Source of the DNA: Salinicola sp.
Lineage (GTDB): Bacteria > Pseudomonadota > Gammaproteobacteria > Pseudomonadales > Halomonadaceae
Length of the DNA stretch: 60,789 nt
Assembly: GCA_002695065.1 (NCBI GenBank)
Contig: NZNW01000012.1
Location: 1-60,789 of the forward strand
Direction: 5' to 3'
Position numbers and translations under genes: made by a program. Position 1 is the stretch's first letter. Every line of letters begins with the position of its first letter. This document shows positions 1 through 60,789 of the stretch, piece by piece. The notes beneath the pieces were generated by a model. The model was not told the DNA's origin. It saw only the letters and a program-made list of their open reading frames with translations, and ran no database searches.

Positions 1-51
1 CATGAAGGCTTCTTCGGAAAGCGCGGGATAATTCGCGACACGGCTGGGCAT
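1..51 (-). CDS. 5' end of an unidentified gene running off the left edge
   Basis: Seventeen codons are visible on the minus strand, starting MPSRVANYPALSEEAFM. An AGGAA ribosome binding site lies about 7 bases upstream of the ATG. The start resembles some carboxymuconolactone-decarboxylase/alkylhydroperoxidase-like proteins, but 17 residues are too few to name it. It is divergent from nrdR, with about 240 bases between the two starts. Confidence 0.4.
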   Translation of the reverse strand, partial: MPSRVANYPALSEEAFM

Positions 52-292
52 GGGCGATTCCTGGTATCGGCGGTTGACGTACGCGATCTGGGATTCAAGG
101 ACGTCGTTGTCAAAGATTGTCACAACATCCTTGCAGAAGATGGGCCAACATCAAAATGGCCGAGGCTTTTTCGCGTATTTCCGCTATGTTGCCCAAACCG
201 GTACACTCTTGTTCTCATACGGCTTCTTACCGCATTCATCAACAAGAGCGGCGATCGCGCTCATCGCCCACGCTGACAGGTAGACCCCGACG

Positions 293-781
293 ATGCATTG
301 CCCTTTCTGTGGTACGCACGATACCAAGGTGACCGACTCCCGCCTGGTGGCCGAGGGGGATCAGGTGCGTCGCCGTCGTCAGTGCGCAGAGTGTGGAGAG
401 CGCTTCACGACCTATGAAACCGCCGAGCTGGTGATGCCCCGGGTGGTCAAGTCCGATGGCTCTCGCGAGAGTTTCGACGAGCAGAAGATGCGCGCGGGCA
501 TGGCACGTGCGCTGGAGAAACGCCCCGTCAGCGTGGAGTCGTTCGAGGCGGCGGTCGAGCGGATTCGCCAGCGGTTGCGAGCCCGAGGCGATCGCGAAGT
601 GGAGGCGCGAGAAGTGGGCGAAGAGGTGATGGAGACGCTGCAGCGCCTCGATCACGTGGCCTATATTCGCTTCGCCTCCGTCTATCGCCGTTTCCAGGAT
701 CTCGACGAGTTTCGCGCCGAGATCGACCGGCTGTCCCAGGAGCCGAATCTTTCGTCGGGTGACGAGGGCGGCCAGCGCTGA
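293..781 (+). CDS. nrdR: Transcriptional repressor NrdR
   Basis: NrdR is the nucleotide-sensing repressor of ribonucleotide reductase operons. The 162-residue product starts with a zinc ribbon made by Cys3, Cys6, Cys31 and Cys34 (MHCPFC...CAECGERF), followed by an ATP-cone domain at about residues 49-139 that binds ATP/dATP. Length and both domains match the family. It heads the riboflavin gene cluster, as in Pseudomonas and many other gammaproteobacteria, and ribD starts 59 bases downstream. glyA, the usual upstream neighbour in many relatives, is not visible here. Confidence 0.97.
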
Positions 782-840
782 GTCGATGCCTGTCCCGTCA
801 CTATCGTCTCCTCGCTTTCCCTGCTACCGAGCGAGCCCTC

Positions 841-2007
841 ATGTCGTCATCGATCCCCGAATCCATCTCGATCCTCGAATCCCTCTCCCCGCAATCCTGC
901 ATGGACCGGGCGATCCAGCTTGCCTGGCAGGGCCGCTACAGCTGTGATCCCAACCCTCGGGTCGGCTGCGTGCTGGTCAGGGATGGCCGGATCGTCGGGG
1001 AAGGCTTTCACGTACGGGCCGGCGAGCCCCACGCCGAGATCAACGCGCTGCGGATGGCCGGCGAGGCGGCTCGGGGAGCGACCGCCTACGTCACGCTCGA
1101 GCCCTGCTCGCACACCGGGCGCACCGGGCCCTGCAGCCTGGCCTTGATCGAGGCGGGCGTGACCCGGGTCGTCGCGGCGATGGAAGATCCCAACCCGCAG
1201 GTATCGGGCCGGGGGTTCGCGATGCTGCGCGACGCCGGCGTCGATGTCGCCGTGGGGCTGCGGGAAGAGGCCGCCAGTCGGCTCAATCCCGGTTTCATCC
1301 GCCGCATGCGCGAAGGGTTGCCGAGGGTCACGCTGAAGATGGCGATGAGCCTGGATGGCCGTACCGCGATGGCGAACGGAGAGTCCCAGTGGATCACCGG
1401 TCCGGCCGCGCGGCGGCAGGTCCAGCGACTGCGGGCCGAGTCCAGCGCGGTTCTGGCGGGCGTCGAGTCGATCATCCTCGACGACTCCCGGCTGACGGTG
1501 CGCGCCGATCAACTGGGGCTCGACGATGCCGAAGCGATCGCCCGGCGTCAGCCTCTCAGAGTGATCCTCGACAGTCAGCTGCGCATGCCGCTGGCGGCGG
1601 CGTGCCTGAGCGAACCGGGGCGGACGCTGGTATTCACGATCCAGGCGGAGATGAGCGAGCGGCGTCGCAGGCTCGAGGCCGCTGGCGCCGAGGTGGTGGT
1701 GATGCCGGCCAATGCCGAGGGGCGCGTGGAGTTCACGGCCCTGCTGCGCCATCTCGCCACCCGGGAAGCCTGCAACGAGGTGCTGGTCGAGACCGGTGCC
1801 ACGCTGGCCGGCGCGCTGCTCGAGGCCGACTGTGTCGACCGTCTCGAACTGTTCATGGCGGCCACGTTGCTGGGCAGCGAGGCGCGGCCACTGTTCGCGT
1901 TGCCGGGGCTGGCGACGATGAGCCAGCAGCGGCGGCTGAAGATCGACGACATCCGGGCGCTGGGTGACGACTGGCGTATCTCGGCACGCCCGCTCAGGGA
2001 TGGCTGA
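841..2007 (+). CDS. ribD: Bifunctional riboflavin deaminase/reductase RibD
   Basis: RibD catalyses two consecutive riboflavin-synthesis steps: deamination of the pyrimidine from GTP cyclohydrolase II, then NADPH reduction of its ribosyl group. The N-terminal cytidine-deaminase-like domain shows the zinc site His64-Ala-Glu66 and the PCSHTGRTGPC motif with Cys89 and Cys98. The C-terminal half (about residues 165-388) is the DHFR-like reductase domain, recognisable from KMAMSLDGRTA. Length (388 aa) is normal. The ribosome binding site before the ATG is weak, and Met21 (901) is a possible alternative start. Confidence 0.95.
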   Translation: MSSSIPESISILESLSPQSCMDRAIQLAWQGRYSCDPNPRVGCVLVRDGRIVGEGFHVRAGEPHAEINALRMAGEAARGATAYVTLEPCSHTGRTGPCSLALIEAGVTRVVAAMEDPNPQVSGRGFAMLRDAGVDVAVGLREEAASRLNPGFIRRMREGLPRVTLKMAMSLDGRTAMANGESQWITGPAARRQVQRLRAESSAVLAGVESIILDDSRLTVRADQLGLDDAEAIARRQPLRVILDSQLRMPLAAACLSEPGRTLVFTIQAEMSERRRRLEAAGAEVVVMPANAEGRVEFTALLRHLATREACNEVLVETGATLAGALLEADCVDRLELFMAATLLGSEARPLFALPGLATMSQQRRLKIDDIRALGDDWRISARPLRDG

Positions 2008-2017
2008 CTCCGGCGGA

Positions 2018-2055
2018 GTGGCGGCGTCCCCGATAGCGCACCGCGTCGCCGCCAC
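2018..2055 (+). terminator. Hairpin between ribD and ribBA
   Basis: A perfect 9-bp inverted repeat (GTGGCGGCG at 2018-2026, CGCCGCCAC at 2047-2055) with a 20-base loop starts 11 bases after the ribD stop. There is no T-tract, so it may be an attenuator or mRNA-stabilising hairpin rather than a factor-independent terminator. No FMN riboswitch core is visible in this gap. Confidence 0.35.
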
Positions 2056-2110
2056 CCGACAGTAGCGTCCGCGTCCCGCGACAGGTAGGCTGTGCCGCAT
2101 CGACCCCTGG

Positions 2111-2149
2111 GGTTTCAGTAGACGGCGGTTTCAGTAGACGGCGGTTTCA
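2111..2149. repeat. 16-bp tandem duplication upstream of ribBA
   Basis: The unit GGTTTCAGTAGACGGC is present twice in perfect tandem (2111-2126, 2127-2142), followed by a partial third copy GGTTTCA. It ends just before the ribBA ribosome binding site at 2152-2158, so a change in copy number would alter the ribBA leader. It lies where ribE/ribC would be expected. Confidence 0.85.
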
Positions 2150-2164
2150 TTGGACGAGTCATCA

Positions 2165-3298
2165 ATGACGACAGCGCAATCGAATCAGTTGGCCGGCATC
2201 GATGTCCTGCTGGAAGAGATCCGGCAGGGCAGGATGGTCATCCTGATGGATGACGAGGATCGCGAGAACGAGGGCGACATCATCATGGCGGCCGAGTGTG
2301 TCGAGGCCGACCATATCAACTTCATGGCCCGCCACGCTCGTGGCCTGATCTGCCAGCCGATGTCGAAGGCGCGCTGCCAGCAGTTGAAGCTGCCGCTGAT
2401 GGTCAGCGACAACGGCTCCGGCTACGGCACCAAGTTCACCGTCTCCATCGAGGCCGCCACCGGCGTTTCCACCGGCATTTCTGCAGCGGATCGCGCTCTC
2501 ACCGTGCGTGCCGCGGCGGCGCGTGGCGCCAAGCCGGAAGATATCGTCCAGCCGGGGCATATCTTTCCGCTGATGGCGGAACCGGGGGGCGTGCTCCGCC
2601 GTGCCGGTCACACCGAGGCGGCCTGCGACCTGGCCGCCATGGCCGGTTTCGAGGCGACGGGCGTGATCTGCGAGATCATGAACGACGACGGCACCATGGC
2701 GAGGCGGCCGGAGCTGGAGCGGTTCGCGGCGGAACACGGCATCAAGATCGGCACCATTGCCGACCTGATCCACTACCGCATGCTCAACGAGCGCACCGTC
2801 GACGCCGTCGAGCAGATGCCGGTTCGAACGGCCTTCGGCGACATGACGATGCATGTCTTCCACGACACCGTTCAGGACAGGCATCACCTGGCGCTGGTCA
2901 AGGGGCAGCCCTCCCGGCACACGCCGACGACGGTGCGGGTGCATGGCGGCGATACCCTCCGCGATCTGCTGGCCCTGTGCCGGGCGGACAGCCACTGGAC
3001 CGCCCACACGGCACTGGCCGAGATCGGCCGGGCGGAGTCAGGCGTTTTCGTGCTGCTGGATGATGCGCGCCCGCCGGGCGACTTCAAGCAGCAGCTCGAC
3101 GACGTCCTCGGGCGGGGGGCGTCGCCGCGCAGCAGCGCCACCGATGGTGCCGGGAATTTCCTTTCCATCGGCACCGGGGCGCAGATTCTGCGTCAGCTCG
3201 GTGTCGGGAAGATGCGACTGTTGAGCTCGCCGTGGCGTTTCTCGGCGCTCTCCGGTTTCGATCTCGAGGTGGTCGAACTGGTCAGCGGCGACGCCTGA
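2165..3298 (+). CDS. ribB: 3,4-dihydroxy-2-butanone-4-phosphate synthase with degenerate GTP cyclohydrolase II-like domain
   Basis: The N-terminal domain (about residues 1-205) is DHBP synthase, which converts ribulose 5-phosphate to the four-carbon precursor of lumazine. Its acidic motif DEDRENEGD is at residues 30-38, and the RAGHTEAACDLA motif is also present. The C-terminal ~170 residues look like GTP cyclohydrolase II, but the zinc ligands (C-x10-C-x-C, as in RCDCGEQ of real RibA) are absent. Only the first domain is therefore expected to be active, and a separate ribA is needed. The ATG at 2165 has GGACGAG six bases upstream; a TTG at 2150 is a less likely start. The product has 377 aa. 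Confidence 0.93.
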   Translation: MTTAQSNQLAGIDVLLEEIRQGRMVILMDDEDRENEGDIIMAAECVEADHINFMARHARGLICQPMSKARCQQLKLPLMVSDNGSGYGTKFTVSIEAATGVSTGISAADRALTVRAAAARGAKPEDIVQPGHIFPLMAEPGGVLRRAGHTEAACDLAAMAGFEATGVICEIMNDDGTMARRPELERFAAEHGIKIGTIADLIHYRMLNERTVDAVEQMPVRTAFGDMTMHVFHDTVQDRHHLALVKGQPSRHTPTTVRVHGGDTLRDLLALCRADSHWTAHTALAEIGRAESGVFVLLDDARPPGDFKQQLDDVLGRGASPRSSATDGAGNFLSIGTGAQILRQLGVGKMRLLSSPWRFSALSGFDLEVVELVSGDA

Positions 3299-3332
3299 CC
3301 GAGATTCGAGTCACAGCTCGTGTGAGCATGGT

Positions 3333-3348
3333 ATGGCCGCGCGGCCAT
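3333..3348. other. Perfect palindrome upstream of ribH
   Basis: ATGGCCGCGCGGCCAT is a 16-bp perfect palindrome 35 bases after the ribBA stop, in the 170-base gap before ribH. It may be a hairpin between cistrons or a protein-binding site; the sequence does not decide which. Confidence 0.4.
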
Positions 3349-3468
3349 GGTAAGATGGCCGGCTTCGCGCGCCGAGCGCTAGGTTCTGGCGCCGGCCAAT
3401 CAGTCTGTTTTATCGCGTTCAGGTTCGAGTGACTGACGAACCTGACGCAGTGTATCCGGAACCCGACA

Positions 3469-3951
3469 ATGCAACCGATCGCGCAACTGGAAGGTCAGTT
3501 CACCGATGTCGATGGCCGTTACGCCATCGTCGTGGGCCGCTTCAATCACCATGTCGTCGACAGCCTCGTCGAGGGTGCCGTCGACAGCCTGACGCGGCAC
3601 GGCGTCAGTGAAGAGAACATCGAGCTGATCCACGTCCCCGGCGCCTGGGAGCTGCCGCTGGCGGTCAAGCGCGTACTGCAGGTTTCCCGCCCCGACGCCG
3701 TCGTCGCGCTGGGCGCGGTGATCCGTGGCGGCACGCCGCACTTCGAATATGTCGCGGGCAACTGCAACTCGTCGTTGAGCAGCCTGCAACTGGAGTTCGT
3801 GACGCCCATCGCCAACGGCGTGCTGACGGTCAACTCGATCGACCAGGCCGTCGAGCGTGCTGGCACCAAGGCCGGCAACAAAGGCACCGAGGCAGCCATG
3901 GCGGCGATGGAAATGGTATCGCTGTTCAAGCGACTGGGAGGCGAGGCATGA
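3469..3951 (+). CDS. ribH: 6,7-dimethyl-8-ribityllumazine synthase
   Basis: RibH condenses the RibD product (after dephosphorylation) with DHBP to form lumazine, the substrate of riboflavin synthase. Family motifs present are [12 protein letters not shown] near the N-terminus, the substrate loop [10 protein letters not shown] at residues 56-65, and [13 protein letters not shown] with the conserved His91. The 160-aa length is typical. Its last four bases overlap the nusB start (ATGA), indicating translational coupling. Confidence 0.97.
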
Positions 3952-4448
3952 GTTCACCGTCACGTCAGCCGACACCGGCCCAGGAGTCCCGTCGCGCAGC
4001 CCGGGAGCTTGCCGTCCAGGGGCTCTACCAGTGGCAGATGACCGGGAAGTCGATCACCGCCGTCGAGGCCGAGTTCCGTTCCCAGATCGCCGACGAGGAT
4101 CTCGAGGATCACGAGAACTGGCACAAGGTGATGGAGATTGCCGACAAGGCGCTGTTCCACGACCTGCTTCACAATACGGCCAACAACCGCGCGGAGCTCG
4201 ACGCGGCGATCGCGCCACTGCTCGATCGGCGTCTGGAGGACCTGGACCGCATCGAGCTGGCCATTCTGCGCCTCGGCACCTACGAATTGTCCCGCCGTCC
4301 CGAGGTTCCCTACCGGGCCGTGATCAACGAAGGAGTGGAGCTGGCCAAGATATTTGGCGCCACCGACGGCCACAAATACGTCAACGGCATACTCGACAAG
4401 CTCGCCTCGCGGCTGCGGGGCGCCGAGGTCGCTGCACGCCGTCGTTGA
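3948..4448 (+). CDS. nusB: Transcription antitermination factor NusB
   Basis: NusB binds boxA RNA with NusE and supports processive antitermination on rRNA operons. The 166-aa product has the family features [19 protein letters not shown] near the N-terminus, [14 protein letters not shown] in the middle, and the C-terminal [26 protein letters not shown] split across two conserved helices. It overlaps ribH by four bases and is followed after one base by thiL, a conserved arrangement in gammaproteobacteria. Confidence 0.97.
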
Positions 4449-4449
4449 C

Positions 4450-5421
4450 ATGAGTCGCACCTCCTTGAGCGAATTCGACCTGATCGCTCGCTACCTGTCG
4501 CGACCCGCGACAGCCGGGCGTAGCGATGTCGTCGTCGGTAACGGCGACGACTGCGCCGTGCTGGCACCCTCTCCGGGGCAGCAGCTGGCGATCAGCGTCG
4601 ATACGTCGGTGGTCGACGTCCATTTCCCGCATGACGCACCGCCCGCGGCCATTGGCCATCGCGCCCTGGCGGTGGCCTTGAGCGATCTCGCCGCGATGGG
4701 CGCGAGAGCCCGCTGGTGCTGCCTGGCGCTGACGCTTCCCGCTGCCGATCCGGTGTGGATCGAGGCCTTCGCCGACGGATTCCGTGGGTTGGCCGAACGC
4801 AGCGGCTGCGAACTGGTCGGCGGCGATGTCACTCGCGGTGCGCTGACGATCGGCGTGACGGTCCATGGCGAACTGCCGGCCGGGCAGGCGCTGCGTCGCA
4901 GCGGTGCCCGGGAAGGCGATCTGGTCGCGGTGACCGGCTATCCGGGGCGCGCGGCCGCGGGCCTTGCCCGTTGGCAGCAGGGCGAACGCGACCCGGGGCA
5001 CCCCCTGCTCGAGGCGTATCTGCACCCCGAGCCTCGTCTGTCGGCGGGGGAGGCGCTGCGCGACCTGGCCACCAGCGCCATCGACATCTCCGACGGCCTG
5101 CTGGCGGATCTCCGGCACGTGCTGTCGGCCTCCGGAGTGGGCGCCAGGCTCGACCTCGAGTCATTGCCGCTGGCGACGCCGCTGCGGGCGACTCTCGAGC
5201 TGGACGAGGTGCGGGAGCGAGTGCTCAATGGTGGCGATGATTACGAACTGCTGGTGACGATGGCCGCCGCCGATCTCGCCGAGGCGCAGCGCCGCCTGGC
5301 GCCGCTCCACCTGCCGTTGACGCCGATCGGACGAATCGTCGCTGCCGCGGGCATTCACGGCATCGAACCCCGCTATCTCGAGCGCCAGGGCTGGGATCAC
5401 TTTCCGGAGGTTCTCCCATGA
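4450..5421 (+). CDS. thiL: Thiamine-monophosphate kinase
   Basis: ThiL phosphorylates thiamine monophosphate to the active cofactor thiamine diphosphate. The 323-aa product starts MSRTSLSEFDLIARYL and carries the AIR-synthase-like motifs GNGDDCAVL, VSVDTSVVDVHF-like, LVGGDVTRG, DISDGLLADL and NGGDDYELL, which form the ATP and Mg2+ sites. The frame stays open upstream to 4354 inside nusB, but the ATG one base after the nusB stop fits the family length. The last four bases overlap pgpA. Confidence 0.96.
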   Translation: MSRTSLSEFDLIARYLSRPATAGRSDVVVGNGDDCAVLAPSPGQQLAISVDTSVVDVHFPHDAPPAAIGHRALAVALSDLAAMGARARWCCLALTLPAADPVWIEAFADGFRGLAERSGCELVGGDVTRGALTIGVTVHGELPAGQALRRSGAREGDLVAVTGYPGRAAAGLARWQQGERDPGHPLLEAYLHPEPRLSAGEALRDLATSAIDISDGLLADLRHVLSASGVGARLDLESLPLATPLRATLELDEVRERVLNGGDDYELLVTMAAADLAEAQRRLAPLHLPLTPIGRIVAAAGIHGIEPRYLERQGWDHFPEVLP

Positions 5422-5891
5422 ACCGGGCTCCCGCCAGTGTCTGGCGTCGACCGACCCATTTCCTGGCCTTCGGGCTGGGCAGTGGCGCCGTGCCGTTCGC
5501 GCCGGGGACTTTCGGGACGCTGGCGGCGATACCTTTCTATTGGTTGCTGTCGGGACTGCCGCTGGCAATCTACATGGGGCTGATGGGCGTGGCCACGCTG
5601 GTCGGGATCTGGCTCTGCGAAACCACCTCCCGCGATCTCGGGGTGCACGACCATTCGGGTATCGTCTGGGACGAGTTCGTGGGCTACTGGCTCACGATGG
5701 CGGCGGTACCGTTTTCCTGGGAGGCCGCGCTGTGGGGATTCGTGGTCTTCCGGGTCTTCGATATTCTCAAGCCCTGGCCGATTCGCTGGGTGGATCGCCG
5801 GGTCGCCGGGGGGATCGGCATCATGTTCGACGATATCCTCGCCGGCGTATACGCCTGGAGCACGATGCACCTCTGGTTCTGGCTGCATTGA
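5418..5891 (+). CDS. pgpA: Phosphatidylglycerophosphatase A
   Basis: PgpA dephosphorylates phosphatidylglycerol phosphate at the inner membrane, the last step to phosphatidylglycerol. The 157-aa protein has the N-terminal GAVPFAPGTFGTLAAIP motif, the acidic DEFVGYWL motif, FRVFDILKPWPIRW, and FDDILAGVYA before a C-terminal membrane helix. It overlaps thiL by four bases and ends the operon. Its TGA stop runs directly into a 7-bp tandem array. Confidence 0.95.
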   Translation: MNRAPASVWRRPTHFLAFGLGSGAVPFAPGTFGTLAAIPFYWLLSGLPLAIYMGLMGVATLVGIWLCETTSRDLGVHDHSGIVWDEFVGYWLTMAAVPFSWEAALWGFVVFRVFDILKPWPIRWVDRRVAGGIGIMFDDILAGVYAWSTMHLWFWLH

Positions 5892-5928
5892 GCCACGAGC
5901 CACGAGCCACGAGCCACGAGCCACGAGC
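5890..5928. repeat. 7-bp tandem array (GAGCCAC) after pgpA
   Basis: Five perfect copies of GAGCCAC (5890-5924) plus GAGC follow in tandem, starting inside the pgpA stop codon. Read on the other strand the unit is GGCTCGT, close to the units GGCTACG and GGCTCGC in the arrays at 45811 and 45881. Confidence 0.9.
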
Positions 5929-5970
5929 GAAACAAGACGACGTCCCATGCAGGCCGAGTCAGTGTGGATC

Positions 5971-6119
5971 TAAGGAAACGCTGAATAAATTGCCGAAGGC
6001 GATGAAGGGCAAGGCGCACGGCACGCAGAGAACGAGACATAACATGGGGTTAGGCGAGTTCTCGAGTACCGCGCAACACAGCCATTCGCGCCTGTAGGCA
6101 TTTATGCAGTGGTTCCTAA
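5971..6119. mobile_element. MITE-like palindromic element, copy 1
   Basis: About 149 bp bounded by imperfect inverted ends: TAAGGAAACGCTGAATAAAT on the left and ATTTATGCAGTGGTTCCTAA on the right. There is no coding potential. TAA flanks both ends and could be a target duplication. A diverged inverted copy lies at 40697-40877; shared internal blocks include GCAAGGCGCACGG and ACCGCGCAAC. It ends 33 bases before the start of the next gene. The GAATAAAT ends recall IS5-family termini, but that link is only a guess. Confidence 0.75.
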
Positions 6120-6152
6120 CAGCGTTTCTTACGTCAACGTCTGGAGCAGTGC

Positions 6153-7478
6153 ATGCGTAAATGGATGATCGCAGGAGCGGTCGTGATCGTGTTGGCCGGC
6201 GGCGGCTACCTGGGGGCCCAGGCCTATTCTAGCCAGCGCTTCGATAGCGAGATGGACAAGCTGGTCGCGCGGCTCGACGCTCGCCCCGACTGGAAGGTCT
6301 CGCGCGAGGAGGTCGACAGCGGCTGGTTTCACTCATCCGGCAGCATCGAGGCGCGTTATGTCGCGGTAGCGCGGGGCGCTGACGCCGTCGCGGTCGACGT
6401 CCCCTATCGGGCGAATCATGGCCTGCTCGAGACGACCCTGGATGGAGAGGCGCAGGTACGCGATGATGGGGGCCAGACGCTATTCGGCGACGTGCTCGAG
6501 AGCCAGGGGCCGATGACCTGGAGCGGGCGCTTCCTGACCCGCGAGCAGAAGCTGGAGGGCCACTTCACCCTGCCGAGTTTCTCGCAGACGGTCACCGTGC
6601 CGGCACGCGAGGTCGCGGGGGAGGTGACGCCGGCTCGTGACATGCAGCTGGAGTCCGCCGAATCGACGCTCGACGTCGAGCAGGTCGGCGATCATGTCAC
6701 CATGAAAGGAGAGGCTCCGCGGCTGCGATTGACCGACGATCAGACCGACGTCCTGATCGAGGGGGCGACGGTTTCCGGAACGTTCGAGGGCGACGACCAG
6801 GCGTTCCATCAGGAGATGGCGCTGACGTTCCCCACCACGACGGTCACGCCCAGCGGCAGCCCCAGCGTGGTCACCCGGGATATCGGCTACGCGGTGGATG
6901 CGACGCTCGACGCCGATCAGTTGACGATGCAGCTGAAGGCCGACCTGGGCGATACCCGAATCCAGGATCAGTCGGTCTTCAGCGGCGGCTTCACGCTGGC
7001 GCTGGATCGGGTCGACGGTGACGCCTACCGGGCTCTGGCGAAGGCGCTGGAAGAGAACCTGACGGCCATTCAGACCGCCGCCGACGCCGATGACGACCAG
7101 GCGCTCGAGTCCGCACTGGCGCCGTTGCAGCCGTCGATCCAGGCGCTGCTCGCCGGGTCGCCGCGCCTGTCGCTGGAGAGTCTCAGCGCCGACAGCCCGA
7201 TGCTGGGCATGAAGATGCGCGGCGAGGGCGAACTCAGTGTCGATGGCGCCGGCATCGAAGCGTGGGATCCCGAGACGATGAGCGACGAGGCGCTGGAGCG
7301 TGGGCTCCTCCGCCGCCTGCAGGGCAGCCTCACCCTCGAGGGCGCGCCGGCCATGCTGCTGATGACGCTCGGACTGCCGCTGGGCAGCGATCCGCTACAG
7401 GTCGAACTGGCGGATGGCGTCCTCGACGTCGATGGTCAGCGGATACCGCTGTTGCCGCCGGCGAACGACTCGAACTGA
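6153..7478 (+). CDS. YdgA family protein (DUF945)
   Basis: The 441-aa protein starts with a membrane anchor or signal segment (residues 4-23, WMIAGAVVIVLAGGGYLGA), followed by a long periplasmic region. Family marks are AYSSQRFDSEMDKLVARLDA and VSREEVDSGWFHSSGSIEARY, typical of YdgA/DUF945 proteins, whose molecular role is not established. It appears monocistronic: the MITE-like element lies upstream, and a hairpin at 7499-7522 follows. Confidence 0.85.
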   Translation: MRKWMIAGAVVIVLAGGGYLGAQAYSSQRFDSEMDKLVARLDARPDWKVSREEVDSGWFHSSGSIEARYVAVARGADAVAVDVPYRANHGLLETTLDGEAQVRDDGGQTLFGDVLESQGPMTWSGRFLTREQKLEGHFTLPSFSQTVTVPAREVAGEVTPARDMQLESAESTLDVEQVGDHVTMKGEAPRLRLTDDQTDVLIEGATVSGTFEGDDQAFHQEMALTFPTTTVTPSGSPSVVTRDIGYAVDATLDADQLTMQLKADLGDTRIQDQSVFSGGFTLALDRVDGDAYRALAKALEENLTAIQTAADADDDQALESALAPLQPSIQALLAGSPRLSLESLSADSPMLGMKMRGEGELSVDGAGIEAWDPETMSDEALERGLLRRLQGSLTLEGAPAMLLMTLGLPLGSDPLQVELADGVLDVDGQRIPLLPPANDSN

Positions 7479-7498
7479 CAGCGTCCAGATGCCTGACG

Positions 7499-7522
7499 GG
7501 GCCGCGCTTTCGAGCGCGGCCC
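7499..7522 (+). terminator. Hairpin after the YdgA-family gene
   Basis: A perfect 9-bp stem (GGGCCGCGC at 7499-7507, GCGCGGCCC at 7514-7522) with a 6-base loop lies 20 bases after the stop. The T-tract is poor (GACGATTTCC), so termination is probable but not certain. Confidence 0.5.
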
Positions 7523-7625
7523 GACGATTTCCGCGCCGATCTCCGGTCGCCGACTTGAACTCCCGCCCCTGTGCCCACATCCCTTGGTCATTCGGCCAGC
7601 TTTGGCCTCGAACTCAGGGTGAATG

Positions 7626-10052
7626 ATGAGCGAACACGACCGCGACGCCACGGACTACTTCGAAGCCAGCCAGGACGCCGTTGGAGGCGACCCCAAGTCG
7701 CAGCGAGCCGCCGGTGCCGTCGTCCCTTCCGGTGATTATCTGCCGGAACGGATCTATCTCCTTCCCATCCACAACCGTCCTTTCTTCCCCGCCCAGGTGC
7801 AGCCGCTGATCATCCAGCGCCAGCGCTGGGAGGAGACGATGAAGCGCGTCGCCAACACCCCCCATCACATGGTGGGCGTGGCGTTCGTGGGCGATGTGGG
7901 CATGGAGGAATTGAACCCCGGCAGCTTCCCGGAGATCGGCACGGCGGTGAAGGTTCATCGCAACCAGACCGAGGAACAGCAGATCCAGTTCATCGCCCAG
8001 GGGATGCGGCGCTTTCGCATTCACCGCTGGCTGTCGAAGACACCGCCCTACCTGGTGGAGGTCTCCTATCCTCGCGAGCCGGTCGATGCCGAGGCGGAGG
8101 AAGCGCGCGCCTACGCGATGTCGTTGATCAACGGCATCAAGGAACTGCTGCCCATCAACCCCCTCTACGGCGAGGAGCTGAAGAGCTATCTCAACCGCTT
8201 CAGCCCGCACGAACCGGGTCCGTTGACCGATTTCGCTGCAGCCATCACCTCCGCCAAGGGCAAGGAGCTGCAGAACGTGCTCGAGACCCTGCCGATCATG
8301 GATCGGATGCAGAAGGTGCTGCCGCTGCTGCGCAAGGAGATCGAGGTCGCCCAGCTGCAGAACCAGATCAGCGAACAGGTCAACTCGCAGATGCAGGAGC
8401 GCCAGCGCGAGTTCTTCCTGCGCGAGCAGCTCAAGGTCATCCAGAAAGAGCTCGGTATCTCCAAGGACGATCGCGAGAGCGACGTCGACACCTTCCGCGG
8501 CCGTCTCGAGGCGCTGCGGGTGCCGGAGCGGGTTCAGGAGCGCATCGACGACGAGCTGAACAAGCTGTCGGTGCTGGAGACCGGTTCGCCGGAGTATGGC
8601 ACCACCCGCAACTATCTCGACTGGCTGACGTCGCTGCCCTGGGGCATCACCTCGGAGGACCAGCTCGATCTCAAGCGGGCCCGCGGCGTGCTCGATCGCG
8701 ATCACGACGGGTTGAACGACGTCAAGGAACGCATCATCGAGTTTCTGGCGGAGGGGTCGTTCAAGGGCGATGTGGGCGGTTCCATCGTGCTGCTGGTCGG
8801 CCCGCCCGGGGTGGGCAAGACCTCCGTCGGCCGCTCCATCGCCGATGCCCTGGGGCGCAAGTTCTATCGCTTCTCGGTGGGCGGCATGCGCGACGAGGCG
8901 GAGATCAAGGGCCACCGACGCACCTATATCGGTGCCATGCCGGGCAAGCTGGTGCAGGCGCTCAAGGAGGTGGAGGTCGAGAATCCGGTGATCATGCTCG
9001 ACGAGATCGACAAGATGGGACAGTCGTTCCAGGGGGATCCGGCCTCGGCGCTGCTGGAGGTGCTCGACCCCGAGCAGAACGTCGATTTCCTCGATCACTA
9101 CCTCGACGTGCGGCTGGATCTCTCCAAGGTGCTGTTCGTCTGTACCGCCAACCAGCTCGACACCATTCCCGGGCCACTGCTCGATCGCATGGAGCAGATC
9201 CGGCTCTCGGGCTACATCGCCGAGGAGAAGGTGGCGATCGCCAAGAACCATCTGTGGCCGAAGCTGTTGAAGCGTGATCGCATCCCCAAGAAACGCATCA
9301 ACCTGACCGATGCCGCGCTCAAGCAGGTGATCGAGGGCTACGCCCGCGAGGCCGGCGTCCGACAGCTGGAGAAGCAGCTGCACCGGATCGTGCGCAAGGC
9401 GGCGGTCAAGATGCTCGAGCAGAACCAGGAGACGGTCAAGGTCTCGGTCAACAACCTGGAGGAGTTCCTCGGCGCACCGCTGTTCCGCAAGGAGAAGGTG
9501 CTCAAGGGCGTTGGCGTGGTCACCGGACTGGCCTGGACGGCCATGGGCGGTGCCACCTTGCCCATCGAGGCGACCAAGGTGCATGCGCTGACCCGTGGCT
9601 TCAAGCTCACCGGCAAGCTGGGCGAGGTGATGCAGGAGTCGGCCAATATCGCCTACAGCTATACCCTGGGCCACCTGGGCGAATATGGCGCCGACGCCGA
9701 CTTCTTCAACGAAGCGTTCGTCCATCTCCACGTGCCGGAGGGGGCAACGCCCAAGGATGGCCCTTCGGCGGGCGTCACCATGACCACGGCGCTGATGTCG
9801 CTGGCCCGGAACCAGAGCATCGACCGGCCGCTGGCGATGACCGGCGAGCTGACGCTGACCGGGCAGGTGCTACCGGTCGGCGGCATCCGCGAGAAGGTGA
9901 TTGCCGCCCGGCGCAGCGAGATCTTCGAACTGATCCTGCCGGAGGCCAACAAGCGCGATTACGACGAGTTGCCGGACTATCTCAAGGCGGGAGTGACGGT
10001 GCATTTCGCCAAGGTCTATCAAGACGTTTCCAGGGTGGTCTTCGGCCGCTGA
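7626..10052 (+). CDS. Lon-family ATP-dependent serine protease, AsrA-like paralogue
   Basis: A cytoplasmic AAA+ protease of 808 aa with a LonN substrate domain (about residues 40-240), a coiled region, an AAA+ module with Walker A GPPGVGKT at 392-399 and Walker B VIMLDEIDK, and a protease domain with catalytic Ser714 in DGPSAG and Lys757 in GIREK. The N-terminus (YLPERIYLLPIHNRPFFPAQ) differs from E. coli Lon (LPLRDVVVYP) and resembles the second Lon of pseudomonads (PA0779/AsrA). The clp/hupB neighbours of a housekeeping lon are absent. Two ATGs occur in tandem (7623, 7626); the second has better spacing from AGGGTGA. Confidence 0.93.
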   Translation: MSEHDRDATDYFEASQDAVGGDPKSQRAAGAVVPSGDYLPERIYLLPIHNRPFFPAQVQPLIIQRQRWEETMKRVANTPHHMVGVAFVGDVGMEELNPGSFPEIGTAVKVHRNQTEEQQIQFIAQGMRRFRIHRWLSKTPPYLVEVSYPREPVDAEAEEARAYAMSLINGIKELLPINPLYGEELKSYLNRFSPHEPGPLTDFAAAITSAKGKELQNVLETLPIMDRMQKVLPLLRKEIEVAQLQNQISEQVNSQMQERQREFFLREQLKVIQKELGISKDDRESDVDTFRGRLEALRVPERVQERIDDELNKLSVLETGSPEYGTTRNYLDWLTSLPWGITSEDQLDLKRARGVLDRDHDGLNDVKERIIEFLAEGSFKGDVGGSIVLLVGPPGVGKTSVGRSIADALGRKFYRFSVGGMRDEAEIKGHRRTYIGAMPGKLVQALKEVEVENPVIMLDEIDKMGQSFQGDPASALLEVLDPEQNVDFLDHYLDVRLDLSKVLFVCTANQLDTIPGPLLDRMEQIRLSGYIAEEKVAIAKNHLWPKLLKRDRIPKKRINLTDAALKQVIEGYAREAGVRQLEKQLHRIVRKAAVKMLEQNQETVKVSVNNLEEFLGAPLFRKEKVLKGVGVVTGLAWTAMGGATLPIEATKVHALTRGFKLTGKLGEVMQESANIAYSYTLGHLGEYGADADFFNEAFVHLHVPEGATPKDGPSAGVTMTTALMSLARNQSIDRPLAMTGELTLTGQVLPVGGIREKVIAARRSEIFELILPEANKRDYDELPDYLKAGVTVHFAKVYQDVSRVVFGR

Positions 10053-10164
10053 GACCGTGGTCTCTCAAGGCGTGCCCGGACGACGCCATTGGCGGCAGTG
10101 CACTTGCGCTGCCGCTGGCCGGAATCGGATAATCGACGCTCGTCGATAAAGGAACGCGATCGCC

Positions 10165-10782
10165 ATGGCTCTCGAAAGCGCCGTCACCTATCTGCTGGCC
10201 ATCTTCCTGTTTGCCATCACGCCGGGCCCGGGAGTGTTCGCCCTGATCGCCACGGGCATGAACGCGGGGTTTCGTCGATGTCTGCCGATGGCGGTGGGCA
10301 TGACACTCAGCGACGTGCTCTACCTGCTGCTCGCGACCTTCGGCCTGGCCACCATCGCGGAGCACTGGGGCGAAGTCTTCGGCGTGATTCGCGTGCTGGG
10401 GGCGCTGTATCTGTTCTATCTCGGCTGGAAACTATGGAGAGCCCCGGTGCAGAACGCGGAGGTGGCCTCGCCCGGCAAGCCTGGCGGCAATCTGGCCGGT
10501 GTGGCGCAGGGATTTCTGATCTCCGCCTCGAACCCCAAGGTGATCCTGTTCTATATCGCTTTCCTGCCCACGTTCGTCGATCTGGAGCGGCTCGGCGGTT
10601 CCGCCCTGGCGCTGTTGGTCATGCTGACGGTCGCGGGTCTGATGGCGGGGCTCTGTCTGGTCGCCGTCGGTGCCGCAAGAGCGCGGAGAGCCCTGCGGTC
10701 GACCCGGGCGCAGCGCAGACTGAACCGGGGCGCCGGTTCGCTGATGATCGGCGCCGGCGCGCTGTTGATAGCGAAAAGCTAG
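10165..10782 (+). CDS. LysE/RhtB family amino-acid exporter
   Basis: A 205-aa inner-membrane protein with about six predicted membrane helices. The family signature ITPGPGVFALIATGMNAGFRRCLPM lies in the first third, followed by a second conserved block QGFLISASNPKVILFYIAFLP. LysE/RhtB proteins export amino acids such as lysine, threonine or homoserine lactones; the substrate here cannot be read from sequence. It is convergent with queH, leaving 16 bases between the two stops. Confidence 0.9.
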   Translation: MALESAVTYLLAIFLFAITPGPGVFALIATGMNAGFRRCLPMAVGMTLSDVLYLLLATFGLATIAEHWGEVFGVIRVLGALYLFYLGWKLWRAPVQNAEVASPGKPGGNLAGVAQGFLISASNPKVILFYIAFLPTFVDLERLGGSALALLVMLTVAGLMAGLCLVAVGAARARRALRSTRAQRRLNRGAGSLMIGAGALLIAKS

Positions 10783-10798
10783 TGGCGAGGCGCGAGCG

Positions 10799-11455
10799 TC
10801 ACTCGTCATCGCCATAGTACTGGACGCCGAGCCGGATCAGGTCGCGGCCCTGCGCCTTGCGGTGGAGATTGGAGTCGCGTAGCGAATAGACGCAGCCGCA
10901 ATACTCCTGCTGGTAGAAACGCTCGCGCTTGCTGATCTCGATCATGCGCTTCGATCCGCCTTTCTTGCGCCAGTTGTAATCCCAGTACTCGATTCCCTCG
11001 TAGGGCGCGGCGGCGCGATGGCCGCAGTCGTTGATCTGGTTCATGTCCTTCCAGCGCGAGATGCCCAGCGAGCTGGAGATCAGCGTGTAGCCGTTCTCCT
11101 TGGCGTAGAGCGCCGTGCGCTCGAAGCGCATGTCGAAGCACATGGTGCAACGAATGCCGCGCTCCGGTTCGTACTCCATCCCTTTGGCTCGGGCGAACCA
11201 GTTGTCGGTATCGTAGTCGGCATCGATGAATTCGATGCCGTGCTGCTCGGCGAAGCGGATGTTCTCCTCCTTGCGCAGCAGGTACTCCTTCTTGGGGTGG
11301 ATGTTCGGGTTGTAGAAGAAGATCGCGTAGTCGATGCCGGAGGCGTGAAGCGCTTCCATGACCTCCCCCGAGCAGGGGGCGCAGCAGGAGTGAAGCAGCA
11401 GCTTGGTATGCCCTGGGGGCAGGTGGAGCGTCTGGCGCTCATCGGCGGTGGACAT
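10799..11455 (-). CDS. queH: Epoxyqueuosine reductase QueH
   Basis: QueH reduces epoxyqueuosine to queuosine in tRNA and is the non-homologous alternative to QueG. The 218-aa protein (formerly DUF208) has the Cys24-Cys25-x2-Cys28 motif HSCCAPC, the second cysteine block [11 protein letters not shown], the motif [13 protein letters not shown], and the C-terminal [16 protein letters not shown]. These cysteines bind an iron-sulfur cluster and a neighbouring iron in the characterised family. The minus-strand ATG lies at 11455. Confidence 0.93.
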
Positions 11456-11540
11456 GGTGGGATTGGCCTAGTCGTGAAGCAATTTCCGAATCATGGCTCA
11501 TGGTGCGTCGCGAGCCTGGTGTCGTCAACGTCGAGTCTCT

Positions 11541-12455
11541 TCAGCGGCGTCTTCGCCGGCCACTGACCAGGGCCACCCCGACGGCGGCGATGGCCATGCC
11601 CAGCCAGGCAACGGGGGGCATGGCTTCGTCGATGAGCCACCAGGAGAACAGCGCGGCGCAGGGCGGCACCAGGTAGAACAGGGCGGATACCCGGGAGGCC
11701 TCGCCGCGGCGGATCATCGCCAGCAGCAGCGAGATGGCGATCAACGAGTTGCCGATGACCAGATAGGCCAGCGATCCGACCAGCGCACCATCCAGCTCGA
11801 ACGTGAAGTGGCCGAAGAGCGCGATCAGCGGCAGCGTCGTGATCAAGCCGGTCAGGTATTGGATGAGATTGGCGCTGATCGGATGGAGTGGCTCGCCAAA
11901 GCGCTTCTCGTAGAGTGTCGCACCGCTCATTCCCAGCAGGGCGGCCAGCGCCAGCAGCAACCCGCCGACCGTCGTACTCTCCACGGTCGAGCGACCGACG
12001 ATGACCACCACGGCGCCCACGAAGCCCAGCAGGAAGCCGATCCAGCGCCGCCTGCCGATGGTTTCTCCCACCATGGCCGGGGCCGCCAGGGCGACCAGTA
12101 TCGGCTGCAGTGACACGATCAGCGCCACCACGCCGGCGGAACTGCCGAGGGCGAAGGCGCTGTAGCAGCAGCCGAAGTAGACGGTCTGGATCAGGAAGCC
12201 GACCACCGCCTGATGGCCCCAGGCGCCGAGCCTGGCCGGCATCGGTGGGCGCAGCCATAGCCAGACCGGCAGCATGATCAGCAGCACCAGCGCGAAGCGA
12301 AGCCCCAGAAACAGCAGCGGATCGACGTGCTGCGTGCCGATCTTGGCGACCGGGAATCCCAGTGACCACAACAGCAGGAAAAGGCCCGGCGCCGTTGCGA
12401 GCCATAACGGTTGACGCCGGCGAGCGGATGGCTCTGCCATGGAGGATTCAGTCAT
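11541..12455 (-). CDS. EamA family drug/metabolite (DMT) transporter
   Basis: A 304-aa integral membrane protein with about ten helices arranged as two EamA repeats (about residues 20-155 and 165-300). Features include LLLWSLGFPVAKIG in helix 1 and the positive-inside C-terminus SGRRRRR. It is a probable metabolite exporter of unknown substrate. I chose the ATG at 12455 (MTESSMAEPS), although the frame stays open to 12515; the ribosome binding site is weak at each candidate. It may be co-transcribed with ydfG upstream, 102 bases away. Confidence 0.88.
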   Translation of the reverse strand: MTESSMAEPSARRRQPLWLATAPGLFLLLWSLGFPVAKIGTQHVDPLLFLGLRFALVLLIMLPVWLWLRPPMPARLGAWGHQAVVGFLIQTVYFGCCYSAFALGSSAGVVALIVSLQPILVALAAPAMVGETIGRRRWIGFLLGFVGAVVVIVGRSTVESTTVGGLLLALAALLGMSGATLYEKRFGEPLHPISANLIQYLTGLITTLPLIALFGHFTFELDGALVGSLAYLVIGNSLIAISLLLAMIRRGEASRVSALFYLVPPCAALFSWWLIDEAMPPVAWLGMAIAAVGVALVSGRRRRR

Positions 12456-12557
12456 GTCGATCCGTCGTGGAAAGGGTGGGGCAGCGGCCGGTGTCCCGAA
12501 CCGCTGGCGCCTCACGAAAGCGATTCCCGGCAGTGCCGGGAATCTCGCCGGTGTGTC

Positions 12558-13745
<1,188 letters not shown>

Positions 13746-15002
13746 ATGTCCACTATCAAACGACAGCGATACTACGGCCTGGAGTGGCTGCGCTTTCTAA
13801 TGGCGTTGTGGATGGTCGCCTATCACTTCGGCGGCATCTATAGCGACATGCCGGGGATGCTGAGAAGCTTCATCGGCATGGGCTTTTTCGCCACCAGCAC
13901 CTTTTTCATGCTGTCCGGGTTCCTGCTCGCCCACGTGGCGCTGGATCATGCCGGGGAGATGAAGATGCACGGCCCCGCGTTCGTCGCCAAACGCTTGTGC
14001 AACCTCTATCCGATTCATGTCATGACGATGCTGCTGTCGATCGGATTGCTGTTGATCCAGTATCCCATTCGCCCCGAAGGGGTTCATGTCTACTTCAATA
14101 CGCACCCCTATTATCCCCTGAGCGACGAGGTGAGGGCCGACTTCGCCGAGCGATTGTCGTGGCCCAGCGCCATTGGCCATATCGCGCTGCAACTGACGCT
14201 CCTCCAGGCCTGGGAGCCGCGCTTCCTGTGGCTCAACGGGGCCTCGTGGTCGATCTCCGCACTGCTCTTCTTCTACGCCTGCTTCCCGTGGTTGGCGCCG
14301 CGACTGATGCGGGTCCAGCGCTGGGGCCTGGTGCTGCTGGGCATCTGGGGGCTCTACGCGCTGGGGCCGCTCGTCGCCACGCTGGCGGGGTCGTTCGATT
14401 ACGTGACGGTTGGCGTGCTCCATCGCAACCCGCTGTTTCGGCTGCCAGAGTTCCTGACCGGCATCGTGCTCTATCGCGCCTGGCAGTCCCCGCGCGTCGG
14501 CGACCTGGTACGGCGGTTCCGCTACCCGCTGCTGGCGCTGGGCCTGTGCGGCGTCCCCGTCGGGGTCCTGCTGTTGAACATGGACGGGCTGCATCTCTAC
14601 TACCTGACCCACAATGGCCTGCTGCTGCCATTCCAGTCGCTGGTGCTGCTCAGCGTGTGTGCCTTCCCGGCTCCGCAAGGCGCGGCGGTCAAAGCCTGGG
14701 CTCAGCGACTGGGGGAGTCCGCGCTGTGTATCTTCGCCCTGCACACGCCGCTGATCGGACCGACCGCGAGGGCGACCCGCTGGCTCTTGCAGCGATGGCA
14801 CGAGAGCTGGGTCGTGGACAGCAGCAACGTGGCGCTCAAGTTCGCGATCCCGCTCTGGACCATGGCCTTCCACCTCGCCATGATCGTCGTCCTGGCGCTC
14901 CTGATGCAGCGCTTCGTGGTCGCGCCGGTCCGCCGATGGCTGGAAGCTCGATTGCCGTCGGCGTGGCAACGGCATTCGGCAGCGAGAGTGGTCCAGGCGT
15001 GA
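13746..15002 (+). CDS. Membrane acyltransferase, OafA/Acyl_transf_3 family
   Basis: A 418-aa integral membrane protein with about ten helices. The N-terminal motif YGLEWLRFLMALWMVAYHFGG contains the conserved arginine and the catalytic-type histidine of acyltransferase-3 proteins, which O-acylate sugars of LPS, exopolysaccharide or glycolipids. The Shine-Dalgarno AAAGGAGGTGA, four bases before the ATG, is close to ideal and fixes the start. No polysaccharide genes lie nearby, so the acceptor is unknown. It converges on the molybdopterin enzyme gene. Confidence 0.88.
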   Translation: MSTIKRQRYYGLEWLRFLMALWMVAYHFGGIYSDMPGMLRSFIGMGFFATSTFFMLSGFLLAHVALDHAGEMKMHGPAFVAKRLCNLYPIHVMTMLLSIGLLLIQYPIRPEGVHVYFNTHPYYPLSDEVRADFAERLSWPSAIGHIALQLTLLQAWEPRFLWLNGASWSISALLFFYACFPWLAPRLMRVQRWGLVLLGIWGLYALGPLVATLAGSFDYVTVGVLHRNPLFRLPEFLTGIVLYRAWQSPRVGDLVRRFRYPLLALGLCGVPVGVLLLNMDGLHLYYLTHNGLLLPFQSLVLLSVCAFPAPQGAAVKAWAQRLGESALCIFALHTPLIGPTARATRWLLQRWHESWVVDSSNVALKFAIPLWTMAFHLAMIVVLALLMQRFVVAPVRRWLEARLPSAWQRHSAARVVQA

Positions 15003-15076
15003 GTCCGTCAGCGAGAGCCCGTGTCGGCGGCCCCGCAGGTCGTCGTCATGTGCCTCGTCATGTGCCGGGATGAAAG

Positions 15077-18000
15077 TCAGGCATCCAGTGTCAGGTCGGT
15101 GAGCGGGACGGCCTGGCAACTGAGGCACTGGCCCGCTTCGAGGGCGTTGCTCGGCGCGTCCACCTCCCCCGCGATCACGCCGACGGCGCAACTCTCGCAT
15201 TGACCGACCCGGCAGCCGCTCGGCAGGGCGACGCCATGCCGCTCGGCGCTGTCGAGCAGCGATCCCTCTTGCGGATGCCAGACGAATTCGGATCCCGTCC
15301 GCGCGAGACGGATCCGTCTCGGCTGCAGTCCCCGAGTCGCCGGCGCGGGCGGGGAGAGGAAGATCTCGCTGAAGATGGCCTGGGGGGCGACGCCTCGCGT
15401 TCGCAAGGCCGCGGTGAGATCGTCCACCATCGCGGGGCTGGCGCACAGGTAGTAACGCGCCTCCTGTGGCAGTTGCAGTCGCGCCAGGGTCTCGCCGTCG
15501 ATTCGGCCGCTCATGGAGTGGCCTCGGTCTCCCTCCTCTGGCGCGCTATAGGCCGTAACGATGCGCAACCTCGGGAGCGCCGTCGCGAGTTCCGCCAGGC
15601 GTTCCCGAAAGGCGTGCAGATGGCGGTTACGACTGGCGTGGAGCAGCGTGATGTCCGGCATCTGCGGAGAGGTCTCGCGTGACAGCGTCTCGAGCAGCGA
15701 CAGGAAGGGCGTGATCCCGATACCTCCTGCCATCAGCACGATGGGCAGACGATGGCGGCGCGGAAGCGTGAACTGTCCTGCCGGCGCCTGAATGTCGACC
15801 TCGTCGCCCACCGCCACCCGGTCGTGCCAGTAGGCCGAAACGCTCCCCACCGACTGCATCGCATCTGGCGCGCGCCTGATGGAGATACGATAACGCCGAT
15901 GCCCCGAGGCGTCGGCAGGGCCGGAGAGCGAATAACTGCGCTGGAGATGTCGTCCGTCCCGGGTGAGGCGCGTTGCGATGTGCTGCCCGGGCAGGTAGTC
16001 GGGCAGGCTGAGGCCGTCGGCCGGCTCCAGCCAGAACGAGGTGACCTCCGGCGTCTCCACGATTCGCTCGCTCATCCGCATGCGACGATAGCCCTGCCAC
16101 CTTCCGGGGGCGGTTTGGGAGCGCCTGATATCGCACGGCGCCGAACGCAGCGGCAACGCGCCGCTGATCGGGTCGCGCCGGCGGGTGTCGATGATGGCGT
16201 TGACGTTGCGGGAACTGGGGCCATGAAGCGGGGAACCGGGACGCCCGAGATCGTCGCAGGCCTGCCACCAGCCGTAATCGGTGATCACCAGGTCCGGTGC
16301 GAGCGTCTCGTCGATGACGACGTCGAGGACGATCGAGCCTCGAACGCCCAGCAGCTCCGCGCGGTCGCCGGCGTTCAATCCTCTGGCACGCGCCAGCTCG
16401 GAACCGATGGTCAGCGTCGGTTCCGGCGAGCGCCGCCGCAGCGAGGCAACCTGGCGCTGCTGGCTGTGGCAGTAGAAGCCGTTCTTGACGCTGACCAGGG
16501 TCAGCGGAAGGCGTGGCTCGGGAAGTGAGGATGGTCGATAGGCGGGCACCCCGGGATAACCGGCATCGGCCAGCGTCTGCGAGTAGAGTTCCACCCGTCG
16601 TGTCGGGGTCTCGAAGCCCCTGGGCCGGCCGGAGGCGTCCTGGATGGCGTAGCCGCGTGGAGTCTGGGTCAGCGCCACCCGGTAGCCCTCGGGTCGTTGG
16701 CGCAGGCGTTCGACGTCGAGGCCCGAGGGCGCCAGGATATGGTTCCAGCCGCGTTCGATATCGCCGTCGAAGAACGCTTCGCCCATTCCCAGCCGGCAGC
16801 CCAGCGCCATGGCGATGGCATGGTCCGGGCGCGCCTCGCCGCGCGGCGACACCATTGCCGGGCGCAGCTGAACGTGGGCGACGGCGTCGGGATCGATCTC
16901 GAAGCCGACCCGCAGCCCCTCGCGTTCCCACGGCGTCCCGACCGGCAGCAGGAGGTCGGCGTAGGCGTTGGTGGGGGAGGGGTAGAGATCGCAATGAACG
17001 TGGAATTCGAGCGCGGCAAGGGCGCGCTCGCCGCGGGCGGGATCGGGTTGCGAGACCAGGAAGTTGCCGCCGAAACCGAACAGCATCCTGGGCCGGTAGG
17101 GCAGGCCGGTCTCGACGGCCTCGTAGAGGGCTTCGGCACTGATCCAGCCGCTCGACGCGGGCCCTAGCGGCCGTGCGTCGAGACCCAGCGCCTTGCGTCT
17201 CTGCGTCTCGGCAAGCAGCTCCAGGTCATTGATGCTGTTGGTCGGCGGCCGGGTCCACTGGCGGTTGCCCCCGGGCCGATCGAAACTGCCGGTCAGTGCG
17301 TAGAGCGTCGCCAGTGCGCGCTCGGTCTGGGTAGCGTTCGCGTGCTGGCCGATTCCCGTCCAGGCGTGATAGCTCACGGCCGCTCCGGCCTCGGCGATCA
17401 TCTCGGCGGCACGAACGATGGTCTCGGTGGAGAGTCCGGTCACGGCGGCGGCGCGTTCCAGTGGCCACTCGTCGCACGCCCGGCGGTAATGGTCGAAGGC
17501 GGGGCGGGCATGACACGCCCCGGTGCCTTCCCGCACCAGGCGATAGCGGCCCTCCAGAGCCAGCGCCCGGGTCTGGTCGTTGGTCGGTGGCAGCCGGGTG
17601 TCGAGCTCCACGGGTTGCCCGCTCTCGAGATGCCAGGCGAGAAAATTGCCGTTCGAGACTTTCAGGAACTTTCCCGACGCCTCGTCCACCAGCAGAGGCG
17701 CATTGCTCCAGTTTCTGATGAACGACTGATCGTAACGCTCGTGGCGAATCAGTTCCCGGGCGATGGCCATCGCCAGCACGCCATCGGTACCCGGGCGTAT
17801 GGGGAGCCACAGGTCGGCTCTTTTGGCCAGCGGTGTTTCACGCGGGTCGACGACCATGAGCCTGGCGCCGTTGTCACCGCCTGCGGCGATCTCCCCGGCC
17901 TGGGCGAGCCAGACGTGTGAAGGGTTGTGCCCCCACAGCACGTTGAGTTTCGAGTTGGCGTAGTCGGCGGTCGGCATGCCGCAGCCGAAGGTGAAACGGT

Positions 18001-18454
18001 GGGCGACATCCTTGTGCCAGTTGCAGATCTCGGTGCCGTAGAGGGTGTTGGGGCTGCCGTAGAGGCGAATGAAGCGCTCGACCCAGTCGATGCTATCGCT
18101 CATCGGCGTGCCGCTGGGGGTCGTGACGCTGAAGACGACGCTTTCCGGCCCGTGCGTGTCCCGGTAATACGCCAGTCTTTCGGCCACGAGGGCCAGCGCC
18201 TCTTCCCAGCCGATACGTTCCCAACCCGGGTCTTCCGCGCCCTTGGGGTGCGTTCGCCGCAGCGGATGGAGAATTCGCGCCGGATCGTCGATGAGCTCCG
18301 GCGCCGCTCGCCCCTTGGCGCAAGTGGCGCGCCCGGTCGGGTGGCCGGGCAACGCCTCGACCTTGATCAGCCGGTCACCATCGAGATGATTGAGCGTGCC
18401 GCATCTCGAGCGGCATAGCGTACAGAAGCCGGGAATCTTGTTCAGCGTTGTCAT
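15077..18454 (-). CDS. Fused molybdopterin oxidoreductase / FAD-NAD(P) reductase / 2Fe-2S ferredoxin
   Basis: An 1125-aa single polypeptide with no signal peptide, so probably cytoplasmic. Residues 1-~750 form a DMSO-reductase-family module with a 4Fe-4S site (Cys11, Cys14, Cys18, Cys45) and a likely molybdenum ligand Cys144 in GTEICNWHKD. An FNR-like module follows, with flavin motif RSYSLSG at 839-845 and nucleotide motif GGIGITP at about 910-916. A plant-type ferredoxin at the C-terminus carries Cys1081, Cys1086, Cys1089 and Cys1110. The architecture suggests electrons pass from NAD(P)H through FAD and 2Fe-2S to 4Fe-4S and Mo, as in assimilatory-type reductases but in one chain. The substrate is unknown. 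No chaperone or cofactor genes are adjacent. Confidence 0.88.
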   Translation of the reverse strand: MTTLNKIPGFCTLCRSRCGTLNHLDGDRLIKVEALPGHPTGRATCAKGRAAPELIDDPARILHPLRRTHPKGAEDPGWERIGWEEALALVAERLAYYRDTHGPESVVFSVTTPSGTPMSDSIDWVERFIRLYGSPNTLYGTEICNWHKDVAHRFTFGCGMPTADYANSKLNVLWGHNPSHVWLAQAGEIAAGGDNGARLMVVDPRETPLAKRADLWLPIRPGTDGVLAMAIARELIRHERYDQSFIRNWSNAPLLVDEASGKFLKVSNGNFLAWHLESGQPVELDTRLPPTNDQTRALALEGRYRLVREGTGACHARPAFDHYRRACDEWPLERAAAVTGLSTETIVRAAEMIAEAGAAVSYHAWTGIGQHANATQTERALATLYALTGSFDRPGGNRQWTRPPTNSINDLELLAETQRRKALGLDARPLGPASSGWISAEALYEAVETGLPYRPRMLFGFGGNFLVSQPDPARGERALAALEFHVHCDLYPSPTNAYADLLLPVGTPWEREGLRVGFEIDPDAVAHVQLRPAMVSPRGEARPDHAIAMALGCRLGMGEAFFDGDIERGWNHILAPSGLDVERLRQRPEGYRVALTQTPRGYAIQDASGRPRGFETPTRRVELYSQTLADAGYPGVPAYRPSSLPEPRLPLTLVSVKNGFYCHSQQRQVASLRRRSPEPTLTIGSELARARGLNAGDRAELLGVRGSIVLDVVIDETLAPDLVITDYGWWQACDDLGRPGSPLHGPSSRNVNAIIDTRRRDPISGALPLRSAPCDIRRSQTAPGRWQGYRRMRMSERIVETPEVTSFWLEPADGLSLPDYLPGQHIATRLTRDGRHLQRSYSLSGPADASGHRRYRISIRRAPDAMQSVGSVSAYWHDRVAVGDEVDIQAPAGQFTLPRRHRLPIVLMAGGIGITPFLSLLETLSRETSPQMPDITLLHASRNRHLHAFRERLAELATALPRLRIVTAYSAPEEGDRGHSMSGRIDGETLARLQLPQEARYYLCASPAMVDDLTAALRTRGVAPQAIFSEIFLSPPAPATRGLQPRRIRLARTGSEFVWHPQEGSLLDSAERHGVALPSGCRVGQCESCAVGVIAGEVDAPSNALEAGQCLSCQAVPLTDLTLDA

Positions 18455-18635
18455 GGGACCGTACCGGAACGCGCGTCACGGTTAACCGTATCGCTCAGCG
18501 TCGTCGAGGGCCAATAGTATCGACTCTGGCTCGCCATGGATTCTTGGCGTTCGAGATGCGATACCCTAGCAAGCGAGTGCGCCTCGCCGGGTCGCCCCGC
18601 GAAGCGATTGCGAATTCATCTCTAAGGGAAGCAGC

Positions 18636-19685
18636 ATGAAGGGATCCATCCGTGTGGGGCTGGTCGGCTACGGCATGGCCAGCAAACGGTTCCACGCGCC
18701 GCTGATCACCGCGCAGGAAGGCCTGTCTCTGGTGGCGGTGGCAAGCCGGGATGCCGGCAAGGTGAACGCCGACTGGCCGAGCGTGCCGGTGGAGCCAACG
18801 CCGGGGGCGCTGTTCGAGCGCGACGATATCGATCTGGTCGTGATCCCCACGCCCAACGCGACGCATTATTCGCTGGTCAGCGAGGCGCTGGCGGCAGGCA
18901 AGCATGTCGTGGTCGACAAACCCTTCACGGTGACGGCGGACGAAGCCCGCAAGCTGTGCGATCAGGCCAGCAAGGCCGGACGCCTGCTGTCGGTGTTCCA
19001 CAACCGGCGCTGGGATTCGGATTTCCTGACGGTGCGCAATCTCATCGACAGTCAGTCGCTGGGCAGGATCGTCCATTTCGAATCCCATTTCGATCGCTTT
19101 CGGCCGGAGGTCGCCCAGCGCTGGCGTGAGGATCCCGCCCCCGGCGCCGGTGCCTGGTTCGACCTCGGGTCGCATCTGCTCGATCAGAGTCTGGTACTGT
19201 TCGGCACGCCGGATGCCATCTCGCTCGATCTGGCCTGCCAACGGGAGGGGGCCAGGGTCGACGACTATTTCCACGCCGTGCTGCGCTATCGGGAGTGCCG
19301 CGTGATCCTCCACGGCGGCACCCTGGTTTCCGCCCCCGGCGCGCGCTTCACCGTTCACGGCACCCGAGCCAGCTATGTCAAGCATGGCCTCGACCCGCAG
19401 GAGGAGATGCTCAAGCGCGGTGACCGGCTGCCGTCGCCGCATTGGGGAGAGGATTGGCGCCACGGCATGCTGACGGTCGGCCAGGTACGCGAAGGCATTC
19501 AGCCGGAGCTGCACGAAGTACCGACCCTGCCCGGCGACTACCTCGCCTACTACGCCGGCGTCCGAGACGCCATTCAGGGCGGCGCGCCGCTGCCGGTGAC
19601 GGCCGAAGCCGCGCTGGAGGTCATGCGCGTGCTGGAAGCGGGAATTCGAAGCGCCGAGTCGGGGCAGGTGGTCACGCTGTCGTGA
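18636..19685 (+). CDS. Gfo/Idh/MocA family NAD(P)-dependent oxidoreductase (YdgJ-like)
   Basis: A 349-aa protein with an N-terminal Rossmann fold (VGLVGYGMASKRFHAPLI, residues 7-24), the NATHYSLV motif, and the conserved lysine in HVVVDKPFTVTADEA. The C-terminal domain has GAGAWFDLGSHLLDQ. Family members oxidise or reduce sugars and sugar derivatives; its nearest named relative in E. coli appears to be YdgJ. It lies beside sugar-acid genes, which fits but does not prove a carbohydrate role. Start MKGSIRVGLVG follows AGGGAAGCAGC. Confidence 0.88.
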   Translation: MKGSIRVGLVGYGMASKRFHAPLITAQEGLSLVAVASRDAGKVNADWPSVPVEPTPGALFERDDIDLVVIPTPNATHYSLVSEALAAGKHVVVDKPFTVTADEARKLCDQASKAGRLLSVFHNRRWDSDFLTVRNLIDSQSLGRIVHFESHFDRFRPEVAQRWREDPAPGAGAWFDLGSHLLDQSLVLFGTPDAISLDLACQREGARVDDYFHAVLRYRECRVILHGGTLVSAPGARFTVHGTRASYVKHGLDPQEEMLKRGDRLPSPHWGEDWRHGMLTVGQVREGIQPELHEVPTLPGDYLAYYAGVRDAIQGGAPLPVTAEAALEVMRVLEAGIRSAESGQVVTLS

Positions 19686-19720
19686 CCTCTCCCTGACGTC
19701 TCGACCTCCCGCGATGACAT

Positions 19721-19744
19721 CGAGCCAGCGAATTCGCTGGCTCG
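19721..19744. terminator. Perfect palindrome between convergent genes
   Basis: Two 12-base arms (CGAGCCAGCGAA and TTCGCTGGCTCG) form an uninterrupted 24-bp palindrome 35 bases after the oxidoreductase stop and 38 bases from the kdgT end. A bidirectional terminator is the simplest reading, although no clear T-tract follows. Confidence 0.5.
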
Positions 19745-19782
19745 AGGCGGCGTGATACCGGGGATCGAACCCTCCCCACGAC

Positions 19783-21090
19783 TCATTTCGGGAGGGGAGC
19801 GGCCCCCAGGCGGGCCGAAGCGTCGTCATGGGCGCCGTCCTCGGCCGGTATCTCCTCCGGCGATCGCAATTCGCCATTGCGTTTGAGCAGCCACGAGGCG
19901 ATGGCCGGCGCCATCAGCGCCGAGACCAGCACGCAGGCCGCGACCTGGGTCGTGGCGACACCGACATAGGATTGCAGCGACGGGTCGGCCGCAGCGGCGA
20001 TTGCCGGTGTGGCGATGGAGTTGCCGGCGGTGGTGCCGGCGGCGAAGCCGATACCGCTGCGTCTGCCGCGTTTCAACAGATATCGATAGCCGAGGTAGAC
20101 CAGTCCACCGGTGAACGGGGCGACGAGCAGGCCCAGCGCCAGCCCGGTCAGTCCGCCGTGCAGCACGTCGGTCAGATTGATGCCGGTGCCGAGGCCGAAC
20201 GAGAAAAAGGGGATCACCATCTCCGGCACCGGACGCATGACCTCGGTCCACTTGGGATCGAGATTGCCGACCAGAATCCCCAGCAGCAGCGGGATGATCG
20301 CCGCCATGAACACCTCCAGCGGTATGTCGGCCAGGCCCGATGCGCCGATCAGGATCAGGGTGAAGAAGGGGCCGTCGTTGATGGCGCTGGCAATATAGGC
20401 GCCGCGGTCGCGCTGGTCGCCGTAGCGGCCGGTGAAGGCGAGCCAGATACCGCCGTTGCTGTTGTCCATCGCGGCCAGCATGGCCAGGATCGAGATCCCG
20501 AACAGGCCCTGCATGCCGGTGGTCAGGCCCAGGATCGCGATCAGCACACCGGGAATCAGGCTCTTGGCCAGGAGTATGACGCTGGCGGTGCCGACGATGG
20601 GGCCGGCGTTGCGCGGCGTGATCTGCATGCCGGTGGCGAAGATCAAGGAGGCTGACTCCGCTGATCCCATCAGTCGCGTTGCCAGGCAAAATCCGCTCTC
20701 ACAAGGCGCGAGGCGAGAAGTTTGGTGGGCCAAAAGAGCGCCGAGCAACGCAGTTGAGAGCGGATTTTGACGGCAACCCGGAGGGACGCGTCTATTTCAC
20801 TCCCTGGCGTCGTTGCAAAGCCCTCGTGTAAATCTCTACACCACGCGCTTCGCGCCTAGCCATGAAGCGAAATAGACATCGTCGCGGCGATGTAATCAAC
20901 GGAGTCAGCCTCTGGCCATGAACGCCATGGCGCCGTCCTTGAACAGCGCGGTGGTGAAACTGCCGATCTCCAGCGCGGCGGGCGCGAGCGTGCCGACGAT
21001 CGACCCGAGAATCAGCGGAATGATCATCAGGCCGCCGGGGATGCGGTTGAGCGTGTCGTAGATGGGGACGCGTGATACGGGAATCGACAT
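19783..21090 (-). pseudogene. kdgT: 2-keto-3-deoxygluconate permease, split by a palindromic insertion
   Basis: KdgT imports 2-keto-3-deoxygluconate by proton symport. The first 59 codons (21090-20914; RIPGGLMIIPLILGSIVGTLAP...GAMAFMA) and the rest (from 20646; LIFATGMQI...AMDNSNGGIWLAF...GNLDPKW...AGTTAGNSIATPAIAA) match the start and remainder of the family. Between them lies a ~264-bp element (20648-20912) that brings in an early stop. Removing about 264 bp leaves one continuous frame of about 347 residues with a single codon at the joint, consistent with alignment to E. coli KdgT. The C-terminal part has an open frame from 20748, but it would lack the first helices. Confidence 0.88.
20648..20912. 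mobile_element. MITE-like palindromic element inside kdgT
   Basis: Ends are inverted repeats GAGGCTGACTCCGYTGAT (18 bp, one mismatch). Two further internal inverted pairs occur: AAAATCCGCTCTCA (20688-20701) with TGAGAGCGGATTTT (20755-20768), and GTCTATTTC (20790-20798) with GAAATAGAC (20869-20877), the last extendable with mismatches to about 19 bp. There is no transposase and no clear target-site duplication. The modular hairpins suggest a non-autonomous or REP/BIME-like unit. Confidence 0.85.
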
Positions 21091-21193
21091 GTGATCTTCT
21101 CCATGCCAGAGCGAGAGGGGCGCCGTCGGCGACGGCGCCGTGGAAGGTGGCTTGCGGGGTGAAGCGACATGCGTGTTCGGAGAACCCGTGAGT

Positions 21194-22783
21194 TCAGGTG
21201 ATGACGCCGATCTGCCAGGGCACGAACTCCTGCTGGCCGTAGCCGTGACGCTCGCTGCGGCTGCGCTCGCCGGAGGCCAGGGTCAGCAAGCGCTGGAATA
21301 TCTGCTCGCCCAGCTGCTCCATGTCGATGTCGCCGTCGATCAGTGCGCCACAGTTGATGTCCATGTCGTCCGACTGGTGGCGCCAGAGCGCGCTGTTGGT
21401 GGATAGCTTCAGGGACGGCACCGGCGCGCAGCCGAAGGCGCTGCCGCGACCGGTGGTGAAGGCGATCAGATTGCAGCCGCTGGCGACCTGGCCGGTGACC
21501 GAGACCGGGTCGAAGCCGGGAGAGTCCATGAATGCCAGACCGCGCTCGCGCATCGGTTCGGCGTACTCGAGCACTTCGACCAGCGGCGTGGTGCCGGCTT
21601 TGGCAACAGCGCCCAGCGATTTCTCGAGGATCGTGGTCAGGCCGCCCGCCTTGTTGCCGGCGGAGGGGTTGTTGTCGAGGGACGCGCCGCGAACCCGGCA
21701 GAACGCTTCCCACCAGTGGATGCGCTCGATCAGCTTGTTGGCGACCGCCGGGCTCACCGCCCGGCGTGTCAGCAGGTGCTCGGCGCCGTAGACTTCCGGG
21801 GTCTCAGCGAGCACGGCACTGCCGCCGTGGGCAACGAGCCGGTCGACGGCGGCGCCCAGCGCCGGATTGGCGGTGATCCCGGAATAGCCGTCGGAGCCGC
21901 CACACTGCAGCGCGACCCGAAGGTGCTCGACGGAACACGGTGTCCGTTCGACCTGATTGGCTTCCGCCAGCAGCTGCTCGATATGGCGTATCCCCTCGGC
22001 GATGGCCTTGGTGGTGCCGCCGATCTGCTGAATCGTGAACGGATGAAGCTTGGGTCCGGGGTTCAGGCCCTGGGATTCGATCAGGGTGTCGATCTGATTG
22101 GTCTCGCAGCCCAGGCCGATGACCAGCACGGCGGCGAAATTGACGTGTCGCGCATAGCCGGCGAGCGTGCGCTGGAGCATCTCCAGGGCCTCGCCGTCCG
22201 CGGCCACCGCGCATCCCACGCCGTGGGTCAGTGCCACGACGCCATCCACGTTGGGGTAGGCTGCCATCGCTTCGGGATGGACGTCCCGGCGGAAGTGATC
22301 GGCGATGGCGTGAGCGACCGTGGCGGAGCAGTTGACCGAGGTGAGAATGCCGATGTAGTTGCGCGTCGCGACCCGGCCATCCGCACGCTGGATGCCCATG
22401 AAAGTGGCGGCGGGGGAAATCCGCTCGACGGGCGTGACCTCGCTGCCGATGGCATAGTCCTTGACGTAGCCCTTGGCATCGCCCTGTTCGTGGCCGTCAC
22501 CCTCGAGATCGCCGATGCCAAGGTTGTGGACGTGGACATGATCGCCGGGTTCGATGGCGCGGGTGGCGCGGCCGATGATCTGTCCGTAGCGTCGAACCAT
22601 GTCGCCCTGCCGGAGCGCGCGGATCGCGATCTTGTGCGCGGCCGGCACGGCGCTGGTCAGAACGATGCCCGGCAGGATCTCGCTCCCCTTCGGCAGCGGG
22701 ACACGGGCGATGACCACGTCATCGCGTTCGTGCAGTCGAATGATCGAGGCGGGAGCCTCTGTGGTGTGTTCGATTAGTGCCAT
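21194..22783 (-). CDS. UxaA-family dehydratase (altronate dehydratase or a related sugar-acid dehydratase)
   Basis: A 529-aa protein with an N-terminal SAF domain (about residues 12-85) and the large UxaA/GarD catalytic domain. Signature stretches include CGGSDGYSGITANPALG, the cluster-binding cysteines near NCSATVAHA and LGCETNQ, NPSAGNKAGGLTTILEKSLG, and FTTGRGSAFG. UxaA converts D-altronate to 2-keto-3-deoxygluconate; GarD acts on galactarate. The neighbouring kdgT, a transporter for 2-keto-3-deoxygluconate, favours a dehydratase that makes this product. ATG at 22783 is preceded by GAGGAG. A LysR gene is divergent. Confidence 0.87.
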   Translation of the reverse strand: MALIEHTTEAPASIIRLHERDDVVIARVPLPKGSEILPGIVLTSAVPAAHKIAIRALRQGDMVRRYGQIIGRATRAIEPGDHVHVHNLGIGDLEGDGHEQGDAKGYVKDYAIGSEVTPVERISPAATFMGIQRADGRVATRNYIGILTSVNCSATVAHAIADHFRRDVHPEAMAAYPNVDGVVALTHGVGCAVAADGEALEMLQRTLAGYARHVNFAAVLVIGLGCETNQIDTLIESQGLNPGPKLHPFTIQQIGGTTKAIAEGIRHIEQLLAEANQVERTPCSVEHLRVALQCGGSDGYSGITANPALGAAVDRLVAHGGSAVLAETPEVYGAEHLLTRRAVSPAVANKLIERIHWWEAFCRVRGASLDNNPSAGNKAGGLTTILEKSLGAVAKAGTTPLVEVLEYAEPMRERGLAFMDSPGFDPVSVTGQVASGCNLIAFTTGRGSAFGCAPVPSLKLSTNSALWRHQSDDMDINCGALIDGDIDMEQLGEQIFQRLLTLASGERSRSERHGYGQQEFVPWQIGVIT

Positions 22784-22966
22784 CAATCGGCTCCTCGGGC
22801 GAGTCGTGCCACTTTGGTCTATGCGACTTTATCTTTAATTCTTTTTGAATCAGTCGGTTATTATGATTTCCGTGCTGGCTCCACCCTATCCGGTCGCCAT
22901 GTGTCGCACTACTGAGAGTTGCTGATCGAATGATAACGACCGCGCATTCGTCCAAAGTCTTAGGGG

Positions 22967-23006
22967 TTGCACGAAAAGTCGGCGAGCGTAGGCAGTTTCC
23001 GTGCAA
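22967..23006. promoter_or_regulatory. Candidate operator palindrome in the uxaA-family/LysR divergent promoter region
   Basis: TTGCACGAAA (22967-22976) and TTTCCGTGCAA (22996-23006) form an inverted repeat spanning about 40 bp, 41 bases before the LysR start codon. CAAAGTCT occurs twice nearby. The position suits autoregulation and control of the divergent dehydratase gene; no binding data can be inferred. Confidence 0.35.
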
Positions 23007-23046
23007 AGTCTGATTCTGGTCACGTCATAAGCGAGAGGAGTCGTCG

Positions 23047-23985
23047 ATGCCCCCGACGTTGGAGACACTGATGTCGCGTCTGCGCCTGCGTCAGCTGCGT
23101 TTGTTGATGGCGCTGGAGGAGTGCGGCTCGATTCACAAGGCTGCCGAGCAGGTGGCAATCTCCCAACCGGGCGCGACGCGGGCGCTCAACGAGATCGAGT
23201 CGACCCTGGGGGCGCCACTGTTCTTGCGTAGCGCGAGAGGGCTCGAGGCCAATGACCTGGGACGCTGCGTGGTGCGCTACGCGAGGCTGATCCAGACCGA
23301 CGTGGCGCATCTGCGCGAGGAGATGATCGGCATTCAGCAGGGTTACGGAGGGCACCTGGCCGTCGGTGGCACGATGGGCGCCATCGCCGCGATCGTCGAA
23401 GCGATCGTCAAGGTGCGTGCCGAGCAGCCCTCGCTGTCGCTGCAGGTGATCGAGGACACCAGCGAGGGGCTGTTGCGCTTGCTCGATCAGGGGCGAATCG
23501 ACGTCGCACTATGCCGCTCCAATTTCGGCCGGCGCCCCGGGGACTACCATTGCCACGGGCATTTCCCCGAGCCGCTCTGGGTGGTCGCCAATCCCGGACA
23601 CCCGCTGGTCGAGGCCGGGGAGCCCGATTTCACCACGTTGGCCAGGCAGGCCTGGATCGTCTACCCCGTCAGCATGCCGCGGATGCTGGAACAGGAGTTC
23701 GTTGCCGCGGGACTTTCGCAGCCGGTGCAGTCGATCGAGATTTCATCGACCTACGCGATCCTGGCCATGCTGGAGCGGGACGAGGGCGTGCTGGCACTGC
23801 TGCCCGAGCGCATTGCCCGGGAGCAGGTGAAGCGGGGGCATGTCGCCCGGATCCGATACCGCTTCCGAACGCGAAATCCCGCTTTCGAGTTGCTCTGGCG
23901 CCGGGACAGAGAGCTGTCTCCCGCCGCAAGGAGATTCATCGAGTGTTATGACGACGGCGCGGAATGCGACGCCGGTATTTGCTAG
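23047..23985 (+). CDS. LysR family transcriptional regulator of the sugar-acid genes (inferred)
   Basis: A 312-aa LTTR with an N-terminal winged helix-turn-helix (about residues 12-70; LRQLRLLMALEECGSIHKAAEQVAISQPGATRALNEIE) and a periplasmic-binding-like effector domain (about 95-300). It is divergent from the UxaA-family dehydratase, the classical arrangement for an LTTR and its target, so an aldonate or a breakdown product is a plausible inducer. The start at 23047 has GAGAGGAG 7-9 bases upstream; Met9 is an alternative. Confidence 0.9.
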   Translation: MPPTLETLMSRLRLRQLRLLMALEECGSIHKAAEQVAISQPGATRALNEIESTLGAPLFLRSARGLEANDLGRCVVRYARLIQTDVAHLREEMIGIQQGYGGHLAVGGTMGAIAAIVEAIVKVRAEQPSLSLQVIEDTSEGLLRLLDQGRIDVALCRSNFGRRPGDYHCHGHFPEPLWVVANPGHPLVEAGEPDFTTLARQAWIVYPVSMPRMLEQEFVAAGLSQPVQSIEISSTYAILAMLERDEGVLALLPERIAREQVKRGHVARIRYRFRTRNPAFELLWRRDRELSPAARRFIECYDDGAECDAGIC

Positions 23986-24104
23986 GCGGCGATTTTTTGT
24001 CTAGGTTTTGTATAGTTTGTTGAAGCAGCCGTTCGTGACGCAAACGAAAAGGTCGATTTCGTTGGATCAGCGTCACGCGTAAAGATGAATTAAGGAGGAT
24101 TCAC

Positions 24105-24470
24105 ATGAAAAAATTGAACGCAGCCATCTTCGCCGCGCTCATCGCGCTTCCCACCGCCAGTGCGTTCGCCCAGGGCGATGCGCCCAGCGTGAGCCCCGAG
24201 TCCGGCTCCGCCAACACCCAGTCCGGCGGGGCATCGCCGACGAAGGCCGAGGGTCCGACCGCCGCGGACAGCGCCGGCGGGAAGTTGCCGACCGAGAACA
24301 ATCTGCCCGACGAGGACAACGGCCAGACCGGTTCCGCCAACACCCAGCCGGGCAGCATGAAAGTCGAGGGTGGGACGGCTCAGGATACATCGGCAGCGCA
24401 GGGGCCGATGGCCGACGACATGGAAGGCAACCACGGTGTCGACTCCGCGCAGGACGTCGATCCCGACTGA
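24105..24470 (+). CDS. Small secreted acidic low-complexity protein
   Basis: A 121-aa product with a clear Sec signal peptide (MKKLNAAIFAALIALPTASAFA, cleavage after Ala22) and a mature part of about 99 residues dominated by Gly, Ser, Ala, Thr, Asp and Glu. The motif GSANTQ occurs twice (about residues 32-37 and 76-81) in two diverged copies of a ~45-residue unit. There is no cysteine and no recognised domain; it is probably disordered. The Shine-Dalgarno AAGGAGG is strong, suggesting substantial expression. I do not recognise a function. Its 3'UTR contains the 18-base porin-complementary segment. Confidence 0.8.
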   Translation: MKKLNAAIFAALIALPTASAFAQGDAPSVSPESGSANTQSGGASPTKAEGPTAADSAGGKLPTENNLPDEDNGQTGSANTQPGSMKVEGGTAQDTSAAQGPMADDMEGNHGVDSAQDVDPD

Positions 24471-24556
24471 TCGGGATCTTGCCTCGCGCTCGAGTTCTGC
24501 AAAACTAGCTTACTGTTCGACGACCGCCCCCTAGTGGGGCGGTCTTCCTCTGTCTC
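24471..24556 (+). ncRNA. Candidate 3'UTR-derived regulatory RNA with porin-pairing seed
   Basis: The 3'UTR of the small secreted-protein gene ends in a terminator-like hairpin. The segment AACTAGCTTACTGTTCGA at 24503-24520, one base before the hairpin, is the exact reverse complement of 44571-44588 in the porin leader. Release of this ~80-base tail, or its presence on the mRNA, could pair with the porin transcript beside its ribosome site. No dedicated promoter was identified; transcription from the upstream gene is assumed. Confidence 0.4.
24522..24550 (+). terminator. Terminator of the small secreted-protein gene
   Basis: A 9-bp perfect GC stem (GACCGCCCC at 24522-24530, GGGGCGGTC at 24536-24544) with a 5-base loop is followed by a pyrimidine-rich tail TTCCTCTGTCTCT. 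It lies 51 bases after the stop. Confidence 0.7.
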
Positions 24557-24590
24557 TGCCACTTCTGCCACTGCCACCTCTGCCACTTCT
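24555..24590. repeat. Imperfect 9-bp tandem repeat (TCTGCCACT)
   Basis: TCTGCCACT occurs at 24555-24563, 24564-24572 and 24579-24587, the last two separated by GCCACC. It lies between the terminator and the 3' end of nudE. Confidence 0.7.
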
Positions 24591-24623
24591 CGTTCTCTGG
24601 TGGCTACCGGTGTCGGCCACGCC

Positions 24624-25217
24624 TCACCACCAGCTTTCGGACTCCCGCTCGCTGCGCAGTTTTTCGCGAGCGATGAACAGGGCGGCGATGGCGCGGCCCT
24701 CATGGAAATCGTCCCGCGCCAGCAGGCCGGCGATGTCGTCGATGGCATAGGTTTCCACGATCAGTGGCTCGGGCTCATCGCCTTCCAGGCGCCTCTCGTA
24801 GAGATCGCTGGCCAGCATCACCTGGATACGGTGATTCATGTAGTTGGGCGCCAGCGACAACTCCACCAGAGGCTCGATGCGGTTGGCACCGTAGCCGCAC
24901 TCTTCCATGAGCTCTCGATTGGCCGCCGTGATGATGTCCTCGCCCGGGTCGACCAGCCCCTTGGGCAGGGTCAGCGTATATTCATCGAAGCCCGCCGCGT
25001 ATTCCCGGATCAGCAAGACGTGATCGGGGTCGGGCATGGCCACCAGCATCACCGCGCCGCGGCCCTTGCCCTTCAAGCGTTCGAAAGTGCGTTCCGCGCC
25101 GTTGGCGAAGCGCAGATCGAGCGATTCGATGGCAAACAGTTCGCTCTGGGCGACGTTGCGCCGCGCGAGAAGCGTCGGCCGGGTCAAGACGGGCGGGGGG
25201 GAATCTGTCGGCGCCAT
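24624..25217 (-). CDS. nudE: ADP compounds hydrolase NudE
   Basis: NudE is a Nudix hydrolase that cleaves ADP-ribose, NADH and diadenosine polyphosphates. The 197-aa protein has a full Nudix box (G-x5-E-x7-REL-x-EE-x-G) at GLVDPGEDIITAANRELMEECGYG. I place the start at the ATG at 25217 (MAPTDSPPP), which has GGAGG four bases upstream, although the frame is open to 25304. It is divergent from yrfG, as part of the gene set nudE-yrfG-hslR-hslO-pckA also seen in enterobacteria. Confidence 0.93.
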   Translation of the reverse strand: MAPTDSPPPVLTRPTLLARRNVAQSELFAIESLDLRFANGAERTFERLKGKGRGAVMLVAMPDPDHVLLIREYAAGFDEYTLTLPKGLVDPGEDIITAANRELMEECGYGANRIEPLVELSLAPNYMNHRIQVMLASDLYERRLEGDEPEPLIVETYAIDDIAGLLARDDFHEGRAIAALFIAREKLRSERESESWW

Positions 25218-25358
25218 GGGGCCTCCGTGCATCGGGCGGGTTGCACTGGGTACAATAATCGACGCTTGTCTCCGTGGGAAATGACCCTGATGCCTCTTGG
25301 CCATGAAAGGGGGAGCCCCGCGCGAGGATCTCTTTCACTGACGGCCGGGATTCTTCCA

Positions 25359-26018
25359 ATGATCGACTGGAGCGCCATCGATACCGTTTTTCTGGACATG
25401 GACGGTACGCTGCTCGACCTCCACTTCGACAGCCATTTCTGGCTCGAGCACCTGCCGCGTCGCTATGTCGAGCTGCACCGGCTCGACGACTCTCATCGCA
25501 CGGCGCTGGAGTCGCGTATCCGCGACGCCAGAGGAACGCTGGACTGGTACAGCCTGGCCTACTGGAGTCGCGAACTGTCGCTGGATATCGTCGCGCTCAA
25601 GCGCGAGGTGGCACACCTGATCGGATGGCGGGCCGATGCACTGGCCTTCATGGAGTGGCTGAAGGCGTCACCGGTGGATGTGGTGCTGGCGACCAATGCC
25701 GATCGCGAGAGCCTCGGTCTCAAATTGCCGTTGACCGGGCTGGATCGCTATGTCGATCGCATTGTGTCGTCGGCGGATGTCGGTGCTCCCAAGGAGCAGC
25801 TGGCGTTCTGGTCGGCCATGCAGGCGCTGCACCCCTTCGACCCGGCACGCAGCCTGTTCATCGACGACAACGCCGAGGTGCTCGAAAGTGCCCGGCGATA
25901 CGGCATTCGCCACCTGCTGGGCATCCATCAACCGGATAGCCGCAAGGTCGGGAGCGCCCATCCGTCGTTCACCGTCGTCGAGCAGTTTGCATCGCTTTTG
26001 CCGGTGCGGCCGGGTTGA
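25359..26018 (+). CDS. yrfG: GMP/IMP nucleotidase YrfG (HAD superfamily)
   Basis: A 219-aa HAD hydrolase with motif I FLDMDGTLLDLHFD at residues 10-23, a threonine motif II in VVLATNA, a conserved lysine in GAPKEQ, and the acidic motif LFIDDNAEVL. E. coli YrfG dephosphorylates GMP and IMP. The frame is open far upstream to 24534, but homology begins at MIDWSAIDTVFLDMDG, so the ATG at 25359 is used. Together with nudE and hslR the order is conserved with E. coli. Confidence 0.9.
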   Translation: MIDWSAIDTVFLDMDGTLLDLHFDSHFWLEHLPRRYVELHRLDDSHRTALESRIRDARGTLDWYSLAYWSRELSLDIVALKREVAHLIGWRADALAFMEWLKASPVDVVLATNADRESLGLKLPLTGLDRYVDRIVSSADVGAPKEQLAFWSAMQALHPFDPARSLFIDDNAEVLESARRYGIRHLLGIHQPDSRKVGSAHPSFTVVEQFASLLPVRPG

Positions 26019-26044
26019 AGCGGGCACTGCCCACCCCCATCTAC

Positions 26045-26183
26045 GCTCTGTCTGAAAAATGCCTGCGCTCGCCCATACGGCGTTAAAAATCGACTCAAAA
26101 TGCTCATTTACACCTCGTAAACTCCGCTGTTTCGTCAATTTTTGCCTTGTCTGGCCATCGCTCGCCGATTTTTCAGACAGAGC
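26045..26183. mobile_element. MITE-like palindromic element between yrfG and hslR
   Basis: 139 bp bounded by perfect 16-bp inverted ends GCTCTGTCTGAAAAAT (26045-26060) and its complement (26168-26183). Internal inverted pairs include AAAAATCGAC with GTCAATTTTT, and a TTTAC-ACCTC-GTAAA hairpin. The whole unit can fold on itself. It contains no gene and ends 28 bases before the hslR start. Confidence 0.85.
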
Positions 26184-26211
26184 TATCTAGACCGGTCGAG
26201 GTAATTGACCC

Positions 26212-26604
26212 ATGAGTGAAACCGTACGTATCGACAAGTGGCTGTGGGCGGCGCGGTTCTTCAAGACGCGTCAACTGGCCAAGAAAGCGATCGAGGGCGG
26301 CAAGGTCCGCTACAACGGCAGCCGCGTCAAGACCAGCCGCAACGTCGAGGTCGGCGCGCTGATCGAGCTGCCGCAAGGCTGGGACAACGTGACCGTCGAG
26401 GTCCTCGCGCTCTCGGATCAACGCCGCGGCGCCCCGGAGGCCCGGGCACTCTACGCCGAGACGCCCGAAAGCCTCGACCGACGGGAGCGGGAAGCGCATC
26501 AGCGCAAGCTGGCCAACCAGGTGATGCAACCGCCGATCAAACGACCCGACAAGCGCCAGCGTCGCGATATCCATCGGTTCCAGCGCCAGCACACCGATGA
26601 CTGA
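26212..26604 (+). CDS. hslR: Ribosome-associated heat shock protein Hsp15
   Basis: Hsp15 binds dissociated 50S subunits carrying stalled peptidyl-tRNA and helps recycle them. The 130-aa protein has an S4 RNA-binding domain at residues 1-70 ([32 protein letters not shown]) and a basic C-terminal tail ([13 protein letters not shown]). It precedes hslO as in E. coli. A palindromic element sits in its immediate upstream region and could affect expression. Confidence 0.95.
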
Positions 26605-26687
26605 TGCCCCACGCTCGTGACGTCGCCCACTACCTGCCCCCACCGGGCGATCCTGCGATCCTCCCGGTGCCCGACGAGATCCGATCC

Positions 26688-27560
26688 ATGAACGATGAAA
26701 TCCAACGCTTCCTGTTCGACGACACCAACGTACGCGGCGAGATCGTGCAGCTGGAAGCCGCCTACGGCGAGGTACTCGCGCGCCAGGACTATCCCGCGCC
26801 GATTCGCCATCAACTGGGCGAGCTGTTGAGCGCTGTCGCCCTGCTGACCGAGACCGTCAAGCTCGATGGCACCGTCAGTCTCGAGGTGCGCGGCAGGCAG
26901 GGGGTCGATGTGCTGATGGCCGAATCCAACCCTGGCGGTCAGCTGCGAGCCATCGCGCGGTACGACGAAAATCAGATCTTCGCCGACGATGCCTCGCTGC
27001 GGCAGCTGGTGGGCGACGGGCAGATCGTGATCACCCTGGATCCCGCCGAAGGCAACCGCTATCAGGGGATCGTGGCGCTGGAGCACGATCAGCTCGCCGG
27101 CTGCCTGGAGGCCTATTTCGCCCAGTCGGAACAGCTGGCGACACGGCTGTGGCTGAGCGCCGACGGCCAACGCAGTGCCGGGCTGCTGCTCCAGCAACTG
27201 CCGGATGATGCGTCCAGCAAGGACCCCGATGCCTGGGACCGGGTGGTGCACCTGGCGGCGACGATCACCGCCGACGAGATGCTGACGCTACCGGCGCAGG
27301 ACGTGCTGTATCGCCTCTTCCATGAAGAGACCACGCGCGTCTTCGACCCCAAGGCGCTGGCGTTCGGCTGCACCTGCTCGCGGGAGCGCATTGCCAACGC
27401 GCTGCACACCTTCGGCGCCGACGAATTGCGAAGCATTCTGAACGAGCAGAAAGCGGTCGATACACAGTGCCATTTTTGTCATACGCAGTACCATTTTAGT
27501 GCGGCCGACATCGAGGCGATCATCGACTCTCCCGAGGCGCCCTCGCCGACGCTTCACTAG
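26688..27560 (+). CDS. hslO: Redox-regulated chaperone Hsp33
   Basis: Hsp33 is a cytoplasmic holdase activated by oxidation of four zinc-binding cysteines. The 290-aa protein has the redox switch at the C-terminus: Cys228-x-Cys230 (FGCTCS) and Cys261-x2-Cys264 (QCHFC). The N-terminal domain starts at [20 protein letters not shown], and the ATG at 26688 matches family starts; the frame is open upstream to 26604. It is likely cotranscribed with hslR and ends at the terminator at 27637. Confidence 0.95.
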
Positions 27561-27636
27561 AGAGGCCGCCACTCGCCGAGCGGAGCGGCTCGCCGGGGCA
27601 TGAACAGGGCTTTGATCAAAGCCGAATTGACATCGG

Positions 27637-27667
27637 GCGTCCAGCGTTTGCGCGCTGGGCGCTTTTT
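27637..27667 (+). terminator. Rho-independent terminator after hslO
   Basis: A 10-bp stem with one G-T pair (GCGTCCAGCG at 27637-27646, CGCTGGGCGC at 27653-27662) is followed by TTTTT. A weak promoter-like pair TTGCGC (27648-27653) and CATAAT (27670-27675), spaced by 16, overlaps it and may serve pckA. Confidence 0.8.
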
Positions 27668-27804
27668 GCCATAATGGCGATCCTTTTTCGCCTGCCATGG
27701 TGTCGAGATCGCCGGTCCCATCGAGAGCGGTGTCGTCGGGATGGCGGGTTTTCGACGCTGTGAAACGATACGAAAGCAGAGGCCTTCGAGCCCAGGATTG
27801 GATA

Positions 27805-29376
27805 ATGACCACCTCTCAAGCCATCTCCCAGGCTGCCGGCGCGAAAGCGCATACCCATTTGACCGCGGCCGAGCTGGTCGAATATGCCCTGGCGAGGGGC
27901 GAAGGCGTGCTGGCCGACAATGGCGCACTGGTGGTGGAAACTGGCGAGCGCACCGGCCGGTCCACGCTGGACCGTTTCATCGTCGAGGAGCCCTCGACCT
28001 CGGATCTGATCGACTGGGGCCAGGTCAACCGTCCGATCGGGCCGGACGTGTTCGATGCGCTGTGGGAGCGGGTGGAGGACTATCTGGCGGGGGGAGAGAC
28101 CTTCGTTTCGGAACTCCACGTCGGTGCCGATCCGGAATACTACCTGCCGATTCGCGTCGTCACGCAGAGGGCGTGGCACAACCTTTACGCACGCAATCTG
28201 TTCGTGCGTCCCGAAAACTGGAACCCCAAGGACAAGAGCGAGTGGACGGTGCTGAGCGCACCTGATTTCGTCTGCGAGCCGCAGCGCGATGGCACTCGCT
28301 CCGAAAGCACGGTGATGATCAATTTCGCCCGCCGCCGAGTGCTGCTGGCCGGCATGCGCTACGCGGGTGAAATGAAGAAGGCGATGTTCTCGGTTCAGAA
28401 CTTTCTGCTGCCGGAGAAGGACGTGTTGCCGATGCACTGCAGCGCCAACGTCGGCGAGGACGGCGAGACCACGCTGTTCTTCGGCCTCTCCGGCACCGGC
28501 AAGACCACGCTGTCGGCGGACCCCGAGCGCTATCTCATCGGCGATGACGAGCACGGCTGGGGAGAGGGCACCGTCTTCAACTTCGAAGGGGGGTGCTACG
28601 CCAAGACCATCGATCTGTCACGCAAGAACGAGCCGATCATCTGGGATGCCATCCGCTTCGGCACCGTGCTGGAAAACGTGGTTCTCACCGAGGACCGCGT
28701 TCCCGATTATACCGATGACAGTCTGACCCAGAACGGCCGGGCGGGGTATCCGCTCGAGTTCGTCGCCAAGCGGGTGGAGGAGAATCGCGCTGGCGAACCC
28801 AGCGCGATCATCTTCCTGACCTGCGACATGAGCGGGGTACTGCCACCGGTCTCGCTGCTCTCCAAGGAAGCGGCTGCCTATCACTTCCTCTCCGGCTACA
28901 CGGCCAAGGTCGGGTCCACCGAGATGGGCTCCACCAGCGGTCTGGAAGCGACTTTCTCGACCTGCTTCGGGGCGCCGTTCTTCCCGCGCCCGGCCCACGA
29001 ATACGCCGAACTGCTGATCAAGCGTATCGAAGCGTTCGAATCCCGGGTCTATCTGGTCAACACGGGGTGGAGCGGCGGCGCTTACGGTCAGGGCGGCAGC
29101 CGCTTCAGCATCCCGACCACCCGGGCGATCATCCGCGCCATTCAGGAGGGAGACCTGAAGGACGTCGAGACGCGCCATATCGAAGGGCTGAACCTGGATG
29201 TGCCGGTGGCGGTGGAGGGCGTCGATGCCAGACTGCTCGATCCGCGCGATGCCTGGGAGGATCGGGAGGCCTATCGAGAGCAGATGAATGCGCTGATCGC
29301 CAAGTTCACGGACAACTTCACCAAGTTCGACGATGTCGATTCGGCGATTCTGGCCGCCGGCCCGCAGAGGCTCTGA
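27805..29376 (+). CDS. pckA: ATP-dependent phosphoenolpyruvate carboxykinase
   Basis: PckA converts oxaloacetate and ATP to phosphoenolpyruvate, the entry to gluconeogenesis. The 523-aa protein carries the P-loop GLSGTGKT at residues 227-234, the metal motif GDDEHGW, and [10 protein letters not shown], all diagnostic of the ATP-type enzyme. The frame stays open 36 codons upstream, but the ATG at 27805 with AGGA upstream fits family length. It pairs functionally with acs (55360) for growth on acetate, although the two are far apart. Confidence 0.96.
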
Positions 29377-29439
29377 CCGGGCCCGTCGAAAGACGACATT
29401 CTGCCGCAAGCGCGCTGCCGGCCCGTTCGGCACTGCATC

Positions 29440-29469
29440 AAGGGGATGGCCAGCGGCCATCCCCTTTCG
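29440..29469 (+). terminator. Terminator after pckA
   Basis: A perfect 12-bp stem (AAGGGGATGGCC at 29440-29451, GGCCATCCCCTT at 29455-29466) with a 3-base loop lies 63 bases after the stop; the stem's final TT continues into a third T. Confidence 0.7.
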
Positions 29470-29554
29470 ATTCCGGCGTTGCGATGCGCCGGAGAGTGAG
29501 CCCCGTGCGTCGCTGTGCTAACGTGGCGCGATCTTGTTCATCGTGATGATTTTC

Positions 29555-31909
29555 ATGTCCAACACCCAATCCGCAATCACCGCGCTGATCGCCGACGAGC
29601 TCGGCGTTCGCCCCCCTCAGGTTCATGCCGCCGTCGAACTGCTGGATGGCGGCGCCACTGTCCCGTTCATCGCCCGCTACCGCAAGGAAGTCACCGGCGG
29701 ACTCGACGACAGCCAGCTCCGCACGCTGGAAGAGCGCCTGCGCTACCTGCGTGAAATGGAGGAGCGGCGCGATGCGATCGTGCAGGCGATCGACGAGCAG
29801 GGGCAGATGACCGAGGCGCTCCGTGCCGATCTGCTGGCGGCGACCACCAAGCAGCGGCTGGAAGACCTCTATCTGCCTTATCGGAAGAAACGCCGGACCA
29901 AGGCCCAGATCGCCCGCGAAGCCGGACTGGAACCCCTGGCCGATCGCCTGCTGGCCGAGCCCGGTCTGGACCCGGAGCGCGAGGCGGCAGCGTTCATCGA
30001 CAGCGCCACCGGCGCCAGCCATGGTGTCGAGGACGCCAAGGGCGCGCTGGACGGTGCCAAGCAGATCCTGATGGAGCGCTTCAGTGAAGAGGCCGAGCTG
30101 GTCGGTCGGCTACGCGAGCGACTGTGGGAGGATGGCCAGCTGCGTGCACGGCTGGTCAAGGGCAAGGAGGCGGAAGGCAGCAAGTTCTCGGACTATTTCG
30201 AGCACGACGAGGCGCTGGCCAAGACGCCATCGCATCGTGCGTTGGCGATGTTCCGGGGGCGCAAGGAGGGGGTGCTGGCTCTCTCGCTGGTCATGGCCGG
30301 CGAGGACGACGCGCCCATCCATCCTGCCGAGGTGGCGATCGCCCGCCATGTGGGTATCGACCTGGGTGCCGAGCAGGCCGCCTCTCGATGGCTGAAGGAG
30401 GTGGTTCGCTGGACCTGGCGGGTGAAGCTCTACACCCATCTGGAAACCGAACTGATGGGCCGTCTGCGGGAGCGGGCCGAGCAGGAGGCGATCGATGTCT
30501 TCGCCGCCAACCTCAAGGATCTGTTGCTGGCGGCACCCGCCGGACCGCGCACCACGCTGGGGCTCGACCCCGGTCAGCGCACGGGCTGCAAGGTCGCCGT
30601 CGTCGATGCCACCGGGCGTTTCCTGGAGCAGGCCGTCATCTATCCGCACGCGCCGCAGAAGCGCTGGGACGAAGCGCTGGCGACCCTGGCCGCGCTGGTG
30701 GAGCGCCATGACGTGTCGCTGGTGGCGATCGGCAACGGTACCGCCAGCCGTGAAACCGACAAGCTGGCCGCCGAACTGGTCAAGCGCGTGGCGCCACGCC
30801 AGCTCACCAAGGTGATGGTGAGTGAAGCCGGTGCATCGGTCTACTCGGCATCGGAGCTGGCGGCCAGGGAGTTTCCCGACCTCGATGTATCGATTCGCGG
30901 GGCGGTGTCGATCGCCCGGCGACTGCAGGACCCGCAGGCCGAGCTGGTCAAGATCGATCCCAAGTCGATCGGTGTCGGCCAGTATCAGCACGATGTCTCC
31001 CAGGTGAACCTGTCCCGGAGCCTCGAGACGGTGATCGAGGACTGCGTCAACGCGGTGGGCGTGGATCTCAATACCGCCTCCAGCGCGCTGCTCTCCCGGG
31101 TATCCGGCCTGAGCACGATGCTCGCCGACAACATCGTTGCGCGGCGCGACCGCGAGGGGCCGTTTCGCACTCGCCAGGAGCTCCTCGGCGTCGACAGATT
31201 GGGTCCCAAGACTTTCGAGCAGTGTGCGGGCTTTCTGCGCATCATGGGCGGCACCAATCCGCTCGATGCCAGCGCGGTGCACCCTGAGGCCTATCCACTG
31301 GTGGCGCGCATTGCCGAGCGCAACGGGCGCGAACTGGGCGGGCTGATCGGAGACAGCCGCTATCTCAAGACGCTCAAGCCCTCGGACTACGTCGACGAGG
31401 CGTTCGGGGTGCCGACGGTCATCGATATCCTGGCTGAACTCGACAAGCCGGGCCGCGATCCCCGCCCGGAATTCAAGGCAGCGACCTTTCGCGAGGGCGT
31501 GGAGAAGATCGGCGATCTCGAGCCGGGCATGCTGCTGGAGGGTGTCGTCACCAACGTGACCCATTTCGGCGCCTTCATCGATATCGGCGTGCATCAGGAC
31601 GGGCTGGTGCATATCTCCGCGCTGGCCGACAAGTTCGTCGACGATCCGCGGCAGGTGGTCAAGGCCGGCGATATCGTCAAGGTCAAGGTGCTCGAGGTCG
31701 ACGTGGCGCGACAGCGGATCGGATTGACGATGCGACTGGGTGACGCACCCGGTGAGAAAGCGGCCCCCGGCGAGCGCCGGTCGGGCAGCGGCAAGCCTCG
31801 TGGCGGGGCGCGGGGTCGTCAGCCGCGACAGGGCGGCAATGATCGCCAGCCCGCGCAGCCGGGCGGCGTGATGGCCGAGGCGCTGCTCAAGGCGCAGCGA
31901 CGACGCTAG
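29555..31909 (+). CDS. tex: Tex family RNA-binding protein
   Basis: Tex is a conserved cytoplasmic nucleic-acid-binding protein linked to transcription and stress or toxin gene expression. The 784-aa product has the N-terminal Tex region (VPFIARYRKEVTGGLDD), a YqgF/RNase-H-like domain near TTLGLDPGQRTGCKVAVVD (about residues 330-460), helix-hairpin-helix repeats (NTASSALLSRVSGLS), and a C-terminal S1 domain (MLLEGVVTNVTHFGAFIDIG). The tail is basic and Gly/Arg-rich. I chose MSNTQSAITAL at 29555; two upstream Met codons (29534, 29546) are less likely. Confidence 0.95.
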   Translation: MSNTQSAITALIADELGVRPPQVHAAVELLDGGATVPFIARYRKEVTGGLDDSQLRTLEERLRYLREMEERRDAIVQAIDEQGQMTEALRADLLAATTKQRLEDLYLPYRKKRRTKAQIAREAGLEPLADRLLAEPGLDPEREAAAFIDSATGASHGVEDAKGALDGAKQILMERFSEEAELVGRLRERLWEDGQLRARLVKGKEAEGSKFSDYFEHDEALAKTPSHRALAMFRGRKEGVLALSLVMAGEDDAPIHPAEVAIARHVGIDLGAEQAASRWLKEVVRWTWRVKLYTHLETELMGRLRERAEQEAIDVFAANLKDLLLAAPAGPRTTLGLDPGQRTGCKVAVVDATGRFLEQAVIYPHAPQKRWDEALATLAALVERHDVSLVAIGNGTASRETDKLAAELVKRVAPRQLTKVMVSEAGASVYSASELAAREFPDLDVSIRGAVSIARRLQDPQAELVKIDPKSIGVGQYQHDVSQVNLSRSLETVIEDCVNAVGVDLNTASSALLSRVSGLSTMLADNIVARRDREGPFRTRQELLGVDRLGPKTFEQCAGFLRIMGGTNPLDASAVHPEAYPLVARIAERNGRELGGLIGDSRYLKTLKPSDYVDEAFGVPTVIDILAELDKPGRDPRPEFKAATFREGVEKIGDLEPGMLLEGVVTNVTHFGAFIDIGVHQDGLVHISALADKFVDDPRQVVKAGDIVKVKVLEVDVARQRIGLTMRLGDAPGEKAAPGERRSGSGKPRGGARGRQPRQGGNDRQPAQPGGVMAEALLKAQRRR

Positions 31910-32028
31910 GGAGTGTTGGCGTTTCACGCACGCTCGCGTCGGAACGACAACACTTCTGGTACCGGGTCGCGAAGTCGTTAGCCTTGAAAGCGCTATCGTC
32001 GGCTCCATAATGAGGTTTGGCTCGCGGT

Positions 32029-32059
32029 GGCTCCGGCGACAGCATTGGCGTCCGGAGCC
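32029..32059 (+). promoter_or_regulatory. Leader hairpin upstream of gshA
   Basis: A perfect 8-bp stem GGCTCCGG (32029-32036) and CCGGAGCC (32052-32059) with a 15-base loop lies about 58 bases before the gshA start. Its role, as tex terminator or leader structure, is not decided by sequence. Confidence 0.35.
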
Positions 32060-32116
32060 GTCGGCGCACGGACAAACGGGGGAGCAGAGCTCTTCCCACG
32101 AAATAAGGTGTTGAGC

Positions 32117-33724
32117 GTGTCTGATCAACTCGCCACGAACGTCGGCCAACTGATGGCGCCGGCCCAGAAGGGATTGCTCGGTCGTCTACGGCGGGGCATC
32201 GAGAAGGAAGGGCTGCGTGTCGATTCCAAGGCCGCCATCGTGCAGACCCTCCATCCGCACTCGCTCGGCTCGAAGCTGACCCACCCCCACATCACGACCG
32301 ACTACTCGGAGGCGCTGCTCGAGTACATCACCCCGGTCTATTGTCGTCCTGCCGATGCGCTCTCATTCCTGGGCGATCTGGTCCGCTTCACCTATCGCCA
32401 GCTCGACGACGAGTGGCTGTGGCCGGCCAGCATGCCGGCGCGGCTCTCCGGCAACGACAGCGTGCCGATCGCCGACTACGGCACGTCCAACGTCGGCACC
32501 ATGAAGCATGTCTACCGCAAGGGCCTGGATGTACGCTACGGCCGCATCATGCAGTCGATTGCCGGCATTCACTACAACGTCTCTCTGCCGGATGACATCT
32601 GGCCGCTGCTGCGGGAACGGGAGGGGCGGCAGGGCGAATCGCTGCAGGGGTATCGCTCGGCCCGCTACTTCGATCTGATCCGCAACTTCCGCCGCAACAG
32701 CTGGCTGCTGCTCTATCTGTTCGGTGCCTCCCCGGCGCTGGACCGCAGCTTCCTGGGGGAGGAAGGCGGCGACAATCGCTGCGACAAGCTGAAGTCGATG
32801 GGCCAGCGCACGCTCTACGCGCCCTACGCGACCAGCCTGCGGATGTCCGATCTGGGCTATCAGAACAAGGTCCAGGAGCAGTTGAAGATCTGCTTCAACT
32901 CGCTCTCCAATTATGTCGGCACGCTCCGTCACGCCATCTCCGCCGAGTGGCCGGATTATCGCCGGATCGGTGTGGAGGTGGACGGCGAGTGGCGACAGCT
33001 CAGCGCCAACATTCTGCAGATCGAAAACGAGTACTACAGCGACATCCGTCCGAAACGGGTGGCGCGACACGACGAGACGCCCACGCAGGCTCTGGAAGCG
33101 CGCGGCGTCGAATATATCGAGGTGCGTTGTCTCGATCTGAATCCGTTCCTGCCGCTGGGAATCGATGAGCCGCAGATGCGTTTCATGGATACCTTCCTGC
33201 TCTGGTGCCTGCTCTCCGAGAGTCCCTGGATTCCGGACGAGGAGTGCGACCGGCTGGACGACAATCGCCGGCTGGTGGTCGAGCGCGGCCGCGATCCGGA
33301 TCTGAAGCTGCGGATTGGCGATCGTCACGTGCCGCTGCGGACTCGGGGCCACGAGATCGTCGATGGGCTGCGCGAGGTCGCCGGCCTGCTCGACGCCATC
33401 GAGGGCGACTGTCTTCACGCTGCCGCCATCGAGACGATTGCCCGGCGGCTCGACGACCCGGAGCTGACCCCCTCGGCGCAGATGCTGCGGGCTCTGGAGG
33501 CGCATGGCGGTGAGTGGACCGATTTCATTGCCGATCTGGCCAAGGAGCAGGGGCGTCATTGGCGCTCGACGCCGATGGACGAGTCGCGTGCCGAACTCTT
33601 TTCCCAACTGGTCGAGACGTCGCACCAGCAGCAGCACGACATCGAAGCCGAAGACCGGGTGTCGTTCGCACGCTTCATCACTGATTATTTCCAGCGGGCG
33701 AGGGAACCTCGTTCGGCGGCGTGA
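32117..33724 (+). CDS. gshA: Glutamate-cysteine ligase
   Basis: GshA makes gamma-glutamylcysteine, the rate-limiting step of glutathione synthesis. The 535-aa protein belongs to the proteobacterial class I family. Motifs are GIEKEGLRV near the N-terminus, DYSEALLEYITP, the region GTMKHVYRKGLDVRYG...IAGIHYNVSLP, and LQIENEYYSDIRPKR. The likely start is GTG at 32117 (SDQLATNVGQL follows), with AAGGTG 7 bases upstream; the open frame extends 30 codons further without a ribosome site. Confidence 0.95.
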   Translation: MSDQLATNVGQLMAPAQKGLLGRLRRGIEKEGLRVDSKAAIVQTLHPHSLGSKLTHPHITTDYSEALLEYITPVYCRPADALSFLGDLVRFTYRQLDDEWLWPASMPARLSGNDSVPIADYGTSNVGTMKHVYRKGLDVRYGRIMQSIAGIHYNVSLPDDIWPLLREREGRQGESLQGYRSARYFDLIRNFRRNSWLLLYLFGASPALDRSFLGEEGGDNRCDKLKSMGQRTLYAPYATSLRMSDLGYQNKVQEQLKICFNSLSNYVGTLRHAISAEWPDYRRIGVEVDGEWRQLSANILQIENEYYSDIRPKRVARHDETPTQALEARGVEYIEVRCLDLNPFLPLGIDEPQMRFMDTFLLWCLLSESPWIPDEECDRLDDNRRLVVERGRDPDLKLRIGDRHVPLRTRGHEIVDGLREVAGLLDAIEGDCLHAAAIETIARRLDDPELTPSAQMLRALEAHGGEWTDFIADLAKEQGRHWRSTPMDESRAELFSQLVETSHQQQHDIEAEDRVSFARFITDYFQRAREPRSAA

Positions 33725-33825
33725 GTCAGTGAATCCGTAACGTTCGGCGAGAGCCCAGGATCGGCTGTCGTGAAATGGAAGCACGGCCGGTGCTGGACCG
33801 CACTGGCCCTCAGTGGAAACGAGAC

Positions 33826-34380
33826 ATGCAAATCAAGCGTTGGGTGGCGCAAGCCAGTATGCGTCAGTGGTGCCTGCTGGGGCTGTTGATGTCCTGCTTC
33901 ATGATGGCGGTCGCGCTCTACCTGCAGTATGGCGTCGGCCTCGAGCCTTGCCCCTTGTGCATCTTCCAGCGCGTTGCGGTGATCTCCGCGGGTGTCGTAT
34001 TCCTGATCGGGGCGATTCACAACCCCGGCAAATCCGGAGGCCTGGTCTATGCGCTACTCGCTCTGATTGCCGTGCTGACGGGCATCGGCGTGGCGGGGCG
34101 GCATGTCTGGCTGCAGACCCTGCCACCGGACAGCGTGCCAAGCTGTGGGCCCGGCCTGGACTACATGATGGACATGCTGCCGTTGTGGGATGTCATGGCC
34201 CGCGTACTCCACGGTTCCGGTGAGTGCGCGGCCGTCGAGGGGGCGCTGTGGGGCGTCACGTTGCCGCAATGGACACTGTTGGGTTTCGTCGTCATGGCGA
34301 CCATTCCGGTGATGATGTTGGTATCCCGATTGCGCTACAGTGGCAGGACGGTCCGCGAACCGGCAGGGCAGGCGTCTTGA
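33826..34380 (+). CDS. dsbB: Disulfide bond formation protein B
   Basis: DsbB reoxidises periplasmic DsbA and passes electrons to quinone. The 184-aa inner-membrane protein has four helices and the two periplasmic cysteine pairs: Cys42-x2-Cys45 (EPCPLCIFQR) and Cys107/Cys134 (PSCGPG, GSGECA). The ATG at 33826 is preceded by GGAAACGAG; 17 extra codons upstream are open but unlikely to be translated. It is followed by rsd, as dsb genes neighbour algQ in Pseudomonas. Confidence 0.94.
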   Translation: MQIKRWVAQASMRQWCLLGLLMSCFMMAVALYLQYGVGLEPCPLCIFQRVAVISAGVVFLIGAIHNPGKSGGLVYALLALIAVLTGIGVAGRHVWLQTLPPDSVPSCGPGLDYMMDMLPLWDVMARVLHGSGECAAVEGALWGVTLPQWTLLGFVVMATIPVMMLVSRLRYSGRTVREPAGQAS

Positions 34381-34435
34381 TGGCTCGCCTTCCGGGTTGC
34401 GCTGAAACGTCAACAGCCCCCTAGGGAGAGTGATC

Positions 34436-34954
34436 ATGCTGGAAGATTGCAAGACAGCTCGGGAGCGATGGGGCGGGGTACACGCGCTGATCGATCGATG
34501 GCTGGATCAGCGCTACGACATGCTCGTGACGCTGGTCGATCTCCGTGAGTTCTGCGATGCCGATCTTTCGGCGGTGCCCAAGGCGCGAATCGACGCTTTC
34601 AGCGAAGCGCTGATGGACTACATCAGCGCCGGCCATTTCGAGATCTATCCGCAGCTGCGAGAGGAAGCCAAGGCCTTCGACGACCAGGAGGCGCTGGCGG
34701 TGGCCGACAGGCTCCTGGCTCGCGTCGACGCCTCTACGCAGCTGGTGCTCGATTTCGACAGTGAGTACGCGACCCCGTCACGCTGTCAGCGCTATACCGA
34801 CCGGCTGCCGGGCTGGCTGGAGAAACTGGGCGCCACCATGACCGAACGCTTCGATCTCGAGGATCAGTTGATCGGCCGGCTGCATGCGGTGCACGCGCCT
34901 TCGTCCACCGAGGCGGCGGCTGCGCGAGACGGCCAATCCCTGCGGACGGAGTGA
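34436..34954 (+). CDS. rsd: Anti-sigma-70 factor Rsd/AlgQ
   Basis: Rsd/AlgQ binds domain 4 of the housekeeping sigma factor and shifts RNA polymerase towards alternative sigmas in stationary phase. The 172-aa helical protein has the family pattern MLEDCKTARERWGGVHALIDRWLDQRYDMLV...YISAGHFEIYPQL...RFDLEDQLIGRLHA. GGGAGAG sits five bases before the ATG at 34436, favouring it over the GTG at 34430. A hairpin at 34997-35022 follows. Confidence 0.93.
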   Translation: MLEDCKTARERWGGVHALIDRWLDQRYDMLVTLVDLREFCDADLSAVPKARIDAFSEALMDYISAGHFEIYPQLREEAKAFDDQEALAVADRLLARVDASTQLVLDFDSEYATPSRCQRYTDRLPGWLEKLGATMTERFDLEDQLIGRLHAVHAPSSTEAAAARDGQSLRTE

Positions 34955-34996
34955 GTACCGCTTTCCCCCGGTGCCGTTTCCTTGTTTCGATCCCGC

Positions 34997-35022
34997 GACG
35001 CCCTGGTTCCCGCCAGGGCGTC
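34997..35022. terminator. Bidirectional terminator between rsd and the HAD gene
   Basis: A perfect 10-bp stem (GACGCCCTGG, CCAGGGCGTC) with a 6-base loop lies in the 98-base gap between convergent stops. Confidence 0.65.
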
Positions 35023-35052
35023 ACGGCCTGGTCCGGTCCGCCCGCGGCAAGG

Positions 35053-35721
35053 CTACGCCGATGGCGCTCGCAAGGAGAGTACGCGCCAGCCTCGCTCCCG
35101 GGCCAGTTTCTCGAGCTCCTCGTCGGGGTCGACGGCCACCGGCGTGGCGACTTCCTCGAGCAGGTATCGATCGTTGATCGAGTCGCTGTAGAACCAGGCG
35201 TCGTCCAGCGCCAGGGTGGGGTGTTCCTCCAGCCACTCTCTGACCCGCGTGACCTTGCCTTCACGGTAGCTGGGGACACCCTCCACGCGGCCGGTGTAGC
35301 GCCCATTTTCCCGCTCCGCCTCGATCGCGATGAGATCGTCGACACCGAGGCGCCGGGCGATGGGGCCGGTGATGAACCGGTTGGTCGCGGTCACGATCAG
35401 CAGGAAATCGCCTCGCTGGCGGTGCCACGCCAGTAGCTCCTCGCCCTGTGGCAGAACATGCGGCTCGATCTTGCAGGCCATGAATTGCTGGTGCCAGGCG
35501 TTGAGCTGCTCTTCGCTATGCTCGGACAGCGGCTTCAGCGCCATCGAGAGATAGGCCATGATGTCCAGCTCGCCGGCCCGATAGTCGCGCAGATACTGGT
35601 CATTGGCACGCCGGTAGGCTTCGCCATCCACCGCGCCCTGTTCCACCATGAATTCGCCCCAGGCGTGGTCGCTGTCACAACTCAGCAGGGTGTTGTCGAG
35701 ATCGAAGATGGCCAGACTCAA
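35053..35721 (-). CDS. HAD-IB family phosphatase (putative histidinol-phosphatase-like)
   Basis: A 222-aa HAD hydrolase of the phosphoserine-phosphatase-like IB class. It has motif I LAIFDLDNTLLSCDSD at the N-terminus, a motif II threonine in LIVTATNRF, and the acidic motif FYSDSINDRYLLEEV. The start is probably TTG at 35721, which has AGGAG seven bases upstream and places motif I at residue 3. The frame is open for 270 more codons into antisense rppH, which is an artefact of high GC. A similar HAD gene lies beside rppH-ptsP in Pseudomonas (PA0335). The substrate is unproven. Confidence 0.88.
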   Translation of the reverse strand: MSLAIFDLDNTLLSCDSDHAWGEFMVEQGAVDGEAYRRANDQYLRDYRAGELDIMAYLSMALKPLSEHSEEQLNAWHQQFMACKIEPHVLPQGEELLAWHRQRGDFLLIVTATNRFITGPIARRLGVDDLIAIEAERENGRYTGRVEGVPSYREGKVTRVREWLEEHPTLALDDAWFYSDSINDRYLLEEVATPVAVDPDEELEKLARERGWRVLSLRAPSA

Positions 35722-36018
35722 GGTTGGCTCCTGTCCTGTGTCGTTCGTGTGTCGTTCGGGGCAACGACGTTGCCGTTCGAATCGCGGGTGCGGGTGCCCG
35801 GCAGTATCGCAAACTCCCGCCGCTTTGCCCACGCCGGCGGTGGCGCCCATGGCGGTTGCCGGGCGATAACTCCTTGTCGTCAAAGGCGTGGGCGCAAGAG
35901 CCGTTCGAGGGGTGTCTTGACGCCGGGGTTTTGGCGCCGGTTGGCTTAAGGCGTATTGATGCCCTTTCTCGCTTTGTGGAAGAATGATCCCAACGACGAT
36001 TGAGCTAAGGTGAACGCT

Positions 36019-36519
36019 GTGATAGACGCCGATGGCTTTCGGCCGAACGTTGGCATCATCATCGCCAACTGTGATGGCCAACTGCTTTGGGCGCGTCGGG
36101 CGGGTCAGGAAGCGTGGCAGTTTCCGCAGGGAGGCATCAAGGCTTGCGAGACGCCACATCAGGCACTCTTCCGGGAACTCGAGGAGGAAATCGGGCTGAC
36201 GTCCAAGGATGTCGATGTGGTCGCCTGTACGCGTGGCTGGCTGCGCTACCGTCTCCCCCGGCGCATGGTCCGAACGCATTCGAAACCGATCTGTATCGGT
36301 CAGAAGCAGAAGTGGTTTTTGCTGAAAATTCGCTGTCACGACAGTCAGGTCTGCGTGGACAGCACGCCCAAGCCGGAATTCGATGGCTGGCGATGGGTGA
36401 GTTACTGGTATCCTCTCGGGCAGGTCGTGTCCTTCAAGCGCGAGGTCTACCGGCGCGCGCTGCGGGAACTGGCGCCCGAATTCCATCGACTCTCTCTGGA
36501 GGAAATGGCCAGGCTTTGA
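36019..36519 (+). CDS. rppH: RNA pyrophosphohydrolase RppH
   Basis: RppH removes pyrophosphate from mRNA 5' ends and starts RNase E-dependent decay. The 166-aa Nudix protein begins (M/V)[26 protein letters not shown], as in E. coli, and has a Nudix box in [24 protein letters not shown] place the start at GTG 36019, which has AAGGTG six bases upstream; an in-frame GTG at 36010 overlaps that site. It precedes ptsP, the arrangement conserved in Pseudomonas. Confidence 0.95.
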
Positions 36520-36551
36520 GGCCGGCAGCACGATTCACGGCTGAGTGACTC

Positions 36552-36588
36552 CCCCTGATGGCGACGACTGTCGCATGGCATTCAGGGG
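36552..36588 (+). terminator. Two-part hairpin between rppH and ptsP
   Basis: CCCCTGA (36552-36558) pairs with TCAGGGG (36582-36588), and inside it GCGAC pairs with GTCGC. There is no T-tract, so it could be attenuating or stabilising between the two cistrons. Confidence 0.4.
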
Positions 36589-36648
36589 TGGCGTCTTACC
36601 GGCCATTGATGCCACGACGAGGATCTCCTCGCCCACAAGAAAAGGCTC

Positions 36649-38910
36649 ATGCTCGATACCCTTCGCCGCATCGTTCAGGAAGTCAACGGCGCACGTAGCC
36701 TGGATGCCGCGCTGGCCACCATGGTGCGCCGAATCCGGAAGGCGATGCGTACTGACGTCTGCTCCATCTACCTGTTCGACCGCGAACGCGATCGACTGGT
36801 GCTGATGGACACGATCGGCCTGCGCACCCAGGCCGTGGGTGTCGTGACCCTGCGCCTGGGAGAGGGGCTGGTCGGGCTGGTCGGGCAGCGCGAAGAGGCG
36901 CTGAATCTGGAAGACGCGCCGTCCCATCCGCAGTTCCGCTACTTCGCCGAGACGGGAGAGGAGCGTTTCTCGAGCTTCCTCGGCGTGCCGATCATCCATC
37001 AGCGGCGGATGCTCGGGGTCCTCGTCGTCCAGCAACAGGAGAAGCGGCGTTTCGACGAGGGCGACGAGGCGTTCCTGGTCACGATGGCGGCACAACTGGC
37101 GGGCGTTCTGGCCCATGCGCTGGTATCGGGGACGCTCAGTCGGCCCACGGGGCCCGACGGACAGGCGATGTTTTCCGGCGTGGCGGCGTCGCCGGGAATG
37201 GCGATCGGCGAGATCGTGGTGATCGCCCCGCCTGCCGACCTGGATAGCGTGCCGGACCTGATTCCGACCGATCCGGATGCCGAGGTGGTCCGCCTCCATG
37301 CCGCGCTCGCCCATGTGCGGGAGGATATCCGCAAGGCGGGAGCCCGCCTGGCCAGCCGAATCTCTACCCAGGAGCTCGCGCTCTTCGACGTCTACCAGCA
37401 GATGCTGGGAGATGCCGCGCTGGGCAACGAGGTGGAGAAGCGGATCCGGGAGGGGCAGTGGGCACCGGGAGCGCTGGCCGATGTGGTGCGTCGCCATACG
37501 CAGTATCTGGAGCGGGTGGATGACGGCTATCTGCGCGAGCGGGCGGCCGATATCCGGGATCTGGGCCGCCGGGTGCTGGCCCACCTGCAGGAAGGCAACG
37601 AGCGGACCCCCTCGACCTATCCCGACAACGCCATTCTGGTCGGCGACGAGATCAGCGCGGCGACGCTGGGCGAACTGCCCAGGAAGCGCCTGGCGGCGCT
37701 GGTCTCGATTCGTGGCTCCAGCAACTCCCACGTCGCCATCCTGGCCCGCGCCATGGGCATCCCCACCGTGCTGGGCATGGTCGACCTGCCGCTGCCGAGG
37801 ATCAACGGGGCCAAGGCGATCCTCGATGGCCATCGGGGGCGGCTGTTCGTGCGGCCCGATGCCCAACTGGCCAAGCGCTACGAACGCCTGATCAAGGAGG
37901 AGCAGGCGCTGGCGGAAGTGCTGGAGCACGAGCAGCACCTGCCCAGCGAGACCTCCGACGGTCACGTCATGCCGCTCATGGTCAATACCGGGTTGGCGGT
38001 GGATGCCGTCGCCCAGCTCAAGCCGCGTGTCAGCGGGGTGGGGCTCTACCGGACGGAAGTCCCGTTCATGATGAACGAGCGCTTCCCCAGCGAGCAGGAG
38101 CAGACCCGGCTCTATCACGAGCAACTGGCCAGTTTTGCCCCGCTTCCCGTGGTCATGCGCACACTCGACATCGGTGGCGACAAGGACCTGCCGTATTTTC
38201 CGATCAACGAGGCCAACCCGTTTCTCGGCTGGCGTGGCATCCGCGTCACGCTGGACCATCCGGAAGTGCTGATGGTCCAGATGCGCGCCATGCTGATGGC
38301 ATCGCGAGAGCTGGACAATCTGCGCATCCTGTTGCCGATGATCACCAGCGTGGACGAGGTCGATACCGCGCTACGCCTGCTGGCGCGCGCTCGCGAGGAG
38401 CTTGCCGAGGAGGGCATCGAGGTCGCCTCGCCCAAGGTCGGGGTGATGATCGAGGTGCCCGCGACACTCTACCAGCTGGCTGCGCTGGCGGACCGGGTCG
38501 ACTTCTTCTCGGTGGGAAGCAACGACCTGACCCAGTATCTGCTCGCGGTGGACCGCAACAACGCGAGGGTGGCCGGGCTCTACGATGCCTGTCACCCGGC
38601 TGTGCTCAACGCCCTGTCGCGTCTTGCGCAGGAGAGCCGGCAACTGCAGATTCCCGCTTCTGTCTGCGGTGAGCTGGCCGGGGATCCCGCCGGGGCACTG
38701 CTGCTGATGGGCATGGGCTTCGATGCGCTGTCGATGAATGCGCCCAGCCTGCCAAGGGTGCGGGCCGCGATCCGGCGCGTCAGTATCGGCGATGCTCGCG
38801 CGCTGGTGTCGGAGACACTGTCGCTACCGACCACGGCGGTGGTCAGGGCGCACCTTCGTCAGCGTCTGACCGACTGGCAGATTGGCCACCTGCTGCCGCC
38901 TCAGGACTGA
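36649..38910 (+). CDS. ptsP: Nitrogen PTS enzyme I (EI-Ntr)
   Basis: EI-Ntr takes phosphate from phosphoenolpyruvate and passes it to NPr in a regulatory phosphorelay. The 753-aa protein has an N-terminal GAF domain (about residues 1-160), a PEP-utilising swivel domain with the phosphorylated His361 in SSNSHVAILARAMGIP, and the C-terminal TIM-barrel with GVGLYRTEVPFM, GWRGIR, VGSNDLTQYLLAVDRNN and the acid-base cysteine in ASVCGELAGD. The stop overlaps the convergent NRDE gene by ten bases. Confidence 0.95.
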   Translation: MLDTLRRIVQEVNGARSLDAALATMVRRIRKAMRTDVCSIYLFDRERDRLVLMDTIGLRTQAVGVVTLRLGEGLVGLVGQREEALNLEDAPSHPQFRYFAETGEERFSSFLGVPIIHQRRMLGVLVVQQQEKRRFDEGDEAFLVTMAAQLAGVLAHALVSGTLSRPTGPDGQAMFSGVAASPGMAIGEIVVIAPPADLDSVPDLIPTDPDAEVVRLHAALAHVREDIRKAGARLASRISTQELALFDVYQQMLGDAALGNEVEKRIREGQWAPGALADVVRRHTQYLERVDDGYLRERAADIRDLGRRVLAHLQEGNERTPSTYPDNAILVGDEISAATLGELPRKRLAALVSIRGSSNSHVAILARAMGIPTVLGMVDLPLPRINGAKAILDGHRGRLFVRPDAQLAKRYERLIKEEQALAEVLEHEQHLPSETSDGHVMPLMVNTGLAVDAVAQLKPRVSGVGLYRTEVPFMMNERFPSEQEQTRLYHEQLASFAPLPVVMRTLDIGGDKDLPYFPINEANPFLGWRGIRVTLDHPEVLMVQMRAMLMASRELDNLRILLPMITSVDEVDTALRLLARAREELAEEGIEVASPKVGVMIEVPATLYQLAALADRVDFFSVGSNDLTQYLLAVDRNNARVAGLYDACHPAVLNALSRLAQESRQLQIPASVCGELAGDPAGALLLMGMGFDALSMNAPSLPRVRAAIRRVSIGDARALVSETLSLPTTAVVRAHLRQRLTDWQIGHLLPPQD

Positions 38911-39674
38911 GCCATCGTGGGCACCGCCAGGCGTGTCGCCTCGCCGATCGGCGCACCGCCCGCCGCGAAGCGCTGCTCCTCCAATGTCGTTTCCGCCGTC
39001 GAGACCGAGACCAGCGTCGTGGCTCGCGTCCCGTACTCCTGTCCTTCGATGAACGCCGCCGAGAGCCGGCGCTCGAGGTCCCGGCCAACCCCGGTGTGGG
39101 GGAGCTCGTCGAGCGATGCCTGGCGCGTATCGCCCATGGCCGAGCGCATGCCGACCCGCCAATCCCTCGTCGTCAGCGCCTGTCGCAGCGCCTCCCGAGC
39201 CTGAACGACCTTGGGCCAGGGCGTATCGAGACCGGCATTGGACAAGCCGTGCAGACCGGGCGACACGAGCCGCCAATGGGTCTCATGGCGACTGTGATGA
39301 AGCGTCCACATCCGGGTATCCGACATCACCAGCAGATTGAATCCGGCGTAGGGAGCGGCGCCATCCGATGCCAGCGTCTCCAGCCACACCGCCGGATCGT
39401 CGACCTCGAGAGCCTGGCGCACGAGTTCGCCGCGGCTGGGGGCGCCGTCGGGCGTTGGCGCCTGCTCCTCCCTGACGTTGGTCAGGGCGGCCACCCTCGT
39501 GGGCGTCGCTGCCAGCCAGGTTCCCCCGCCAACCAGGTCCCGGCCGCCGATCAGGCTGCTGTCGGGCCAGCGATGCAGCGCTTCGGCCGGGCGGGCGTGG
39601 AACTCGTCGCGATTGGCGGCGAGGCGCAGTCTCACCGCTGCCTGGGGCTGCCAATCGAACACGATCAAGCACAT
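38901..39674 (-). CDS. NRDE family protein (TANGO2-like)
   Basis: A 257-aa protein beginning MCLIVFDWQPQ and carrying the eponymous AANRDEFHARP motif (residues 19-29). Also present are LIGGRDLVGGGTWLA and the TNVRE motif of the family. The N-terminal Cys2 is reminiscent of Ntn hydrolases. The bacterial role is unclear; the human homologue TANGO2 has been linked to heme and lipid metabolism. It overlaps the end of ptsP tail to tail. Confidence 0.88.
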   Translation of the reverse strand: MCLIVFDWQPQAAVRLRLAANRDEFHARPAEALHRWPDSSLIGGRDLVGGGTWLAATPTRVAALTNVREEQAPTPDGAPSRGELVRQALEVDDPAVWLETLASDGAAPYAGFNLLVMSDTRMWTLHHSRHETHWRLVSPGLHGLSNAGLDTPWPKVVQAREALRQALTTRDWRVGMRSAMGDTRQASLDELPHTGVGRDLERRLSAAFIEGQEYGTRATTLVSVSTAETTLEEQRFAAGGAPIGEATRLAVPTMAQS

Positions 39675-39907
39675 GGGGTGATCTCCAGCGAGAGGGCGAT
39701 GGGGGGATGTCGGGGCGCCGCCATGACACGGCCCCGTCGGCAGCGTACCATAAGCGCGCTAGCGACCCGTGCCAGCTCTCCGCTCCGTTGCCTCGTGTCT
39801 TACAGGACCCGTCACATGCCCACATCCCTCTCGTCCTCCATCGCCAGGCCGGCGGCAGGCGTTCTTGCTCCCTCGACACCGGTGTCCGTCAGGCGAGGAG
39901 GCGTCCG

Positions 39908-40699
39908 ATGCTGACGGCTATCGCGATCTATCTCCTGGTCGGCGCCGCTGCGGGTCTGATGGCGGGCGTGTTCGGTATTGGCGGGGGCATCGTCATCGTC
40001 CCCGCGCTGGTATTCACCTTTCTCGCCCAGGGGGTCGATCCCGCAGTCGTCGCACATCTGGCGGTAGGGACGTCGCTGGCGACCATCGTGGTCACCGGTG
40101 CCTCTTCCGCCTGGGGGCACTGGCGGCGGGGCAGCGTGAGGCAGGACTGGCTTCGGCTGATGATGCCGGGATTGCTGATGGGTGGGGTTCTCGGCGTGCT
40201 GCTTGCCTCGGTACTGCCCGGTCATGCGCTGACGCGTCTGTTCGGGATTTTTGCGGTGGTGATGGCGCTGAAAATGCTGCTGACTCGCCCGCCCGCGACC
40301 CTGGGGCGGGAGCCGCGACGCTGGCCGATGACCTCGGCCGGGGCATTGATCGGCGGCGTCTCGACGCTGTTCGGCGTCGGCGGCGGGGTCATGTCGGTGC
40401 CGTGGCTGTCGCGTTTCACCAGCCGGATGACGGAAGCGGTGGGAACCTCGTCGGCCATCGGCCTGCCGATTGCGTTGATCGGCACCGCGACCAATGTCGT
40501 CGTGGGGTGGGGCGAGATGACCCTGCCGACGGGGGCGACCGGCTATGTGATGTGGCCGGCTTTTCTCGGCCTGATGGTGACCAGTGTTCCGATGGCCCGG
40601 GTCGGCGTCAAGGTCGCCCATGCATTGCCTGCCAGGACGCTGCGACGTATCTTTGCCCTCCTGCTGATCGTAGTAGGGATCAAGCTGATGATCGGCTAA
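39908..40699 (+). CDS. TauE/SafE family sulfite/organosulfonate-type permease
   Basis: A 263-aa protein of about eight membrane helices with the duplicated family motif GVFGIGGGIVIVPAL (residues 18-32) and GGVSTLFGVGGGVMSVPWL. TauE/SafE proteins export or import sulfur anions and small organic acids; the substrate is unknown here. GGAGG lies before the ATG at 39908. The TAA stop coincides with the first bases of the palindromic repeat at 40697, so the repeat may have set or abutted the C-terminus. Confidence 0.9.
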   Translation: MLTAIAIYLLVGAAAGLMAGVFGIGGGIVIVPALVFTFLAQGVDPAVVAHLAVGTSLATIVVTGASSAWGHWRRGSVRQDWLRLMMPGLLMGGVLGVLLASVLPGHALTRLFGIFAVVMALKMLLTRPPATLGREPRRWPMTSAGALIGGVSTLFGVGGGVMSVPWLSRFTSRMTEAVGTSSAIGLPIALIGTATNVVVGWGEMTLPTGATGYVMWPAFLGLMVTSVPMARVGVKVAHALPARTLRRIFALLLIVVGIKLMIG

Positions 40700-40877
40700 G
40701 GAAACACTGCATAAATGTCTGCGCAGGTGAATCGGCTTCGTTGCGCGGTGCTGGAGCGCCAGCCCGGCCGGAATCCTCACATATAACCCATAGGCTCCGG
40801 TTCCTGCGCCCCGTGCGCCTTGCGCCGGAGTGCCGCCCACGTCATCCTGCTCGCCGATTTATTCAGCGTTTCCCTTA
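40697..40877. mobile_element. MITE-like palindromic element, copy 2
   Basis: About 181 bp, with ends TAAGGAAACACTGCATAAAT (40697-40716) and ATTTATTCAGCGTTTCCC (from 40857). It is inverted relative to the copy at 5971-6119 and about 30 bp longer in the middle. It ends 25 bases before the lgt start, near lgt's ribosome site AAGGAG. Confidence 0.8.
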
Positions 40878-40902
40878 ACTCTTTCGTAGCCAAGGAGAAA
40901 GC

Positions 40903-41709
40903 ATGCTGGCTTACCCCGAGATCGACCCGGTGGCCGTTTCGTTGGGCCCGCTCAAGGTGCACTGGTATGGGCTGATGTATGTCGTCGGCTTCGTGGGGGC
41001 CTGGTGGCTGGGGCGCCTGCGTGCCGACCGCCTGGGGCTCAAGCGCGACGACATCGGCGACATGCTGTTCTACGGGGCGCTCGGGGTGGTGCTCGGCGGC
41101 CGTATCGGCTATGCGCTGTTCTATGGTCTCGACCGGTTCGTGGACAACCCGCTGTGGATATTCCAGGTCTGGGACGGCGGCATGAGTTTCCATGGAGGGC
41201 TGTTGGGGGTGCTGCTGGCCGCCTTGCTGTTCGCGCGCAAGCACGGCCTGGCGTTCTTCCAGCTCACGGATTTCATCGCGCCGCTGGTACCGATCGGCCT
41301 GGGGGCGGGGCGCATCGGGAATTTCATCAATCATGAACTGCCCGGCCGCGTGACGGACGTCCCCTGGGCGCTGGTCTTCCCGGGAATGGGAGGGCAGGGG
41401 CGCCATCCCTCCTCGCTCTACCAGTTCTTTCTCGAGGGTGTGGTGCTGTTCGGCGTGCTGTGGATGGCGTCCCTGACCCCGCGCCGACGAGGCTTCGTCT
41501 CGGGGCTCTTCCTGATCTGCTACGGCGCGTTTCGGTTCCTGTCGGAGTTCTTCCGCCGCCCGGATCCGCAACTGGGGTTCATCGCCTTCGACTGGCTGAC
41601 CATGGGGCAGCTGCTGTCACTGCCGATGGTCATCGCTGGTGTCGCGCTGATCGCCTGGTCGCGTCACAATGAGGTGGACGACGCCCGCCCGGGGCAGCCC
41701 GCGCGCTGA
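40903..41709 (+). CDS. lgt: Prolipoprotein diacylglyceryl transferase
   Basis: Lgt transfers diacylglycerol from phosphatidylglycerol to the lipobox cysteine of prolipoproteins in the inner membrane. The 268-aa protein has seven predicted helices, the start [23 protein letters not shown], and the signature [16 protein letters not shown] (about residues 134-149). Late [14 protein letters not shown] is also conserved. AAGGAG precedes the ATG. It is followed by thyA and folA, a common gammaproteobacterial order. Confidence 0.96.
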
Positions 41710-41821
41710 GCGAGCGTCGTCGAGTGGTTGGCCGCCGAGGTTTCAAGCGGCCTTGAAATCGAGAGTGTTTCGATGGGCTCGTCGCCTGCGCCGAGCCTGT
41801 CACTGGTAAAGGAGCGTGCCC

Positions 41822-42616
41822 ATGCGGCCTTATCTCGACTTGATGCAGCGCGTGCTGGATAGCGGCGTTGAAAAAGCCGATCGGACCGGCGTCGGGACGC
41901 TTAGCGTGTTCGGCCACCAGATGCGCTTCGATCTGGGTGAAGGATTCCCCCTGGTAACCACCAAGAAGCTCCATCTGCGCTCGATCATCCATGAGCTGCT
42001 GTGGTTTCTCCGGGGCGATACCAATGTCGCCTACCTGCACGAGCACAACGTCTCGATCTGGGACGAGTGGGCGGATGCCGACGGCGATCTCGGCCCCGTC
42101 TACGGCTACCAGTGGCGAAGCTGGCCGACCCCCGACGGCGGGCATATCGACCAGATCGCCAGGCTGGTCGAGCAGATACGCCGCAACCCGGACTCCCGCC
42201 GACATATCGTCTCGGCCTGGAACCCCGCGCTGGTCGATGAAATGGCACTGCCGCCTTGCCATGCGCTGTTCCAGTTCTACGTCGCCAACGGCGCGCTCTC
42301 CTGCCAGCTCTACCAGCGCAGTGCCGATATCTTCCTGGGCGTGCCGTTCAACATCGCCAGCTACGCGCTGCTGACGCACATGATCGCCCAGGTCTGCGGG
42401 CTCCAGCCCGGCGAGTTCGTGCATACCTTGGGCGACGCCCATCTCTATCTCAATCACCTCGATCAGGCCCGGCTGCAGCTCTCGCGTGAACCGTTGGCGC
42501 TGCCGACCCTGAAGCTGAATCCGTCGATCGATGATCTTTTCGATTTCCGCTTCGAGGATATCGCCATCGAGGGATACGAATCCCATCCTTCCATCAAGGC
42601 GCCCATTGCCGTATGA
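41822..42616 (+). CDS. thyA: Thymidylate synthase
   Basis: ThyA methylates dUMP with methylene-tetrahydrofolate, giving dTMP and dihydrofolate. The product has 264 aa, the same length as E. coli ThyA, with the nucleophile Cys146 in [19 protein letters not shown] near the N-terminus, and [15 protein letters not shown] ends about seven bases before the ATG at 41822, which is preferred to the GTG at 41816. The stop overlaps folA by four bases, coupling dihydrofolate production to its recycling enzyme. Confidence 0.97.
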
Positions 42617-43158
42617 GTGACCTGACATCGCCAATGAAGCCGGAAACGCCGATCGCCATGATCGCGGCGCTGTCCCGCAATCGCGTCATCGGCGTGGGCA
42701 ATCGGTTGCCCTGGTACTTGCCGGAGGATCTCAAGCGATTCAAGTCGCTCACGCTTGGCAAGCCGCTGGTCATGGGGCGCAAGACGTTCGAGTCGATCGG
42801 TCGACCGCTGCCTGGGCGCCTGAATATCGTGATCACCCGCGACCGGCACTATCATCGCGAGGGAGTCAGGGTGTGCCACTCCCTGGACGAGGCGCTGCAA
42901 CTTGCCGATCATCAAGCGGTGATCGACGATGCGGCCGAGATCATGGTGATGGGCGGTGGAGAGATCTATCGCCAGGCGCTGCCCGTCGCCGACAGGCTCC
43001 AGCTTACCGAGGTGGACGTCGAGATCGAAGGGGACGCATTCTTCCCCGACTTCCTGAACGGGGAGTGGCAGGAGGTGGAGCGTTCCGTGATGCCGCCGCA
43101 GCCAGGTCAGCCGGACTATGCTTTCGTCCAATACCGTCGGGCGGCCGGTTCTGGCTGA
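42613..43158 (+). CDS. folA: Dihydrofolate reductase
   Basis: FolA reduces dihydrofolate (produced by ThyA next door) to tetrahydrofolate. The 181-aa protein has [31 protein letters not shown], with the catalytic acid in LPEDL, then the NADPH-binding stretch [16 protein letters not shown] and [13 protein letters not shown]. About ten extra N-terminal residues precede the usual start, because the ATG overlaps the thyA stop (ATGA). Confidence 0.96.
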
Positions 43159-43261
43159 GTCTCGGCAGGGCCATACGGTCAGGAGGGATCGAGTGCCACT
43201 CGTCAGGATGCGCGATGGCATGTCCCTACGTAGATTGAGAGGACTTGAGAGGAGTTGTGCC

Positions 43262-44188
43262 GTGTTGACGGATCGAACACAGGCGCTCCTGGCTGCCATC
43301 GAGCACCAGGTCGAAGCGGGCCAAGCCGCTTTGGAAGCCGAGAAAGAGCGGTGCAAGGCCTTGGAGGCTGAGAATCGAGCCCTCAAGGAGCGCCTGCTGG
43401 CGCTGGCCGAACTGGACCCCATGGTGGTCAAGGGGCAGGATCACAGCGAAGATCCGGACGGCGGTACGCGCGCCCGTGGCCTGGGCAATCTGGCATTTCG
43501 GCGGCCGCGGTCGAAACCGGGTGATGACGCTGGCACTAGAGCGGGTCGTCACGCTCCGGTCTCCCCGCTGCAGCGGCTGACGTCTTCGCCTTCCCATGAA
43601 AGGGCGTTTTCCGAGACCGATCGCCATGTGGATGTCGCGCGTGCCGAACCGGTAAATACCGCGCCACCTGACGCTGAACCCGAATCAAGCCCCTCTCGAA
43701 CGCCTTCCGATGTCCCCCTGAAGCCTTCCGCTGCGGAACCGGCGTCTGCCAATGTTGAGTCGCCGCCGCAGAACTCACTGGCATTCGGCGCCGAGCACGA
43801 AGTGCCGTCGCCCCATGCACTGCTCGCCCAGTGGTACAAGCGCTACCCCAAGGCCTTCTTCAAGGGGCATACGCGGCCGCTGAAAACCGGCATTCACCTC
43901 GATCTCTGCGAGGTCGAACCCTGGCCCGAGAAGTTGGTCCGTCGGGCATTGGCCTGCTATGTGCACCTGCCGCGCTACCTGAAATCGGTCCGGGAAGGAG
44001 CGAATCGGGTGGATCTGGCGGGGGAAGACAGCGAGGTGGTGACCGCCGAGGAGGCCAAGCACGCCAAGCGGCAGCTGGAAGCGTTGCAGAAGAAGCAGAA
44101 AGCTCGCGAAACACAGCAGCGATCGGAAAAGCTGGACCGCAAGATCGGGGCGTTGCTGGCCAAGCATGGTCAACGCCCGCAGGAGTGA
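43262..44188 (+). CDS. ProQ/FinO domain RNA-binding protein with long N-terminal extension
   Basis: A 308-aa protein. Residues 1-50 form a coiled coil (ALLAAIEHQVEAGQAALEAEKERCKALEAENRALKERL split into heptads), residues 55-180 are disordered and Pro/Ser-rich, and residues ~180-270 hold the ProQ/FinO fold (LLAQWYKRYPKAFF, RPLKTGIH, LVRRALACYVHLPRYLKSV, GANRVDLAG). The tail is basic and helical. ProQ proteins bind structured RNAs and aid sRNA-mRNA pairing; in E. coli ProQ the domain is N-terminal. The GTG at 43262 has AGAGGAG seven bases upstream. The porin gene follows after 415 bases. Confidence 0.87.
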   Translation: MLTDRTQALLAAIEHQVEAGQAALEAEKERCKALEAENRALKERLLALAELDPMVVKGQDHSEDPDGGTRARGLGNLAFRRPRSKPGDDAGTRAGRHAPVSPLQRLTSSPSHERAFSETDRHVDVARAEPVNTAPPDAEPESSPSRTPSDVPLKPSAAEPASANVESPPQNSLAFGAEHEVPSPHALLAQWYKRYPKAFFKGHTRPLKTGIHLDLCEVEPWPEKLVRRALACYVHLPRYLKSVREGANRVDLAGEDSEVVTAEEAKHAKRQLEALQKKQKARETQQRSEKLDRKIGALLAKHGQRPQE

Positions 44189-44428
44189 CACGGGGCGAGC
44201 CCTGGGCGGTTGAACTGAATTGAACTTTGGTCTCGATGGGCGTGCGAGGCAGGAAGGGAGAGAAGTGTTTGCCCCTGCCTCCTTGCCTTGACAGGGCATG
44301 TCATGAGACTGTCACGGCCCGTGGCTAGGCTGCCGGCAGCCGGTTTGTGCCGACGATGCCACGAATCCCGGCAGTAAAAAGAAGCAGAACCGGTGGGAAT
44401 CGCAGGGAACGAAAACAGTGTTTTTTTC

Positions 44429-44458
44429 TTGTTGCGTTCCTCTAACGTCCGGTATAAG
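44429..44458 (+). promoter_or_regulatory. Candidate sigma-70 promoter of the porin gene
   Basis: TTGTTG (44429-44434) and TATAAG (44453-44458) are 18 bases apart. Initiation about seven bases later would give a leader of roughly 140 nt. Both hexamers deviate from consensus. Confidence 0.4.
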
Positions 44459-44570
44459 GTTTCCGGGCGAGCATTGGACAATAACAAGGCTTCCAAGTTC
44501 CGCAGCCGTCATTCGTTCGCGTGACGAAGCTGGTTGAAGGTGCCGAAGCCGACTGCATCTGCAGACACGA

Positions 44571-44594
44571 TCGAACAGTAAGCTAGTTAAGGAA
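44571..44594 (+). promoter_or_regulatory. Porin mRNA leader site complementary to 24503-24520, next to the ribosome site
   Basis: TCGAACAGTAAGCTAGTT (44571-44588) is the exact reverse complement of 24503-24520. The ribosome site AAGGAAC starts at 44589, directly after it. An RNA pairing here would be placed to block ribosome access or change mRNA decay. Confidence 0.5.
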
Positions 44595-44603
44595 CCTATC
44601 GCG

Positions 44604-45728
44604 ATGAAAAAGACGCTCTTAGCGACTGCTATTGCTGGTGCCCTGGGCGCCTCCGCCGCTGCCCAGGCAGCGACTGTCTACAACCAGGACGGCACGCAGC
44701 TCGACATCTACGGCAACATCCAGATTGCCTATAAGTCCATTGACAATGAGTATGGCAATACCGAGGACGAGGTATTCGATAACGGTTCGACCATCGGCTT
44801 CTCCGGTCAGCACATCATCAACCCGGGCCTGACCGGTTACTTCAAGGCCGAGTTCGAGCACCAGGCTGATGAAGAGAAGTCCAACGGCGGCATCAACGAC
44901 GGTGATCAAGCTTACCTTGGCCTGAAAGGCAACTTCGGTGACGTCCGCCTGGGTTCCTGGGACCCGTTGATTGACGACTGGATTCAGGATCCGATCAGTA
45001 ACAACGAATATTTCGACCTGACTGACTCCTCCGTTGACTTGGGCGGTCTGTACGGTGGTTCTTTGGCGGACGGCGTTGACGTCGACCGTGAAGGCGACAA
45101 GTTCCAGTACATGTCTCCGAGCTGGGGTGGCCTGCAGTTCGCCATCGGCACCCAGTACAAGGGTGACGCCGAGGAAGAATTCGGTGCTGATCACAGCGTT
45201 ACTGGTGTTTCCAGCCAAGGCTCCAACGCTTCATTCTTCGGTGGTGCGAAGTACACTATTGGTAACTTCTCCCTCGCAGCTGTCTACGACGATCTTGACA
45301 ACTACGGCCTGCATGCCGTCGATGAAGCAACTGGCGAGACGCTCGAGTATGAAGCCAAGGCCTATGGCCTGGGCGCTCAGTATGTCATCGGTACCTTGCG
45401 TCTAGCCGCCAAGGTCGAAAACACCGACGCGACTTACGCTGGTGATGATGGTGACATCATGCGCTACGCACTTGGTGCGCGATACGGCTACGCGCTGTCT
45501 GATAACTTTGCCGGTGACGTGTACGGCGCTTACCAGTACGTCGATGCTGACAGTGAAGTGGCACCGATCGTTGACAACGGTGGCAACGAAGACAGCTTCA
45601 ACGAGTGGACTGTTGGTGCGACCTACAACATCTCTCCGGCTATGTACACCTTCGTCGAGTATGCTCAGTACGATCGTACTAATGACGAAGGCGACGGCGT
45701 TGCCGTCGGTGCAGTCTACAGCTTCTAA
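44604..45728 (+). CDS. Outer-membrane general porin
   Basis: A 374-aa Gram-negative porin with a Sec signal peptide MKKTLLATAIAGALGASAAAQA (cleavage after Ala22), an N-terminal strand ATVYNQDGTQLDIYGNIQIAY, the conserved FSGQHIINPGLTGYFKAEFEHQ, GLKGNFGDVRLGSWD, and the C-terminal BAM signal ending in Phe (VAVGAVYSF). The mature protein is very acidic, as expected for a halophile. Codon use differs from its neighbours (many GTT, GGT, AAC, TCC), which fits very high expression. A strong terminator at 45771 follows. Confidence 0.94.
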   Translation: MKKTLLATAIAGALGASAAAQAATVYNQDGTQLDIYGNIQIAYKSIDNEYGNTEDEVFDNGSTIGFSGQHIINPGLTGYFKAEFEHQADEEKSNGGINDGDQAYLGLKGNFGDVRLGSWDPLIDDWIQDPISNNEYFDLTDSSVDLGGLYGGSLADGVDVDREGDKFQYMSPSWGGLQFAIGTQYKGDAEEEFGADHSVTGVSSQGSNASFFGGAKYTIGNFSLAAVYDDLDNYGLHAVDEATGETLEYEAKAYGLGAQYVIGTLRLAAKVENTDATYAGDDGDIMRYALGARYGYALSDNFAGDVYGAYQYVDADSEVAPIVDNGGNEDSFNEWTVGATYNISPAMYTFVEYAQYDRTNDEGDGVAVGAVYSF

Positions 45729-45740
45729 GCTGATCCCGAT

Positions 45741-45761
45741 GCGAGTGGCCCAGCCACTCGC
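45741..45761 (+). other. Upstream hairpin in the porin 3'UTR
   Basis: A perfect 9-bp stem GCGAGTGGC (45741-45749) and GCCACTCGC (45753-45761) with a 3-base loop lies between the porin stop and its terminator. It probably protects the 3' end or is part of a tandem terminator. Confidence 0.5.
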
Positions 45762-45770
45762 TCGAACGAA

Positions 45771-45797
45771 GCCGGCCCCCTCGGGGCCGGCTTTTTT
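45771..45797 (+). terminator. Rho-independent terminator of the porin
   Basis: A 9-bp GC stem (GCCGGCCCC at 45771-45779, GGGGCCGGC at 45783-45791) with a 3-base loop is followed by TTTTTT. This is the clearest factor-independent terminator in the window. Confidence 0.92.
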
Positions 45798-45810
45798 ATG
45801 CCTGATCGCC

Positions 45811-45838
45811 ACGGGCTACGGGCTACGGGCTACGGGTT
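45811..45838. repeat. 7-bp tandem array (ACGGGCT) after the porin
   Basis: Three perfect copies of ACGGGCT (45811-45831) and one variant ACGGGTT lie 13 bases after the porin terminator's T-tract. Rotated, the unit is GGCTACG. Confidence 0.9.
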
Positions 45839-45880
45839 GCGAGTGCCGCTTGTCTTGTCGGCAAACGGCGCTCATCCTTT

Positions 45881-45900
45881 CGGCTCGCGGCTCGCGGCTT
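45881..45900. repeat. 7-bp tandem array (CGGCTCG)
   Basis: CGGCTCG occurs twice in tandem, followed by CGGCTT, giving 2.9 copies. It differs by one base per unit from the complement of the array after pgpA. Confidence 0.8.
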
Positions 45901-46061
45901 TCCTTGGTCTAGATGTCATTATGGTGACAGGCTGGTAATCTCTTGTTGAGCGAGCGTTCAATAATCGTCGAGCGTCACGCCGTCGTAACAGGTCTGTCGT
46001 ATAACAACGTTTTCCACGCCTCTTCGTGACGGGTGGATCGACAAACAACAGGAGACCTTCG

Positions 46062-47174
46062 ATGACCCTTTCCCGTCGTCGTTTCTTGCAGGGTGCCGCG
46101 GCTGCCGGCGCCGCCGCTTCGGTGCCGTTCTACATCAATCGTGCCCTGGCCCAGGATCAGGTCCTGCGCATCTACGCCTGGGCCGGCTATTTCACCGATG
46201 AGATGCTGTCGGATTTCACCGCGAAGACCGGTATCAAGGCGACCTTTACGCCCTATGGCACCAACGATGAACTGATGAACTCTCTGCGGGCCACCGACGG
46301 CTCGGGCTTCGACGTCATCATGCCGACCGTGGACCGGGTGCCCGGCTATCTGGACTATCAGTTGATCCAGCCGCTGGATACGTCGCGCATCCACTGGGAT
46401 GGCTGTCTGGATACCGCCATGAAGGGGTCGGAAGTGGGTGGTGTGATCGATGACAAGCGCTACTTCGCCCCCTCCGACTGGGGCACCGAGGCGATCGCCT
46501 ACAACACCCGCTATACCGATATCGACCGCTCGAAGCTCAGCTACGGTGATCTCTGGAATCCCGATATCGGCGAGGGGGTCACGGTCCGTGCGCACTCGGC
46601 GCTGATCGGCATCGGCCTGTGGCTGGAATCCCAGGGCAAGCTGCCGCGACCGTTGCTGGATTCGTTCAAGACCGAAGAGGCGATGCGCGCCAACTTCGAC
46701 GTCATCTTGGCCGAAGCCGTCAAGCACAAGGACATGGTGATCCAGTTCTGGTCCACCGAGAACGAGGCCCAGGGCGCTTTCCGCACCAATGGCGCCCTGA
46801 TTGGCCAGACCTGGGACAGCACCGCGTTTCGACTCCAGAGCGAGGGCGAGCCGATTGCCTACGGAGCGCCCAAGGAAGGGGCGCTAGCCTGGATGGAAGG
46901 TTTCGTCATTCCTCAGAACGCACAGAATGTCGACGCGGTCTACGAACTGATCAACTGGTACTACACCCCGGAAGCGGGGGCGATGTTCGTCAAGTCCACG
47001 GGCTACAACTCGACCGCCGTCGGCGCCGAGGAGCTGCTGCCGGAAGCGACGCGTCAGTTCTTCAAGGAGTCCTACACGCAGCAGGATCTGGACAATCTGT
47101 GGTGGTGGCCGGTGCAGGATCCCTGGTACGTCGCCTTGCGTAACGAGTATCAGGATCGATACCTGTCGGCATGA
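46062..47174 (+). CDS. Polyamine ABC transporter substrate-binding protein, Tat-exported
   Basis: A 370-aa PotD/PotF-type periplasmic binding protein. The N-terminus MTLSRRRFLQGAAAAGAAASVPF has a twin-arginine motif (SRRRFLQ), so export is probably by Tat rather than Sec. The mature part starts near LAQDQVLRIYAWAGYFTDEML, followed by FDVIMPTVDRVPGYLDYQLIQPLD and the family's WNPDIGEGV region. It leads a four-gene operon with the order binding protein, ATPase, permease, permease, as in potFGHI. AGGAGA precedes the ATG. Putrescine or spermidine is the likely, unproven substrate. Confidence 0.9.
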   Translation: MTLSRRRFLQGAAAAGAAASVPFYINRALAQDQVLRIYAWAGYFTDEMLSDFTAKTGIKATFTPYGTNDELMNSLRATDGSGFDVIMPTVDRVPGYLDYQLIQPLDTSRIHWDGCLDTAMKGSEVGGVIDDKRYFAPSDWGTEAIAYNTRYTDIDRSKLSYGDLWNPDIGEGVTVRAHSALIGIGLWLESQGKLPRPLLDSFKTEEAMRANFDVILAEAVKHKDMVIQFWSTENEAQGAFRTNGALIGQTWDSTAFRLQSEGEPIAYGAPKEGALAWMEGFVIPQNAQNVDAVYELINWYYTPEAGAMFVKSTGYNSTAVGAEELLPEATRQFFKESYTQQDLDNLWWWPVQDPWYVALRNEYQDRYLSA

Positions 47175-47195
47175 ACGTCGTTTTTGGCAAGCGAA

Positions 47196-47221
47196 GACCT
47201 CGTGCCAACTGGCACGAGGTC
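47196..47221 (+). other. Intra-operon hairpin after the binding-protein gene
   Basis: A perfect 11-bp stem GACCTCGTGCC and GGCACGAGGTC with an AACT loop, 22 bases after the stop. No T-tract follows. Such hairpins commonly protect the upstream binding-protein mRNA and lower expression of the downstream genes. Confidence 0.7.
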
Positions 47222-47272
47222 CTGCCGGAATTCGACAGCTTCCCGGCTCGGATCCCACGCTAAGAGGACGTC

Positions 47273-48415
47273 ATGGACGGTCGCGTAACCCTGAACCAAG
47301 TCGCGATGCGATTCGGCGATTTTACGGCGATTCAGCCGACCTCCCTGGAGATAGAGTCGGGAGAATTCTTCAGTTTTCTCGGCCCTTCCGGCTGTGGAAA
47401 GACCACGCTTTTGAACATGATCAGCGGGTTCCTCACTCCCAGCGAAGGCTCGGTCGCCATCGGCGGTGTCGACATGACTCGAGTGCCGGTCAATCGCCGG
47501 CCCACCGCGATGATCTTTCAAAATCTGGCGCTTTTTCCGCTGATGAGCGTCTACCGGAACATCGAATTCGGGCTGGAAGTCCGTGGCATCGACCGGAAAC
47601 AGCGCCGGGACAAAGCTGACGAACTGCTGGATCTGGTGGCCCTCTCCGGTAGCGGCGACAAGCCGGTCGCCGAGCTGTCCGGAGGCCAGAAGCAGCGGAT
47701 CGCGATCGCCCGTGCGCTGGCCGTGGAACCCCGCGTCCTGCTGCTGGACGAGCCACTGTCCGCCCTGGATCTCAAGTTGCGCCAGCACATGCGCACCGAG
47801 CTCAAGGCGATTCAGCGCAAGACGGGGATCACCTTCATCTATATCACCCACGACCAGGGCGAGGCATTGACCATGTCCGATCGGGTTGCCGTGATGTGCG
47901 ATGGCCGCATCCAGCAGGTTGCCGATCCGATGACGCTGTATCGCCAGCCCCGGACCGATTTCGTGGCCGGCTTCGTGGGCGAGAACAACCGTTTCCCCGG
48001 GCGTGTCGCGGCCGTGGACGGCGGGATGGTGACGTTGGACGCGGGGCTGCCCGCGCCGTTGCGCGGACACGCCGACGCCGCCTCGCCGCTCGCGCCCGGC
48101 GACGAGGCCACGCTCTATGTGCGGCCGGAACAGTGGCGGGTAGGCAGTGCCGGCGATTCGTCGCTACGGTTCGGGGGCGTGGTTCAGGCCGAGCACTTCG
48201 AAGGCGCATGGCTGACGCTCGAGATCGCGCTGGACCAGGGCGGGACGGTGCGGGCGCACGTGCCGCAGGCGCTGGAGAGTGCCGGCATCGAGTCCCAGTT
48301 GGCGGTCGGCAGTCCCTGTCGGCTGGACTACTCGCCGCGTGGGGCGCTGGTCCTGCCGGGCGTCGAGCGGGGACGAGCTAACGAGGAGAGCGTCGATGTG
48401 GCGGCAACTGCGTAA
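47273..48415 (+). CDS. Polyamine ABC transporter ATP-binding protein
   Basis: A 380-aa ABC ATPase with Walker A GPSGCGKTT (about residues 38-46), Q-loop IFQNLALFPLM, signature LSGGQKQRIAIARAL, Walker B VLLLDEPLSALD and the switch histidine in YITHDQGEAL. The C-terminal third (about 285-370) is a TOBE-type domain, as in PotA/PotG. It is cotranscribed with the flanking genes and overlaps the first permease start by 20 bases. Confidence 0.93.
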   Translation: MDGRVTLNQVAMRFGDFTAIQPTSLEIESGEFFSFLGPSGCGKTTLLNMISGFLTPSEGSVAIGGVDMTRVPVNRRPTAMIFQNLALFPLMSVYRNIEFGLEVRGIDRKQRRDKADELLDLVALSGSGDKPVAELSGGQKQRIAIARALAVEPRVLLLDEPLSALDLKLRQHMRTELKAIQRKTGITFIYITHDQGEALTMSDRVAVMCDGRIQQVADPMTLYRQPRTDFVAGFVGENNRFPGRVAAVDGGMVTLDAGLPAPLRGHADAASPLAPGDEATLYVRPEQWRVGSAGDSSLRFGGVVQAEHFEGAWLTLEIALDQGGTVRAHVPQALESAGIESQLAVGSPCRLDYSPRGALVLPGVERGRANEESVDVAATA

Positions 48416-49283
48416 CCGCTTCGGACTGCCGCTGACCATGGCGATCGTCTCGCTGATGGGGATCTGGTTGATCGTGATGGTGCTGCTGCCGCAGTGGCAG
48501 ATGATCGATTACTCGTTTCACCCGTCGCTGCTGCCGGCCGAACGTGGCGGGGCGAAGGACGTCTGGTCGCTGACCAACTACGCCACCTTCTTCCACAACG
48601 AGATTCATCTCGCGATCTTCTTCAAGACGATATGGTCCAGCGTCCTGGTGACGGCACTGACCCTGATCGTCAGCTATCCGCTGGCCTACTATCTGGCCAA
48701 GGTGGCGACACCGGGCCAGGCAGCCCTCTGCCTGCTGCTGTTGATCGTTCCGTTCTGGATCAACGAGATTCTCCGCACCTTTGCCTGGTACATCATCTTC
48801 GCGTTTCGGGGGCCGCTCAACGAGCTGCTGTTCGCGCTGGGTCTGATCGATCGGCCGATCCGCTTTCTCAACGGCGACACCGGCGTGTTGGTGGGGATGG
48901 TCTATGCCTACATTCTTTTCATGGTCTTCCCGCTCTATAACGCCATCGAGAGCCTCGATACCAACCAGATTCGAGCCGCGCGGGATCTTGGCGCCGGCTG
49001 GGGGCGAACCCACCGGCGTATCGTGATTCCGCACGCCAAGCCCGGCATCGCCACCGGATGCATCATGACGTTCATGCTGGCCGCGGGCAGTTACGCGGTG
49101 CCGGCGCTGCTGGGTTCGCCGGGAAGCCGCTGGTTCACGCAGATCATCTACAACTGGTTCTTCGAGGGCGGCGACTGGAATCAGGGGGCGGCCTATGCGT
49201 TCCTGCTGCTGGTGCTGTGTATCGTCTTCGTCACCGCCATCATGCGGATCTTCAAGGTCGGTCTCGGCGATATCGCCAAATAG
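48396..49283 (+). CDS. Polyamine ABC transporter permease (PotB/PotH type)
   Basis: A 295-aa inner-membrane permease with six helices and the EAA-like cytoplasmic loop (AARDLGAGWGRTHRRIVIPHAKPGIATG). WINEILRTFAWYIIF resembles PotB/PotH. ATG at 48396 is preceded by ACGAGGAGAG within the end of the ATPase gene, so translation is likely coupled. Confidence 0.92.
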   Translation: MWRQLRNRFGLPLTMAIVSLMGIWLIVMVLLPQWQMIDYSFHPSLLPAERGGAKDVWSLTNYATFFHNEIHLAIFFKTIWSSVLVTALTLIVSYPLAYYLAKVATPGQAALCLLLLIVPFWINEILRTFAWYIIFAFRGPLNELLFALGLIDRPIRFLNGDTGVLVGMVYAYILFMVFPLYNAIESLDTNQIRAARDLGAGWGRTHRRIVIPHAKPGIATGCIMTFMLAAGSYAVPALLGSPGSRWFTQIIYNWFFEGGDWNQGAAYAFLLLVLCIVFVTAIMRIFKVGLGDIAK

Positions 49284-49295
49284 GAACGGTGCTGA

Positions 49296-50096
49296 ATGAG
49301 TTCTTCGCGATTCTTCTCCTGGGCGCTCAAGGCCTATCTGGCGGTTTTCTTCGCCTATCTTTTCCTGCCGTTGCTGATCATGGCGGCAGCGACGTTCAAC
49401 GAGAGCCGTTTTCCCACCGTCACGCCCTGGACCGGAACGACCCTGCGCTGGTTCTCGGCGCTGTGGGCCGACGGGGGGATGTGGGACGCCTTGACCAACA
49501 GCTTGCTGGTCGCCGTGGGGGTGCTCTGTCTGGCACTGCCCATTGGCGTGGCCAGCGCGCTTTTCCTGACCACGGTCGATGGGCGTGGCAAGTCCTTCAT
49601 CTATGCGCTGATCCTGTCGCCACTGCTGACGCCGGGTGTGATCATCGGCATCTCGACGCTGATCTTCTGGCGCGACTGGGGGGTGAACGGTGGCATCGCG
49701 TTGACCGTCATTGCCCAGAGCGCGTTCATCGCGGCCTACGTCATGTTGATGGTGGCGGCCAGGCTGCAGCGCTTCGACCGCACCCTGGAGCGCGCGGCGC
49801 TGGATCTCGGCGCCAGTCAGTGGCAGGTGTTCCGGCGAATACTGCTGCCCTATCTCAGGCCGGCCATCCTGTCGGCGGCGGTCCTGGCATTCCTCCAGTC
49901 GCTGGAGAACTACAACACCACGCTCTTCGTTGCCGGCTACGACACCACGCTGACCGTCTATATCGCTTCCAAGGTCCGTACCGGCCTGACCCCGGCGGTC
50001 AACGCGCTGGCGCTGGTGATGATCCTGTTCACGGTGGGGCTGGCGGTGATCTACGAGCTCAAGCGCCGTCGCGAGGCCGCCAGGCGAATCGCCTGA
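49296..50096 (+). CDS. Polyamine ABC transporter permease (PotC/PotI type)
   Basis: A 266-aa inner-membrane permease, the partner of the preceding one. Six helices; the start region PLLIMAAATFNESRFPTVTPWTGTTLRWFSALWAD is typical of PotC/PotI. The coupling loop is RAALDLGASQWQVFRRILLPYLRPAIL. It starts 12 bases after the first permease and ends the operon, converging on plsB with 24 bases between. Confidence 0.92.
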   Translation: MSSSRFFSWALKAYLAVFFAYLFLPLLIMAAATFNESRFPTVTPWTGTTLRWFSALWADGGMWDALTNSLLVAVGVLCLALPIGVASALFLTTVDGRGKSFIYALILSPLLTPGVIIGISTLIFWRDWGVNGGIALTVIAQSAFIAAYVMLMVAARLQRFDRTLERAALDLGASQWQVFRRILLPYLRPAILSAAVLAFLQSLENYNTTLFVAGYDTTLTVYIASKVRTGLTPAVNALALVMILFTVGLAVIYELKRRREAARRIA

Positions 50097-50120
50097 GACG
50101 GCTCGCGCGGCGCAAGCCGT

Positions 50121-52559
50121 TCACTGACGCGTCAGTCTGACCAGTCGATGGCGCAGTTCCGGGTCGAAAAGTGCCCGACTGCGCATCTGCGTTTGCCGCA
50201 ACGAATCGTCGTAGAACAGTCTTTCGTTCTCGACGCGCAACCAGCCCTGCTGCTCGAGCGTCTCCAGCATGCCGCTGAAAAGTCGTTTGTCGAAGAACTC
50301 CGGTGCGTTGAGACCCGACAGCAGTGTCAGGCGTTCGGCCAGCTGGCGGCTGTGCTCCTCGAGCGCCTGCTGGGTCAACTCGCCGCTGGGGTAGCGCAGT
50401 AGCGAGGCCAGCAACAGGTAGGCGCGTTCCAGGGTTGGCTGTACCGGCTGCCCCAGCAGTCTCAGGTGCTCGCTGGATTCCAGGTGTCCCGGCTGACGAC
50501 GCCAGCCGTTGTCGGTCACCTGCAGCAGGCCTTCCTCGGTCAGCACGGAGAGCGTGGCGCTAAGGCGCTCGCGCGGATCGGCGGGGGGCGCGAAATAGAG
50601 CTCGTTGGCCAGCAGCGGCCAGGCCGGCGACAGCAGCGCATCGAGATCGTCCAGCGTGAATGCCGCGTTATTGCGAAAGGCGAACGCCACCAGGCCCAGG
50701 TGCATGAACAGGTGCAAGACGTTGTTGCGATACCAGGTCAGCAGCGTCGCCTGTTCCGGGCGTGCGGTGACCAGTTCGCCAAGGGCCTGCGACTGCCGTG
50801 TCACGAAGCCGAGGCTGGCCACGTGCTCGATCCAGTCGGCTGGTTCGCCCGCCGGCAGTTGGCAATGCCGGCTCCCGGGCAGGTTGCGCTGCAGCCTGAC
50901 CAGAAGGCCGATGTGATGGGCCAGGAGGTCGGACTCGATGGTGTGATGGGGCGTCGCCAGCAAGGTCATGGCGACCAGCGAAACGGCATTCAGGCTGGCG
51001 GCGTCGTTGATCCGCCGCGCCAGCGTCTTCCCCAGCAGCGGCACGGCGCGATGCAACCACTCCGGACGCGCCGAGACGGGGTCGTCCTGCCAGCCCGGCA
51101 CGGTCTCGTTCAGGAAGTCCGCCAGCGACAGCGGCTCGCCAACGCTGACGGTGACCCGGCCGTGGGGCTCGCGCAGATGCTTCAGCACGCGGAGCAGGTC
51201 GAGGGGCGACTCCTTCTTCTTCTGGCCGCCACGCAGCTCGCGCAGATAGCTGTTGCTCTCCAGCACGCGCTCGTAACCCACGTGAACCGGCACGAAGGCG
51301 ACGTCCCGAATGGCGTCGCGGGCGAACGAGCGCAGCGTCATGGCCAGCATGCCGGGGCGGGGTGAGAGCATTCGTCCGGTTCGCGAGCGGCCGCCTTCGA
51401 TGAAGTACTCCACCGGGTGACCGCGTGCAATCAGGCGGTGCAGGTATTCGTTGAAGACCGCGGCGTAGAGCCGGTTGTCCTTGAAGCTACGGCGTAGAAA
51501 GAAGGCGCCGCCCCGGCGCAGCAGGGCGCCGATCACCGGCATGTCCAGATTGCGACCGGCGGCGATGTGTGGCGGCATCAGCCCCTCCCGGTAGAGCACG
51601 TAGGAGAGCAGCAGATAATCGATATGACTGCGGTGGCAGGGGACGTAGATCAGCGTCCGCTCGCCGGCTATCGCCTTGACCGCGTCCAGCCCGTGCACGT
51701 CGACGCCCTCGTAGAGGCGGTTCCACAGCCGCTTGAGCAACTCGTAGAGGAAGCGCATGACCGGGTAGGACATGTTGGAGGCGATCTCGCGTGCGTAGCG
51801 TTCGGCCCGGCGCCGCTCCCGGGCCGGGGTGCTGCGGTCGGCCTCGACGGCTTCCTGGATGGCCTCCCGCACCGGACGACTGTCGACCACGCCGCGCATC
51901 AGCGTCCGGTGATGGGAGATATCCGGCCCCAGCACGCGTGCGCGAATGCGCCTGAAGTGGACCCGCAGCACGCGGGCCACCTTGCGTTGGGTCAAGGTGA
52001 CTTCGGGGTCGTCGATCAGCGGTCTCAGCCGGATCGGCTCGCCGAAGTGCGCTTCCAGGTGGCGGCCGTTGACGATCACCGACAGCAGTCGGCGCAACCG
52101 CCCGCTCCAGGCCCAGTCGTCGGCGGCCAGCATCTTCCAGAAGCCGAAATCCTTGCCCGGCGCCCGGCTCCAGAAAACGCTCACCGGGACCAGTTGCGCG
52201 TCCAGAGTGGCGTCGGCCTCGAGGGCATCCAGCAGATGCTGCAGGTGAGCCGAGTGCTGGCCCTGGATCGCGCCACGGCTGCCTCGCAGGCGTGGTAGCG
52301 CAAAGCAGCCGGGAAGCGAGGCGTGACCGAGCTGATGCCACTGGCCGGCATCGGGGAGGTCGAGATCGCGGCTCAACCGGTCGATGGCGATTTCATCGGT
52401 CAGGGCGGGGCGGGCAATGACATAGAGCGTGGGGAGCGTGGCGTCGAGCTGGAATGGCTCCGGTTCGACCAGGCGGAAGGCGAGCCAGCGATCGAGCAGA
52501 CGACTGGCCAGACGATGCCACAGCCGTTGAAGTCCCATGGATGCCTGCATCGACGCCAT
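50121..52559 (-). CDS. plsB: Glycerol-3-phosphate 1-O-acyltransferase
   Basis: PlsB makes lysophosphatidic acid, the first step of phospholipid synthesis, at the inner membrane. The ~812-aa protein has the acyltransferase block I His309-x4-Asp314 (CHRSHIDYLLLSYVLYREGL), then AAGRNLDMPVIGALLRRGGAFFLRR, EYFIEGGRSRTG and FVPVHVGYERV. Length is close to the 807 aa of E. coli. Start at 52559 (MASMQASMGLQRLWHR) is tentative; Met at 52550 has better spacing from GGGGGA. It is divergent from a cardiolipin synthase gene. Confidence 0.94.
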   Translation of the reverse strand: MASMQASMGLQRLWHRLASRLLDRWLAFRLVEPEPFQLDATLPTLYVIARPALTDEIAIDRLSRDLDLPDAGQWHQLGHASLPGCFALPRLRGSRGAIQGQHSAHLQHLLDALEADATLDAQLVPVSVFWSRAPGKDFGFWKMLAADDWAWSGRLRRLLSVIVNGRHLEAHFGEPIRLRPLIDDPEVTLTQRKVARVLRVHFRRIRARVLGPDISHHRTLMRGVVDSRPVREAIQEAVEADRSTPARERRRAERYAREIASNMSYPVMRFLYELLKRLWNRLYEGVDVHGLDAVKAIAGERTLIYVPCHRSHIDYLLLSYVLYREGLMPPHIAAGRNLDMPVIGALLRRGGAFFLRRSFKDNRLYAAVFNEYLHRLIARGHPVEYFIEGGRSRTGRMLSPRPGMLAMTLRSFARDAIRDVAFVPVHVGYERVLESNSYLRELRGGQKKKESPLDLLRVLKHLREPHGRVTVSVGEPLSLADFLNETVPGWQDDPVSARPEWLHRAVPLLGKTLARRINDAASLNAVSLVAMTLLATPHHTIESDLLAHHIGLLVRLQRNLPGSRHCQLPAGEPADWIEHVASLGFVTRQSQALGELVTARPEQATLLTWYRNNVLHLFMHLGLVAFAFRNNAAFTLDDLDALLSPAWPLLANELYFAPPADPRERLSATLSVLTEEGLLQVTDNGWRRQPGHLESSEHLRLLGQPVQPTLERAYLLLASLLRYPSGELTQQALEEHSRQLAERLTLLSGLNAPEFFDKRLFSGMLETLEQQGWLRVENERLFYDDSLRQTQMRSRALFDPELRHRLVRLTRQ

Positions 52560-52678
52560 TTCCCCCGCAAATCCATGAGTATAGCGGTATCGTCGCGGCG
52601 CAGCGACGACAGGATCGGCAGGCTTTCCCTGAAACGCCAAACGTGCGTCAATCGGCAGCGACCAGGGAGGCGCGGTTC

Positions 52679-53803
52679 ATGCAAGCGACATGGAAGGATG
52701 GCAATCGATTCGAACTGTTGCCGGAGGGCAAGCGCTTCTGGCCGGCCATGCGGGAAGCCATCGAGGGCGCCCGGCATCGCTTGTGGGTCGAGCTCTACTT
52801 GATGGAGTCGGGGACGCTGGCCGACCGCTTCATCGAGCTGCTGGTCGCGGCGGCGTCCCGCGGCGTCGAGGTCAAGCTGATGCTCGACGGCGTGGGGAGC
52901 ATGGGACTCTCGCGCAGCGACCGGCAGCGGTTGCGGGAAGGCGGCGTCGAGCTGAGGTTCTTCAACCCGCTGTCGGTGACGCGGTTGGGCGGCAACCTGA
53001 TGCGCGATCATCGCAAGCTCGTGATCGTCGACGGCAGCACCGCCTTCACCGGAGGGTTCGGGATCGTCGACGAGTTCATCGACGCCTGGTACGAGGTCGC
53101 GGTGCACATCCAGGGGCCGGTCGTGGAGGACTGGATGCGGCTGTTCGTCCACGTCTGGGACTCGCCGTTGACCCGGGGGGAGGGGGCCAGAACGCGCCTG
53201 GCATCGTCTCTGCAGGCCCTGCCGCCACCCGAGCCGTCGGCCGCAGGCGTGCGCGGCAGGGCGATCTGGGGGCGAGGGCACCGCTATCAGGCCATTCGTA
53301 TCTCGCTGCAGAGCCGCATCGGTACCTCCCGCCGCCGGCTGTGGCTGTGCACGCCCTATTTCGTGCCGACACTCAGTCTCCGCCGCGCGCTGGCCGGCGC
53401 GGCGCGGCGCGGCATCGATGTGCGCCTGCTGCTGGCCGGCGGCCATCACGACCACCCTGGCGTTCGCTACGCCGGGCAGCGATTCTATGGCCGGCTGCTC
53501 AAGGCGGGGGTCAAGATCTACGAGTTTCAGCCCAACTTCATTCATGCCAAGTTCAGCGTGATCGACGACTGGGTCTCACTGGGGTCGTGCAATTTCGATC
53601 ACTGGAGCCTTCAGTGGAATCTAGAGGCCAATCAAGAGATCGACAACGCGGCGTTCGCCACCGAGGTGTCGCGGCTTTTCGAGCGCAATTTCGCTACCAG
53701 CCGGCGTATCGATGCCGCCAGTTGGGCGCAGCGTCCATGGTGGCAGCGCGTGAGGGAGTGGCTGTTCGGGACGCTCAACGCCTGGGCGACGCGTCTCAAG
53801 TAG
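52679..53803 (+). CDS. Cardiolipin synthase (ClsB-like, PLD family)
   Basis: A 374-aa phospholipase-D-superfamily protein with two HKD motifs: His111 in HRKLVIVD and His289 in HAKFSVIDD. There is no N-terminal membrane domain, as in ClsB (YbhO), which makes cardiolipin or phosphatidylglycerol from phospholipids. The ATG at 52679 has GGGAGG eight bases upstream; the frame is open for 75 more codons. Its divergent pairing with plsB and the presence of pgpA in this window fit phospholipid metabolism. Confidence 0.9.
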   Translation: MQATWKDGNRFELLPEGKRFWPAMREAIEGARHRLWVELYLMESGTLADRFIELLVAAASRGVEVKLMLDGVGSMGLSRSDRQRLREGGVELRFFNPLSVTRLGGNLMRDHRKLVIVDGSTAFTGGFGIVDEFIDAWYEVAVHIQGPVVEDWMRLFVHVWDSPLTRGEGARTRLASSLQALPPPEPSAAGVRGRAIWGRGHRYQAIRISLQSRIGTSRRRLWLCTPYFVPTLSLRRALAGAARRGIDVRLLLAGGHHDHPGVRYAGQRFYGRLLKAGVKIYEFQPNFIHAKFSVIDDWVSLGSCNFDHWSLQWNLEANQEIDNAAFATEVSRLFERNFATSRRIDAASWAQRPWWQRVREWLFGTLNAWATRLK

Positions 53804-53815
53804 CCTCCGGCCCGC

Positions 53816-54481
53816 TCAGCGCTTGCCGCCGCGCTTCCGGCTTGCGGCGGTCTTCGTCCCGACGGCACCCTTGCCTTTGGGCGGTTCGGGCGGGACCCGG
53901 AAATGGAGGTAGAGATCCAGCGTCAGTTCGGCCAGTTGATCCGCCAGGGCGGAAAACTGCGAGTCGTCGGCCACCATTTCCGCCATTTCGGGTTCGTCTT
54001 CGAACAGTCCCGACAGCGCCATGAACGGCAGCAGCAGGGCCGCCACATGGGCCTCATCCTGGGAGAACCAGGCGGCCTCGTCCACGAAGACGCCTTGCAT
54101 GAAACCCGCGCACCAATCCTCGATGGCCGCGACCATCTCGCCGTCCGCATCCAGTTCGGTATCGAAAGGCAGTTCGATCCGGTGGCCGCGTTCCATGATG
54201 CTGCCGGCGTTGGTCTTGAGCGCCTCGAGCAGGCCCAGAATCTCGTCGCGCTCGGCGGCATGCTCGAACGGCGGCTCGCCTTCGAACAGCTCGGCAAGCC
54301 AGAGGTCCGGCGGGACCTCGCCGGGAGATACCGCCAGCGCGACCAGATAGCCGTGTGCGCCGATCAGGTCGGGCGCTTCCTCGCCGAGGCGCTCGGAGGC
54401 CAGGTAATCGTCGAGCCTGGCAAGTGCGTCATCGTCCAATGGCGGCTGGCTGTCGATGGCGTCATCCTGGGCTTCAGGCAT
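53816..54481 (-). CDS. YecA/YgfB (UPF0149) family protein
   Basis: A 221-aa acidic protein matching the UPF0149 family: LARLDDYLASERL, HGYLVALAVSPGEVPPDLWLAELF, and the aromatic DWCAGFMQGV motif near residues 120-135. The function of the family is uncertain. The basic C-terminal tail (KTAASRKRGGKR) follows the acidic domain and may bind nucleic acid. It is divergent from sprT with 70 bases between starts. Confidence 0.87.
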   Translation of the reverse strand: MPEAQDDAIDSQPPLDDDALARLDDYLASERLGEEAPDLIGAHGYLVALAVSPGEVPPDLWLAELFEGEPPFEHAAERDEILGLLEALKTNAGSIMERGHRIELPFDTELDADGEMVAAIEDWCAGFMQGVFVDEAAWFSQDEAHVAALLLPFMALSGLFEDEPEMAEMVADDSQFSALADQLAELTLDLYLHFRVPPEPPKGKGAVGTKTAASRKRGGKR

Positions 54482-54551
54482 GCAACTCTCCGTGGCGTGA
54501 TGGGGATGGCGGGCTGGACGCCCATGGCTGTCGTCGGCATTCTATCACCCC

Positions 54552-55127
54552 ATGACGAATCTGCGTTCCTCCTCTCCCGCCCCCGCGCTCGGGGAAAGCG
54601 ATGCCCAGGCGCTGGATGCGCTCGATCCCGCCGCGCTCGAAAGACGGCTCTTGCATCAGGCGGAGGCGGCCTGGCAGCTGGCACGGGAGGTGCACCCCGC
54701 GCTGCCCCGGCCGCGGATCTGGTTCGATCTGCGTGGACGAAGCGCAGGGCAGGCCCACTACCAGCGTGGCGGGCTACGCTTCAATCGCACGCTGCTGCAG
54801 GAAAATCGGCAGGCCTTCATCGATGAGATCGTGCCTCACGAGATGGCGCACTGGCTGGTCTTTCATCTCGAAGAGGGCATGCGGGCGCGCCCCCACGGAC
54901 GCGAGTGGAAGACGGTGATGCGGAATCTCTACGGCCTGGCGCCAGTCGTCACGCACCGCTTCGACGTGGCGCGCGCCAGTCCCGCGCCCTATCTCTACCG
55001 CTGCTGTTGCGAGACACTGCATCGCTTTACCGGTCGGCGTCATTCTCAGGCACTGAAGGGCACCCGTTACCGGTGCCGTCACTGCCGAGCACCACTGAGC
55101 TTCGCTCACCGGGAAACGCCCCAATAG
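54552..55127 (+). CDS. sprT: SprT family zinc metalloprotease
   Basis: A 191-aa protein with the zinc-protease motif HEMAHW at His96-Glu97-x2-His100 and a C-terminal SprT zinc ribbon (RCCCETLHRFTGRRHSQ...YRCRHCRAPL). E. coli SprT belongs to the same domain family as eukaryotic SPRTN/Spartan, which repairs DNA-protein crosslinks; the bacterial role is not settled. Length and both motifs match SprT. Confidence 0.9.
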   Translation: MTNLRSSSPAPALGESDAQALDALDPAALERRLLHQAEAAWQLAREVHPALPRPRIWFDLRGRSAGQAHYQRGGLRFNRTLLQENRQAFIDEIVPHEMAHWLVFHLEEGMRARPHGREWKTVMRNLYGLAPVVTHRFDVARASPAPYLYRCCCETLHRFTGRRHSQALKGTRYRCRHCRAPLSFAHRETPQ

Positions 55128-55359
55128 CATGAGTGTCGCGCCGGGCCGTCGCTCACCGGTTTCGTCAATTGCCGCCATCGCCTCGTTCACGGAATTGGCG
55201 CAACGGCGCAGGTTGACCGAAACTCGATGAGACGAAGGTCTAATAGGGGGTGGCCGGTGCCGCCGTTATATGCTGACGGACCGCGCAGGCGTGGGTCTAT
55301 CACATTGAGTCGACTAGGCTTTCATCGTCGAATGGGTCCGAATGAAGGGGGATTGGAGC

Positions 55360-57312
55360 ATGAGCGAACAGCAGCGCATATATCCTGTCGATGAGCGCTT
55401 GGCAGCCGATGCCTGGATCGATCGCGATCGTTACCAGCAGCTCTATCGCCAGTCGGTGGAAGACCCCGAGAGCTTCTGGCGGGAGCAGGCCGACAGCCTG
55501 AGCTGGAGCAAGAAGCCCTCCACCATCAAGAACACGTCGTTTGCCTCCGATAACGTCGATATTCGCTGGTTCGAGGATGGCGAGCTCAACGTCGCCCACA
55601 ACTGCCTCGATCGTCATCTCGACTCCCGCGGCGACCAGCCCGCCATCATCTGGGAAGGCGACGATCCGAACGATCATAAGATCATTACCTATCGCGAGTT
55701 GCATCAGCGAGTCTCGCAGCTCGCCAACGGTCTCAAGTCCCTGGGCGTCGGCAAGGGCGATACGGTCACGCTCTACATGCCGATGGTGCCGGAAGCGGCC
55801 ATGGCCATGCTCGCCTGTGCCCGGATTGGCGCAGTGCATTCGGTGGTGTTCGGCGGATTCTCCCCGGACGCACTGGCGGGACGTGTCGTCGACTCCCAGT
55901 CCCGCGTCGTGATCACCGCCGACGAATCGGTACGCGGCGGCAAACAGGTGCCGTTGAAGGACAACGTCGACGCGGCGTTGACGCGAGAGGGCACCGACGT
56001 GGTCGAGTCGGTGCTGGTCGTCAGGCGCACCGGTGGTGATATCCAGTGGCACGAGGGGCGCGATCGCTGGTTCGACGACGTCGTCGATCAACAGTCCACC
56101 GATTGTCCCGCGGAGCCGGTGAACGCCGAGGATCCGCTGTTCATCCTCTATACCTCGGGCTCGACAGGAACGCCCAAGGGGTTGAAGCACACCTCAGGCG
56201 GGTATCTCCTCTATGCCGCGCTGACGCATCGCACGGTTTTCGATTACCACGAAGGCGAGGTCTACTGGTGCGCCGCCGATGTCGGCTGGATCACGGGGCA
56301 CAGCTATATCATCTACGGGCCGCTTGCCAACGGTGCCACGACGCTGATGTTCGAAGGCGTGCCGACTTACCCGAGCCACGGGCGGATCGGCCAGATCGTC
56401 GACAAGCATCAGGTGGCGATTCTTTACACCTCGCCGACCGCCATTCGCGCGCTGATGGCGCATGGCGAGCACATCATGGACGACAGCCGGCGCGATTCGT
56501 TGCGGATCCTCGGCTCGGTCGGGGAGCCGATCAACCCGGAGGCCTGGGACTGGTTCTATCGCGTGGTCGGCAACTCCCGTTGCCCGATCGTCGACACCTG
56601 GTGGCAGACCGAAACCGGCGGGCACATGATCACGCCGATGCCGGGGGCGACCGATCTCAAGCCGGGGTGCGCGACCAAGCCGTTCTTCGGCGTTCAGCCG
56701 GCGCTGGTCGACAACGAGGGCAAGCGGCTCGAGGGGGCGGCCGATGGCAATCTGGTCATTCTGGACTCCTGGCCCGGGCAGGCCCGCTCCATCTGGAACA
56801 ACCACGACCGTTTCGTGCAGACCTATTTCTCGACCTACGAAGGGGTCTACTTCACCGGTGACGGCTGCCGTCGTGACGAGGATGGGGACTACTGGATCAC
56901 CGGGCGCATCGACGACGTGCTGAATGTATCCGGTCACCGCATGGGCACGGCGGAGATCGAGTCGTCCCTGGTTGCGCATGAGTCCGTGGCCGAGGCAGCC
57001 GTGGTCGGCTACCCGCACGACATCAAGGGGCAGGGCATCTACGTCTATGTCACGCTCAACGACGATGTGGAGCCCAGCGACGAATTGAAGCAGGAGCTCA
57101 AGCAGTGGGTGCGCAAGGATATCGGTCCCATCGCCACTCCCGACGTGATCCAGTGGGCGCCGGGGCTGCCCAAGACCCGCTCCGGCAAGATCATGCGCCG
57201 TATCCTGCGCAAGATCGCCGCCGACGAGTGCGATGGCCTGGGCGACACTTCGACGCTTGCCGATCCCGGCGTCGTGGAGGATCTGATCGAAAATCGCCAC
57301 GTGCGCACCTGA
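55360..57312 (+). CDS. acs: Acetyl-CoA synthetase
   Basis: Acs activates acetate through acetyl-AMP to acetyl-CoA for growth on low acetate. The 650-aa protein has the P-loop-like [20 protein letters not shown], the hinge region [19 protein letters not shown], and the acetylatable Lys610 in TRSGKIMRR, which is normally controlled by Pat/CobB. The ATG at 55360 has GGAG directly upstream and matches family starts; six extra codons are open before it. A CrbR/ErdR-type regulator gene follows 385 bases later. Confidence 0.96.
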
Positions 57313-57697
57313 GAGATGGCGAAGGCTAAATGGAAATGACTTTCTTCATTATCAGGGTAACAACTATATGACTAGTTAATATGAGCCATGAGCGCTTATT
57401 TTGACTGATGATTGTCGTTCGGTCGTCCTGAAAGAGGCTTTCCTCGCAGTGAGTTTCGTGCCACTCCGAAGGGAGGGAAGCGCGCCAGCTTTCCGGGACG
57501 ACCGAACTTTTTTTCCGCGTATACCACGTGCCTACCCACCGACTATCCGGGGATTTTCCCCGCGTTGATTTGAGGCTTGGGATTCCACGATCGCATGGGG
57601 TAACATGCCGTTAATCAATAGTTGGATTATATTGTCCAGATGGCGATAGTGAACCGGCTATCTCGCCACATATCTCGACAGCGCCGGAGGAGAATCA
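57313..57697. other. 385-bp region between acs and the response regulator gene
   Basis: It contains the long hairpin with T-tract at 57417-57514, then a CGGGGA-TTT-TCCCCG hairpin (about 57549-57563) and an AT-rich stretch at 57610-57640 that could hold the regulator's promoter (TATATT near 57627). The regulator's ribosome site GGAGGAG lies just before its start. No protein gene is visible. Confidence 0.7.
57417..57514 (+). ncRNA. Rod-like structured RNA ending in a T-tract (acs terminator or small RNA)
   Basis: A 12-bp outer stem (GTTCGGTCGTCC at 57417-57428, GGACGACCGAAC at 57496-57507) is followed by seven Ts. Inside it, GAAAG pairs with CTTTC. Further in, CTTTCCTC pairs with GAGGGAAG (8 bp with one G-T), and at the tip AGTG pairs with CACT. 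The 98-nt rod is longer and more complex than an ordinary terminator. It lies 104 bases after the acs stop. Either an elaborate terminator or a small RNA fits. Confidence 0.55.
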
Positions 57698-58363
57698 ATG
57701 GCTTTTGCCCAGAAATTCATCGTTGCCGATGACCACCCACTCTTCCGGGCGGCGCTCAATCAGGCATTGCGACAGGTGTCGCCGCAAGCGGAGATCGTCG
57801 AGGCGGATACCATGGAGGCGACGACGGAAGTCGTCACCCGCCATCCCGATGCCGACTTGATCCTGCTCGACCTGCACATGCCCGGCGCTCACGGATTTTC
57901 GGGGCTGATCCAACTTCGCGGACAGATGCCGGATATCCCGGTGACCGTGGTGTCGGGCAGTGAAGAGGTGGATGTCGTTCGTCGTGCCATCGATTACGGT
58001 GCCTCGGGTTTCATTCCCAAGTCCGCTTCGCTGGATACCATTGCCGAAGCCATTGGAGAAGTGCTCAAGGGGGAGGTCTGGTTGCCCCCGGAACTGGCCG
58101 ATGCCATGGGTGAGGGCAGCGAGGAAGATGCCCGCTTCGCCGAGGCGATCGCCTCGCTGACGCCACAGCAGTTTCGCGTGCTCAACATGCTGACGGAAGG
58201 CTTGCTCAACAAGCAGATCGCTTATGAGCTCAACGTCTCTGAGGCGACCATCAAGGCGCACGTGACCGCGATCCTGCGCAAGCTGGGGGTTCATTCCCGC
58301 ACCCAGGCCGTCATCGCCGCCCAGAAGCTGGAGATCGAGCCGCCCAAGGTGACCGACAACTGA
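57698..58363 (+). CDS. LuxR-family response regulator, CrbR/ErdR-like
   Basis: A 221-aa two-component regulator with a receiver domain (acidic pair Asp11-Asp12, phosphorylated Asp58 in LLDLHMPG, conserved Lys in FIPKSAS) and a C-terminal LuxR/NarL helix-turn-helix (LTPQQFRVLNMLTEGLLNKQIAYELNVSEATIKAHV). It resembles CrbR of Vibrio and ErdR of Pseudomonas, which activate acs with their sensor CrbS/MxtR. Position just downstream of acs supports this; the sensor gene is not in the window. GGAGGAG precedes the ATG. Confidence 0.9.
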   Translation: MAFAQKFIVADDHPLFRAALNQALRQVSPQAEIVEADTMEATTEVVTRHPDADLILLDLHMPGAHGFSGLIQLRGQMPDIPVTVVSGSEEVDVVRRAIDYGASGFIPKSASLDTIAEAIGEVLKGEVWLPPELADAMGEGSEEDARFAEAIASLTPQQFRVLNMLTEGLLNKQIAYELNVSEATIKAHVTAILRKLGVHSRTQAVIAAQKLEIEPPKVTDN

Positions 58364-58389
58364 ACCGCGTCGATTGTGGGCTGTTAGAG

Positions 58390-58424
58390 GCCGTTGCATC
58401 CTCAAGGATCAACGGCTTTCTCGT
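58390..58424 (+). terminator. Terminator of the response regulator gene
   Basis: GCCGTTG (58390-58396) pairs with CAACGGC (58410-58416), and after a one-base bulge ATCC pairs with GGAT around a TCAA loop. TTTCTCGTTTC follows. Confidence 0.7.
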
Positions 58425-58450
58425 TTCAGAGTGAATTCCCCGTGCCTGGG

Positions 58451-59167
58451 CTAGCGGGTGTGGCCCGGGCTGTACTGGGACGGCACGGCCGACGCTGTCG
58501 TCTCGCTGGCGCCCATCGGGACCTGTAACCGCTCGTTGGATGCCGACCGGGCCTGATGGAGTGCCTTCCCCATCAGCAACAGTTCGATGCTCGCGAACAG
58601 CAGCAGGCTGTAGCCGGTCAGTTCCGTCATCTCTTCCGCTGCATCCTTGACGACCCGGAGATAGTGGTCGCCCATCAAGGCTTGCCACAGTTCGCTGCGC
58701 CCGTAGAGGCGGGAAAATACGTAGGTCGTCAGGAAACCACCCGCGAACAGTCCAAATCCCAGGCTGTTGCTCACTTGCGCGAACTCGTCGACGAAATCGT
58801 GGCGAGCACGGATCGTTGCGACGAGAGCCGGCAACGCGACCAGCGCGACCAGGCATTGCCAGGCGCCGTCGAAGACGTAGGTATCCAGCCACAGATCGTT
58901 TTCGCGAATCAACGACATCGCGAAGAAGGCTCCCATCAGCAGGCTAATGGTGCGTAGCACCCGGTAACGGTAGCGCATGTACCCCATCATGAGGGCGCAG
59001 AACAGCAGCAGCAGCGCCTGGGTCAGCTCGGTCAACGATGTCTCGCCGAAGTTGGGGGCCCCGACATGCCTGGCATCGATCGTCAGTACCGCTTGCATGA
59101 GCCCCGCGAGGAGGAGGATGTAAGCGCCTGCTCTTGCGGAAACCGCCCGAAAAGAGAATCCGGTCAT
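58451..59167 (-). CDS. Integral membrane protein of unknown function
   Basis: A 238-aa protein with about six hydrophobic segments (for example AYILLLAGLMQAVLTI, LTQALLLLFCALMMGYM, ISLLMGAFFAMSLI, CLVALVALPALVATI, GFGLFAGGFLTTYVF and LTGYSLLLFASIELLLMG). Acidic and charged loops contain RENDLWLDTYVFDGAWQ and KDAAEEMTELTGY. The C-terminal ~35 residues are polar and Ser/Thr-rich. I do not recognise a family. It is convergent with the response regulator gene. Two AT-rich palindromes lie just upstream. Confidence 0.75.
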   Translation of the reverse strand: MTGFSFRAVSARAGAYILLLAGLMQAVLTIDARHVGAPNFGETSLTELTQALLLLFCALMMGYMRYRYRVLRTISLLMGAFFAMSLIRENDLWLDTYVFDGAWQCLVALVALPALVATIRARHDFVDEFAQVSNSLGFGLFAGGFLTTYVFSRLYGRSELWQALMGDHYLRVVKDAAEEMTELTGYSLLLFASIELLLMGKALHQARSASNERLQVPMGASETTASAVPSQYSPGHTR

Positions 59168-59216
59168 ATTCTATGCCTGCGAAAAATTAGTAGCCGGCTA
59201 AGAATATCAGGCTTAA

Positions 59217-59261
59217 GTTTCTTAAGAAACGGTGTTTGACCGATTTTTAAGGAATCCTTAA
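59217..59261. promoter_or_regulatory. Two AT-rich palindromes between the membrane protein and DUF336 genes
   Basis: GTTTCTTAAGAAAC (59217-59230) is a perfect 14-bp palindrome. TTAAGGAATCCTTAA (59247-59261) is a 15-bp palindrome around a central base and overlaps the stop codon of the minus-strand DUF336 gene. They could be operator sites of the membrane-protein promoter, or a terminator. Confidence 0.45.
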
Positions 59262-59719
59262 TCTTTTGGTGCGAGTCCCACGCCCAGATGGGCGGCCTCG
59301 ATGCCCGCGATGGCGGCCTTCTCGTCATTCTCGGAGCTATCCCCGCTGACGCCGACCGCGCCGATGACGCGCTCCTGTGGGTCGAGAATCAGCACGCCCC
59401 CGGCAACGGGGATGAACTCCCCTTGAGAAGCCGCCGCGACGGCCGAGAGGAACGCCGGGCGCGACTCGTTGCGCTGGCCGATGGTTCCGCTGGACACGCC
59501 GTAGCCCAGTGCCGCCCTGGCCTTGCCGTGTGCTACCGCCAGGCGCAGCGCGGCGCAGCCGTCGGCTCTGTCGCAGCTCAGCGGATGTCCGCTGATATCC
59601 ATGACGGTCACCGTGATGGGATTCATCGCCTGGGCCGTCGCATGAGCCAACGCGGCGTCGATGATCCGACGGGCCTGGGCCAGCGACAAGGTCTGGTGAG
59701 TCGGGTAGACGTTGCGCAT
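59258..59719 (-). CDS. GlcG/HbpS family protein (DUF336)
   Basis: A 153-aa single-domain protein of the GlcG/HbpS (PduO C-terminal-like) family, with LSLAQARRIIDAALAHA, VTVMDISGHPL, the KARAALGYGVSSG helix and the Gly-rich GEFIPVAGGVLILDPQERVIGAVGVSG motif. Relatives bind heme or cobalamin-like ligands or lie in glycolate operons; no function can be fixed here. It is divergent from a GntR regulator, which may control it. Confidence 0.87.
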   Translation of the reverse strand: MRNVYPTHQTLSLAQARRIIDAALAHATAQAMNPITVTVMDISGHPLSCDRADGCAALRLAVAHGKARAALGYGVSSGTIGQRNESRPAFLSAVAAASQGEFIPVAGGVLILDPQERVIGAVGVSGDSSENDEKAAIAGIEAAHLGVGLAPKD

Positions 59720-59821
59720 TCTCGTTCTCCTTTGGCTGTTTTGTATTCATAATTCACTTTGGGTGGCGCTATCCATGCGCCATTGGGAGAATAGGGCAAA
59801 CGAATCCGTCACGAGCATCCC

Positions 59822-60496
59822 ATGATCAAGATCCAGCAGAACACGCTATACGGCGAGGCGGCAGCCCGTATCCGCGACATGATCAACGAAGGTCTCCTGC
59901 TTCCCGGAACGCGTATCCCGGAGAAAAGGCTGTGCGAGCAGTTCGGCATTTCCCGAACGCCGCTTCGGGAAGCGCTGAAGGTGCTGGCATCCGAGGGCAT
60001 GGTCGAACTCCTGCCCAACCGCGGCGCGCGAGTGATGCGCTTGACCCGGCAGATGCTGGAAGAGACCTACAGCGTGATGGGAGCCCTGGAAGGGTTGTCC
60101 GGCGAGCTGGCCTGTCGCCACATCACCGAAGAGGAGATTGCCGATATCCAGGCGCTGCATTACCAGATGATGGCGTACTACAAGCGCAAGGAGATTCGGC
60201 CCTATTTCGAGTTTAATCAGCGGATCCATGACGCGATCATGCTGGCGTCCCGCAACGAGGTGCTGCGGGAGACCCACAGCAGTCTGAACCATCGCATCCA
60301 ACGCGTGCGATACTCCACCAGCATGACCGATGAATACTGGAAGCAGGCGGTGGCCGACCACGAAGCCATGATCGACTGCTTGCTGGACCGTGACGGCGAG
60401 CGCCTGGGCAATATCCTGCGGGAACACCTGCGGCACAAGCTCGTGGTCGCGGCTGCGAGCGGCGTGATCGACGACGATCTTGCCGCTTCGTCCTGA
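59822..60496 (+). CDS. GntR family (FCD domain) transcriptional regulator
   Basis: A 224-aa regulator with an N-terminal winged helix (YGEAAARIRDMINEGLLLPGTRIPEKRLCEQFGISRTPLREALKVLASEGMVELLPNRGARV, in the first 75 residues) and an all-helical FCD ligand domain (about 85-210) with the metal-binding histidines of QRIHDAI and ADHEAMIDCL. FCD regulators usually respond to carboxylic acids. Its divergent gene encodes a GlcG-like protein, a frequent pairing in organic-acid loci. The rest of such a locus would lie beyond the window. Confidence 0.9.
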   Translation: MIKIQQNTLYGEAAARIRDMINEGLLLPGTRIPEKRLCEQFGISRTPLREALKVLASEGMVELLPNRGARVMRLTRQMLEETYSVMGALEGLSGELACRHITEEEIADIQALHYQMMAYYKRKEIRPYFEFNQRIHDAIMLASRNEVLRETHSSLNHRIQRVRYSTSMTDEYWKQAVADHEAMIDCLLDRDGERLGNILREHLRHKLVVAAASGVIDDDLAASS

Positions 60497-60789
60497 GTTT
60501 CGCCTCATCAGCCCCTGGGGCGCTGTGCGGAAACTGCCCGTGCCCGGTAGGGCGGCATTGGCAGTCGGCAGCGCCAGTTCGATCCAGAGGATCGTCGCCA
60601 TCGCGTGACCCCTGATCCGGCCCGGCCCCTACGTCGCCGGTTGTCGCCTTGCCGCCGCTCGTCGGCTTCTCCCCCAGCCCTGCACCGCTTGCACCTGTTT
60701 CGGTTCCGCCGACCCGCACTTCCTCCCTGGCAGTCATTGCCTCGTCCCGACCGCGGGCCGGCGAGTCGAGGCGGGCCGCCGGAAGCGTC
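60497..60789. other. Right-hand 293 bp without a supported gene
   Basis: Several open frames cross this GC-rich stretch on both strands, including one on the minus strand starting at 60737, but none has a good ribosome site together with protein-like composition. It may contain the edge of a gene lying to the right. Confidence 0.4.

Follow-up and report, generated by a model that had tools for sequence, protein, structure and literature searches.

A conserved site in the porin mRNA leader of Salinicola and complementary 3' untranslated regions as its candidate partners

Could the 3' untranslated region (3'UTR) of one mRNA control a porin of the halophilic bacterium Salinicola sp. by pairing with its leader? 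The question is raised by a stretch of 60,789 nucleotides (contig NZNW01000012.1, analysed over its whole length and hereafter called the window), in which positions 24503-24520 read AACTAGCTTACTGTTCGA and match the reverse complement of positions 44571-44588 exactly, both on the sense strands of their genes. The initial annotation suggested that a small RNA could act on the porin mRNA through this complementarity. Its description of the locus was borne out, both in the exactness of the 18 nucleotides and in their placing: the first segment lies one base 5' of a hairpin, and the second abuts the porin Shine-Dalgarno region AAGGAAC (44589-44595, plus strand), as read from the sequence.

The two complementary segments

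The first segment lies in the mRNA of an open reading frame (24105-24470, plus strand) which encodes a small acidic protein of 121 amino acid residues with a signal-peptide-like start, and in which no Pfam family was found at E<=0.001. Of the 18 Salinicola genomes, 16 have the gene, one of them in broken form, and in the window it is faced by a convergent NUDIX gene. The segment, also on the plus strand, is located 33-50 nt past the stop codon, within the 3'UTR as in 3'UTR-derived small RNAs. It is followed by a GC-rich hairpin (24522-24544, plus strand; stem 24522-24530/24536-24544) which covaries among nine species. This hairpin is not a Rho-independent terminator with a U-tract, the tail after the stem being TTCCTCTG, and it was absent from the three terminator-like sites found by a terminator scan; as the same scan also missed a clear T-rich terminator 3' of the porin, the verdict on the U-tract is based on reading the sequence. 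A scan of 23900-24700 gave no sigma-70-like promoter. Given a hairpin without U-tract and the lack of a promoter-like site, a short RNA would therefore need to be released by processing. Rfam covariance models gave no match above gathering score in the window, and the two weak matches in 24400-24700 both fell under it.

The second segment (44571-44588, plus strand) belongs to the leader of a Porin_4 gene (44604-45728, plus strand) with its ATG at 44604, and spans positions -33 to -16 relative to this start codon, near the Shine-Dalgarno region and in conserved sequence. Just upstream of the porin, as the initial annotation had pointed out, is a gene encoding a ProQ/FinO-domain protein (43118-44188, plus strand), the sole one found in each of the 18 Salinicola genomes. 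The two genes are adjacent, and binding of either RNA by this protein is hypothetical.

The 18-mer has no third copy with three or fewer mismatches in the 4.68-Mb genome, and a search for it across the family, with 30 loci fetched, gave 28 porin leaders and two unrelated single matches. We therefore rejected the 18-mer as a dispersed repeat or protein site: its inverted orientation would also fit a DNA-binding protein recognizing both places, but two copies in a genome and a near restriction to porin leaders largely refute that reading, which we regard as the least probable of those considered.

Chance deserves more weight than the initial annotation gave it, with fewer than 0.05 such matches per window. 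In simulated windows (60 Markov windows per order), distant exact inverted pairs of at least 18 nt were expected at 0.1, 0.18 and 0.2 per window for orders 1, 3 and 5, respectively, and the real window holds a second distant inverted 18-nt pair (20475-20492/23756-23773). These values favor the main rival explanation, that the match is fortuitous on the 3'UTR side: the leader would be conserved for another reason, such as a different small RNA or porin translation, and the segment would be kept as a small hairpin and as an arm of the terminator-like structure. The position of the match speaks against such a coincidence, since a match of this length between a 3'UTR and a leader has an extrapolated expectation of 2.5e-4 per window, calculated for 100-nt 3'UTRs against 60-nt leaders with 50 crude gene calls. 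Such a match is rare in a single window, although it is not rare over a scan of thousands.

The duplex between segment and leader has a predicted energy of -27.9 kcal/mol, with opening costs of 5.9 and 2.2, and both sides are predicted to be partly accessible. In the genome of the window (G000), the pairing of the segment with the leader beats all 13320 background windows, and the two windows ranked above the cognate site in the forward ranking are just the segment read on its antisense strand. The reverse rankings are weaker than the forward ones: nine of 13340 windows pair equally well with the leader in G000, and 1.2-10% of windows are equally good in its relatives.

Conservation of the leader site and of the 3'UTR segment

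The leader 18-mer is identical in 17 of the 18 Salinicola genomes and recognizable in other genera, at nine further loci. Across genera it is among the most conserved blocks of the leader, whose middle part is variable. A conserved fold does not accompany it, RNAalifold giving small stems only (-5.1 kcal/mol) for 46 distinct leaders. In the predicted fold of the leader alone, GGAAC and part of the 18-mer are paired with the leader 5' end, so that the Shine-Dalgarno region is partly paired, and when the leader cut at 44531 was co-folded with its partner the site after the duplex began unpaired. These predictions would agree with an RNA that forms the proposed duplex yet raises porin expression, opening a leader fold in which the ribosome site is hidden. 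We regard activation as very unlikely: the predicted fold is no more stable than those of shuffled sequences (z +0.97) and is not conserved, and a duplex that stops a single base short of the Shine-Dalgarno region would normally block the ribosome.

The 3'UTR side of the pairing appears, from sequence comparison, to be young, and the leader site far more widely conserved. A similar segment is carried by nine related species. Six of them retain its 10-nt core and, in part, the pairing, which the other three have lost. The seven remaining Salinicola genomes with the small-protein gene do not carry the segment, and in Chromohalobacter (g5) and genus g6 the 3'UTRs of the small gene showed no homologue (14 loci, one of them incomplete). 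In the six species the core shows four changes, against 35 in the 19 preceding columns, these counts omitting two columns gapped in G000 (column 53, with two changes in the nine species and one in the six; column 64, with four and two). In all six, both variable core columns can still pair with the leader, through standard or wobble pairing.

The three genomes in which the pairing is lost, G176 (S. corii, the sister of G000), G173 and G182, are the closest relatives of G000. The initial annotation had named a change in one segment alone as evidence against its proposal, and this is what these genomes present: their 3'UTRs no longer pair, and the leader 18-mer is intact. As many as 580, 498 and 798 of 1330 windows, respectively, pair as well as the cognate site.

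These losses again favor a chance match on the 3'UTR side. A small local hairpin is another possible reading of the conserved core; its second pair is AU in four, GC in three and GU in two of the nine species, and the sisters retain this hairpin yet break the pairing with the leader. Furthermore, the last bases of the segment lengthen the stem of the GC-rich hairpin in several relatives, and the conservation of the leader is far wider than that of any 3'UTR partner. On the other side, the TT in the local hairpin's loop is kept in seven of the nine species, and a hairpin alone would not require it. With evidence on both sides, we consider a fortuitous match quite possible, at somewhat below an even chance.

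The exact copy of the 18-mer at the 3'UTR is confined to G000. This argues against a decoy, in which the 3'UTR, or its antisense RNA produced when transcription of the convergent NUDIX gene reads through, would titrate a binder of the leader site. The minus strand at 24503-24520 does carry the letters of the leader 18-mer and the NUDIX gene has the orientation needed, but its read-through is hypothetical, and we hold a decoy to be even less probable than activation.

Other candidate partners of the leader site

In a second genus (g10), the unrelated 3'UTR of bfd is complementary to the same porin leader site in eight of ten genomes, which is a further point against coincidence. This 3'UTR has a canonical terminator and a Fur-box-like site upstream. 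Two results weigh against this pairing: the g10 leader finds an equal or better partner in 316 of 13320 windows, and in the test on G119, 53 of 300 shuffled seeds paired equally well. A model (R1), searched with stricter filters in 275 genomes, gave eight strong matches, all of them the g10 sequences used to build it, and six weak matches in genus g23, at other loci. No Rfam match was found on the bfd 3'UTR, and one weak match elsewhere, in the three loci scanned.

No element of the g10 kind was found in the bfd-bfr spacer of eight Salinicola genomes. A wobble-tolerant search with a 13-mer in G000, G176, G182 and G007, which would miss partners with a shorter or mismatched seed, gave 20 matches: the four leaders, the 3'UTR of the window and 15 others. 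Inspection of these 15, L153 among them, revealed no terminator-proximal context like that of g10. L214 and L217, which may be alternative partners in Salinicola, lie in short frames, open frames being weak evidence in GC-rich DNA. One follow-up search gave 34 matches, of which four without locus were left out.

A proposed docking site for base-pairing RNAs and its known counterparts

The strong conservation of the leader element, for which no conserved fold was found, together with the bfd 3'UTR of g10, makes small-RNA control of the porin credible, and to this extent the initial proposal stands; its weaker part is the particular small RNA, with the pairing lost in sister species and neither U-tract nor promoter. 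Our preferred explanation, held tentatively and at slightly under even probability, is that the leader holds a conserved site at which base-pairing RNAs dock, with this 3'UTR as a plausible lineage-specific repressor. A stable RNA comprising the end of the mRNA for the small secreted protein (~24500 to ~24545), released by processing and possibly helped by ProQ or Hfq, would pair in trans through 24503-24520 with 44571-44588 in this Salinicola lineage. Because it would cover positions -33 to -16 relative to the start codon, the duplex would block ribosome loading on the porin mRNA, and porin synthesis would fall when the small-protein gene is expressed. A broader version, which we find rather unlikely, is that the site is an old one of Halomonadaceae beside a ProQ-family gene, for which lineages independently evolved different 3'UTRs (Fur-linked bfd in g10, under iron starvation; a small exported protein in part of Salinicola), the site being old and the regulators young and interchangeable.

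If true, an old mRNA target site would have outlasted its partners, with the 3'UTRs aimed at it differing between genera, and small-RNA regulation could be watched as it arises and disappears among sister species, where a perfect 18-nt match stands beside three close relatives without pairing. For Salinicola it would also provide a first indication that a porin is under small-RNA control. In the open-access literature covered, no account of this 3'UTR-porin pairing was found for Salinicola (in titles and the openings of abstracts), Halomonas, Kushneria or Chromohalobacter.

Small RNAs of the CpxQ and MicL type are derived from 3'UTRs, with U-tailed terminators and proven Hfq dependence. The Salinicola case resembles them in that the 3'UTR of an envelope-related gene is the proposed source of a trans-acting RNA, and differs in its hairpin without U-tract. 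RyhB and PrrF represent Fur-controlled small RNAs; the candidate g10 RNA shares with them a Fur-box-like site upstream, an intrinsic terminator and a conserved seed-like stretch, whereas it derives from the bfd 3'UTR instead of a free gene, has a porin as predicted target and matches no Rfam family in the three loci scanned. MalH, from the 3' end of malG of E. coli, pairs with the general porin mRNAs ompC and ompA and lowers them (PMC8081044). While MalH was shown experimentally and the Salinicola case consists of complementarity and partial conservation, with a different host mRNA, organism and pairing region, in both an envelope or transport-type mRNA is the source, demonstrated or proposed, of a 3'-end RNA with a porin mRNA as its target.

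Complementarity between the 3'UTR segment and the porin leader

Direct reading of the sequence confirmed that the segment at 24503-24520 (plus strand), 33-50 nt past the stop codon of a gene encoding a 121-aa acidic protein, is the exact reverse complement of the 18-mer at 44571-44588. As the initial annotation had described, the leader 18-mer adjoins the ribosome site AAGGAAC of a porin gene (Porin_4), and a terminator-like GC hairpin (24522-24544, plus strand) starts one base after the segment. A dispersed repeat, which would have spoken against the proposed pairing, was not found: the 4.68-Mb genome holds no third copy with up to three mismatches. The chance figure of 0.05 proved too low, as simulation gave 0.1-0.2 distant inverted pairs of at least 18 nt per window at any location. 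The window contains another exact inverted pair of 18 nt whose arms lie far apart (20475-20492 and 23756-23773), GC-rich and inside long ORFs, which provides a useful chance baseline; a perfect 26-nt palindrome, TCGAGCCAGCGAATTCGCTGGCTCGA, is located at 19720-19745. For a 3'UTR-to-leader match of such length, extrapolation from 50 crude gene calls and an order-2 model of intergenic sequence gave 2.5e-4 expected per window. Such a match is notable for a single window, and scanning many windows would yield a few.

The predicted energy of the 18-bp duplex is -27.9 kcal/mol; opening the paired region costs 5.9 in the leader and 2.2 in the 3'UTR, and the Shine-Dalgarno sequence is predicted to be mostly paired in the free leader.

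The porin leader site and the adjacent ProQ-family gene

The leader 18-mer is identical in 17 of 18 Salinicola porin leaders and shows two changes in the other (G180). The 31 exact stretches found in named genomes come from Salinicola, Chromohalobacter, Modicisalibacter, Halomonas sp. and a single gammaproteobacterium. Allowing two mismatches, it is matched in 51 of 275 family genomes, and 28 of the 30 such loci examined from other genomes are porin leaders, while two are not. Alignment of 75 of the 77 leaders (L011 and L121 were too short), which reduce to 46 distinct sequences with some genomes present under two handles, shows a conserved block around CTGC..GCAG across genera, plus TCGAACAGTWAGC ahead of AAGGA, and a variable mid-leader. 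A porin start lies downstream in 72 of the 75; the exceptions are L117, truncated by the stretch end, and L084 and L128, which share an identical deletion. These two loci (G186, S. salarius 1A01339) appear to be one strain, and have lost the porin Shine-Dalgarno and start codon directly after the 18-mer, either as a strain feature or by assembly error. Nine of 20 further genomes contributed one locus each with a recognizable site, approximately GATCGA(A)ACAG..AAGCTAGT, which in some of them is altered or carries insertions; the remaining 11 showed no porin at the strict cut-off. RNAalifold on the 46 distinct leaders found no conserved fold over the site. The most likely reading of the porin leader is an ancient docking site for RNA. 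A conserved imperfect inverted repeat (44408-44439, AACGAAAACAGTGTTTTTTTCTTGTTGCGTTC) sits just 5' of the promoter-like TATAAGG of the porin; it is almost unchanged in 18 Salinicola leaders and may be a regulator site.

The ProQ-family gene noted beside the porin is a ProQ/FinO-domain gene (43118-44188, plus strand) directly upstream of it, and the only PF04352 match, at the porin locus, in each of the 18 Salinicola genomes. It was found upstream in 17/17 Salinicola loci, 29/31 named loci (the other two leave no room in the stretch), 26/28 loci from other genera (the other two are short) and 8/9 more distant loci (none in L222), sets which overlap in genomes. Adjacency alone is no demonstration that ProQ acts on the porin mRNA.

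Conservation of the small-protein 3'UTR in Salinicola

The 121-aa protein has a signal-peptide-like start and matched no Pfam family. Its gene was found in 16 of the 18 Salinicola genomes searched, fragmented in G189, with no match in G177 or G180. Upstream of it, 24001-24015 (CTAGGTTTTGTATAG) is, in an alignment of 15 Salinicola genomes, strongly conserved in most, and may be its promoter. Nine gene-bearing genomes form one clade (support 100/100), and in each of their 3'UTRs a related segment precedes a hairpin that covaries; the segment was not seen in the seven other gene-bearing Salinicola genomes. Besides the window's own genome (G000), the clade comprises genomes probably belonging to S. 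corii (G176), S. acroporae (G173), S. lusitanus (G182), S. socius (G187), S. halimionae (G179), S. halophyticus (G181) and two strains of S. salarius (G185 and G186).

Changes were counted on the tree. Among G000, G179, G181, G185, G186 and G187, the 10-column core (24506-24515) shows 4 changes and the 18-column segment 13, versus 35 in the 19 columns preceding the segment; across all nine, the counts were 13, 29 and 41. Pairing is preserved in these six because both variable core columns are A/G facing U and C/T facing G. In G176 (sister of G000), G173 and G182, core changes disrupt at least two pairs with the leader. The pairing is partly kept in the six and broken in the other three, which on the tree implies two losses or one regain in G000.

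Pairing energies were ranked for each species, the relatives not being mutually independent. Each segment was compared with windows of 60 nt, taken from the species' own 20-kb stretch or, for G000, from the 60-kb window. In G000, 2 of 4050 windows elsewhere were as good or better, both antisense of the segment itself; of 1330 windows, the numbers were 1 (G186), 5 (G181), 8 (G187), 18 (G179) and 77 (G185), versus 498 (G173), 580 (G176) and 798 (G182) in the non-pairing relatives. With each leader ranked against 36-nt windows, 6 of 6738 were at least as good in G000 and, of 2213 or 2214, 26 (G187), 78 (G185), 83 (G186), 106 (G181), 227 (G179), 375 (G173), 616 (G176) and 841 (G182). A larger background for G000 gave 0/13320 and 9/13340, respectively.

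The core conservation can be read in two ways, because the changes of G176, G173 and G182 are compatible with a 4-pair stem that RNAalifold places within the segment, its second pair being AU, GC or GU in 9/9 sequences. Leader pairing is favoured by the loop TT, which 7/9 species keep, and by the complete 18-base match in G000. Since no U-tract follows the hairpin, a scan of 23900-24700 found no promoter-like site and pairing is lost in the three closest relatives, coincidence on the 3'UTR side is almost as likely as pairing and falls a little short of an even chance.

A bfd 3'UTR element in g10 and precedent for the proposed pairing

In four genomes searched for GCTWACTGTTCGA with one mismatch allowed, matches were not enriched (34 versus 39 for the reversed control). 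One of the 34, in G122 of the genus g10 (which we take to be Kushneria), lies in the 3'UTR of bfd, ahead of bfr and followed by a terminator with T7; both gene names are our assignments from the protein sequences. A ATGAGAATCATTTGTATTC upstream of bfd in G122 resembles a Fur box. All ten g10 bfd-bfr spacers were examined, and eight show (C/T)TAAC(T/C)GTTTGAATT and then a hairpin with T7, preceded in five by the longer TTAACTG; the element was not found in those of G125 and G127. It consists of a conserved seed-like stretch, a small AU-rich hairpin and the T7 terminator (L150, 1466-1638; also L171, L172 and L194-L199), and a covariance model built from the eight sequences and run on 275 genomes gave strong matches in g10 alone.

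Pairing of the element with the cognate porin leader was predicted at -35.2 to -22.5 kcal/mol. Out of 300 shuffled seeds, none was as good in G122, G123, G128, G126 and G124, while 3, 4 and 53 were in G120, G121 and G119, respectively. The G122 segment outperforms all 13300 background windows, although 316 of 13320 windows pair equally well or better with the G122 leader. With this complementarity, the leader site becomes credible as a target of small RNAs, and the case for the window's 3'UTR accordingly gains in probability.

The reading we tentatively prefer, at slightly less than even probability, is that in G000 the 3' end of the small-protein mRNA would bind the putative docking site in the porin leader, and that the bound 3'UTR RNA, if stable, would repress porin translation. 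Among the publications listed, no title or abstract opening concerned this porin-leader/3'UTR system. The closest experimental precedent found is MalH (PMC8081044), an RNA from the 3' end of malG which lowers general porins in E. coli.
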